From positions 1 through 53,737 of the forward strand of contig JAENRP010000294.1 in the NCBI GenBank assembly GCA_024741835.1: a stretch of 53,737 nucleotides of DNA. Direction: 5' to 3'. Origin of the DNA: Diplocarpon mali (lineage: Eukaryota; Ascomycota; Leotiomycetes; Helotiales; Drepanopezizaceae). The position numbers and the translations under genes are program-made. How positions within the stretch are numbered: the first letter of the stretch is position 1; each line of letters begins with the position of its first letter. The notes under the pieces were generated by a model. The model worked only from the letters and a program-made list of their open reading frames with translations. It did no database searches and was not told where the DNA came from. Shown here in pieces: positions 1 to 53,737 of this stretch.

Positions 1-526
1 AATATATAAAAGGAGAAGGGGAAGGGGAAGGGAGGGAGGTGCGATAGTAAACGAATAAAAATGATAGAAACTCCTTTTCCTCTTTTAATAACGCGACTCT
101 TAGTCTAAGACCGCGAGTTAAAAACTTAAAGTTATTAAAGCTATTAAATCGCAGTTTTAAAGAAAATTCGAAGACAATTTCAAATAATCCTAAGCATATA
201 TACCCTAACCAACTTAAGAGGCGTCCTTACTAAAGAAAATCCAGGCTTTATATAAAATTCGATTAATAATTTAGGAATTTCTTTAATATAGTTGTATTCG
301 ATTATTAAGCTTCTTTAAGGTAGTAACTCGCTTATTCAACCTAAGGGAAGCTGGATTTAGGTATTTAGAGTTCGTATACTAGTTTTTACCTTTTAAAGCC
401 TATCGATTTCTAAACTAAAGGGAGCGATAAGTTTCCTAAAGAAGGCCTTCGATTAAGGTTTCTAAACGTTAAATGCAGAGTTTAGAAAACTAAGCTTTAA
501 GTTCCTTGATTTTTAAGGCAGATTTC

Positions 527-549
527 ACTCTTAGGCCAGAACTATAAGT
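527..549 (+). repeat. Palindrome in G1 gag (site of 40375 in G2)
   Basis: Decayed arms ACTCTTAGGCC and ACTATAAGT. Confidence 0.82.
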
Positions 550-1517
550 AAAGGGAATTACTACTAGATTTCTCTTTACCTCCTTTATAACTTCTAAAGC
601 CTTTAAGTATTCTTAAACTAAGCTCTTAAGGTCTTTAGTATAAGAGGGAATAGGAGATTTTTCCTATTCTATAGCATTAATAGTTCTCTTATTAAGATCT
701 GATTTTAAAGCAAAGGCTAAGAACTCTTTAAATAAGGCGAAGGTTATAAGGTCTTATTTATCGATCTTAAAATTCTTAATAATCTTATTGCAAAGGCTAA
801 TAGGTAATTTAAATAAGAAAAGGCGGCCTCTTTTAACTTCGCTAAGTATTTTCTAATTGATTAAAGTATTCGACACTTAAGTAAAGGTCCGATAGTAGTT
901 TTTAAGTTCCTTAAGAGTGTAAGTAATAAGAATAAACTCCTTTAAAAAGGCCAGAGTATCGCAAATCTACTATCTATTAAATTTTTAAAATTCAACTTTA
1001 AGAGCTTTAATAAGTAGTTCCTAGGACTTGCGAAGCTTCTACTTAAGTAGAGATTTAATAATATCTTTGCTAGTTTAATTGCAGTAGTAGGGAAGTCGAT
1101 TGATTATCTTATTATATTTAATGCTAAAATTATAATAAGTCTCCTTATATTATTTAAGGAAATTAGTAATATTAGCTCTAGTGAAATAAGGAGCGCTAAG
1201 GGAACTAGGGAGAGGAAAATGATTAATAATAGCTTTAAAGGCGGCTATTATCGCTTTATTCGTTTCAATAGGAGAGGAGTTAGGTCGAATATAAGGCCTA
1301 AGGTATTCTAAGGAGTTTTTAGAATCCGAGTCAATCTTAAAGTAACTAAGGCAAGCTTGAAAAGATTTGGGCAAAGGGTTAGAAGGAGGTTTGAAATTAA
1401 TATTTTTAGTATTTTTAAATATTAATATTAAAAAAGCAGGTGCAGTTATTAAAGGGAAAGGTATTAAAGGAGAAGGCGAAGAACTTAAGTTATATAAAAT
1501 TGCATTTTTATATTCCT

Positions 1518-1540
1518 ACTTATAGGCTTAGCCTAAGAGT
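1518..1540 (+). repeat. Palindrome in G1 (site of 39366 in G2)
   Basis: ACTTATAGGCT / AGCCTAAGAGT arms. Confidence 0.88.
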
Positions 1541-2266
1541 GAAAATCCGGCTTTTATAAAAAGTTTATTTATACTTTATTAAGACTTCTTTAATAGGTAT
1601 AAAGTAATAAATAAAGGTATTATAATTACTAATAGTAAGAAAAGGTTTATTAAGTTAAAGACTAATTTCTATAATAAAGTTTCTAAGAAAGATTCATCTT
1701 AGCTTTTAGGACAATTCCTATTAGTTCTTAGAATAAAGGGGTCTTTAAAGATGATTTTAAGGCAGTTTTCAAAGTCCTATTAAGTAGAGGCGGCTAAAGT
1801 ATCCGATTTAGCTTTTTAAAAAAGCTAAGGAGACTCTTCCGATTAGAGCTTTCGTTTAGTATTATATAAATACCTAAAACTGCTTTTATTTAAAGTAGCT
1901 ATTATAGCTAATCAAACTTCTTTATATTAGAAAGGCTAGAAATCCGACAATCGTACTAATAGGCTAATAATTCAAGCTTATTAGATTAAAGGTAGGTAGG
2001 AGAGGCGGAATAGGGGCCGAAATAGGAAAATCTGAGGTTATTGATAGTAGAGAGTAGCAATCGACAGTTCCAAATAACTAAGTAATTGCAAGGTCGATAA
2101 TAAAGGAATAATAACTAACAGTTATAAATAACTGAATGATTATTATCTTAAAAGGGGTTTTCAAAGGGTTGATCTCTTATCTGCGAATTAAGAGAATTAA
2201 GAGGAGAAGTTGTATAAAGACGAAATCTCAAAGGAATCGTCCTTGCGTAAGTCACTAATATAAGAT

Positions 2267-2505
2267 AGAGGGGAGACAATATAAGAATAGGCCTAAGGGA
2301 AGACCTAAAAACAAGAGGGAGGAAGCACTACAAGCGGGCTCTCCGAAGATGAGAACTAGGACAATTTACTAGTTAGAGGTAGAATAGGTAATTAGTATTG
2401 CGCGCTATCTCTAAGTACAATAGTAGTCCTATATATACCCCTTTCTTAGTCCTTATCTGACCATATGACCTATGTCACAAGATCCTCTACTTCCAGGTCT
2501 CTATA
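2267..2505 (-). repeat. LTR of Gypsy G1 (5' LTR, minus strand)
   Basis: About 239 bp, related to LTRs at 35014-35252 (minus) and 38447-38685 (plus). Shared blocks are GAGACCTG at the 5' end, GTGACATA..TCATAT, a purine run around CCTAAGGGAAGACCTAAAAA, and GGGGAGACAA at the 3' end. The LTR start has decayed (TA instead of TG). The inner boundary is uncertain by about 15 bp. It abuts element J on its right, so G1 appears inserted in J; the matching target duplication is outside the window. Confidence 0.8.
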
Positions 2506-4500
2506 TTATTAGTACTATTTCGCAGTTAAAACCTTAGTAGTCATAAAGTACTTAAGGGAGCAGTGATTTGAGTAAATATCAACTCGCTCCTTAAGTGATA
2601 TAAGCTCTGGTCTCTATTTATAGCAGGATTCAATAATAGCAAAGAGTTCCTTATTATATATTTCCTAATTAGGTTTATAACCTAAGAGTATATGCGAATA
2701 GAAGCCGATAGGGTACTATTGCTTATCGAAGTATTGCTAAGAAAGTACTCTAGCGATAATGCTATCAGAAGCATTAGTTTCTAGCTTTATAAGTAAGTTG
2801 GGGTTAAAATAGTAAATCTATTAAATTAATAGTAATTACTTGCAAAGCTTTTTAAAAGCGATTTAGCACTCTTCTATCTAATTCTAAGGTACCGTCGGTC
2901 GGGTTAGAATAGAGAGGGGTTTGGCAATTAGCTTAAAGTTGCAAATGAATTATTAATAGAATCTGCAAAATCCTAAGTAGGACTTTACTTTAGTAATAGT
3001 TTTCAAGTACTTCTAATTGCGCAATAGTTCGACCTTTTCAAGGTCTAGTTCAATCTTAATTATTATTAGAATATATTTAAGATATTAAGTTTAAGTAATA
3101 TAAAACTCGTACTTCTTAATATCTACTTAAAGGCTAGCCTTTAAGAGTCGTTTTAGTACCTTTTCGATATAACCCTAGTACTCCTTAACGTTCTTAAAGT
3201 AAATCAAAATATCGTTTAAGTACACTATGTAAAAATCATTTAAGTAATTTAAAAGAATATCATTTATATACTGCTAGTAAGTACTAAGTCTATTATAAAG
3301 GCCAAATAGGAGAACCTTGCATTTATAAGATCCGTACTTTATTCGAAAGGTAGTATATTCCTTTAATTTAAAGTCCATTTGTATTCGATTGAAAGCGGCC
3401 CGAATATCCAGTTTTATAAAAATTTTAGCTTTAGATACTTGCCTTAAAAGCTTGTCTATCCTCGGAATCGGGTAAGCGTCTTTCCGAGTTAGTGCGTTTA
3501 GCTTCTGGTAGTCTATGCAAAATCGGAGGCTACCGTCGGCCTTCTTTACAAATAGCACTAGCGAAGCAAAGGGGCTAGTACTTATCTTAATAAAGCCTTT
3601 GTCTAAATTCTCAAATAAGTACTTCTTTATAACCTTAAGCTCCTTAGTAGATTGACGGTAAAGGGGCGAATAGGCATTAGGCAAGGGCCCTTTTAGCTAT
3701 ATCTTATAATTGTAGTACTAATAGGAAGGGAGGGTATCTGCATCCCTTTTTAAGAAGGCTTATCTTAGCGATTAGTACTATTTCAGGAGTTAATTATTAA
3801 TTAGCTTTTCGACATTAGGATTCTTAAGCTTATATCTTTCCTTTAGAATCCTATCTACTTTATAAATACTGGTTTAAAAGAACTTAGTCTCCTTACGCTT
3901 TATATTATAATAAAAGGCATTAGCACTGATTTTGCAAATAGGAACCGTAGCTTTAGGGCATTTGCGAATAGGGTCAGAATATAGTCGATTTGTATTAGAC
4001 TGTTTTCCTAAATCCGGCTTAGTTATAGGCAGGGGCGCTGGCCTAGTAATAGCAATAGGGATCTTACGCCTAGCTAGGACTACCAAATTGACGCTAGACT
4101 ATCTTCTATTAATCTATTAAGCTTTATCTATAGCTATTTCCTATTCTTTATAATTAATATTAGCTTAATAATTGGATCAGATCCGAAGTCCTTTAAAAGG
4201 AGGAAGACGAATGACGATTTCCTTTGCAAATTAGGGAAATAAGGGGTAATACAAAGGCCATACAAATCGGTTTTCCTTCGGATCAAGTTTAAGTTAGAAT
4301 CGGCGTATCCATTTGACTCTAATAATAGCATTGCGCTAGCTAAGGTCGAGAATAACCTAAGGGCAGTTATAAATACGCCTTCTATCAATTGTCAAGTGAA
4401 AGCGTATATAGTGCATAGCTTACGTGCGAATAGTATTTTAAAATCTATAGATAGGAATAAGGGCTAAAAGAGGAAGAATTTTAAAGCCAGTCGCTTTTAA
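2506..4500 (-). pseudogene. pol: Gypsy element J, degenerate pol (protease, RT, RNase H)
   Basis: Minus-strand Ty3/Gypsy polymerase region. The piece 3274-3684 is open for 136 codons and is a clear reverse transcriptase: VLFVKKADGSLRFCIDYQKL, then TRKDAYPIPRIDKLL, KLDIRAAFNRIQ and a VLLFGLYN block. Downstream the frame continues with a YLxDILIY active-site block (YLDD decayed to YLND). RNase H follows, with LxTNASDSIIARVLSQ near 2750-2790. Protease would lie between 4500 and 3700 but I could not find its active site. The element stops at 2505 where G1 begins, so integrase and the 3' LTR are missing from the window. The RT type suggests a chromovirus-like Gypsy, but the chromodomain region is not visible. 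Confidence 0.88.
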
Positions 4501-6240
4501 AAGATATATAAAAAGAGAACGATTTAAAAATAGGTAATTAAAGGCTTTAGTATTTATTAAAGCTAATAATAATACTTTAAGTCCATTTATACTAATAGTA
4601 TAAGAGGTTAGGAATTGCTTCCCTTCTATTAAAGAGTTAAGATCTAGCTTTAATAAGTCGTACTTTCGCAGGCCTAAGTAGGAGTCTTTTCCTAGGCCTT
4701 TTCGTTTTCCTAATCTTCCTTTATTTCAACCTTATTCTCAATTAAGTCTAAAGTCGGATCAGCTTCCTTTATATCTTCTAAGGTATTAATCTTACTTGCA
4801 GAAGGACACTCGGTCTTATAGTAACTAGTTTTACTATAGGTCTAGTAGGTAGCTTGCTTAAGGGGCAAAGCAAAAGAACTAGCCTTAGCTAGCGTATCTT
4901 AGCGAAAAGGGGTAATCGGCTTTAAGGCTAGCGTCTTAGAAACTCAGGTGGTACTTCTAGCGCTTAAACTATAAGCAGTCTTATTAAGGAGCGAACCGGA
5001 TATCTTCTAATATAATACTAAGGTTGCCTTGCTTTTAGTCAAAGGGTTAAGGAGTTGATTGCTTTGATATTTAATATTAAGGGCGTTCAATTGGTTAATT
5101 ATAATAGTATAGTCCTTCCCTTAAAAGGCCTTAGCTAAGGCGTAAGTAGCTTTAAGCTAAGGGGTAATCTTATTCTATATAAAAAAGAACTACTCAGATC
5201 TTAAGACCTCTCCTTAGATCGCGGCAGATTAGAATTAAGCTTGAAATTAAGGGAAAGTTTCTTTAAAATAACTAGCTTCCCTTATATAGAGGTAGTAGAA
5301 AGTAGATTAGAATAGGTCTACCTCTTAGCTAATTAAAAAGTAACTGCTTAGTAGTTCTACTATTTCTTAATAGTTTTAAAAGAGGTTAGTCTCTAAGAGG
5401 TACTAGGGTTCGAGGTACATTTAGGCTTATCCTATAGTAGATCCTTAAATAAGGGCTTAGCAAGCTCGCTTATTTGAGTATAAGTCCGTATTAACTTACA
5501 ATCGATCTTAGATTAAAGCTAACTACTGCTTATATATTAAAGAGGTCTTATCGTTAAAGGGGGTAATCTTTTCAATTAGCTGAATTTTCGTCCGTTTCAT
5601 ATCTATATCAACTTCTAAAAGAGGCTAGGTCTTGCTTTATTAAAGGTAGGTGGATTCTCGCTTAATAGTCTAATATACGCGCTAAGCCGTTTCTTAGCTT
5701 TAATAAGCTAAGGTCTTTAGGCTAGAGATAGCTTAAGCAATCTTACTAATCTCGCTTTGCAATTATCGATTAGATTGATCTTAGCATTATAAGGATTCCT
5801 CTAAACTTAAGACTATTCCTTATAAGACATTTAGGTTTAAAAAGTCTTGATTATCTCAATTAGCTTAGCTATAGCATTATAGTCTCTTGCCCTTAGCAGC
5901 AGAGGAAGGTCCGCCCCTAAGGGCTAGGGTAGAGGTACTCCCTATAGAAGCTGGTTTCTTAAACGAACCAGGTACATTCTATATTTGCTAACTTCCGACT
6001 AATAGGGAATTTATTTTACCAATTTTGGTTTTAGTAGTAATTCAGTTAAAAAAGGGGTTCTATAGAAAAAGGGTTCTAATAGTATAGTACTCTCTTAACT
6101 TCTGCCTATAGTACTTCTATAAAAGGAGTAGTTGAGAAAATCCAGCTAATGAAAGCGTTCCTCGATTATACTAGTTAATAAGCTATACTTAAGCTCCTAG
6201 TTTATCTAAGAGATCTTTAAGATCCTGACTCTATCGAAAG
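4500..6240 (-). pseudogene. gag: Gypsy element J, degenerate gag with zinc knuckle
   Basis: Minus-strand gag region upstream of the J polymerase. At 4806-4847 the minus strand reads as a CCHC zinc knuckle, C-x2-C-x4-H-x4-C, after reversing RIP-type changes: the visible residues are YxTYSKTSYYKTEC where family members have C, C, G and H. This nucleocapsid motif fixes gag's C-terminal end and the orientation. Most of the rest is broken by stops. The start was not located. Short frames called here on either strand are not genes. Confidence 0.7.
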
Positions 6241-6639
6241 TCGAAATAACCGTAAATCGATTTTCAAAAGGGGTAGGATATTATTAAAAGCCGTCCCTGG
6301 TAGAGAAGAACTTCTTTATTTAATATAATAATATAGAACCGCTAAAGTGCAAGATCAAGTATAAGAGTAAGAAGTAGTGCAAAAGGCGTATTCTATAAGT
6401 CTAATATAAAGGAAATAAAGAAGTTAAAGAGCCCTCCCTATAAGAGAGCCCTTCTCCCTTATATATATCAGCAGCTTAAGGCTCTTTGCCTATTTACGTA
6501 ATATTATATAAGAATATCCTTTTGCACCTTTAGGGTCGATTCGAAATAACCTTGCATCGAATCGAGATTGTAAAACCTTAAAACACTATAAACGCCGTAC
6601 TCCTAGGTAATTGCATCAGTTGGGGGTGCAGCTGTTACA
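6240..6639 (-). repeat. Probable 5' LTR and leader of Gypsy J
   Basis: On the minus strand the right edge reads TGTAACAGCTGCACCCCC, a good LTR start. A TATATATAAGG box-like stretch follows near 6460, then A/T-rich sequence leading into gag. The exact inner end and primer binding site could not be placed, and no second copy is in the window. The edge abuts the frame of element K at 6640, so J seems to have inserted into K. The bases cgagc at 6640-6644 would be one copy of the target duplication. Confidence 0.5.
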
Positions 6640-7059
6640 CGAGCTAAAGCAAAGGAGGATGCGTTAAAACTTAAGATATTGCAAGACGAGAACGATAAGC
6701 TATAATAGCAAGTTACCACTTATGCTATTATATAAAAGAGGAAGGCTACCCCTACCACTACCGCTAGCACCCTTGTTAAATAACAGAAGTCAAACCAAAT
6801 GGATTGGCTGGAATAGATACGCGAAAACCAATAATAACAATGCGATCTTAAGGATCTATGCAATAGAAAGCTTATTAGCGCGTTCGATAACCTAGACGAA
6901 CTAGTCGAGACCGCTATTAAGACTATCTATGCTAAAGGGGATCCGATAAATAAAAAGATAAAGAGCTTTATTAATAGAGCTAAAAATAGAATCATATACG
7001 ACTTCATCTAAGAGTAGGTCGAGATAAGGGCACCTCGCTTCTTAAGAGGGGGAGGGTGA
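6640..7059 (+). pseudogene. 3' end of an unrecognised frame of element K
   Basis: An open frame except for TAA/TAG codons (decayed glutamines). It runs from the J junction to a TGA that coincides with the first three bases of the K LTR. The protein is charged and probably coiled-coil, with AKEDALKLKILQDENDKL early and AFDNLDELVETAIKTIYAKG later; the C-terminus is RFLRGGG. I do not recognise the family. The end of a retroelement's last frame at the polypurine tract (AAGAGGGGGAGGG, 7044-7056) is the expected layout, so this is probably K's last coding region. It is richer in G+C than its neighbours. The 5' part is displaced by J. Confidence 0.5.
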
Positions 7060-7365
7060 TATTATAGCATAGTTATATTATAGTCGCAATAGAACTGTCA
7101 GAGCAGGTGCAATAGAGATAGTAGTGCAACTAGAGGCGAAATAGATTAGTGCAATAGATACGCTGCACCTTTATTATACCTTTCCTTTAGTAGATAGAAT
7201 ATGACTTATTAGTAGAAATCGACTTCTAGGAGTCGTAGGCTAAGGAGAGCATATTAGGAGGAAGGCTTCCTACTTTGTATATACTCCTTAGCTTTGAATT
7301 CTATACGATTTGGCAGCCTTGATCTCAGTGACTTTATCGACTCGTGCCTTGCTTTCGCCGTCACA
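7057..7365 (+). repeat. 3' LTR of element K
   Basis: 309 bp starting TGATATTATAGCA and ending GCCGTCACA, immediately after a polypurine tract. Sequence right of it (acctctaact..) continues as D gag: the homologous stretch in C (minus strand, around 23081-23100) reads gacctctaactct, so the LTR ends exactly where D resumes. Probable target duplication acctc at 7366-7370; its partner is off-window. Confidence 0.7.
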
Positions 7366-7843
7366 ACCTCTAACTCTCTCGAAAGAACTAGCAATAATAG
7401 TTCGACGATTTAGAGCTTTACTTTAAGAGCAAAGGCATCGAAATAGCGATTCAAAAGATACTTATTAAATACGCAAGAATAGCCCCTTATACTCCCTCTA
7501 CCGATTTATCTACTTCCACTTTAATAGCTAATGCAATTGCTAAGGATTTGCTAGATATATTAAATAAGCTTAGCCTAAGAGCTTTAGTAGATAATAACCG
7601 AGAATCCTAAAGGCAGATTTTAAATATAGAAAAGGAGAAGGAGTATAGGCTAGCCTTAGCCAAATGCAAGCTTAAGATTAATAAAGGTTTAAGCGATAAA
7701 GACCGAGATTTTATTCGAGTTTATAATAATGCGAAGATAAAATAGGATACTTTAAAGGTAAAATACTCTTAAATAACTGCCTTTAATACTTAGTATCTAC
7801 TATAGTAGATCACTTCATTTTAATATAGAAAAGATAAAGATAG
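7366..7843 (+). pseudogene. gag: Copia element D, gag part 1
   Basis: Plus-strand gag fragment homologous to the minus-strand gag of C at 22640-23090. The frame reads AKDLLDILNKLSLRALVDNN and LALAKCKLKINKGLSDKDRD with only RIP-type stops. It ends at the target duplication gatag (7839-7843), where B was inserted. It resumes at 26847 with gatagtaaggatatag, exactly as in uninterrupted C (minus strand near 22620-22640). D is therefore the oldest visible host of the nest. Confidence 0.85.
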
Positions 7844-8081
7844 TATAGCAATGAGGTTCTCTAATAGTGAACTTGATAGTAAACTAGAAGAGGGCACGAA
7901 GAAGTATGAGGTGCAAACGACGATGTTAGGTGTCTTAATTCATAAGAGCTCTTTAACTAGGAGCTATTTAAGGTAAGCGGGCTTTTTAGTAAAGCCGCTA
8001 AGTCATATGGTAAGTCATATGATATATTATATGTATAATATATTATATAATAGATCATATGATAAATATATAATAGGCATA
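7844..8081 (-). repeat. 3' LTR of B, larger fragment
   Basis: Matches 26600-26846 and, in inverse orientation, the solo LTR at 34587-34819. It starts TATAGCAATGAGG (decayed TGTAGCAA) and is cut at 8081 by A1. The last five bases, gcata (8077-8081), are A1's target duplication. The remaining nine bases of the LTR are at 15268-15276, where cttataata is the RIP-decayed form of cctgcaaca. Confidence 0.92.
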
Positions 8082-8253
8082 TGTTGCGCCATAAGGAGCC
8101 TCAGGCGCTGAGGCATCTAAGGACTGGCTTATGTAATATACCCCTGAAGTGGCCACGGAGCACTTCTATAAAGGGAGCTCAGATATACAATTAGAGTAGA
8201 ATTTTACAAGCTTCTGCCACTATTGAGAATCCACCTTTAAATATAGTACGATA
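8082..8253 (+). repeat. 5' LTR of A1
   Basis: Starts TGTTGCGCCATAAGGAGCC and contains the inverted repeat GCCTCA-GGCGC-TGAGGC at its beginning. A TATAAAGGGAGCTCAGATA promoter-like stretch lies near 8166-8185. It ends acgata (decayed cacgaca in the 3' LTR). Copies are at 15091-15262 and 27606-27776. Confidence 0.93.
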
Positions 8254-8265
8254 GTTATCAGCACT
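8254..8265 (+). other. Putative primer binding site of A1
   Basis: The bases GTTATCAGCAC follow the 5' LTR directly, both here and in A2 (GTTATTAGCAC, decayed). They resemble the half-tRNA type of Copia primer site (GGTTATGAGC) used by B and C but differ at the fourth base from the end. The priming tRNA is uncertain. Confidence 0.45.
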
Positions 8266-8389
8266 ATTCGCGACTCTTAAGAGCAAACGATTAAAAATCC
8301 ACTATATTTAAAGGCTTCTTAGAGAGGTTTCACTACTAATTTTCATCTATTCTCCCTCGCCTATACGCGTTATACGACCTAACTCGACG

Positions 8390-9590
8390 TTCTAACGCTC
8401 TTAGCTAATCAATAGAACTTATACTCCCTACCATCTTAGTCAATATAAGCGAATACTAGTAAAAAGAAGCTTAAGAGCTTAGCTCTAGTAGAGTTATACT
8501 CTAGGATAGGAAGTCATAGCGCATTTGGTACGCTAAGCTAGAGTTTCAGGCCGAATTTCTACGCCTCTAGAAGCATATAAAGAAGCCAAGATAGGTTAAT
8601 AACCCTAAACTGTATGCTATAGAGATAGGAAACCAAGCTTTACTTTATAAAAACGAAGCTCTATACCTGCTGGATTTAGAAATAGAACCGCTATAGCTTA
8701 AAAAAATTATAAAAGGATAAGACTAAAGAGTATTGCAAAGCTACTACGAGTTATACTAATAGTAGGAAGCTACCGATTAATAAACGCCAGCTCTACTACT
8801 ACCCGCAAAGATAATAGCTAAAGACGTAGAGCTAAAGTATAAAATGGCAGTAATATAATACAATCTTATAGTAGAAGCGTAGAAAAGGAATAGGAGCTCT
8901 TATACTTAGTTATACTATTAGATTACTAAGATAGTATACCTTACGTTGCTTTAAGCAGTATAATATAACTATAAGGAAGCGGGGAAACTATTAATTCAAT
9001 AGATTATAAAGCACTTGCGTAGAGAACTAGCCCCCTCTAAGGTTAGTATAATAGAGTCAATTCGGGAAGACTATAATAATAAGCTCTTTAAAATAAGGAG
9101 TAGCAAAGTAGAACCGAAGACCTAGCTTACTAGCTTTAGGAAGATCTACTAAAAAGCATAAATGTATAGAATCCCAAAGGTTTAAGGCTCTCTTACGATT
9201 ATAAAGTTTCTATAGTCGATTTACTGCTAAGCTCTTACCTAGTCTTAGCAGACCTAGGCAGAGCTTATTAGAGATAATAAGCTAGGCCTAGAGTATAGAA
9301 AAGATATAGTCTACTATATTAATTAATTCTTAAGCTTAATAAAGCGAAGCCTCGCAAGCTCCTTATCAAAGGCAACCCTTAGAGTATACGCCTCACTTAA
9401 AGGAGTAGGCGATTATACTAATCTAAGAGCATTAAGTAAAGGTAAGGCGAAGAAGACTCTAAAGGGAAGTATTAAAAAGTGCTCTTGCCCTTAAGTTAAA
9501 AATCACTTCTAGAACCTAAAGGAGTATAATAGGCTGAAATACGCCTTAACTAGCGCTAAGGAAGGTACGCTTTAAAACCTTCCCAGCTAT
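8390..9590 (+). pseudogene. gag: A1 gag, degenerate
   Basis: Plus-strand frame broken only by TAA/TAG. Recognisable stretches include LKYKMAVIQYNLIVEA and VYASLKGVGDYTNLRALSK. A degenerate zinc-knuckle-like block KCSCPxVKNHFxNLKEYNR sits at about 9477-9535 and reads KCPCPxVKNHF in A2. It would encode the capsid and nucleocapsid part of the Copia polyprotein, continuous with protease and integrase downstream. The start codon was not fixed. A2 (27900-29100) supplies a parallel copy with stops at partly different sites. Confidence 0.8.
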
Positions 9591-11950
9591 AATAAGGTTA
9601 AAAGAATGTATAAAAACCTTACTTCCTTAGAATAGAGAGAGCTTTAAGCTAAGCTCTCCTATATTAAATAAGCTCTTATAGATCAATTCAAGGAAAGAAT
9701 ATCTACTAAAGCTTTAAAGAGCGGCAAATCTAAGATTATAGCCGCCCTTTTAGATCCAACTCTCTTTAAAGACTTTACCCTAGGAATATACTCCACCCTT
9801 AAAGCTCCTTACGCTCTCTCGAATATAACCCTACTCGACAACTATACTGCAACGCACCTTATTAATCGAAAGGAGCTTCTAGTTCTTAGATTATTAAAAA
9901 TCGTATATCCCTAAGATTGTATAAAGGCAGGGAGCTTGAGTCTGCTAATAAGGGAGAGGGGTATATGTCTAATAAAAGGGGTTCTTACTAATAGAAGAGA
10001 CTTAAAGCTTAGGAATATAGCGCTTATAAATAGGTTTAATATTAATATTATCTTAAAGCCTCTTTTAAAGAAGGCTAGGGTATAGTATATAAGCCTAGAC
10101 GCGACGCTCTAAAGGGGTATAGTAGATAATAACGTAGTTATAAAGCAGCTAAAGCGTAGGTCAAATGTTATAGTATTTAAATATAAGCCTATTAACTTTT
10201 ATAATACTTTTAACTCGCTATGCTATGCTTAACCAACCTACTTAGCCTTCCTTACTTTATAATAGCGTCTGCGAAGCTAATATAAACCCCTAAGGAGTAG
10301 TATATTCCTAAGAGCTAAGAACGATTTAATAGATATTTAGCACCTTCGATCAAGCTATCTAAGAGCTAAGGCGCTTAAGAAGCTTATACTAAACGCAAAA
10401 GGGGTAAAGATCAAAGGGAAGCTATAAATCAATTATAAAGCTTGCGCTTAGGCAAAAGCTAAGCAAAAGCCTTTTAAGAGAGAGTTAGATTTTAAGGCTC
10501 TAAGACCGTTCTTTAAGTGCTCCTAGGACCTATTTGACTATAGCACGTCAAGCCTCTCCTTAGAAAGCTGGCTTCTTCTAATTAAGGATAAATTTAATAA
10601 GAAGTTATTTAGATATACTCTGCTCTATAAGTCCTTAACGCTAGTTCTAAGAGCTCTTTAATCTTTTAAAGCATAGGTAAAGCGCTATTACTGCCTCTTC
10701 CTATATATTCTAAAGAGCGATAATAATACTTTAGTATTCCCTTTATAGGAAGCATCGAAATATAGAAAGTAGTGCGAAGCTAAAGGCATAGAGGTAGAAG
10801 TCATTCTATCCTATACTTATAAACCAAATGGAGCTTCTAAGAGAGCGGGAGCAGAGATTATTAAAAAGGCACTTATTATACTAATCTCTACTAACCTCTT
10901 AAAGCACCTATAGCCTAAAGCCGTACTAACCGCAATATACTTCTATAATATCGGCCTATTAAAGCGCAAAGGATGGAAGAGTCCAAATGAGGTGCTTTAG
11001 CTTTAGTTTAGATAATACTTTAGGTAGTATGATCCGCAGATCACTATAAAGCTTACTACCGATTTAAGACTAGAATAGGAGGGTATAAAAGCGTATAAAG
11101 TGCGCGCGTACCTATTAGCGAAGGAAAGGGAAGCTCTAAAGAATAAGAGAGCTTTTAAAACTATGCTATAAGGGTATATTAGATACCTAGTTAGTTACTG
11201 CGCTACTAATATATATAAGATCTAGGTGCCTAAGCTTCGAAAGGTTATAATCTCCTAAAACGTCGAGTTCGATAAGTCCAAATTCTACTCTAAAGAGTAC
11301 GAAAAGGTAACTGGCCACCTGCTCCTAATTATTAAGAAGATTGTGCAAATAATCAAAGAGGAGGAAGAGGAAGCTTAAGACGCTAAGTTAATTATTAAAA
11401 ATGTAGAAGGAGCTTTAGATAAGCAGCCTATAGATAACCTAATAGGAGGTAAGCCTATTAATCTTTTACTAATAGAAGCTCTAAGCTTAGATCTATCAAG
11501 GGCTATTATCCCCTATAAGGCTACTTATAGCGTTTCTACTCTAGCTACTTAAAAGCAGCTGCTTAATAGCAAAGGGTTAAACGCTTTAAGATAACTATTA
11601 ATAGTTGGAAAAAGCGTCGAAAGCGATATTATAAATGCTAGTTCCGCTAAAGAGCGCAATACTAGGCCTTTAGTTACTATACAGATTAAGCAATCGCAAA
11701 GGTAGGAGCAGGCCCCTCAATTACTAGAAGCTCTACTATAGGCAACTGGTAAAGAAGTACGCTAGCTCTTATTAAAAGTACCAATCGATCGAGAGCTATA
11801 CTAAGATATAAAAGCTCTTAAGGGTAATACCGAAAGAGGGAGCTCTTTGAAACTAATAGAAGCTTAGCCTAAAGTACTTGATATAAGGGCCTTCCGAAAA
11901 CGCAAGAAGCCTAATAAGAAGTAGGAAATAGTACCTATACCGCTCTATAG
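9590..11950 (+). pseudogene. pol: A1 pol, protease and integrase
   Basis: The protease active-site region reads LLDNYTATHLINRKELL at about 9829-9880 (A2 has NNCAATHFINRKELL). The integrase zinc-binding and catalytic core follows from about 10380. The region around 10690-10900 reads RYYCLFLYILKSDNNTLVF, then LSYTYKPNGASKRAGAEII, matching the Copia signature PNGxSERAG after decay, with the D-N-G and E positions of the DDE core recognisable. Integrase inserts the cDNA into the host genome. An acidic run KEEEEEA occurs at about 11350-11380. Confidence 0.85.
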
Positions 11951-12169
11951 GTTAAAAAGGAGAAGAGGGAGCGGGAATGCTATATATGTAATATACATTA
12001 AGGATCTCCTACTAGCCTTTAAAGAACTTGAAATACGTTAGTTAAAGTAGGTAAATAGCTTTATATCGACTTTCTAACTAAGTCAAGAGCTTGCGAGAAC
12101 TAATAGAGAAGAGTATAAAGCAGTATACTATATTATTGCTATAGCAACTTAATTTAAAAGCTTTAAAGG

Positions 12170-13790
12170 AAACTCTACCCTTTTAATTCCACCTTAAGAT
12201 AAGCTTCTTAAAGCGCCAACTTACTAGAAGGAGCTTGCAAATCACCCTTTTAAAGAGCAATTTAAAGAGGGAGCCAGAACTAAGATTAGGAACTTAGAAG
12301 CGCGTAATTGCTAAAGAGTAATCAATAGAAGCGAGGCTATTATAAGGCCTATACTATTAAAGTAGGTCTTTAACTATAAGCTAAACTCCTCTAAGGAGAT
12401 TAGCCGCTTTAGGTCAAGAATAGTAGTAAAGGGAGATCTTTAGAAGGAAGCTTCTATTTTCTCTACCTATACTATAACGCTTATATTAAGATCTTTTAGG
12501 ATTATAATAGCAATCGCCGCTAAATTCGATATAAAGCTCTAATAGTTTAATATTATCAACGCCTTTATAAATACTAAGAGAGACCCTTAGAGCGCGCTAG
12601 TTGTTTGCTTCTTACTAGATAGTTAGAAGTAGAAAGATAAAGTAATAGAGCTCGATTGTGCCTTATATGGCCTTTGAGACTCCCTAGTGCTTTAGTATAG
12701 GGATTTCACTAGTACTCTAAAGTCTTTAAAGCTTACCCCTCTTAGTAAAGAGCCTTGCATATTTATTATAAAGGATAGGACTATATTTATAGCCTTTTAT
12801 ATTAACGATATATAAGTAATATATCACTCCTCCTATATAGAAAAAGCTTAAAAGACTATAAAAGGACTGCGCGAAGCATACGAATTAATAGCTATAGGAG
12901 ATATTAAGTAGTTCTTAAGGGTAAGAGTCTCTTAAGATAGGAAGTAGGATATAATTACTCTACTTTATAACGCTTATATTGAGAAGATAGCGAAGAGGTT
13001 TAGCCTTAATATAGGGCGTTTCCTTAGTACGCCGCTCCCTTACTTCGAACTTAAAAAGAACTACGAAATAGCTCCCTACTTAAGAATTAAGGAGTTCTAG
13101 GAAAAAGTAGGCTTTGCCTTATATATAGCTATTATACTATACCTAGATATAGCTTTTGCTATCGCCCAGCTATCTCATTTCTATATAAACCTAAGCTTTA
13201 AACACCTTAAAGCTATTAATTGGATAATTTGCTACCTTTTTAGTATACGCTTCCTAGGAATTACTTATAGTCGATTTAGTAAATCAAATAACCTAGTAGT
13301 ATCGTTAGATGCTTCCTTCGCAAATGATCCAAAGATAAGGCGCTCCTCTTATAGTTTTATTATATTCCTATTTAAAGGAGCAATCGTTTAAAAGGCCTTA
13401 AAGCAACCGATAGTTACTACTTCTACTATAGAGGCTAAGCTTCTAAGAGTAGCGCATATAGCGAAGGAGATAATGGCTTTAAAGAGGTTCTTTAAGGAAA
13501 TAGAGCTTAAGGTGGAAGCTCTATAGTCTATATTTTATAATAATCAATAGATAATACGGCTTATTATAAGAGACTCTTAAAGGATTTCTATAAAGCTCTA
13601 ATATATTAATATATATAATATATAGCTATAATAGGAGCACTAAAAAGGGAGCTTTTAAGTGGCCTATCTCACTACTAAGGATATGCATACTGATAGCCTT
13701 ATTCAAAACCTTCCTTAATAAAAGTTCGAGAGCTTTATTAAGCTTTTGAACCTCTAAGACGTAAGAGGTCTAGTCGAAAAGCTAGCATTT
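12170..13790 (+). pseudogene. pol: A1 pol, reverse transcriptase and RNase H
   Basis: RT blocks in order: SRFRSRIVVKGDL near 12405; LILRSFRIIIAIAAKFDIKL near 12480-12540; CALYGLxDSLVL near 12657; and the active-site block FIAFYINDIxVIYHSSYIE near 12787-12840, where the YVDD motif has decayed to YIND. RNase H is clear at 13390-13600: KQPIVTTSTIEAKLL followed by FYNNxxTIRLI, the KQ..V..STTEAE and DNQ motifs of Copia. The frame ends with DMHTDSLIQNLP near 13685, the usual C-terminal Copia block. It copies RNA to DNA and removes the RNA strand. Confidence 0.92.
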
Positions 13791-14960
13791 TAAATGCTCC
13801 ATAATCCTTTTATATCTCCTTTATAATAGTAAGTAAGAAGGAAGCGTAAGATAGGGTTCAATTTTCCTTATACTAATATATAAGGAGGCTTAAAACCAAC
13901 TCCCTTAGATAATCAGAACCTTTAGCAGCTTCGCAAATAATATAAGGGCGCGTCCCTATCGAGAAGCAATAGACTCCTTTAGTAGCACAACCTTAAGAGC
14001 AGCCTAGGGAATAATAATAGGAGTAGCCGCAAGAGCCTTAAAAGCCTTTGCAAGGCGGGCGGCGAGGCTAAGAGGTGCTATAATTGGCGGTAGGAGCTCC
14101 TGAGCCACTGGTTCTAAGAAGCTATTAGCTATAGTATAAGAAAGCTTATAATAATATACCCTTTGATAATACCACTTCCTCTATCTCTCTTCGGCGCGCC
14201 TTTTGAAGCTCCTCTCTTACCTTCCTCTTAATAGCAGTAAGGCCCTGAACTGCTTATTAATGGCAAACCACTTAAAGGGAGCTTGAGAACATACTGCGGC
14301 GTTATTATTATTCTCCTTTAATAAGAATACGTAATCTTCTTACGCCTTTAAGGCGCCGATAGGAAGCTCTTAGCACGCATAGCCTCCTTTTATATAACAA
14401 AAGCAGCGTACTCCTATTATACTATTAAAGTATACGCCAGCCGACTTCCTAGCTAAAAAGCTCCGAACGCACCTCTTATATAGTATATTTCTTATTAGCC
14501 CTTGCTTTGGTTTGCAGCAGGAGGAGGGAGCTATAGAGGGGACCGCCGGTATTTTAAGAACCACGGCCTAGGGGGTGGCGGGGAGGGGAGGAGGCGCGCT
14601 CCCTCTTAGGGGTATTACTATATTAAACCTCTTAGGCGCGTTATCACCTTCTTACTATCTGCCGCGCTAAGAAGCTCTAAGCTATATTTGAGTATGACAA
14701 CTTTGCTATAAGGCTATTAGCAGGAGTAAGGGAGCATAATTAGGAAGCGTATAATAGTAGCCCTAGTAGGGCGCTCCTTAGAGTTATTATTACTATTCTC
14801 CATTTTTAAAATGATTATTTGAAGAAGTATAAGGAAGGAAAGCTTTATAAGGGAAAAACGCGTACTTTTATAGGCGTGCTGCCTTTGTTGACTTTCCTTT
14901 ATTACCTAATTTAGCTTCTATTCTATAGAGGAAGCACTTAGAACGCGCTCCCTCTTTCAT
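13782..14960 (-). pseudogene. Antisense frame between pol and 3' LTR of A1, about 392 codons
   Basis: On the minus strand an ATG at 14958-14960 opens a frame that I followed to a TAG at 13782-13784 without a shift. All internal stops are TAA or TAG, as expected from RIP of glutamine or tryptophan codons. The start is MKEGARSKCFLYRIEAKLGN. A proline-rich stretch lies near 14590-14620. A cysteine-rich block follows at 14390-14480 (YKRCVRSFLARKSAGVYF, then IIGVRCFCYIKGGYAC). The C-terminal half has KWFAINKQFRALLLLRG and a long alanine/leucine helix region (LSLAARLAKAFKALAATP). The spacing of CxRC, CxxC-like and final C suggests a small zinc-binding domain; a relation to the fungal DUF3716 cysteine motif is possible but unproven. 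It overlaps only the last few pol codons. Confidence 0.6.
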
Positions 14961-15079
14961 TTATTACAGCTTTATTAAGCAATTTTCATTATTCTAAAAG
15001 CTAGGGAGTATAATAAAGGAGTCTTATATACTAGATCTAGCGCTAGTTATAGCTAAGCCTAGCTAGGAGCTGCTTCTTA

Positions 15080-15090
15080 CCTAGGGGGTG
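15080..15090 (+). other. Polypurine tract of A1
   Basis: cctagggggtg directly before the 3' LTR start at 15091, where plus-strand DNA synthesis would be primed. Confidence 0.6.
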
Positions 15091-15262
15091 TATTGCGCTA
15101 TAAGGAGCCTTAGGCGCTAAGGCATCTGAGGACTGGCTTATGTAATATACCCCTGAAGTGGCCACGGAGCACTTTTATAAAGGGAGCTCAGATATACAGT
15201 TAGAGTAGAATTTTACAAGCTTCTGCCACCACTGAGAATCCACCTCTAAATACAGCACGACA
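15091..15262 (+). repeat. 3' LTR of A1
   Basis: 172 bp, same length as the 5' LTR. It starts TATTGCGCTATAAGG (TG decayed to TA) and ends AGCACGACA. It is less decayed than the 5' copy at its right end. It is followed by the target duplication gcata (15263-15267). Confidence 0.93.
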
Positions 15263-15267
15263 GCATA

Positions 15268-15276
15268 CTTATAATA
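15268..15276 (-). repeat. Last nine bases of B 3' LTR
   Basis: cttataata corresponds to cctgcaaca at the end of the intact B LTR (26838-26846) after four RIP-type transitions. With 7844-8081 it restores exactly 247 bp, the length of the other LTR. Confidence 0.8.
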
Positions 15277-15454
15277 TACCCCTTTAGGAAGACCTTTAAA
15301 GGTACTCGCTAGTAATACATATGATATTATAACTTTTATTATAATCTATAGTTTCGTATGAAAAATCAACTTACAGATATGGGAAATAGAGTAGAGTTCG
15401 CTAGCGCGCTCTACTCTAGAGTAGGAAATCTACCTCTTAGTAAGTCAAAAATCA

Positions 15455-15477
15455 ACTCGCGGGCCTGGCCCAGGAGT
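15455..15477 (+). repeat. 23-bp palindrome in B 3' region
   Basis: Arms ACTCGCGGGCC and GGCCCAGGAGT around a central T. Member of the dispersed family described at 21147-21616. Confidence 0.9.
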
Positions 15478-15481
15478 AAAA

Positions 15482-15562
15482 AATCACCTCTTAATAGAAG
15501 TATAAAAAAAAAATCACCTTATAATAGAGGTGCAAAAAAAAATCACCCTTTAATTAAGGTGC
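15482..15562 (+). repeat. Three tandem 22-nt palindromic units separated by A-runs
   Basis: Units at 15482-15503, 15512-15533 and 15541-15562 share AATCACC at one end and RRGTGC or its decayed form at the other, so each is an inverted repeat (CACC..GGTG). Poly-A runs of 8-9 bases separate them. The same AATCACCCTTTAATT sequence occurs after the palindrome at 17465-17487. Confidence 0.8.
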
Positions 15563-17353
15563 AGAACCTTTATATTTAACAATTTGATAAAGGCGGCGTA
15601 GTTAGAGCTATTTAAGCTCTTGGTAAGGCCGTCGGTAGCGTTGTCTTTGGTATTTGTATACTAGAGGTCCAAATGGCCTTTTTAAAGCTCTTATCGAATA
15701 TAATAGAACTTGATATTAATATGCTTTATTCTCTAGTAGTATTCAGGGTTTTTAATAAGATAAAGGGCTCTTTAATTATCGCAGATCATCTCGACTTTAA
15801 TAGCATTATCGCTAGCGTAGCCTATTTCCTTAAGTACTTAGCGTATTTAAGAGGCCTCTTATGCGAATTTGCATATAGTAATATACTCTGCTTTTATAGA
15901 TGAGAGAGCGATAATAGTCTATCGCTTAGAAGAGGCGGTAATTATACTATTATTAAGGAAGAAGACGGCCTTAGAATAGGAGGCTTTAGTTCCTCTATCA
16001 CTTGCCTAGTTAGAATCGCAATAGCTATGCAATTTCTAAAGCTTTAGGTCAGTTCTTTTACTTCTAAAGGTAGTATAATAGAATCGCGTTCCTTGCAAGT
16101 ATTATAAAACTCATTTTAAAGCTACTATATATTATAGCGAAGGGTTAGTAAGGAATTTGCTAAGAATAGAGCAGTAGTATAGTATATCTTAATGTGTATA
16201 GTGCGCAAGGTACTATAAAGAACTATAGATCTCCTAGTATAGCTTCACTTCCTATAGAGTGGCTTAGCCTTCAAATTTGACTATATAAACTTTATAGTTA
16301 CTAGCAAAAGGCGTTAGTACGCTCTTGCAATTAGTTATATAAAAACGTTTAAGAACCTTATTAATGTAGGCATTTTAATAAAGTAAGATCGTCTTATTTT
16401 ATCGATCTCTAACTATATGTACTCTTAAGAAGTAGTTAGCCGGTTTGCTACCTATAATCTTAAAGAGGTTGCGAAGATCTTTCTTAAACTTATTATATAT
16501 ATCACCCTTCTTTGCTACTATAAGGAAGTCGTCGATATAAGTGATAATAAGAATCTAAGAGGTGCGGTTAATATATATACAATTGTTAGTATCGAGAGGT
16601 TGAAAATCGAGCTTTTATAGCTCGGACTGTAGCTTTTCTTACTATAGTCGTAGAGATTACTTTAAGCTATATAAGGCCTTAAGAAGCTTAAGACAGTAGT
16701 CTTAAGGTAAAAGAACGACCTTATCTTAAGTGTATTTAAGAGGTAACTTAATATAGATATTAGAGTTAGCTTTTAAATTAAGGAAAGCTATTTTAATATC
16801 GAACTGATCTAGCTTAAAGTCGTATAGCGCTGCGAGCGTAATCGCAATCTTTTAAACCGCAGATTTGCATACTTTAGTAAAAGTCTAATTATAATCTTGA
16901 CCTTATTATTATATATAGCCTTATATAACGAATCTGACCTTCTATTAGGAGATTTCCCTATTTTAGTCCCTTTTTGTTTTAAAGACGAGCCTTGATCTAA
17001 GTACTCTATTATCTTTAGAGAGTTTTAAGCGTTTTACTACTACTTATATATTCTTATAAGCGAGGGAATTGTATTTAAAGTTGATCGCAGATCGCTATTT
17101 GTTAGCGTTAGCGTAAGAAAGGGCTTGTTCGACTGTTTTCGGGTTATTTAGGTATGGAGAGTCGAGTAAGGCTATGTGAAAGGCGCTTAAATAGGCTTCC
17201 TTATTATTAGAGTTGTTAGCTTTGAATCTAAGAGCATAAGTTAAGCGTATAGCTCTCTTTTCGGAAGGCTGAGGGTAAGCCTTGTTCTTTAAACTAGGAG
17301 GTCTTCCTCTCTTTCTTGGAGTTGGAAGCTCAGCTTCTCTTAAATCAGAATTG

Positions 17354-17376
17354 ACTCGCGGTCCCGGCCTAGGAGT
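17354..17376 (+). repeat. 23-bp palindrome, B linker copy 1
   Basis: Read on the coding (minus) strand it encodes TPRPGPRV within DSTPRPGPRVNSD, in frame with the AT-hook segment. Confidence 0.92.
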
Positions 17377-17398
17377 GGAATCGTAAGAGTTAGAATTG

Positions 17399-17421
17399 AC
17401 TTGCGGTCCCGGCCTAGGAGT
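17399..17421 (+). repeat. 23-bp palindrome, B linker copy 2
   Basis: 45 nt (15 codons) from copy 1. On the minus strand it encodes TPRPGPQV after DF. Confidence 0.92.
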
Positions 17422-17464
17422 GAAATCATTATAAGAGTTAGTATTATCGTTATCTTAAGAAGTG

Positions 17465-17487
17465 ACTCGCGGGCCCGGCCTAGGAGT
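17465..17487 (+). repeat. 23-bp palindrome, B linker copy 3
   Basis: 66 nt (22 codons) from copy 2. On the minus strand it encodes TPRPGPRV in GDFTPRPGPRVTS. Confidence 0.92.
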
Positions 17488-17547
17488 GAAATCACCCTTT
17501 AATTGCGGCTTTATAATTAGGCCGTCTTTATCGAATCGAATGTAAGA

Positions 17548-17552
17548 AGATC
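17548..17552. other. Target-site duplication of C (left copy)
   Basis: agatc, repeated at 23738-23742 on the other side of C. Confidence 0.88.
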
Positions 17553-17747
17553 TATTGAGCTTAAGTGAGTCGGCGCAATAGGTAAAGGAGGCTTCTAGAG
17601 GTCGATGGTCGATATATTAGTAAGAGTTAAGGAAGGAAGGTTACCCCTTTCTTCCTTATAGCTATATATGTGTTAATATCCTACTAATTAAGTAGTAGGG
17701 TTATATAATAATATATTAGAGTGATAGCTATATTACTTATCTTAATA
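17553..17747 (-). repeat. 3' LTR of C
   Basis: 195 bp, same length as 23543-23737. It is more RIP-decayed than its partner (minus-strand start TATTAAGATAAG instead of TGTTAAGATGGG). Confidence 0.93.
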
Positions 17748-17885
17748 CTCCTACTTAAACCTTACTCCGATTGACCTATAGTTAGGAAAATAATAACTAT
17801 CCTTTTATATTAATCCAACTCTTAAGTATCTCTTTAAATCAAAACCAATTAATTAATAGTAACTTCTATTAAAATCACTAACCCT

Positions 17886-17908
17886 ACTCGTAAGGTAGGA
17901 TTAAGAGT
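17886..17908 (+). repeat. Palindrome in C 3' non-coding region
   Basis: Decayed copy: ACTCGTAAGG arm and ATTAAGAGT arm. Confidence 0.75.
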
Positions 17909-17950
17909 CAAATTTCCTAAAAGCGTTCCTTTATAAGACTATATAACTTA

Positions 17951-17973
17951 ACTCGCGGTCTAGGCCTAAGAGT
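17951..17973 (+). repeat. Palindrome in C 3' non-coding region
   Basis: ACTCGCGGTCTAG and GCCTAAGAGT arms. It lies 65 nt from the previous copy, not a multiple of three. Confidence 0.85.
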
Positions 17974-18012
17974 CGATTTAAAAACTTTTCCTCTATAAGA
18001 CTACGTAACCTA

Positions 18013-18035
18013 ACTCGCAGGGCAGGCCTAGGAGT
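18013..18035 (+). repeat. Palindrome in C 3' non-coding region
   Basis: ACTCGCAGGGC and AGGCCTAGGAGT arms, 62 nt from the previous copy. Confidence 0.85.
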
Positions 18036-18059
18036 TATCCTTAAGCCTACTAAGCCCCT

Positions 18060-19750
18060 ACTATCTTTTATAATCCTAGTATATCTTTAAACACTTTGAA
18101 CTTTGCAACTGTCTTTAATAGCTTTATAAATCCATCTACTACTATTCGATCGGTTAGGATATAGGTAATTAATAACTTATTCTTTATAATAAGGTTATAG
18201 ATAAAGTAGTAAATAATATTAATATATTTCGATCGCTTATATAAGTATAGATTCTTTATAAGTACAATCGCTTTTATATTATCTACTTAAAGATTAATAT
18301 AGTTCTTATCTTATCTAATATACTTAGCGAAACCTATATCTTTTAGAACTTAGGCGATTTATAATCTTTACTTGCAATTTAATAATATTAATATATATTC
18401 TACCTTAGTGCTTATAATAGCTACTGATTTCTACTTCCTACTTCCTTATAATATAGGTTTGCTATATAGTACTACTACGCTTTTAGATATACTTTTCTAA
18501 CCTTTTATATTTGCTTAATCGGAATCAGTATATACCTTAAGCTTTACGCTTATATATTTTGTTAGTCTATATCTTACCTTCTATATGATTATCGATTAAA
18601 GGTACCTTTTAAATCGCTTGACTGCATTCTTATATTAAATCGTTAGATCTTTTAAGTTCTAATTAAGTTGCTTAATAATAAAGGCGATATCTAATCTTAT
18701 ATATACTATAGTATATATAATCGCTTTAATATCTTATTAGTACTTCTTTAGATCTCCTCTTTACTTATTTTTATTAATAGGCTCTAACTTATTATACTTT
18801 CCTTCGATTAGAGTACGCTTTAGCTTAAAGTTAAGAGTATAAGCGAAGAGTCCTATTCGGTCTAGGATCTTCTTAATATACTGCTCTTAGTCTAACTAGA
18901 GTTCTTAAGTAGAGCGGTTCCTTATAACGTAAATGCTAAGGATCTTATAAATTCCCTTTAGATCTTTAGTATTAAAACGTTTCCGAATTATTATAAAGAA
19001 CTAATCTAATTAAGTGGTTGTTTTCGCAGCTATAGCAATATCGTCGATATATAGTAGCAACTTAATTCTACGCTTAGCATAGGTAAATAGATAAGGGTTA
19101 GCTAGGCTTTAAACGAATCCTATTTCTATTAAAGTAGAACTATATAAGAGGTTCTAATTATAGGCTGATTATTTAAGCCTATAGATACTATAGAGTATAT
19201 AGAAAGAGTGGCTAGCGTATATAGGAATACTATTAGATTAAGAGAGAAAAATCCATTCCTTTATAATCGCTTTAGTAAATGCATTTTTAATATTATACTA
19301 TTTGCATTTAAGGTCCTTAGCAGCTATTATCACTATAAATATGCAAAGGGTATCTATATGAACTATTAGCGTAAATATATCGAAGTAGTCTTTTCCATAC
19401 TATTAGGAGAAGCCCTTAGCTATAAACCTTGCCTTATAACGCTCTAGGGTTCCATCTGCATATATCTTAATTATAAAGACCTACTTTATTAAAACTAGGT
19501 TTACGTCCTTTGGCGTCGGTTCCTCTATTTATATACTATTTATAATAAGAGAACTTATCTCCTCTTAAATTGCCTTATTCTATACTACTCTATTCTCTAG
19601 ATCGTTAATAGCTTTATTATATATCTTTAAAAGAGAGATTTTCATTATCCCCTTAATAGCTAGGAACGCATTATCTTTATTAAAGCTCTATTAAAGTTCA
19701 AGCTTATAGATCCTATACGCTATTATAGCCTAGATACGCTTAGACTTGCG
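18060..19750 (-). pseudogene. pol: C pol, reverse transcriptase and RNase H
   Basis: Minus strand. RT active site LLYIDDIAIAAKT near 19010-19050, followed by the QYIKKILDRIGL block. RNase H near 18200-18520 includes DSDxANIKGxKSISK (Copia DSDWAGxxxxRKSTSG). It ends with VDNIKAIVLIKNLYLYKRSK and a YINIIYYFI block (DNQxAIxLxxNP..HxRTKHIDIRYHFI). Stops are RIP-type only. It is continuous upstream with the integrase. Confidence 0.9.
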
Positions 19751-21140
19751 TTTGTCTAAGGTATCTTTTAATTCTAAGTCTCTATTCCTCTTTAAAGGCG
19801 TAGGTTCGGCTATAGGTTCTATAGGCTTATTATCTAAGGAACTGCTTTCTAATAGTAAAGGCTTATTATTACTTATACCTATTTTAAGAATATCCTTTAC
19901 TATAGGTACTTTAATTAAAGGGATGATAATATTAAAGTTATTTTATACTTTAAGTAGTTTGCAGACGATAGGAATAGTCTATTCGGCCTTTAGGCGACTA
20001 GCAGGTCGTCAATTAGTAGGTACGCTTAATATGCTTAAGCTAAAAGAGAGGAGTTATTAGTTCGACTTAATAGTATTACTATCGAGTAGTATACCTTGCG
20101 AATCTCTAAGTATATAGAGCTTTAAGGATAGCTCTCCCCTATTTCGAGATTTATTAAACTTAACTATTAAAGATATAATTACTCGCCTTAGATCTAGCGT
20201 ATATACTATCTATTGCTTTATTATTTGTTTAATATACTTAATAAATATATACTCTCTACTTTAGTCTATTAGCTTCTTACTCTTTATATCCGTAGGCTAG
20301 GACTTTGGGCTAATATAAGAGTAGCAGACGCTTTTAAAGATGCAGATATAATCTAGGCTTAGTTTCTATTTAAAATATGCCTTATATAGCAATATTCAAG
20401 TGCTATTAACTATTGGTCTATTACCTATTCTATTTCGCAAGTATATATTTGCTTTAACTATAAGGTCTTAGAATTCTAATAGTAGGTTAGCATCTTATAA
20501 TAGAGTATAATAGTCAGTCTCTACTTACTAAATGCTTTGCTTAACAATACTATTCTAATAGGAACCTTTGTATATTATAATTAGTTTATAATAAACTCTT
20601 TATTTTACCTATTTGTTAAGCTTTACCTTAATCTCTAATACGTTATTAGACCTAATAGCTATTAGCTTTAATTAGGTTTAGCGTTCCTCTATCACTTTTT
20701 AAGTTTCTAGCTTTTCTATAAGCTTAGATTTAGTCTTAGTGCAAATAGTCTATATTTATTAAGTGGAATTATCTACTATTTAAGAAAACCAATTATTTCC
20801 TTTAATTAAGGTTATAAATAGTCTAGTAGTATCGATAGATATTAGCGCTAGTATCGAATCTTTTTATAAATTAAGCTTAATTTGCATTTGATTTCGAAGT
20901 TTTATTAGCTTGCAAATTCGGCATATTAAGCGATCCTTTAGTACTTAAATCTTCCGTTTTAGAATTAAGACCTTATATAGGCCCTTCAATTTCTTTAGCC
21001 TTAGATATGCGAATCTTCTATATATTAGCTAATACCTTAATAGGCTTTTAGCTTTTAATAGCTTTAATAGCCTATTATTAGTTAATACTTTATTATTAGC
21101 GGCTAAAAAGGACTAGTAATAGCAATTTAAGGTTTTGCCA
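19750..21140 (-). pseudogene. pol: C pol, integrase region
   Basis: Minus strand between the palindrome array and RT. Just after the array the frame reads ENGKTLNCYYxSFLAANNKV, the GAG-pre-integrase segment. Near 20880-20970 the zinc-binding CRICKLIKLRNQ segment begins the integrase (CxxCxxAKxxR). The core continues to about 20000 but is heavily decayed. Plus-strand frames here, for example 19746-20060, are shadows. Confidence 0.7.
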
Positions 21141-21146
21141 TTTTCC

Positions 21147-21616
21147 AATTATAAGCCTAGCTTAAGAGTCGTTTTTAATAAAACCGCAAGATCTACTTAT
21201 AGTCTTAGCTTAAGAGTCGATTTCCTAGAAATAGCAAGATCCACTCGCGGTCCTAGCTTAAGAGTCGTCTTTAACGATTTTGCGAATTTCACTCGCAGTC
21301 TTAGCTTAAGAGTTATTTCTACAAATTTCACTTATAATCCTAGCTTAAGAGTTATTATTAGCAAATCTATAGAATCCACTTATAGTCTTAGCTTAAGAGT
21401 TATTTCTATTAAATTTACTTATAATCCTAGCTTAAGAGTTATCTTTAAAAATACCTTATAATTTACTTATAGTCTTAGCTTAAGAGTCATTTTTGCGAAT
21501 TTCACTTGCGATCCTAGCTTAAGAGTCTATCTATTTTCCTTATCCTTACTTAATTATATTAAGGTAAAGAGTGCACTTTCCTTAAAGGAATCTATTTATA
21601 AGTCTAGCCTAAGAGT
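21147..21616 (-). repeat. Array of ten 23-bp palindromes in C (CRISPR-like spacing, coding)
   Basis: Copies start at 21147, 21195, 21243, 21291, 21330, 21378, 21417, 21465, 21504 and 21594. Spacing is 48, 48, 48, 39, 48, 39, 48, 39 and 90 nt, all multiples of three. Copies 4-9 form an 87-nt higher-order unit (48+39). On the coding strand each palindrome encodes TLKLGPRV or a decayed form. Eight-residue spacers (DLAISRKS, DLAVLLKT) or five-residue ones (EIRKN-like) follow. The last copy leads directly into the pre-integrase frame (ENGKTLNC). The 16-nt spacers resemble each other, pointing to tandem duplication rather than capture of foreign spacers. Confidence 0.93.
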
Positions 21617-21879
21617 TAATTTCTATAATATTACCTTTAAGATAATATAAAGTCTATCTTTGATTTTAACCTTAAAGATCACTTTATAGTTATTATTTAT
21701 AAATTATATAAATTGATTATTAAAAACTCTTATATAATTTAACTTTATATAAATCTTATAATTAGATAAGAGATTAATACCTAAGCTAGGTATAAGGAGA
21801 ACATTTTATAAAAGGAAAGAAACGCTAGCGATATTTATCTCTATTATACCTATTAAGTCTATATATAACCTTCTACTAC

Positions 21880-23090
21880 TAACCTTAATAGAGCGCCTTT
21901 TTATTTTAATAAGCGGGCCTTTAAATAGGTAGGGTTTATTAGTTATATATATTATACAACTAGTATTACTATATCAATCGAATTCAAGGATCTTATAAAG
22001 ATCGGCTTTTAAAACGTAAGCATCTTTATTATAATTATCATTTGAATTATTAAAAGTGGATTTAAGTTTAAATAACCTACTATTATTATTAAAGGTATTT
22101 GCTAAAGTTCTAATTAAATAGCCTTTTCCTTTGCCTTTCCTTAATAATTACAGCCTTCGGTAGGATAAGGGCAGTTTACTTCTTAACTTCTGCTTCAATT
22201 GCTTCTTAATATTAAAGCTAGTAACTATATTAATTAATTGCCTTTTAACTTTATAATTAGTAATATTATAAGCACTATTATAGAAGTAGCATCCTTAATA
22301 AGCTTAAGGGCTTATCCCGTGCTCCTTCCTCTTCTTAGACTTATTGTTACCCTATAACGCAGCATTTGCCGATTTAAAGCGTCCTTCGAGGTCTTGCTTA
22401 ATAGTTCGAAGGAGGTCGATCTTCTTATAGATCTTAAGGTTAGGTTAGACGAGAAGAGATTGTTTTGCAATAGCGAACTTAAAAGGGAGGTTATTAAGTA
22501 GGAAATTAAAAAGCTAAGTTTCCTTAAAAGTTATAGCTATCCTAGGATCTGCGGCTTTTACTCTCTTTTTCACTTTATATAGTATAGATTAAGTAGAGTC
22601 TATATTTATATCTATATCCTTACTATCTTTATCTTTTCTATATTAAAATGAAGTGATCTACTATAGTAGATGCTAAGTATTAAAGGCAGTTATCTAAGAG
22701 TATTTTGCCTTTAAAGTATCCTATCTTATCTTTGCATTATTATAAACTCAAATAAAATCTCAGTCTTTATCGCTTAAACCTCTATTAATCTTAAGCTTGC
22801 ATTTAGCTAAGGCTAGCCTATACTCCTTCTCCTTTTCTATATTTAAAATCTGCCTTTAGGATTCTTAATTATTATCTACTAAAGCTCTTAGGCTAAGCTT
22901 ATTTAGTATATTTAGCAAATCCTTAATAGTTGTATTAGCTATTAAAGTAGAAGTAGATAAATCGGTAGAGGGAGTATAAAGGGCTATTCTTGCGTATTTA
23001 ATAAGTGTTTTTTAAATCGCTATTTCGATGCCTTTGCTCTTAAAGTAAAGCTTTAAATCGTCGAACTATTATTGCCAGTTCTTTTAAAAG
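21880..23090 (-). pseudogene. gag: C gag and protease region
   Basis: Minus-strand copy of D gag (7366-7843 plus 26853-27605), uninterrupted, which proves how D was split. It includes a degenerate CCHC zinc knuckle near 22260-22300 (D reads CYFYNSTYNITNYK, from CxxCxxxxHxxxxC). Downstream lies a basic region matching LSYRRLQLLRKGKGKGYL in D. All stops are RIP-type. Confidence 0.85.
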
Positions 23091-23179
23091 AGTTAGAGGT
23101 CTTTAGGCCTAGTGTTTCGATCGGAATCGGAAGCTATTACTGTTTTAAATAGAATTGCATTAAAAATCAAATAAATTAA

Positions 23180-23430
23180 ATGGTTAAGGGCACTCCTCTT
23201 ATCGAAAAGTCGAAATGATTAAATAGAGGGTATTATAGAAGTATTAAATAGGGAGGAAGTCCTCTTATCGAAAAGGGTTTTTAGGCTATAACGTAGGGAA
23301 TTATACCTCCTATAAAATACAATAAAGCAAGGAATCACACCTCTTGCAATACTAAAGGGTTATAAAGCAAGGAATCATACCTCTTACAATATAGGTTAGC
23401 TAAATAGGGAATTATACCTCCTACTTACTA
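23180..23430 (-). repeat. Short imperfect repeats in the C leader
   Basis: Two 29-nt units, AAAGCAAGGAATCACACCTC.. (23323-23351 and 23363-23391). They are flanked by related GGGAATTATACCTCCT units (about 23296 and 23407) and by two CCTCTTATCGAAAAG units near 23196 and 23251. Located between primer site and gag, in the untranslated leader. Confidence 0.75.
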
Positions 23431-23531
23431 ATTGCTCGCCTTTTACTATAAGTCTTATTCAACTTCCTACTAATAGTTGCAGCGCAAGTGCTTTCTAAGG
23501 GAAGTTAATAATCTATTATTAGTCTAGCTAA

Positions 23532-23542
23532 GGCTTATAACC
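23532..23542 (-). other. Primer binding site of C
   Basis: Minus strand reads GGTTATAAGCC immediately after the 5' LTR. One RIP-type change from GGTTATGAGCC, the complement of the initiator-tRNA(Met) anticodon-loop half used by many Copia elements. Confidence 0.8.
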
Positions 23543-23737
23543 TATTAAGCTTAAGTAAGTCGGCGCAGTAGGTAAAGGAGGCTTCTAAAGGTTAATAGTC
23601 GATATATTAGTAAGAGTTAGAGAAGGAAGGTTACCCCTTTCTTCCCTATAGCTATATACGTATCAACATCCTACTGACTAAGCAGTAGGGTCATATAATA
23701 ATACATCAGAGTGATAGCTGTATCACCCATCTTAACA
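23543..23737 (-). repeat. 5' LTR of C
   Basis: 195 bp. Minus strand starts TGTTAAGATGGGTGATAC, contains inverted CTACTGCTTAGTCAGTAG, and ends AAGCTTAATA. Followed outward by target duplication agatc (23738-23742). Confidence 0.95.
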
Positions 23738-25067
23738 AGATCGAATAATCTTTTCCCTTATTTGCAATAGCATATAGATCTGATAGATACTTCTATTATC
23801 AAATCCGATAAGAGTACCTACCTCTGCTCTCGGAGCGAGTTTATTGCTTTAAGTTCGCTTTTCTTTCTTAATTAGTACGTAGATGCAACAGCCTAGTACT
23901 TGAAGATGCTTGACTAAGGGAGTATGCGGCTTATTAGGCTTGATATTATCCTAAAAGACCTTATATAAAGTCTTACCACTTAGAATATTAGAGGCAGTAA
24001 GATTAGTAATATATATTACTAAAAGAAGGAGGTAAGGCCAGAGAAAGGAGGGGATATTTTAGTTAATTATAGCTGTTTGCAACTTTTCTATTAGTATGCG
24101 AATTAATCGTTCTAATCTGCCGTCTTATTCTAGTGTATATAGAGTAGATTCTTCTAAAATCATACTAAGGTTTTCTATAAGAATTCGCATCTATATAAGA
24201 GAGTACTTCTTACCTTTATCAATTCTCTACCGCTTGATTATACAATTGTATTAAGTTTGTAAGAGGCTGATTATCTTCTTATTTGCCTTAAAGGCATTAG
24301 ATTTATTTATATAAGTCTATCCCTATCTAGCTATTATAGCTAGGCAAGTGAAGATAAAGGCGTATTTATAACTATTAAGGCCAGTTGGCTTCAGATGAAC
24401 CATATTAATATATAGCTTATCAAGTGCCTTTATAGGTCGAAGGCGAGCTGAACGTTTATTAATATATTAGAGAGGTCTGCCTTTCTCGCAAGGAGCGCAG
24501 ATTCGCGTCTTCCTTAATTTTATTTCCTTAATCTATATATTAGTAATAGCAGATTGGGTCTTTCTAACTATTTATAGGCTAGCGTAGCCTAATCGACGGT
24601 ACTAGAGCTTAATATTAAGAGGTCTATTCTCAATAGCAGCTAAAAGAGCATATCCACTTACGTAACTAAAGGAGTTAGTAGAAGGCTATTCCTTATTAAT
24701 ATATATATTATTATCAATAGTGCAAATTTCCTTCTTATTAGATAGGAATAGCTTGCTATTTCGATAGAAGCCTTTGATTTTGTTAAGTTTACTACCTAAG
24801 TATAAGCAGATAGGAGATTAAGGTATATAGAGAGTATTAATTAACTTAAGAATATATACCTTTCTATTGGATTTAAGTGCGTTGACTTTGCAAGTACTAA
24901 TACCAAAAGGTTTAATAGATCTATTAACTATACTTAAGGAAGGTAGATTATCTTAAGTAGTATAGGAAGTAAACTTAGAGAGATTATTAGAGACGTGCTT
25001 ACTAGCACTTATATTATATAGCCAACGATTCCTTAATTTTAATAAGAAGTAGGAGGTAGAAGAACTG

Positions 25068-25090
25068 ACTCCTAGGCCTAGCCTGCGAGT
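25068..25090 (+). repeat. Palindrome in B pre-integrase, copy 1
   Basis: On the minus strand it encodes TRRLGLGV, followed by SSSTSYFLLKLRNRW in the same frame. Confidence 0.9.
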
Positions 25091-25121
25091 GGAAATTGGC
25101 CCTAGGGAGGAGTCTAAATTG

Positions 25122-25144
25122 AGTCCTAGGCCCGGCTTACAAGT
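25122..25144 (+). repeat. Palindrome in B pre-integrase, copy 2
   Basis: 54 nt (18 codons) from copy 1. On the minus strand it encodes TCKPGLGL. Both copies are accompanied by the short sequence LGPIS/LGPIL (CCTAGGGCCAAT). Confidence 0.88.
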
Positions 25145-26586
25145 GAGAATTGGCCCTAGGGTTAGTAATAGTATAGTATGCCTAAAGAGGTTATTATCTA
25201 ACTCTTCGTCTTCCTTTTGAATCTTCCTAGAAGGCTTCTTGCCTTTTGGTAATAATGGCGAGGATTTATCGTCCTTGCCTTTAAGGTAATAGAATACGTA
25301 CTTCTTCCTTGAATCCTTCTCTTAAGCCTCTCTTTTCGATTTGTTAATTGTAAAGTAATCTTCTGCCTTATAGTATAGCTTTAGTTGCTTGCAATAAGGA
25401 TAGGGGGGGTTAGGGGAGATAGTAGTAGTATTCTTAGAGGTACTCTTCTTTAAGTCTTTAAAACCTCTCTTATTTTCTGACTTCTTATAGTTAGAGGAAT
25501 GCGGCTTACTAGCCGATTTGTTATTATATAAGATAGTTCCGTTTATCTTTGAACTTTATAAGGCTCGAGCTTTATTAGTAATATCTTTAATAAGAGCTTT
25601 GAGCGTGATCTTTGATTTTCGTCTAATTGCTATAGCTAAGCGAAGGTTAGAATATTATCGATTTGCCTAAATAGGCTATCTATTGGAATAGCTAGTAATA
25701 AATATAATAGGGTGCTAGTAAGAGGGAGGGGCAGAGTCGAGAGCTTTTAATTTAGTAATTGAAAGCCTAAAGGCGACGATATAAGCTTCGAGTGAATTGA
25801 AGTCGTTATATTTAATAGTGATATAGGTCTATATAGCATTATATTCGAGCACTATTCCAGATCCTTTGTACTATTTTTAAAGAGCTTCCTATATATTTAA
25901 GGCAGATTTATTGCCTTCTGTATAAGCTAGTAGGCCTGGTTTGCAATTAAGTATAATAGTAAGCTTTATCTAAGATTCCTTAGCTTCCTATCTAACCCAA
26001 TTGTCCCTTTCCTTAAGAGTAATAGAACGGTCTTATAAGTCAACCTTAAGTAGAGCATATATTCTAGCTTTTATATAGAGATATATAGTTAAGGCGTTTG
26101 ACTTTGCAAAGTTCAAAACCTTTTTCCTCTATTAGCTATAGTCCTCTGCGCCTTTAAGCTTTTAAGACTTAGGGAGGCTAAGGGCAGCCGAAGACAACGA
26201 TATCTTATTTATATATATATATATAGAGTTGTCGAAAGGAGAAGGTAGAGAAGGAGGAGGAGGAGGAGATGAACTATTGAATTTGAGTTTAAGGTACTAT
26301 ATATTAGTCCCTATAAGGTTAGGTGATTCAGGTAGTAGAGTACTCTTAGCAATTAAGCTGGTAATCTCAGCTGTTAGTCCTGATGATTTAGCTATAATAA
26401 CGAATCTTGCATAAGCTTGGATTATTATATAGCGCTCTAGAAGGGGAGTAGCCACTATTTTATTATTGAAATGACGCTTTTATGCGTCGTTAGTTGAGTA
26501 AAACTCAAAATATCGATCAGCCTTTTCGTTTGTAAAGGAGACTCTAATCAATAGAATTTTTTGTCAAATGCTGTTTATAGGCATGC

Positions 26587-26599
26587 GGGGCTTATAACC
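26587..26599 (-). other. Primer binding site of B
   Basis: Minus strand reads GGTTATAAGCCCC next to the 5' LTR, the initiator-tRNA(Met) half-site with one RIP-type change. Confidence 0.8.
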
Positions 26600-26846
26600 T
26601 ATAGCAATGAGGTTCTCTGATAGTAAACTTGATAGTAAACTAAAAGAGGGCATAAAGAAGTATAAGGTGCAAACGACGATATTGGGTGTCTTGATTTATA
26701 AGAGCTCTCTAACTAGGAGCTATTTAAGGTAAGCGGGCTTCTTAGTGAAGCCGCTAAGTCATATGGCAAGTCATATGACATATTATATGTATGATGTGTC
26801 ATGTGACAGATCATATGACAAACATATGACGGGCATACCTGCAACA
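26600..26846 (-). repeat. 5' LTR of B
   Basis: 247 bp. Plus-strand text starts TATAGCAATGAGG and ends GGGCATACCTGCAACA. Contains a run of CATATGAC/TCATGTGAC motifs at 26755-26832. Followed by target duplication gatag (26847-26851). Confidence 0.95.
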
Positions 26847-26851
26847 GATAG

Positions 26852-27605
26852 TAAGGATATAGATATAAATATAGACTCTACTTAGTCTATATTACATAAA
26901 GCGAAGAGGAGAGTAAGAGCTGCAGATCCTAGGATGGCTATGACTTTTAAGGAAACTTAGCTTTTTAGTTTCCTACTTAATAGCCTCCCTTTTAAGTTCG
27001 CTATTATAAAATAATCTCTTCTTATCTAACCTAACCTTAAGATTTATAAGAAGATCGACCTCCTTTGAACTATTGAGTAAGACCTCAAAGGACGCTTTGA
27101 ATTGGCAAATGCCGCGTTATAGGGTAACGATAAGCTTAAGAAGAGGAAGGAGCGTAGGACGAGCCCTTGAGCTTATCGGGGATGCTACTTCTATAATAGT
27201 ACTTATAATATTACTAATTATAAAGTTAGAAGGCAACTAATCGATATAGTCGCTAGCTTTAATATTAAGAAGCAATTAAAGCAGAAGTTAAGAAGTAAAC
27301 TACCCTTATCCTACCGAAGGCTGCAACTACTAAGGAAAGGCAAAGGAAAAGGCTATTTAGTTAAAACTTTAGCAGATACCTTTAATAATAATAGTAGGTT
27401 ATTTGAACTTAAATCTACTTCTAATAATTCAGATAATAATTATAATAAAGATGCCTATATCTTAAAAGCCGATCTTCGTAAGATCTTTGAATCTAATTAG
27501 TATAGTAATACTAGTTATATAGTATATATAATTAATAAACCCTACCTATTTAAAGGCCCGCTTATTAAAATAAAAAGGCGCTTTATTAAAGTTAGTAGTA
27601 GAAGT
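26852..27605 (+). pseudogene. gag: Copia element D, gag part 2
   Basis: Continues D after the B insertion. The frame reads FELANAALxGNDKLKKRKER. A decayed zinc knuckle follows (GCYFYNSTYNITNYKVRRQL, about 27180-27240) and then LSYRRLQLLRKGKGKGYL. It is the inverse of C 21880-22640. Cut at 27605 by A2, so the rest of D lies beyond the window. Confidence 0.88.
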
Positions 27606-27776
27606 GTTGCGCCATAAGGAGCCTCAGGCGCTAAGGCCTCTGAGGACTGGCTTATGTAATGTACCTCTGAAGTGGCCACAGAGCACTTCTATAAAGGGAG
27701 CTCAGATATACAGTTAGAGTAGAATTTTACAAGCTTCTGCCACTATTAAGAATCAACCTCTAAATATAGTACGATA
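27606..27776 (+). repeat. 5' LTR of A2
   Basis: Starts TGTTGCGCCATAAGGAGCC, ends acgata; about 171 bp. Very similar to the A1 LTRs. Confidence 0.93.
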
Positions 27777-30275
27777 GTTATTAGCACTATTCGCAACTCT
27801 TAAGAGCAAACGATCAAAAATCTACTGTGTTTAAAGGCTTCTTAAAGAGGTTTCACTACTATTTTCATCTATTCTCTCTTGCCTATACGCGTTATACGAC
27901 CTGACTCGACGTTCTAACGCTCCTAGCCAATTAATAGAACCTATACTCCCTACCATCCTAGTCAATATAAGCGAATACTAGTAAAAAGAAGCTTAAGAGC
28001 TTAGCTCTAGTAGAGTTATACTCTAGGATAGGAAGTTATAGCGCATTTGGTACGCTAAGCTAGAGTTTCAGGCCGAATTTCTATAGCTCTAGAAGCATAT
28101 AAAAAAGCTAAGATAGGTTAATAACCCTAAACTATATATTATAAAGATAGGAAATCAAGCTCTGCTCTATAAGAACGAAGCTCTATACCTGCTAGATCTA
28201 GAAATAGAACTGCCGCAGTTTGAAAAAATAGTAGAAGGATAAGACTAGAGAATATTGCAAAGCTATTATAAGTTATACTAATAGTAGGAAGCTACCGATT
28301 AATAAACGCCAGCTCTAGCACTACCTGCGAAGATAATAGCTAAAGATATAAAGCTGGAGTATAAAATAGCAGTAATATAATACAATCTTATAGTAGAAGC
28401 GTAGAAAAGGAATAGGAGCTCCTATACTTAGTTATACTATTAGATTACTAAGATAGTATACCCTACGCTACTTCGAGTAGTATAATATAACTGCAAGGAA
28501 GCGGGGAAACTATTAATTCAATAGATTGTAAAGCATCTGCGCAAGGAACTAGCCCCTTTTAAGGTTAGTATAACGGAATCAATTCGGAAAGACTATAATA
28601 ATAAGCTCTTTAAAATAAGAAGTAGCAAAGTGGAACTGAAGACCTAGCTTATTAGCTTTAAGGAGATCTACCGGGAAGTACGAACGTATAGAATCCTAAA
28701 GGTTTAAGGCTCCTTTACGATTATGAAGTTTCTATAGTCAATTTACTACTAAGCTCCTACTTGGTCTTAATAGACCTAGGTAGAGCTTATTAGAAATAAT
28801 AAGCTAGGCCTAGAGTATAGAAAAGATATAGTCTATTATATTAATTGGTTTTTAAGCTTAATAGAGCGAAGCCTTGCAAGCTCCTTATTAAAGGCAACCC
28901 TTGGAGTATATGCCTCGCTTAAAGGAGTAGGCGATTATACTAATCTAAGAGCACTAAGTAAAAGCAAGGCGAAGAAGACTCTTAAGGGGAGTATTAAAAA
29001 GTGCCCTTGCCCTTAGGTCAAAAATCACTTCTAAAACCTAAAGGAGTATAATAGGCTGAAATACACCTTAACTAGCGCTAAGGAAGGTACGCTTCAAAAC
29101 CTCCCTAGCTATAACGAGGTTAAAAGAACGTATAAAAACCTTACTTCCTTAGAATAGAAAGAGCTTTAAGCTAAGCTCTCTTATATCAAATAAGCTCCTA
29201 TAGATTAATTTAAGGAAAGAATATCTACTAAAGCTTTAAGGATCGGCAAATCCAAGATTATAACCGCCCTTTTAAATCCAACTCTCTTCGAAGACTTTAC
29301 CCTAAGAATATACTCTACCCTTAAAGCTCCCTACGCTTTCTTAAATATAACCCTACTTAATAACTGCGCCGCAACGCACTTTATTAATCGAAAGGAGCTT
29401 TTAGTTCCTAGATTATTAAAAATCGCATATCCCTAGGACTATATAGAGGTAGGGAGCTCGAGTCTGCTAATAAGGAAGAGGGGTATATATCTGATAAAAG
29501 GGGTTCTCGCTAATAGAGGAGACTTAGAGCTTAGGAATATAGCGCTTATAGATAGGTTTAATATTAATATTATCTTAAAGCCTCTTTTAAAAAAGGCTAA
29601 GGTATAGTATATAGGCTTAGATGCGACGCTCTAAAGGGGTATAGTAAATAATAACGTAGTTATAAAGCAGCTAAAGCGTAGGTCAAACGTTATAGTATTT
29701 AAATATAAGCCTATCAACTTTTATAACGCTTCTAACTCGCTATACCGTACTTAACCAACCTACCTAGCCTTTCCTACTTTACAATAGCATTTGCAAAGCT
29801 AATATAAACCCTTGAGGAGCAGCGTATTCCTAAGAGCTAGGAATAATTCAATAGATATTTAGCACCTTCGATCAGGCCATTTAAAAGCTAAGGCGCTTAA
29901 GAAGCTTATGCTAAACGTAAAGAGGGTAAAGATTAAAGGGAAGCTATAAATCAATTATAAAGCTTGCGCTTAGGCAAAAGCTAAGTAAAAGCCTTTTAAA
30001 AGAGAGTCAGATTTTAAGGCTTTAAGACCGTTCTTTAAGTGCTCCTAAGACCTATTTGACTATAATATATCAAGCCTCTCCTTAGAAAGCTGGCTTCTCC
30101 TAATTAAGGATAAATTTAATAGGAAGTTATTTAGATATACTCTACTCTATAAGTCCTTAACGCTAGTTTTAAGAGCTCTTTAATCTTTTAAAGCATAGGT
30201 GAAGCGCCGTTACTGCCTCTCCTTATATATTCTAAGGAGCGATAACGATACCTCGGTATTCCTCCTATAGGGAGC
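27777..30275 (+). pseudogene. pol: Copia element A2, gag to integrase, truncated
   Basis: Second copy of A1, collinear with 8254-10754 and differing mainly by transitions. It keeps KCPCPxVKNHF (zinc knuckle), NNCAATHFINRKELLV (protease) and FKRESDFKALRPFFKCS at the start of the integrase. Several codons that are stops in A1 are sense here and vice versa. It stops at 30275 within integrase, where F's LTR begins. RT, RNase H, the antisense frame and 3' LTR are not in the window. Confidence 0.9.
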
Positions 30276-30635
30276 TGTCGTACAGAATGGGCGGAGTCTC
30301 CACTTATTCTGGAGACCCTCCACGTGATTCTGCTTAGTTATAGACTCTCCCTTTTCTTTCCGAAGTCTCTTTACAATATATATACTAGATAATAATATAA
30401 TCAATCATCTTCTCTTACTTCTACGAGCCTCCTAAGCGACCTAATGAAGGCCCTCCAGCCGACCGCACTATAGTTATAAGCCCTATAAGCACTTTAATAT
30501 GCTTTCTCTTTGTATATAACCGGCTAAAGGGCCCTTTGAGCTTTTGACCGACTTTTCGAGTATTTATAACGACTCAAAGGACCTTTATTTTCAATTAACA
30601 AATCTCCATTTTCTAATCGAACTTCATTTGCAAAC
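30276..30635 (+). repeat. LTR of Copia F, first tandem copy
   Basis: 360 bp starting TGTCGTACAGAATGGG. A near-identical 360-bp copy follows at 30637 after one extra g. Contains a promoter-like TATATATACTAG with downstream CAATCAATCATC and an inverted pair GGCCCTCCAGCCG / CGGCTAAAGGGCC. Differences between the copies are almost all transitions. Confidence 0.75.
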
Positions 30636-30636
30636 G

Positions 30637-30996
30637 TATCATGCAGAATGGGCAGAGTCTCCACTTATTCTGGAGACCCTCTATATGACTCTGCTTAGTT
30701 ATAGACTCTCCCTTTTCCTTCTGAAGTCTCCTTACTATATATATACTAGAGAATAATACAATCAATCATCTTCCCCTACTTCTATAAGCCTCTTAAGCGA
30801 CCTAATAAAGGCCCTCTAGCTAACCGCACTATAGTTATAAGCCCTATAAGCACTTTAATATGCTTTCTCTTTGCATATAACCGGCTAGAGGGCCCTTTGA
30901 GCTCCTAACCGACTTTTCGAGTACTTATAATAACTCGAAGGACCTTCATTTTTAATTAACAAATCTCCATTTTCCAATCGAACCTTATTTGCAAAC
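30637..30996 (+). repeat. LTR of Copia F, second tandem copy
   Basis: 360 bp starting TATCATGCAGAATGGG (decayed TGTCGTGC). It directly precedes F's internal region. Frames called across the two copies (30210-30404 minus, 30544-30756 plus) are repeats of LTR sequence, not genes. Confidence 0.75.
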
Positions 30997-32480
30997 TCTA
31001 TTTATATACCTAACTTTTTCACTAGACTCTATTTAATATATCTAACTCTTTAAGCATCTCTAAGCCTCGCCTTAATACCTTTGCCTCTTAAGTAAAGTAG
31101 TTTAGTAAATATATATTTTTTGCTAAGCTTTATAATATTACCATTTTTGCTAATCTAAGACTCCTATTCAAGTCAATTATAGAGACCGAGCCTTAAGCTC
31201 CTTCTATATAGGAGCTTAAAGAACTGGAAACGGCTAACCTTTGCATAGTATACGTAAGGTTATATAAAGAGTATGCAGCGACTCTATTTGAATAGATTTA
31301 CGCCCGCTTTCCCTTAGGAGATCTATTAAAGGCTCCTTCTCTATAGGCTTCTTATAAGGATATTAAGGATAAATATAAAATCCTAATAAAGGAGCACTAT
31401 ATGCGTAAGGAAACTTAGAAGACCTAATGCAAATACTATAAGCTACTCTTAAAATAGGTCTTTAAGACTATTAATAGAATGCTCTTAGCTTTTACAATAG
31501 CTTAAGTATAAATCTAAGTTAAGAAGCTCTCCTCTTTAATACCTAATAGAGATACTCTTATAAGTAGAACTACTGCTAACGACCTATATACTAATTTAGT
31601 AAACTAGCAACTCTTACTTTAAGGCCTAGTATCTATTTTAAAGCGTGATATTGCACCTTCTAATAAGGCTATTCAGTCTTAGATAAGGCTCTAATACCGC
31701 AATATACTACGCTAAGGTAAGACTAAGAGAACTAATACTTAGTAGTAGATCCGAGAGTAGTAGAAGGCGTACCGCTTAATAAAATAATACAATCTTCTTA
31801 AGATTAAAGGGAGACTAGGAGTAATTGATTTTTTAAATTCAGTTATAGTAAAGATTAATCTAAGCTAAGCGACTCGCTTAAAGGAGGAAATCATTACTAA
31901 TAAGTAAATAGGAACCTTATATAAGCATAACCTAATGCAGCTAAGCTGCGCCTTAGCAGGCATTGAATCTAATAAAGCAATTGATAATAAAGGGCTAGCA
32001 GTTTTTACTATTTAAGAGTCTCTCTTAAATATTAAAACCCCTTTGCAGGCTCTAGCGAGCAGCTCCCGAAATCGCTCTATAAGCTCTAGGAGGGAGATTA
32101 GGCCTAAGTACCCTTATAAAGGCTTTAAAAATCACTATTAGAAGCCCTAGGACTATTGGAAACTATTGTATGCTATAGATAGGCGTAAGGAAAATATAAA
32201 GGTTCTCTCCTTGCAAAAGGAGGTCCTACGAATACGAAAGGCATTAAACGCAGGAAACCAGTTTAAGGGTCTTTAAGCATAGCTTAAAGAGAATGATATT
32301 GCAGTAATAGCGATTGATAAATTCAAGGGAAAGGCTTTAGCCTCTAAAGAGGATGGTTTAAGCGATAAAAGGGAGAACTTACTAGTTTTTATAATAATAG
32401 ATCCCTCTTTGCCTTTAACGCTTTTAAAGAATCGTTTAACATCTACTACCTCTTTAAGCTAGAATACCACCCGCTTTCCT
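30997..32480 (+). pseudogene. gag: F gag, degenerate
   Basis: Plus-strand gag, related to but distinct from A. Stretches such as LETANLCIVYVRLYKEYAA and AFTIAxVxIxVKKLSSLI are followed by a zinc-knuckle remnant KYPYKGFKNHYxKPxDYWKL at 32107-32165 (CPxCxxxxHxxxxCW decayed). The leader is short. Stops are RIP-type. Confidence 0.75.
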
Positions 32481-34586
32481 TAAGTACGCTCCTTAACAAT
32501 TGCATAGCTACTTATATTATTAATTCGAAGGATTTACTTATCGCAGGTACCTTTAAGTCTTCTGGCGACTTATAGCAATATATTAAAGTAGGTACCTTAA
32601 GACTCCTAATTATTAAGAGAGGTAATAGATATATAGTAGACTCTCTTCTATAGCGTAACGGCTCTCTTATAGGAATAATACTGCGCAATATTGCTATTAT
32701 AAAGGAGTTTATTACTAATATTATCTTAAAGAGGCTCCTTGCAGATAAGGGTTTTTAATACTTTAGAGTAGACCTCACTTTGCGCTTTAAGAGCATTAAA
32801 GATTCTATAAAGCGAGCTTAGTTAAAGCGTTACTATAATCTTATTTTCTTTAAATATAAGCCTATTAACTATTTAGATCTCTTAAATATACTTTAATATA
32901 ATTTCTCTACTTTAATAGCATTCCCTATAGCTAAGATAACGCTTTATAATAGGTTTCAGTCTAGCTATACGCCTACTAAGGTATAGGATAATAACGCGTA
33001 TATATAGTACCTTTGCGCTAGCTACCTAAGCGCAAAGGCTCTCTAAGCGCTAGTCAAGTGTACTAGGGGAGTGAAGATTAGGGGAATACAAAGGCTAGAG
33101 TGCCTTATATACGTAGTAGCGTCTGCTAAGCAAGTTATTTCTTACGCTACCTTTAAGAACCGATCTCTAAGGCCCTTCTTTAAGATCTCTTAGGATCTCT
33201 TTAATTTTTTAAATAACTTATATAATAGTTACTTATAGGTTCTTTTAATTAAAGACGAGTATAATAGTATACTTTGGACATTCCTATTAAGATCGAAGGG
33301 TAAAGATATAGTTATAAAGGTCCTTTAGGCCTTTGAAGCATAAGTGAAACGCTAATATAGGCTTTCCATTTGCAAGATTAGGCAAGATAATAATACTTTA
33401 GTAATCTCCTTAAGAGAAGACTCTCTTATAAAGTACTAAAGATAGGTAAAAGAAGAGGGAATTGATTTAAAGCTTACTCCTACTTATATATACCAACCTA
33501 ATAGAGGCGCAGAGCAAGTAGAAAGAGAGTTGATTAAACGCTTTATTAAAATAAGAATCTACGCTAGGCTTTTAATAAGCCTTTGGCCAAAGGTTATAGA
33601 AGCTGCTATATACCTTTATAACATCTCCTTACTTATTAGGAAGAAGATGATCTTATTAAGTAAGGCTCTTTATAATTGGTTTAAGCAATATTTTCAATTC
33701 TATAAGCCGCTGCTTATTAAGTAGATAATAGTAAGCTTAAAGCCCGATTAGAGTCGCGTTTATGCGTATAGCGCTTGCGCATACCCTTTAATTAAGGAGA
33801 AGGAGGCAAGGAAGGACCGCTGAACCTTTAAAATTAAACTATAAGGGCACTTAAGTTACTTAATTAGATATATTACCTTTAATATTTATAGAATCTGGGT
33901 TCTTATACTCTAGTAAGTAATAATAACTTATAATATTGAATTCGATAAGTCTCTCTTTTATAATCTAAAAGCTAAGCGCGCAAACCCTATATCGCGCTAG
34001 GAACTTAAGATAACCCTTTAATTGATTAGAAAGGGAGAGGGAGCTTAGGACACTAAGTTTAAAGGCATTTTCGAAGAATTAAAGCTTATCGTAAGGTCGA
34101 ACGCAATCGCTGCAAAAGAAGCCGCTATATAAGAAGAGCCTATATTATAGACCAACGCTGCTCTATAGCCTTTAACTAATAATATAGAAGGCCTTAACTT
34201 AAATCTAAATTCTCTAAAAGACCTGCTTAAAAACTCAAAGGTAGAAGTAAGCAAACTGGAAGCTACTGCGCCAGTCTTTAAGAAGGCAAATGGTAACTAG
34301 AGCTTAAGGGTAATAATTCCCTATAGAGGCCCTACTAAAGAAGGAACTATAGACGACTCTAAGGGAGTCTTTAAAGACGAGTTCTATAAAGCGATCGGCA
34401 GATCTTTAGCCGCTATTTTATATAAGAATAGAAATAGCTTAAGGGCTTTAAGACAAAGTCTTCAATTATAAAGGCAAGCCTTAGTAAACTCTAGTAAAAG
34501 GCTAGAGGTACTACTACCAAGATCTAGAAGAAGCTTTAACAATCTTATAAGAAGCGACCTAGTAAGAGGAGCAGGCCTTAATAATA
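32480..34586 (+). pseudogene. pol: F pol, protease and integrase
   Basis: The integrase core is strong. Near 33240-33420: ILIKDEYNSILWTFLLRSKG, then ICKIRxDNNTLVISL. Near 33480-33630: LTPTYIYxPNRGAExVEREL, then ARLLISLWPKVIEAAIYLYN. These match Copia TP..PQxNGxAERxxR and LPxxxWxEAxxxAxYLxN. The piece 33530-33724 is uninterrupted. After the core, an acidic linker (34030-34350) leads toward RT but is split by a solo LTR at 34587. No RT is visible. Confidence 0.88.
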
Positions 34587-34819
34587 TGTTGCAGGAATGC
34601 CCGTCACATGTTTGTCACATGATCTGTCACATGACACATCATACACATGATGTGTCATATGACTTGCCACATGACTTAGTGGCAGCCCTTGTTAAATAGC
34701 TCGTAGTTAGAGAGCTCTAATGAATCAAGACACTCAACATCGTCGTTTGCACCTCATACTTCTTCGTGCCCTCTTCTAGTTTACTATCAAGTTCACTATC
34801 AGAGAACCTCCTTGCTACA
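34587..34819 (+). repeat. Solo LTR of the B family
   Basis: 233 bp from TGTTGCAGGAATGCCC to CTCCTTGCTACA, flanked by perfect target duplication taata (34582-34586 and 34820-34824). It is the least decayed B-type LTR here. It contains at least six CANNTG-centred motifs (GTCACATGA type) at 34603-34677. The rest of the element was lost by LTR recombination. Confidence 0.93.
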
Positions 34820-34824
34820 TAATA

Positions 34825-35013
34825 TAATACCTTAAGTTGTAATACTAGCTTAAAGACTATAGGCTTAAGAGATAGAGCTACTTAGACTCTTAAAGGAACT
34901 TTTAGCAATAATAAAAATAGAAAAGGAGACTTATAGAGAAAAGCGCAAAGAGGAACTCCCTCTTCCTAGGCAAAAGAGGATAAGACGCTTAAGTATTAAG
35001 CAATAGTATAAAT
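34825..35013 (+). pseudogene. pol: F pol, linker after solo LTR
   Basis: Short continuation of F's integrase-RT linker (lysine/arginine-rich, with KRKSSKR-like character). It ends where the G3 LTR begins. The 60-codon minus frame at 34931-35113 is a shadow. Confidence 0.5.
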
Positions 35014-35252
35014 CAGAGGGGAGACAACACAAGAATAGGCCTAAGGGAAGACCTAAAAACAAAGAGGAGGAAGCACCATAAGCGGGCTCTCTTAGATAAG
35101 ATATTGGGAACAAGTCCTAAGTATGGGGTATATTCAGTACTATAGCAATACGCGCTATCTCTATATATAGAAGATGGCCCTTTTATCCTCCTACTATCCT
35201 GCGCCGATTATATGATATATATTATAAGACCTATCTATCTTAAGTCTCTATA
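35014..35252 (-). repeat. 3' LTR of Gypsy G3
   Basis: About 239 bp, homologous to 2267-2505 and 38447-38685. The minus strand starts TATAGAGACTTAAGATAG and ends near GTTGTCTCCCCTCT. G3's internal sequence lies to its right on the minus strand. Confidence 0.82.
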
Positions 35253-35438
35253 TATATCTTAAATAATAAAAGTAATAGCCCCTACTACTATTAGTAAAGA
35301 ATATAAAATAATATAAGTCAAGGCAATAGTATATCAATTATTAGCAAACCTTAAGTGCGAGAAAACTAATATATTAAGAGGCCTAAACTAGGGCTATATT
35401 ATTATTAAAGGTAAAAGAGAAAAAAAAGGGAAGTTTTT

Positions 35439-35502
35439 NNNNNNNNNNNNNNNNNNNNNNNNNNNNNNNNNNNNNNNNNNNNNNNNNNNNNNNNNNNNNN
35501 NN
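35439..35502. other. Assembly gap (64 N)
   Basis: Run of N between a T-run and a TTTTTTAT stretch. Probably an unresolved homopolymer or low-complexity part of the G 3' UTR. The minus frame called across it is an artefact. Confidence 0.95.
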
Positions 35503-35520
35503 TTTTTTATATAGCTTTTC

Positions 35521-35543
35521 ACCTATAGGCCGGGCCCAGGAGT
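35521..35543 (+). repeat. Palindrome in G3 3' UTR
   Basis: ACCTATAGGCC / GGCCCAGGAGT type. Same site as 53702-53724 in G2. Confidence 0.88.
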
Positions 35544-35821
35544 TAGAAAATGAAATTAGCAAAACAAATAAGCTATAGAATCGCAAAAAAACAATTAAAA
35601 ATAGTACTAACCTAGATGTCAATTTTCCTTAGTTCTCTTTAAAGGGCAAGGAGACCTATCATTAGATAATACTCTCTTCGCTAAACGACTACTTCTTCTT
35701 ATAGTATTGCTATTAGTATCCGACGAGATAGGTCTTAGTATAGCAGGAGCTTTAGTGGTTTAGGCAGATGCTAGTATGCTTTAGCAGCTTCTATTAATAG
35801 GAAGAGAGACTTATATAGTAG

Positions 35822-35848
35822 TATTATTATTATTATTATTATTATTAT
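35822..35848. repeat. ATT microsatellite
   Basis: About nine ATT units. On the coding strand it gives an asparagine run, corresponding to the D/N-rich stretch at 53388-53420 in G2. Confidence 0.9.
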
Positions 35849-35934
35849 CCTTAAGAGAATTATTAGTAATAGAGGAAGGGGAGGCGGGAGATTCTATAAA
35901 CACTACTTCCTTAGCTTTGCCCTTTGCCAGATCA

Positions 35935-35957
35935 AGTTGCAGGCCGGGCTTAAGAGT
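35935..35957 (+). repeat. Palindrome in G3 frame (site 4)
   Basis: Decayed copy, site shared with 53277-53299. Confidence 0.8.
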
Positions 35958-36756
35958 TATATTAAGTATCTTTACATAAGGTTTCTTAATGCTATACTTC
36001 TCGAATAGAATCGTCTTATCGATTATATTATCAGCCTCGATATTATCATTAGAGCCTCTTATCTTAGTCTACGACTTATCTCTATATAGTTGCAGCTCTA
36101 GCTATTAAACTAGCTTTTAGGTATTGATAAAATCTTTAAAAAGTTCTTATTTATACTTCTTCAAATATGCTATCAGCTGAGTTATATCTTTTGCGAATAA
36201 ATCCTTTATAGTTATTACTACTAATAAGTCGCTTTAAGGTCTCTTTCCTATAAGAGCCTCCGATAGGGGGCCACCTTTTGTCATACTAAGGGTTATACGA
36301 AACTTAGCAGATAATTCACCTACGATATTCCATCTTATAAGTTAGGGTCGCTTTATATTAATAAAGTTAATAATAAAATCCTTTAGGTCGGTGCTATTCT
36401 TAAGTGCTCCATTTCCAACTACCTTAGTATAGTTATTGCTAATTATTAAAAAACCGCCTTTGCCAGGTTCCTGTTTAGACTTAAGGTCAACGAATGTGTC
36501 TTATCTTATAAATACCGAAAATGGGACGGTCTTATTAGAAACATATTCCTCTAAGGGCGTTCTTTATTTAATGCTTAGTTCCTTTTATTAACTAGCGCTT
36601 CGTACTAGGTTTATTAAGACCTATTAAGCATTTTTAGGCCTAGGTAGTATAAGGATTAATAATTCGTACGACTTTTCCTACACTGCAAATTGTCTAGTAG
36701 ACTGCTTGGCTGCTGGAATTATATAGTAATCGATAGTCCTATTATTAGGCATAATA

Positions 36757-36779
36757 ACCCGCGAGCCAGGCCTAGGAGT
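36757..36779 (+). repeat. Palindrome in G3 frame (site 3)
   Basis: ACCCGCGAGCC / GGCCTAGGAGT arms, flanked by TA..TCAA. Site shared with 52455-52477. Confidence 0.9.
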
Positions 36780-37986
36780 CAATCTGACGAATCTTATATT
36801 AGTATTAATTTTAATAGAAACTACTTTCGTATAGTAGTTAATCCCTATAAACTATACCAGCTTAGGGTACGTTACTAGCTTATATAAAGAATTATAATAA
36901 GTTAGTAAAGCACTTAAATATAATCTATAGTACATTCTCAGCGTTTATTATATTAGACTATAAGTTATATTATAAAGAAATGCAGATAAAGGTACTAGTT
37001 TCTTATTAGATACTTGAAAATAATATCTATATATTTCTAGTTCTTCTTATGCTAACGCTAAAAATGAAGTCTTTACGCGAGAACTATAACTATATATACG
37101 TATAGCACTTAGGAAAGCGCAGCTAAACAATTTAAGCATATTTAAAAACCCTTTGCTACAGAGTGATATTAGATTATCGCTAGCTAGTATAGCATTATAT
37201 CAGGCAGGAGTCTAAGCGATATTATAGAATAATTTCAAAGCTTTAAGCTCTACCTTAAACTTAGCGAAACCTAATAATATATCTTTCTTAACCTAGCTTG
37301 CTATTCTATTACCGATAGCCACAATTGCATAATTCCCTAAGTATAGTAAAAATAGCTTTAGGTTAAGGGTAATGCAAAATTTATAAATATTAGACGACAT
37401 ATCTTCATTATTAAGGCCTATTATTGCCAGCCTATAGTACTACGCGTATTATCATTTATAAAGGGTATAGAATTTATCAAAATTAAAGTCCTTAAACATT
37501 CCTATTATAAATTTAGAAAGTCTTATTTTCATTTCTAGTATTACTATAATCTTAAACCTATTGCTATACTATAGTATTATCTTAATATTAAAGGGAACTT
37601 GATAGTATTCTATAGAGATAATAGTTATACTATCTTCTGACTTTTCTTTAAGAATATAGTAGTTACTATTAAATTTCTTATAATCGATAAAGAACTATAT
37701 AATATTATCTATAAAGAATTCGTCTTGCTATAACTTTATAATCTGTTTAACAGCCCTTGCTATTCCCTCTTATACTAATAAAACTTTTCCCTAACCTTCT
37801 TTCTTTAAATGTTTCATTATTAACTTATAGAATTTTAGAACGAATTTTTACAAGTCCTTAAGGAAGGATTATATAATATTAGTAATATCTTTCTTATTAT
37901 TATTAAAAATCTCTAGCACATTAGAGATAGTATTATTCTCTTTATCTGATATTTTATTATCTAAGTCTATATTGTCATATATATTA

Positions 37987-38009
37987 ACCCGCGGGCTAGG
38001 CTCGCGAGT
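37987..38009 (+). repeat. Palindrome in G3 frame (site 2)
   Basis: ACCCGCGGGCT / GGCTCGCGAGT arms. Site shared with 51225-51247. Confidence 0.9.
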
Positions 38010-38172
38010 CAATTTCTTTGCCATTAGTATTCGGGGTATTTAAGGCATTTCTAAGAATAGCAATTCAAACTTATCTAAGTCTAATAAATAAGGGTTATAA
38101 TAGTTAGCAATTTATATTCTCAGTATTATAGGCACCTTATGCTTAAGGACCTCCTCCTTACATAGTACTTCT

Positions 38173-38195
38173 ACCTATAGGCCAGGCCTACGAGT
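38173..38195 (+). repeat. Palindrome in G3 frame (site 1)
   Basis: ACCTATAGGCC / GGCCTACGAGT arms. Site shared with 51039-51061. Confidence 0.9.
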
Positions 38196-38446
38196 CAAAT
38201 CTTCCTTGTTAGTCTATTCTACCGGGGGTAATAGCAGCTTTAGAGCGGCGGATACGACAAATTCCTATCTCTTTGACTCATTGTTAAAGAAGTTCATTAT
38301 ATACTCAGCTAAGTAAATCATCTTTTCTTTTATAATAAGCAGTCTGTACTATGATTATTAAAAGCCGAGGGTATTTAAAACAGTTTGGTTAAAAAGTGCG
38401 AAATTGTTATACTATAAAGGATTATCTTTTATAGTTTAAATAGTAG

Positions 38447-38685
38447 TATGGAGACCTGAGATGGATAGGTCTTGTGACATATATCATATAATCGGCGCAG
38501 GCTAGTAGGAGGATAAAAGGGCCACCTTTTATATATAGAGATAGCGCGTATCGCCATAGTATTGAATATACCTTATACTTAGGACTTATTCCTAATATCT
38601 TATCTAAGAGAGCCCGCTTATAGTGCTTCCTCCTCTTGTTTTTAGGTCTTCCCTTAGGCCTATTCTTATATTATCCCCCCTTTAA
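38447..38685 (+). repeat. 5' LTR of G2
   Basis: About 239 bp starting TATGGAGACCTGAGATGG (decayed TG). Contains TTTTATATATAGAGATAGC promoter-like sequence near 38526-38545. The inner end near 38685 is approximate. Confidence 0.82.
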
Positions 38686-39365
38686 GTTTTATATTAGTGA
38701 CTTACGCAAGGACTAATTTCTTAAGATTTCTATTCTTATACAACTTTATCGATCTCTTAGTTTGCAGATAAGAGACCGGCCTTTGAAATACGTCTTTAAA
38801 ATACTTATAGTATTTTAATTAACTTTAAAACCCTTATCTTTAATCGCCTAATTACTTAGAATTATCGATTTTCGTTTAGCAACTATTAATAACCTTAGAT
38901 TTTCCCTTTTCAGCTCTGCTTTAAAAACCCCTATTTTCTTCTTCAACTCTAAGATTCTTGGAATTTTCGGCTTTTCGGTATGAAAAATTTGATAAACCCT
39001 ATAATAGCAATCTCAAATAGCAGTAGTTTTAAGTACTTAAGTAATACTAAGCGCAAACTCTAATAGGAAGTGCCTTCTTAAAATCTTTAGAAATCCGAAT
39101 CTAATAATTCAGCCGCCTCGGCTTAATAGAACTCTAAAAATTGCCTTAGAATCGTCTCTAGAGACCCCTTTATTCTAAAGACTAATAGGAATTGGCTTAA
39201 AGGCTAAGAAGAATCTTAAATATAAACCTTATCTTAAAAATTAGTCTTAAATTAAGTAAACCTTATCTTATTGCGATTAGTTGTAACGCTCCTATTAGTT
39301 ATTTAATACCTATTTAGAATCTTTTAGCAAACTCAAATTAAACTTTTAGCAGAATCCGGAATTCT

Positions 39366-39388
39366 ACTCCTAGGCCTAGCCTATAAGT
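39366..39388 (+). repeat. Palindrome in G2 leader or N-terminal gag
   Basis: ACTCCTAGGCC / AGCCTATAAGT arms. Same site as 1518-1540 in G1. Confidence 0.9.
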
Positions 39389-40374
39389 AAGAGGATAAAA
39401 AGACGTCCTTAAACAACTTAGGACTACTACCTACTTTTTTAATATCGACGCTTGAAAATACTAATAATAATAATAATTTTAAACTTTTCACTAATCCTTT
39501 ATTTAAATCTTTTTAAACTCGTCCTAGTCACTTTAAGATTGACTCGGATTCTAAACGCTCTTTAAGCCCTTTTGAATTTTAAAGTACTCCTCTTAGCAAT
39601 CAATCTCGCGATATTAAAGCTTCCCCTTTACCTCCTATAGATTCTATCAACCCGGATAATTAGTATAAAATAATAATAGCTGCATTTAAGGCTATTACTA
39701 ATCACTTTCCCTTCCCTAGTTCCCTTAGCGCTCCTTACTTCATAGGCGCTAATATTACTGATTTCCTTAAGTAATATAAGGAAACTTATTACGATTTTAG
39801 TATTATGCAAGAGGATATAATTTCTCGACTTCCTTACTACTATAACTATATAAGCAAAGATATTATCAAATCCCTCCTCGAATAGAAAACGCATAGTTTA
39901 TAAGAACTCCTTATTAAGGCTCTTAAGTCTGAATTCCGAGAATTTGATAGATAGTAGATTTGCAATACCTTAGCTTTCTTAAAGGAATTTGTTTTAATCA
40001 CTTATACTCTTAAGGAACTTAAAAACTACTATCGGACTTTTACTTATATATCGAATACCTTAATTAGCTAGAAAATACTTAGCAAAGTTGAAAGAGGCCG
40101 CCTTTTCTTACTCGGATTACTTACTAGCCTTTGAAATAAGATTATTAAGCATTTCAAAATCAATAAGCAAGACCTTATAACCTTCGCTTTATTTAAGGAA
40201 TTCTCGGCCTTTGCTTTAAAATCAGATCTTAGTAAGAGAACTATTAATATTATAAAGTAGGAAAAAGCCCTTACTCCCTCTTATACTAAAGACCTTAAGA
40301 GCCTAGTCCAAGAATACTCAAAAGCTTTAGAAGTTATAGAAAAGGCAAAAAAGAACCTAATGGTTATACCTTTC

Positions 40375-40397
40375 ACTTATAGGCCCGACCTAGGAGT
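40375..40397 (+). repeat. Palindrome in G2 gag
   Basis: In frame, encodes TYRPDLGV. Confidence 0.92.
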
Positions 40398-42290
40398 AAG
40401 ATCCAACCTTAGAATTAAGGAACTTAAGACCTAATTTGCAGAACTCTGAATCTAAAGCTTAGAAACTAGGATTAATAATCTTTTATAGGAAAAATAGCAT
40501 ATTCCCTAGTTTAATAATAGACAAAACTCGGCCACTATAAGCCAACCTAGTAGTTCCTATTATCAGACTCCTACTTCTTATCATTTGGAATAACCAGCTA
40601 ATATAAGAATGCAATAGCTGGCTAAAGAAGGAGGAATTGATCCTAACTAGCATTCTATTAATATTAATGCTATAGGGTACTAAAGAAATAGCAATAGAAG
40701 ACGACTAACCTATAACTTTTATAATAATAAAGAACCTAACTGCGCTTTATATAAGTATTGCAATAATTGCCCTCTTTTCCTTTATTTTATTAACATTAAG
40801 GTCATATATATTAATAAGTATGGGATACTTTATATTAGGGATCCTAGGCTAGAAGCTATCCCTATTAAAAAGCACTAGAATCGCTTATAGTTATAGACTA
40901 TTCGAATAATAATATATAGTATAAAATAGGATGAGAATTTAGTCGAACGATAGCGTATTATAGATATAAATGCCAAAATCCCAACTTATATATATATAAG
41001 TCCAATTAGCAATCTACTTAAAGGAGTTCTTAAGGACCTAGCTTTTAATTAAATAGCTATAGAAGTTAGAGGCATCTCTATCTTAGGATAGGTTAATAAT
41101 AATATTTCAGCCGATATTAATACTGCTTCTATATCTAGGAACCCTTAGAATTCTTAGCGTCCTTCTAGATCTTCCACTCTACTAATACTAATAAAACCAG
41201 CTAAAGTCCAGAAATTAGTATATGCAACTTAAGAATCTTAATATAAAGTCCAAACGCTAAAAGATACCTAATAATCTAAAACTGCAGTAGACGATAATAA
41301 AGCCGATATAGTAGACGAATTAATTAGAGATATAATAGACGAAGATAGCTTTAAGCTTAAAGATTAAGAAGTTAAAGTTATTATATAAACCCCTGACCTT
41401 AAGCGAAAGAGATAGATATTAAAATAGGAAAAATTCGTCGACAAATACGCTAGTTTAACCGCAATAGAGAAAGCTATAGAAAATATTATAGCTTAGTAAA
41501 TTAACCTTACGTTTAAAGACCTATTTAATTTAATTAGACGCTTTAATAAAGTGCTAGGAAAGCATATCCCAATTGCCTTTAAAGATTTAAATAATAATAA
41601 GGAAATGGAAATTATAATATAAAAGAACTTTAAGAAGCACCTAGCCTTAATCAAATGTCTTTAGATTATAGAAAACGAAGGAACCTAAAGGTACTATAAT
41701 ATTATAGCAATAGCTTTAACATCCTAGAATATCAATCGAAATTATTTAATAGTTGCGATAAAAAGCCCTATTATTATTTGTTTAATAGAAGAATCAGTTA
41801 AAGTAAAGGCTTTGATCGATTATGGTTTAAAAGTTAATATAATAATTAGAAAAGTGGCGGAAATAGCTTAATTAATAATCGTTAGCGATTAACTCCTTAT
41901 TTATTCGACTATCTCTAGATTAAAATACAATTTTAATAAATAGGTGAAAAACGTAAAGGTTAGAGTCAAAGGAATTGTTAATTATATTGACTTTCTAATA
42001 ATAGAGAATTCTTCAAACGACATTCTTTTAGGAATGCCCTTTATTTTAAAATCTTAGCTAATATTTAATTATCCTAGAGATAGGCTTATAAAAGCTAGCC
42101 TTTAGAATATAGATCGATCTTTAAAAGGAAAAATGATTATTATAGGAGATATAGCCGAATTCTAGAATAAGGTTTTAAGAAACGATTAGCTAGTATAAGG
42201 GCTAGGCTTAATGCTAATAAAGGAAGGCATTTAGCAAAGAGTTATAGTAAAAGAAAGGTAAGTTTGTCGATTTTAAATAATAGTGATTTA

Positions 42291-42313
42291 ACTTACAGTC
42301 CTAGACTAGGAGT
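42291..42313 (+). repeat. Palindrome in G2 pol, copy 1
   Basis: Encodes TYSPRLGV in the protease-RT linker. Confidence 0.9.
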
Positions 42314-42452
42314 CAAATCTGGAATTTTAAAAAATAGTACAATTAGCGTTTTATCAGCTTAATAATTAAGAAAAAAGAAAAATAAAGTAGAGAAGAGAGT
42401 TCGTTTTACAAATTTCGATAATTTATTAATCATTTTAAAAAACCTAAAAACC

Positions 42453-42475
42453 ACTTATAAGCCGGACCTGCGAGT
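42453..42475 (+). repeat. Palindrome in G2 pol, copy 2
   Basis: Encodes TYKPDLRV, 54 codons after copy 1. Confidence 0.9.
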
Positions 42476-44417
42476 GAAAAATAATAAAATTACTAATAAT
42501 ATTTCCATCTATACACTTTAAATTAATAACTTAGAAAATCTTTTAATTATTTTTAAAAAGGAAAATTCGGATTATTTTATAGGATTTAATAAAAAAGGAA
42601 AGAAGTAGAGAAGTATAGTATTAGCCAATATTCGAACTATATATAAAAGTAAGGCCGATAAAGTATAACCGATAGATTAGGGAATCTCTAACAGCTCGAA
42701 GCCTAAAGGACTAGATGATTAGTTTGAATAAGATAAGAAGCTTCGACCTTTAAAGCCGGGTAGCAAATTCGATAAGTTTATTATAGGCAGATTTTCTAAT
42801 AAACCTATTAGATATCGACTAATAAAAGAACGTTTCGATATACTAAAAATTAAAGAAGACTTAATAGAATAAGAATGCGAACTACTTTATAAAACCTTAA
42901 CAAATCAAAAGGATACCTTGGCTTTTGATTAGACGGAACTTAACTAGATTTAAAAAGAGGTTACGCCTTATATTAAGATTAAGATAATACCTTATAAAGC
43001 CTAGTAAGAGAAAACATTCAAGGTCTTTAAAGCTCTTTAAGAAAAGGTAATCGAAATATTAAAGGATAAACTAAAGCAAGGTATTCTTAAGTTCTATAAT
43101 AGCCCTTATAAGAACAAATGGTTCCTAGTTGCTAAGAAGGAAAAGGGAACTTATAGATTAATAATAGCAGTAGTAGAGATGAACCGAGTAATTGTTAAAA
43201 ACGCTAATATTCCTTTGAATATAGATAAGTTCTTAAATGAATTCGCAGGATTAACCCGCAGCTCTCTTATTAACTTCTTCTTTAAATACAACCAATTTAT
43301 TCTTAATATTAAATCGAGAGATATAATAGCAATTTAAACCCTTCTTAAGCTACTTTAAATAATAAGATTACCTTAAGAGGCTATAAATTCGATCGCTCAA
43401 TTTATCTAAGTAATCTATAAGATACTAGTAGATTATATACCTAATATTGCGCTCTCTTATATAGATAATATAGGAGTAAAGGATCAAGATCATTCTATAA
43501 TTATAAAGAAGTTCTCCTTAGCATATAATAATTTATAATAGAACACATTTAGAACCTAGATTAAGTACTTATACAATTCGAAAGGGCAAGAGCAATAGTT
43601 AGTCCGAAGTTATAATACTATCTCCTATCGATGGAAATTATTAATTTCATTACTGATTCTAATGGCCGAAGTCCTTAAAGGGCTAAAGTACTTAAAATCA
43701 ATAAATAGAAAAGATATAACAATATGGTAGAAGCTCGCGCATTTATTAGAATTATAGTATACTATCGCATTTGAATTAAGGATTTCGCTAAAAAGGCAGT
43801 ACCTATTTACTCCTTATTTTAAAAAGGGGCTGAGTTTTAATAGGAGAAACCTTAAATAGAGGCTATAAAACAACTAAAGCAAGCGTTGCTTAAAGCGCCT
43901 TATCTAATTAAAATAGACTATAAAGCCGACGCTAGCTTAATTATACTAATAGTTGACGCAAGCTTAATTAAATGGGGTACTATCCTTTAATAAGCTAATA
44001 GCTAATAGAAAAGATATCTAGCTTACTTTAAAAGTAGTCTTTAGAATCTAGTAGAAATAAAGTATTATACTATTAAATAGGAATATAAAGGCGCCCTAAA
44101 GGCGATGAAAAAGATAAGAAGCGACCTTTATAATACTTACTTTATTCTCGAAACTGATGCTAAAGTGCTAGTAGAATAATTAAATAGAGCTATAAGCGAC
44201 CTATTAGGAGCCTTACTAATAAAATGGATTACTTAAATAAGACTAATAGACTTTAAAGTCAAATATATTCTAAGAATGAAAAACACTACCGCTAATAGCC
44301 TTTTAAAAAGAACTCGGCCCTACCCCTTTAATTTGATTAAAGAAAACGAAATAGATATTAATAAGTAAGTAGAAAACGAAGTTGGTTATCTATCGATATA
44401 TCGCCTTAAAGGGACTT

Positions 44418-44440
44418 AACTTGCGAGCCTAGCCTACGAG
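44418..44440 (+). repeat. Palindrome in RNase H-integrase linker
   Basis: ACTTGCGAGCC / AGCCTACGAGT arms. It appears to be read in a different codon phase (LASLAYES) from the other copies, or an indel occurred nearby. Confidence 0.88.
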
Positions 44441-45853
44441 TCAAATAAGAGAATTTTATCACCTAACTACTTAAGTGACTTTAAAAAAATCGCAAAGTTT
44501 TTAATTACGCTTAAACAACTAAAGACAATTGCTCTTAAGGATTTTTAGAAATTCAAAGCTAAAGCTCTAATTTATCTAATATAAGGAAGACGATTATTTA
44601 AAAGGAGCGATAACTTATTCCTTATATAACTCTACTTAAATAATAAAAAACTAAAGGCTAAAGCTATCTAGGATATTTATAAGGAAACTGGCTACTAAGG
44701 AGCTAAGTCTACTTACTATTAACTCTTAAGAAAATTCTTTTAAAAAGGCTCTTTTAAGGATTGCAAAGCTTTTATAAAGAGTTGCATCTCCTATTAGAAA
44801 TGAAAACCTAATTATAAGGAAAATCCTTTATTCCTAACCTAGCTATTAAGCCTTTTTTATAAAGTCAGCCTTAATATTATATAAGTACTAACTATTAAGA
44901 ATAGGATAATATATTTTATTCTAATAAAAGAAGACCTATTAGGATGGCCTAAAGGATAACCTTTAAAATCTACTAACTTTAAATCTATTGCAAAGTTCCT
45001 TTAAGAAGATATAGTCTATTACTATAGACTTTTTAATAGATTAACTATTAATAGAGGCCTTAAAAACAAAGGAGTAGTTAAAGCTTTCTTGTGAAAATAT
45101 AGCATCAAATGGGTTCAAATCTTAGCGTATAACTTGAAAGCTAATAGAGTAGTAGAATAAGGATACTATAATATTCTTAATAGTCTATCTAAAGTTACTT
45201 ATAAAGGATTTAAGAATTAGATAAAACACTTTTATAAAATACTCTTTGCTTATCAAATGATAATCTATAAACCGACTAGAGTTATACTATTCTTCCTTAT
45301 CTATAGTAAAGAGGTATAGCTCCCTCTTAAATCCCAATAGCCTATTTAGAGATTATTCGACTATAGTCAAATTCGGAACCGTTCTAATTTACTTATAATA
45401 AGATGCTAATAACTTAAGCTTTAAGATATAGATATAGAGGAAATCATTCTATAAAAGAAACGATATTAGGAAAAAGCTAAAAAAGCATAGGCTGCTTTTA
45501 AAGTACTTAAAACGCATCCTATTTAAAAAGATAATCTTATCTTAATCTATAATATTATAAGAAGTATTAATATATTAGTAGATACTAAACTTGACTATTA
45601 ATAGCTTAGTCTATTTAAGGTTAAATCTGAGTAGAAAGAAAAGGGATACTATTCTCTTTAGGAACTTAATAGAGTCGATATTAAGAGAACCTTCGCAGCC
45701 AATTGACTAAAGCGCTTTTATTAATGTGACTAGACCTTATTCCCTTTAGAAGATAAATTAGAAATTGATACAACTTCTGAATCCTTTATAGGAACCGACG
45801 GCGATATAAGCAATTTTAAACCCTTAAATAAAGACTAAGATTTTTCCAATTTG

Positions 45854-45876
45854 ACCTATAAGCTAGTCCTGCGAGT
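45854..45876 (+). repeat. Palindrome at the C-terminus of G2 pol
   Basis: In frame, encodes TYKLVLRV. Confidence 0.88.
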
Positions 45877-45959
45877 AAAGAATATTAAAATACCTAACTA
45901 ATCGCAACCTTAAGTTATTATTCCTAAAATATCCGAAGAATATAAGTAGGAATATTAAA

Positions 45960-46291
45960 CGATTTCCTAGCTTATCAATTGTCTTACCTTCCTCTAATCC
46001 TTATTTTTACATTTTTAGCAAGGTCGCCTCCTTTATTATTTAAAATATAGATCTTTTAAAATCATCTTAAATTCTTACCTACTCTAACTTATTTTACATT
46101 CTTAATATTAGCCTTTAATTATAATATTCCTATTACTTTCTTTAAATAATAAATAAAAAGTCCAATTTCCTTAATATATATATAGCAAACCTATTGCAGC
46201 TTATATGCCCTTTTAATTCTTATACCCTATTAAACTCTCTTATTTATACTACCTATCTTTTATAAGCAATATACCTTTAAAGAACTTACAA
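45960..46291 (+). promoter_or_regulatory. Pyrimidine-rich spacer before ORF3, possible internal promoter
   Basis: Non-coding, T/C-rich stretches (e.g. 45970-46030), a TATATATATAG near 46170-46190, then ORF3. A similar layout precedes ORF4. Promoter activity is inferred only from composition. Confidence 0.35.
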
Positions 46292-47116
46292 ATGATTTTA
46301 TCTACTATAATAAGGGATAAATAAGCACTAGTTATAAACTTCTCTTAAGATAGTAGAGCTATTATATTATTAAAGAGCTTTAAATCGACCTACGCAGCCT
46401 TAAGAGATATAGAGTAATAAAAACTCCTTTTAGCTTATGCAAATGCTATTAGCAACCTTTCAACTTAAGTAGCCCTTAGAATTCTCTAATTTAATAACTT
46501 CCTAACCGAAGAATTAAGACTAAAGGGAATCTCTAAAGAGGAATTCTTAGCCGACGTAGATCAATATATAACCTTGGCTAACACTTTCAAAACAGACTAA
46601 GATAAAAGAGAAGAATCTATTCGATAATTGGATAATTTAGCTATTAATAAGAGAGGACTCCTATTTCGTTTGCGCTTTTTAATAAATATTGATTCTAATA
46701 ATAGAAGATAAGTATTATTAAAAATTCTTAAGGAAAATACTCCTACCGCTAAAGCTATTCAGATTCTTAATTTCTTTATTATTTAAAAAGGAGTAATAAA
46801 ATTCTAAGGCAATCGAATTTGCGATCGCAGATTTATAGGCCTATCTAATGCAGTATTTATAGTAGCTAATAGGGCTATAAAAAGATCAAATTAGGCTATA
46901 GATATTACCTTACCTAATAGTACTATTATTAATATACTAAGGCTCTATGCTTCTACTTATAGTTTACTTATTTTAAGAGAGAACTAGACTCCTATAATAG
47001 GGTTTAGACGAGATTTCTTTAATAATAAAGAAGGGAATTGGTTATTTATAGTCAAGCTTGCCTTGAAATTTGCTTCTTAACCTAAAGATATAATAAGTGC
47101 TAAACTATATAATTTG

Positions 47117-47139
47117 ACTTATAGTCTTAGACTAAGAGT
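47117..47139 (+). repeat. Palindrome in ORF3, site 1
   Basis: Encodes TYSLRLRV. Outer bases TTTG..TTAAAA extend the symmetry. Confidence 0.88.
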
Positions 47140-48502
47140 TAAAAACAAGAATTTTAAAACTGGACCCAACTTGCCTTTTGCTAAAATGATTCTAGAAACT
47201 GCTATTAAATAAACTGCCTAAACGCTTAGCGTAGCCTCTTTAGAATTTTCAAAATCTTTAAAGGACTCTCCTTTAGCTAAACGACCTATTTTAGCTCGAC
47301 CTTTAAAAAGGATAAATCGTTTAATAGCTACCTTAGCTAATTTACAATTTAAAATTAAAGGATTGCACGCTCGCTTAAACTCCTTCTTTAACAACTTAAA
47401 GGAGCTAGTTCTTAACTTCTTTATATTTATATATAACTGTTTTAGAAATAATAATATAAGGGAAGACCCTATTCCTACTGTTCTAAAGACGACTAAGAGA
47501 GCCATTAGATAGATTCAATAGCTTATCTTAGACGAGTTCGCCTTTACGGATATTGTTTAATTCTTTAATAATTACAAAAGTTAAAAACCTAGTCTCTCAG
47601 ATGCCGAGCGAGACTATTTTATCTTATAAGAAAGAGAACGCAAAGAGGAATCTATTAATTAGGACATTTGTAATTATAGCAATATGCCTTAATCGGTTAT
47701 TCTTAACCTTAAGCTTAGAGAACAATATAACATTTAAGTGTCCTTTATAATAAAGACTCGCTTTCGATAGTATCTTCCTAGTATAAGAATCGAAGGGAAA
47801 AGATTTTGCGACCTTTATATTCGCTCTCTTTCGGTTTACTATAGTCTTAATTATAAAGGATTTAATATTAACGAAACTATTAAATACCTTAAACTTCTCT
47901 ATATAGTAAAAGATATCGATCTTTTTCTAATCTACCCTAATAATTAGTTCTTTATCTCTTTAAAGATACGCAGATCCAACCTATTAATAATAGAGGCATC
48001 TTTAAGTGCTGCAAAATTTAAGGCTAATCCTAAAGCCTTAAAGGCGTTAGAGCCGATTGAATAGAACAATTCTTTCTTTTTAATATTATTAAGCAATAAA
48101 TAGCAAGAGGAAATAAAGGAAGAAGGGTCAATTGTAATACCTAAACCCTTCGGATGCCACTTCCTAACCGACAATTTTACTACCGATAATAGTGCTTTTA
48201 TAAGTATATTCCTCTCTATTATAAGATAAGAAGTAAAGATATACCTTTATCACTTCTACCCTATAGATAACGCGACCTTTATACCTTCTTATTTTCTCTA
48301 TAATATAATATTTAACCTTACTTAATAAGTCCTTTAGATATATTATAAACTCTACCTCTTAGCTATAATAGTGAAAAGTAGAGGAGCCTATTAGCTTATA
48401 GCCTATCTTAAACCTCTTTAATTGATTAGCCTTAGTCTTTACAATTAAGTCGTTTTAATAAAGAGAGATACAAGTGCTACTAATAAAGAAATTCCGATTT
48501 TT

Positions 48503-48525
48503 ACTCGCAGTCCTAGCCCGCGAGT
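48503..48525 (+). repeat. Palindrome in ORF3, site 2
   Basis: ACTCGCAGTCC / AGCCCGCGAGT arms; 462 codons after site 1. Confidence 0.9.
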
Positions 48526-49387
48526 CAATTTTATTAAAAAGCAAGTCTTAGATTATTAGATCCTACCGATCGGATAAGGGCCAGCTTCTAAAAGCCTTAA
48601 TAGGTAGGTCGGCTCTTAATCGACTATGAAACTCACTCTATCCGCAAAGAAGATAAGTTAATAGACTTCCTAGGCACTTGGTTCAAAATCTTAATTAGCT
48701 CGAATAACCGCAAAGTTAAAGCAAAAGGAGATCTTGCGACCTATTACTAATAATAGCAATCCAATTATAATAATAATAAAATAGGAATACCTTCTTAAAA
48801 TGCTTTCGGACAATTCTTATAAGACTAGTAGTTTTATAGCCTTTTATAATAACTATACAGCTATCTTTAATAAGAATACCTTAGAAAATAAGACTCAAAT
48901 CTCCGATTTTATCTTTTCAATCTCTACTTTAAAGCAACCTCTAATACCTTAATAGATTAATGCAAGTAAAACTACTGCACCTTTTAAGGCAGCTTTTTAT
49001 CTTAAGAACTGCAGTAGCCTCTTTAAAGCTATTATTAGTCGATGCTCTTAAACAGATCTATTAGTTATAATTGAAGTATAAGAGTTGTTTCTTTTTAATA
49101 AAGACAAATTGAAAATCTACCTTATAAAATATAATCAAAAGCTCTTTAACGCCTTTATTAAGGCTTAAACGAATATTATAAATACTAAGTCGCTTCTTTA
49201 TAGACTCAAGTCTTAAGGATAGCGTAATAAAGTAAATGCTATCTAAGAGCCTAATATACTAATTAATAAAGGCATTATTATAAGAAAATTCGGAAAATAG
49301 ACAAACTAAGACTTTAGCATAGTATTAGACCCTGATTTAGGAACTAATCCCCTATTTTTACCCTTAAGCTTAGAAACGCTAAGACTG

Positions 49388-49410
49388 ACTCGCGAGCCCA
49401 GCCCGCGAGT
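49388..49410 (+). repeat. Palindrome in ORF3, site 3
   Basis: ACTCGCGAGCC / AGCCCGCGAGT arms, nearly perfect; 295 codons after site 2. Confidence 0.92.
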
Positions 49411-49655
49411 AAGGTTAGACTCGGCTGGCTTAAGCCTATAAGATAGTTCAAATGAACCTTAGTTACTAAATCTAGGGGTACTAATAGAAGATCCTTTAAA
49501 AGAGGTCCTTAAAGCTGAGAAATCGCCGAGAAATGAGAACTAATATAAGAAAAGAAGACTCTAAAGTAATAATAGAACTGACAATTAAGTCAACTCGAGC
49601 CTAGAGAATCGAGTCTACTACCTCCCCTTTTGAAAACCATTTAAAGAGATTGCAA

Positions 49656-50150
49656 ATTAGAAGTTGAAATTTTTAAGGATTATCTACTTTCTATATACCT
49701 ATACCTCTTTATTCTTAACCTATTATTCTATTCTATATATATTCTTTATTTACTTTACTCTTTATATAATTCATTCTTTGATTATTCCCTTTGTATATAA
49801 CTTTCTAACGCTTACCTTTAAAATGTCTTCCTTACCTTTAATAATTGTTATTTACCAATTATAGGTCCTTATATACGTCATACCCTACTTTTGTTCCTAC
49901 TTCCAAGCTTATTATACCCACTTTTCCTATATGCACTAGCGCGATTTCAAACTCTATAAATAAGCCTCTCCCTATACTACGATTTTACTTTTTTTACTTT
50001 TTCTACAACCCTACCAGACCTATAATACCAGTACTACTACTATTATCTTTTATTATCAATCTTTTCTAGTACAAGCCTCTTATATTATTAATCTTTTCTA
50101 AATAATCATCTCTTTATTTAGAACTACTCCCTCCTATTAAATAATTCATT
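49656..50150 (+). promoter_or_regulatory. Pyrimidine-rich spacer before ORF4, possible internal promoter
   Basis: Strongly T/C-rich 49680-50110 with TATATATATTC near 49733. Frames here (49664-49864 and 49845-50069) are Phe/Tyr/Leu-rich products of this composition and are not called as genes. ORF4 starts just after. Function inferred from position only. Confidence 0.35.
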
Positions 50151-51038
50151 ATAGCACCATTAAGCTCAAGCAAGAGAGCCACACTTAAGAAGAATATATC
50201 AGTTGTAGCTTTAGGTAGCAAACCCTTAAATACTACTAATAATAAACTAATATTAGAGGGTAACTTTTCATAGGATAGAAAAGCTCTAAGATCATTAGAA
50301 GATGTAGTAAGTACCTATAGAACATTAGGTAAAATAAAATAGCAAGTATTCCTAAACTCATCTATAGAAGTATTAAACTATAGAATTTCTACTATAGAAG
50401 AAGGATTTTTAAGCTTTGATGATTTTCTCGAGAATAAGCTTAAGACAAAAGGGATCGATCGTGAAAAATTTCTATAGGAATATCAGGGGTATACTAATTC
50501 CATAGATTTATTTTAGAAAAATCGAAATAAGAAGAATAAGTATATGAAAAGATTATTACAGTTTATAAGTAGCACTTATAGTACACTTTTCCAGACCTAC
50601 TTTATAACCGATATTACTGCTAACAATGCCCTATAAAGGCTTGGCAAAATCTTTAAAATATACCAACTTATAGTAAAGGCTATATAGGTATTAAATCATT
50701 TCACCATTTAAGAAGGTATAAAAAAGCTGTAAGGAAATAGTATTAGAAGTAGAAAATTTATTAGGTTCTTAAGCACTATTGTACACTCTACTATTTAAAC
50801 TATAAAAGATAAACCTTTATAGTATAATAATTTTGCACTTCTTAACCAAACTATTCTAAACACACTTAGCCTTTAATAGTCGCAATATAGTCTACTTATT
50901 ATAAAAGAAAAGATGACTTATCTCGCTAAGTATACTATAAATTACTTCGATAATAAGTTAAAGAGATAGGAGTTTATTATTCCTATCACTTTAAAAATGC
51001 TACTACCCCTAGTAGGAATAACTAACGAAAAGAATTTA

Positions 51039-51061
51039 ACTTATAGGCCCGGCCTATAAGT
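51039..51061 (+). repeat. Palindrome in ORF4, site 1 (perfect)
   Basis: Arms ACTTATAGGCC and GGCCTATAAGT are exact reverse complements around one central C. Encodes TYRPGLxV. Confidence 0.95.
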
Positions 51062-51224
51062 GGAATCAGCATGTAAGGAGAATGTCCCTAAGCCAGAGGT
51101 GCCTATAATACTAGGAACTTAAGCAGCTGACCTGCCTAACTACTATTCCTCTGACTTAGACGAATTTAAGTCACTATCCCTAGAAATACCTTAAATACCC
51201 TAAATACTAGTAGCAAAGAAAATG

Positions 51225-51247
51225 ACTCGCAGGCCTGGCCTATAGGT
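51225..51247 (+). repeat. Palindrome in ORF4, site 2
   Basis: Encodes TRRPGLxV in KKMTRRPGLxVNIYN. Confidence 0.93.
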
Positions 51248-52454
51248 TAATATATATAATATTATAAACTTAGAAGATGAATTGTCTAATAAAGAAATAG
51301 GCACTATTACTAATATGCTAGAAATTTTTAATAATACTAAGAAGGATACTGCCGATATTATACAATCTTTTCCTAATAACCTATAAAAATTTGTTCTCAA
51401 ATTCTATAAGTTAATAATAAAGCGTTTAAGAAAAGAAGGTTAAGGAAAAGTCTTATTAGCATAAGAAGGGACGATAAGAGCCGTTAAGCAGATTATAAAA
51501 CTGCTATAAGACGAATTTTCTATAGATAATATTATATAGTTCTTTATTAAGCATAAGAAATTGAAGGGTGACTTCTATATTCTTAAGGAGAAATCCGAAG
51601 TTAATACGAATATTATCTCTATAGAATATTATCAAATCCCCTTTAATATAAAGATAATACTATAGTATAGCAATAGTTTTAAGATAGTAGTAATACTAGA
51701 AATAAAGATAAGACTTGCAAAGTTTATAATAAGAATGTTTAAGGACTTCAATTTTAAAAAGTTCTACGCCCTTTATAAACGCTAATATGCGCAGTACTAT
51801 AGATTAGCAATAATAGGCCTTACTAATAAAGATATATCATCTAATATCTATAAATTTTGCACTGCTCTTAACCTAACCTTGTTTTTATTATATTTAGGAA
51901 ATTATGCAATTATGGCCACCGGCAATAGAATAGTAAGCTAAGTTAAAAAGGATATATCGTTAAGCTTCTCTAAGTTTAGAGTAGCACCTAAAGCCCTTAA
52001 ATTGTTCTATAATATCGCATAGACCCCTACTTAGTATAATGCTATACTAACTATTGACAACTTTATATCATTCTATAGTAAAGGCTTTTTAAATATGCCT
52101 AAGTTGTTTAGCTGCGCCTTTTTAGGCGCTATGCGCATATATAGTCATAGTAATTATAGAAAGAATTCATTTTTAATATTAGTATAAGAAGAACTAGAAA
52201 TATACTAATACCACTTCCGGACCTTAGATAAGAAGCCAAACCCTCCTTCTACCTACCTTTATAATATAACTTATAGCTTAATATAATAGATACTAAGGAT
52301 ATATTATAGATTATACTTAAGTGCTTTGCTAACTTAATATAAGTCTTTATATAAACTAGTAATATATCTTAAGCTTGCATAGTTTATTAAAATTGACTAC
52401 TACTTAAGAGTTATTACTACTAAGATTAATACTAATATAAGATTTGTAAGATTG

Positions 52455-52477
52455 ACTCCTAGGCCTAGCTCGCGGGT
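52455..52477 (+). repeat. Palindrome in ORF4, site 3
   Basis: Encodes TPRPSSRV in VRLTPRPSSRVNPP. Flanks TTG..CAA extend the symmetry. Confidence 0.93.
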
Positions 52478-53276
52478 CAATCCACCTGATAATAGAACTA
52501 TTGACTACTACGTGATTTTAGTAGCTAAACAATCGACTAGAGAATTCGCTATTTAGGAAAAATCCTATAAATTATCAAATCTTATACCCTAATGCCCTAA
52601 GAATACTTAATGGATCTTACTAAATCTGGCTTAAAATGCAGTATAATAGAAAGAATTAAACACTAAAGAGAAGGCACTTCTAAAGGAGTATATCTCTAAT
52701 AAGATAACTCTATTCTCTATATTTATTAAATAAGGCACATTTATTAATATAGAATCTGCTAGAGAACTAGGAAAAGGTAGCTTTCTTACTATTAGCAATA
52801 ATTATATAGAAGTTATTAGCAATAACTCATTAGAAAATAGCATAGACTTAAAAGATTTTCTTATTAATTCTATTAGTATAAAGAGACCTAGCATTATAAG
52901 ATGGAGTATTATTAGAGAATCGTTAGCTAAATTTCATATAACGCTTAGTATAATAAAAGGAGGCCTACTGTTAAAGGCACTTATAGGGAAATGGCTATAG
53001 AACGATCTATTAGTAGTAATAATAGTAAAGGAATTATTCTCTAAAGATATAACTCAGTTGATAATATATCTAAAGAAGTATAAATAGGAACTTTTTAATA
53101 ATTTCACCTATACTTAAAAGCTGATTCAATAGTTGGAGCTACAATTGTATAAGGATAAGTCCTAGACTAAGACGAAAGGCATTAATAATAATATTAAGGC
53201 TAATAATATAATTGATAAGACGATCCTTTTTAAAAAGTACAGCATTAAGAAACCTTGTGCTAAACCCTCTGATACG

Positions 53277-53299
53277 ACTCCTAGGCCTAGCCTGCAACT
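53277..53299 (+). repeat. Palindrome in ORF4, site 4
   Basis: Encodes TPRPSLQL; the right arm is decayed (GCAACT). Confidence 0.85.
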
Positions 53300-53624
53300 T
53301 ATATTAACTAAAGGCAAAGAAAAGGAAGTATTATTTATTGAATTGCCCGCCTCATCCCCTTCCGCAGTAGAAGACTCTTTAGAGGATGATAATAATAATA
53401 AAGAGGATAATAATAATAACGCTATAATATAAGTCTCCCTCCCTATTAGTAGAAGCTATCAAACTATATTAGCATCTTTATAAAATACTAAAGCTTTTAC
53501 AATACTAAGACCGGACTCTTCCAATACTAATAGTAAACCATTAAGAAGAAGTAGGCGCTTTATAAAGAGAGTATTATCTAGTAATGGTTCTCCCTATCCC
53601 CCAAAGAGAACTAAGGAAAATTGA

Positions 53625-53737
53625 CATCTAGGTTAGTACTATTTTTAATTGTTTTTACAACTCTATAGCTTATTTATTTATTTTGCTAGTTTCGTTTTCT
53701 AACTCCTAGGCCCGGTCTATAAGTGAAAAGTATATAA
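53625..53737 (+). other. G2 3' untranslated region start
   Basis: Matches the inverse of 35500-35618 of G3 base for base in long stretches. The G2 3' LTR is expected outside the window. Confidence 0.8.
53702..53724 (+). repeat. Palindrome in G2 3' UTR
   Basis: ACTCCTAGGCC / GGTCTATAAGT arms. Same site as 35521-35543. The distance to the previous copy (425 nt) is not a multiple of three, as expected past the stop codon. Confidence 0.9.

What the first reader, a model, noticed from the sequence alone, without database searches (positions are those of the whole stretch)
527..53724. Dispersed 23-bp palindrome family inserted in frame in retrotransposon proteins, like Rickettsia palindromic elements
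At least 40 copies of a palindrome with 11-bp arms (ACTCGCRGGCC or ACTCCTAGGCC type, with matching right arms) lie in B, C and G. In ORF3 (3 copies), ORF4 (4), G2 gag (1), the G2 protease-RT linker (2) and C-terminus (1), B pre-integrase (2), the B integrase-RT linker (3) and the C array, the palindrome begins on codon position 1. It gives an octapeptide such as TPRPGPRV, TYRPGLxV or TLKLGPRV. It can be read in both orientations without stops before RIP. Several copies extend to TGACTC..GAGTCA, which is 27 bp (nine codons) and would insert without a frameshift. This looks like a non-autonomous coding palindrome in fungal retroelements; I know of no named fungal family of this kind.
Basis: partly seen in the sequence, partly recalled or inferred. 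Interest (0 to 1): 0.88.

Follow-up and report, generated by a model that had tools for sequence, protein, structure and literature searches.

The report
Tiny palindrome inside fungal retrotransposon genes
A 23-letter DNA palindrome is scattered many hundreds of times through the dead retrotransposons of a fungal genome, mostly in step with their protein code between protein domains; it looks like a minute selfish DNA of a kind known mainly from bacteria and organelles.

Summary
The palindrome is real and far beyond chance: 28-39 window copies by stringency; 565 full-core places genome-wide, reversed-pattern control 0. Its least mutated form is ACTCSCGGGCCNGGCCCGSGAGT. It is conserved as DNA: across 23 representative copies the arms are kept, third codon positions included, while the central base is free. 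Phase 1 is usual (22 of 27 site clusters), not universal. The 27-bp TGACTC..GAGTCA form is not supported. New: one base outside the palindrome both flanks resemble RAWTY, and within a site the two pentamers match as direct repeats 30 bp apart more than shuffled pairs do (p about 0.01), as a 25-bp insert with a 5-bp target duplication, ten codons net, would give. All 39 later-fetched motif loci fell in known site clusters, so host elements carried most copies. Of 120 listed relatives the two top-ranked carry TREPGARV/TREPGPRV; 118 do not. Best reading: a selfish coding palindrome working like Rickettsia palindromic elements or mitochondrial GC clusters, here in nuclear LTR retrotransposons. No DNA-level empty site was found; movement is inferred.

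The parts
96..118 (+). palindrome copy (degenerate), same site as L068:1204
527..549 (+). palindrome copy, same site as 40375
1518..1540 (-). palindrome copy, same site as 39366; lowest-stop frames are not phase 0
15455..15477 (-). palindrome copy, little RIPed; on the other strand TGATTTT stands on both sides
17354..17376 (-). palindrome copy, linker array, octapeptide TPRPGPRV in a 119-aa open piece
17399..17421 (-). palindrome copy, same array, 45 bp away
17465..17487 (-). palindrome copy, same array; same site as L024:7767
17886..17908 (.). weak palindrome copy next to 17951
17951..17973 (-). palindrome copy; lowest-stop frame of this copy is phase 2
18013..18035 (-). palindrome copy
21195..21217 (.). 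weak array copy
21243..21265 (-). array copy
21291..21313 (-). array copy
21330..21487 (.). four weaker array copies (21330, 21378, 21417, 21465)
21504..21526 (-). array copy
21594..21616 (-). array copy
25068..25090 (+). palindrome copy in an open piece (minus strand) just before WLYNISASKHVSN (read as a Copia protease by recall); reverse orientation to the coding strand compared with 17354
25122..25144 (+). second copy, 54 bp away
35521..35543 (-). palindrome copy, same site as 53702 by its place in inverted pair I7
35935..35957 (-). palindrome copy, same site as 53277
36757..36779 (-). palindrome copy, same site as 52455
37987..38009 (-). palindrome copy, same site as 51225
38173..38195 (+). 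palindrome copy, same site as 51039
39366..39388 (+). palindrome copy
40375..40397 (-). palindrome copy
42291..42313 (-). weak palindrome copy
42453..42475 (+). palindrome copy
44419..44441 (.). palindrome copy in a clear reading frame, phase 2 (not phase 0)
45854..45876 (+). weak palindrome copy
47117..47139 (.). weak palindrome copy
48503..48525 (.). palindrome copy, lowest-stop frame is phase 1
49388..49410 (.). palindrome copy of the GAG variant; its plus strand reads TREPSPRV, that of its sister L018:708 TREPGPRV (as in relative P0005), though the lowest-stop frame of this site is on the other strand
51039..51061 (.). perfect palindrome as it now stands
51225..51247 (-). palindrome copy
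52455..52477 (+). palindrome copy
53277..53299 (+). palindrome copy
53702..53724 (+). palindrome copy

Best explanation
A non-autonomous, selfish palindromic mini-element of nuclear LTR retrotransposons. The unit is about 25 bp, N-ACTCSCGGGCCNGGCCCGSGAGT-N before RIP. It inserts at pentamers like RAWTY and leaves a 5-bp target duplication, so an insertion adds 30 bp = ten codons and, being open in all six frames, does not break the polyprotein it lands in. It persists mainly in linkers between polyprotein domains. After perhaps one to three dozen insertions it multiplied passively with its host elements, locally by tandem duplication (45-bp units, 1-4 per linker in one family), and was then RIP-mutated with them. 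Shown: a dispersed DNA-level family; the complete palindrome wherever an intact arm was met in the sampled repeats; both orientations; several element families; mostly in frame; RAWTY-like flanks; presence/absence of the octapeptide among relatives. Inferred: mobility as such, the target duplication (weak statistics), and the trans-acting enzyme (unknown; an integrase or transposase making a 5-bp stagger would fit).
For: Far above controls. In the loci held, 118 of 118 intact arms have a partner arm with at most 2 mismatches that RIP does not explain. Across 23 representative copies every arm position, third codon positions included, is identical or RIP-type in 19-23 of 23 (16 at position 5, the known asymmetry), and the central base is free (copies were found by similarity, which inflates the level, and at least two, L024:7767 and window 17465, are one site). 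Both orientations relative to a clear coding frame (L024:6300 CG-first, L024:7767 CC-first). Flanks: RAWTY score 4.00 left and 3.75 right of 5 against 2.41 and 2.32 at other offsets; pyrimidine at -2 0.99, purine at +2 1.00; 19 clusters. Direct repeat best at a period of exactly 30 of those scanned, p 0.008 against shuffled pairing, 0.007, 0.013 with 17 clusters, inverted match p 0.63; an earlier test allowing slips gave 0 of 1000 shuffles as high. Five host-like stretches held no full palindrome: three 5-kb controls and two probed places with a lone arm in 48-49% GC DNA. Relatives: TREPGPRV in P0005 (protease-RT linker), TREPGARV in P0004 (RNase H-integrase linker), not in the other 118 listed. 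P0005's copy lies at another point of the linker than the L026 copies. P0004's neighbouring residues (DL before, ES after) can be coded by RAWTY on both sides (worked by hand).
Against: No nucleotide-level empty site: within families every comparable copy was occupied apart from whole array units (29 of 30 loci, the thirtieth, L037, has unrelated sequence there). The 39 motif-bearing loci fetched later all fell into clusters already known (by single linkage), so independent insertions are few (17-27 clusters by method) and the duplication test rests on 17-19 of them; the pattern was noticed before it was tested, and it is not significant when only purine/pyrimidine class is compared (p 0.26). 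Abutting direct repeats without the one-base offset show nothing (p 0.49) and the flanks do not extend the palindrome (p 0.85). No enzyme was identified. My first octapeptide patterns found none in any relative; the pattern that finds P0004 and P0005 was widened after seeing P0004, although TREPGPRV had been read in this genome before. DNA behind P0004 and P0005 was not seen. Weak look-alikes in P0007 (TRDPGPPV) and P0008 (SRDPGSPL) could mean an old linker peptide. P0005 has no full RAWTY match on either side (by hand). Several listed relatives are partial and lack one or other linker.
Confidence: 0.5

Rival explanations
1. A linker peptide (TxxPGxxV), perhaps a polyprotein processing or spacer motif, arose in one Gypsy lineage and spread by recombination between elements and by tandem duplication; the DNA palindrome is a by-product.
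For: Copies with known context lie at domain junctions: gag, protease-RT and RNase H-integrase of the Gypsy element in L026, before the protease and in a later linker of a Copia-like element (Copia by recalled motifs); weakly similar peptides stand in the protease-RT region of relatives P0004, P0007, P0008; 45-bp arrays vary from 1 to 4 units.
Against: Third codon positions are as fixed as the others across sites while the centre is free; both orientations occur, and other phases within clear frames (44419, 48503); 118 of 120 listed relatives lack it.
Confidence: 0.2
2. A DNA or RNA signal kept by selection (binding site of a dimeric protein, RNA dimerisation or packaging hairpin) rather than a mobile element.
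For: Conserved half-sites around a free central base are the pattern of dimer recognition; the strand folds better than most shuffles (-12.7, -12.1, -9.7 kcal/mol; z -2.3, -3.2, -2.9).
Against: Positions differ between element families and lie in coding linkers; 118 of 120 listed relatives lack the octapeptide.
Confidence: 0.15
3. Minimal internal-deletion derivative (TIR-only MITE) of a DNA transposon whose terminal repeats are the 11-bp arms.
For: Terminal-repeat-like arms and a possible 5-bp target duplication at a palindromic target.
Against: No lone arm among 118 arms from the repeat loci, so no longer element with these ends was met in the sample; no transposase was seen, but none was searched for.
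Confidence: 0.12
4. Chance or a RIP artefact: RIP spares GGCC and so makes such islands stand out.
For: RIP is strong here (TA/AT 1.50, (CA+TG)/(AC+GT) 0.60 against 0.64-0.79 and 1.17-1.37 in five host-like loci), and GGCC lacks RIP's preferred CA/TG steps.
Against: Controls of 0 to 1 hits.
Confidence: 0.01

Closest known systems
Rickettsia and Wolbachia palindromic elements (RPE/WPE; also Methanocaldococcus), protein-coding palindromic repeats
   Same: Palindromic, dispersed, in frame inside pre-existing ORFs, typically at non-structured positions (PMC2996958 and PMC3767692, passages seen).
   Different: RPEs are 100-150 bp and lie in bacterial genes; here 23-25 bp, nuclear, in LTR retrotransposons. 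No sequence relation tested or claimed.
Palindromic GC clusters of yeast mitochondrial DNA (GC42 and others)
   Same: Short GC-rich palindromes in fungal DNA flanked by short direct repeats like a target duplication; mechanism unsettled (PMC4478555, passages seen).
   Different: Mitochondrial and mostly intergenic, direct repeats AG or ACT; here nuclear, largely coding, RAWTY-like.
[quoted passage not shown]
   Same: Palindromic DNA inside tandem coding repeats, in bacteria and some eukaryotic microbes (PMC2996958, passages seen).
   Different: 75-bp (25-aa) amphipathic repeats; here an octapeptide in unrelated linkers.
Bacterial REP elements and RAYT transposases
   Same: 20-40 bp palindromes in high copy, some inside genes (PMC3733652, abstract start and passages seen).
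   Different: GTAG or CGTC tag at one end; not seen in the flanks printed. Enzyme not searched here.
Short palindromic repeats of Volvox carteri mitochondrial and plastid DNA
   Same: Dispersed short palindromes thought selfish; similar ones also occur in its nuclear DNA, proposed to be organelle-derived (PMC2670323, passages seen).
   Different: Intergenic and intronic, not coding.
Conserved hairpin site of fungal GalEa (Copia) elements
   Same: A palindrome in fungal Copia retrotransposons (PMC5445492, passages seen).
   [quoted passage not shown] other sequence.

Membership tests
RPE/WPE protein-coding palindromic repeats | palindromic repeat dispersed in one genome | tested here: met
RPE/WPE protein-coding palindromic repeats | inserted in frame in unrelated ORFs | tested here: inconclusive
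   in-frame position in 22 of 27 site clusters; insertion itself shown only as presence/absence of the peptide among relatives
RPE/WPE protein-coding palindromic repeats | length 100-150 bp | tested here: not met
   23-bp palindrome; flanks of different sites unlike beyond RAWTY
RPE/WPE protein-coding palindromic repeats | in bacterial host genes | tested here: not met
   fungal retroelements; pattern with 0 matches in the bacterial and archaeal genome contigs
Mitochondrial GC clusters | GC-rich short palindrome flanked by short direct repeats | tested here: inconclusive
   GC-rich palindrome yes; direct repeats at p about 0.01
Mitochondrial GC clusters | mitochondrial location | tested here: not met
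   LTR-element repeats on many contigs, the largest 560 kb
MITE / TIR transposon derivative | terminal inverted repeats with constant target duplication | tested here: inconclusive
   5-bp duplication suggested
MITE / TIR transposon derivative | related full-length element or longer copies with the same ends | tested here: inconclusive
   no lone arm among 118 in the sampled repeats; only about 0.6% of the genome was read (sum by hand)
REP/RAYT | GTAG or CGTC tag at one end and an HUH transposase | tested here: inconclusive
   no constant tag in the 33 flank pairs; enzyme not searched
PARCEL | 25-residue amphipathic tandem repeat (DUF285) | tested here: not met
   Pfam scans of 20 open pieces list no such family

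The most novel reading that the evidence does not exclude
A nuclear transposable unit of only 25 bp: a bare palindrome, moved in trans by a retroelement integrase or another enzyme with a 5-bp stagger to RAWTY targets, which parasitises LTR retrotransposons of several fungi by adding exactly ten codons to their polyprotein linkers in any frame.
Probability: 0.3. Interest if true: 0.88.

Novelty: new variant of a known kind. Interest (0 to 1): 0.7.

Why it matters
Coding palindromes are on record from Rickettsia, Wolbachia, one archaeon and, as tandem PARCELs, from bacteria and some eukaryotic microbes, and GC clusters from organelle DNA; how they move is unsettled. A nuclear case with a countable target signature (RAWTY, 30 bp, ten codons), sitting in elements that themselves encode integrases, would make the question of movement testable and would show a way by which new peptides enter proteins without breaking them.

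Tried and rejected
The 27-bp TGACTC..GAGTCA unit: rejected. Abutting target duplication and palindromic extension of the flanks: no signal. Lone arms as ends of a longer transposon: none among 118 in the sampled repeats; two lone arms met later (L061, L063) are in host-like DNA, in line with the 8+10 chance matches of the reversed control. Empty sites within families by DNA and translated comparison: none. Window 8241/27764 against 15250 as an occupied/empty pair: the alignment breaks down around the motif, not usable. Pfam on 20 open pieces: only the RT piece 3277-3696 passed its cut-off; other labels (Copia, Gypsy, protease, integrase) rest on recalled motifs and on alignment with relatives that carry Pfam RT, RNase H and integrase domains. 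Protein search with L026:2838-3188 (117 aa): 3 hits, all Diplocarpon coronariae hypothetical proteins, 84-89% identical, from which the host species is inferred; with an 80-aa integrase piece: 15 candidates, none at E<=1e-8. First octapeptide patterns in the relatives: no hit in 123 proteins; a very loose one also hit an RT stretch (RLRxAGLQV) in many. Viral contigs: 1 match, not followed. Literature for the octapeptides or arms as strings: 7 papers, none about such an element by title and abstract start. Host-gene occurrence was sampled, not excluded.
Full report
What was checked. The window is contig C294 of a 49.4 Mb genome in 676 contigs. A piece of a neighbouring element finds only hypothetical proteins of the apple-blotch fungus Diplocarpon coronariae, 84-89% identical; a published genome of that species is 51.2-51.5 Mb with 20.7% Copia and 5.7% Ty3 elements (PMC11527701, passages seen), so the genome is that species or a near one (inference). 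No stop-to-stop frame of 150 codons exists in the window, and dinucleotides show heavy RIP (TA/AT 1.50, (CA+TG)/(AC+GT) 0.60, against 0.64-0.79 and 1.17-1.37 in five host-like loci).

The palindrome. Loose scoring finds 39 copies in the window, stricter scoring 33 or 28, against 0-1 per Markov window. Genome-wide the core ACTNNNRGGCCNGGCCYNNNAGT occurs at 565 places, control 0; within 3 mismatches of the common form there are 2599 forward and 2625 reverse hits, control 0 and 1 (one palindromic place can count on both strands). The contig C2 (522,631 bp) is missing from the arm places, which are listed in contig order as far as C24. The 22 copies without C-to-T or G-to-A change in the core have CCC in one arm and CGC in the other in 21 cases, so orientation can be told. 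The pattern ACTCSYRGGCCNGGCCYRSGAGT has no match in the bacterial and archaeal genome contigs and one in viral contigs.

DNA, not peptide. In 23 representative copies each arm position is identical or RIP-type in 19-23 of 23 (16 at position 5), third codon positions as well as others, while the central base is 7 C, 6 G, 5 A, 5 T. The copies were found by similarity, which inflates the level but not the contrast with the centre; at least two of the 23 (L024:7767, window 17465) are one site. Copies occur in both orientations relative to a clear frame. Of 118 intact arms in the repeat loci held then, all have a partner arm with at most 2 mismatches that RIP does not explain: the complete palindrome is the unit.

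Sites and phase. With registered flank similarity 137 distinct contexts form 27 site clusters; phase 0 is the lowest-stop frame in 22, and in 8 of the 10 with a clear margin (L024:7812 and window 17399 are one site, so 27 overcounts). Merging anything with similar flanks gives 19 clusters, or 17 after adding 40 loci. Of those 40, 39 carry the motif (the other coordinate was mistyped) and no cluster consists of new loci alone. So a few dozen events at most, multiplied by their host elements, account for the copies sampled; the new loci came from listed places on 21 contigs, not from a random sample. In one Gypsy family copies sit in gag, between protease and RT, and between RNase H and integrase; in 29 of 30 loci of the last linker there are one to four units, mostly 45 bp (15 codons) apart, and the thirtieth has unrelated sequence there. 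Clear exceptions to phase 0 are 44419/L025:8999 and 48503. Before RIP the sequence is open in all six frames (8 variants), so stops alone do not explain the preference; I have no proven explanation for it.

Flanks. Instead, one base away from the palindrome both flanks resemble RAWTY: mean score 4.00 and 3.75 of 5 against 2.41 and 2.32 at other offsets (19 clusters). RAWTY is its own reverse complement, so this could be a longer degenerate palindrome or a target duplication. Within-site comparison favours duplication: direct identity at a period of exactly 30 bp is the best of the diagonals scanned (0.50 against 0.42 for shuffled pairing, p 0.008; p 0.007; p 0.013 with 17 clusters), inverted identity is not raised (p 0.63). 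A first test that allowed slips gave 37 against a shuffle mean of 14.7, none of 1000 as high (with the 23 representatives). Against it: the pattern was noticed before it was tested; it is not significant by purine/pyrimidine class (p 0.26), which the consensus itself fixes; abutting repeats without the offset show nothing (p 0.49) and the flanks do not extend the palindrome (p 0.85). Thirty base pairs are ten codons, which would keep any frame; 23, 25 or 35 would not.

Relatives. A 97-position RT query returned 250 proteins, 120 of them listed, 60-75% identical; several are partial. My first patterns found no octapeptide. Reading the linkers by eye showed one in P0004, and a widened pattern then found two, the first and second by rank: TREPGARV in P0004 between RNase H and integrase, TREPGPRV in P0005 between protease and RT; the other 118 have none, and patterns for the other two frames hit nothing. 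TREPGPRV had been read before on the plus strand of L018:708 in this genome, though the lowest-stop frame there is on the other strand. Linkers vary in length, so these are presence/absence, not residue-exact empty sites. In P0005 the octapeptide lies C-terminal of SPFVRELKKGL, in L026 N-terminal of the matching SSFFRDLKRDL, so the same linker is occupied at different points. P0007 (TRDPGPPV) and P0008 (SRDPGSPL) carry weak look-alikes, which keeps an old peptide origin possible. No DNA of these relatives was available.

Host genes. Of eight places probed (five from the arm list, three from the full-pattern list) six lie in sequence with relatives among the fetched loci; two of the five arm places (L061, L063) are host-like, 48-49% GC, and hold a lone arm, as chance predicts. 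Three 5-kb host-like regions hold none. This is a sample, not an exclusion.

Reading. The evidence fits a selfish palindromic mini-element that works like the protein-coding palindromes of Rickettsia and like yeast mitochondrial GC clusters, which also carry short flanking direct repeats (PMC4478555, passages seen), but belongs to neither by size, sequence or compartment. Movement is inferred. Eight literature searches listed no report of such a family in fungal nuclear DNA; only listings, abstract starts and the passages named here were seen, and the library lacks most subscription journals.

Noticed in passing
window 30278-30577 and 30639-30938: A direct repeat of 300 nt, 90% identical, spaced 361 bp; nature not examined.
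   Followed up: no
window 37030-38446 with 50788-52204, and 35881-37006 with 52228-53353: Stretches of one element family in inverted orientation, 79% and 73% alike, with palindrome copies at matching sites.
   Followed up: partly
window 7366-8638, 22621-23100, 26592-28160: Another element family, 88-94% alike between copies, with no palindrome hit in these stretches: elements free of the motif lie in the same contig.
   Followed up: partly
window 15352-15576 and L016, L020: Next to the palindrome lie three degenerate units of about 29 bp beginning with a long A run (AAAAAAAATCACC..), whose A-run length differs between copies and shifts the frame.
   Followed up: no
L026, L030-L059: In the Gypsy frames several stop codons recur at the same codon in most copies (for example TAA for CAA in the stretch aligned), as RIP at CpA in each copy would give.
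   Followed up: no
P0001 (Diplocarpon coronariae hypothetical protein PZA11_007750): A predicted host protein looks like a fusion of gag N-terminal and protease-RT linker sequence of this Gypsy family, so annotated genes there include retroelement debris.
   Followed up: no
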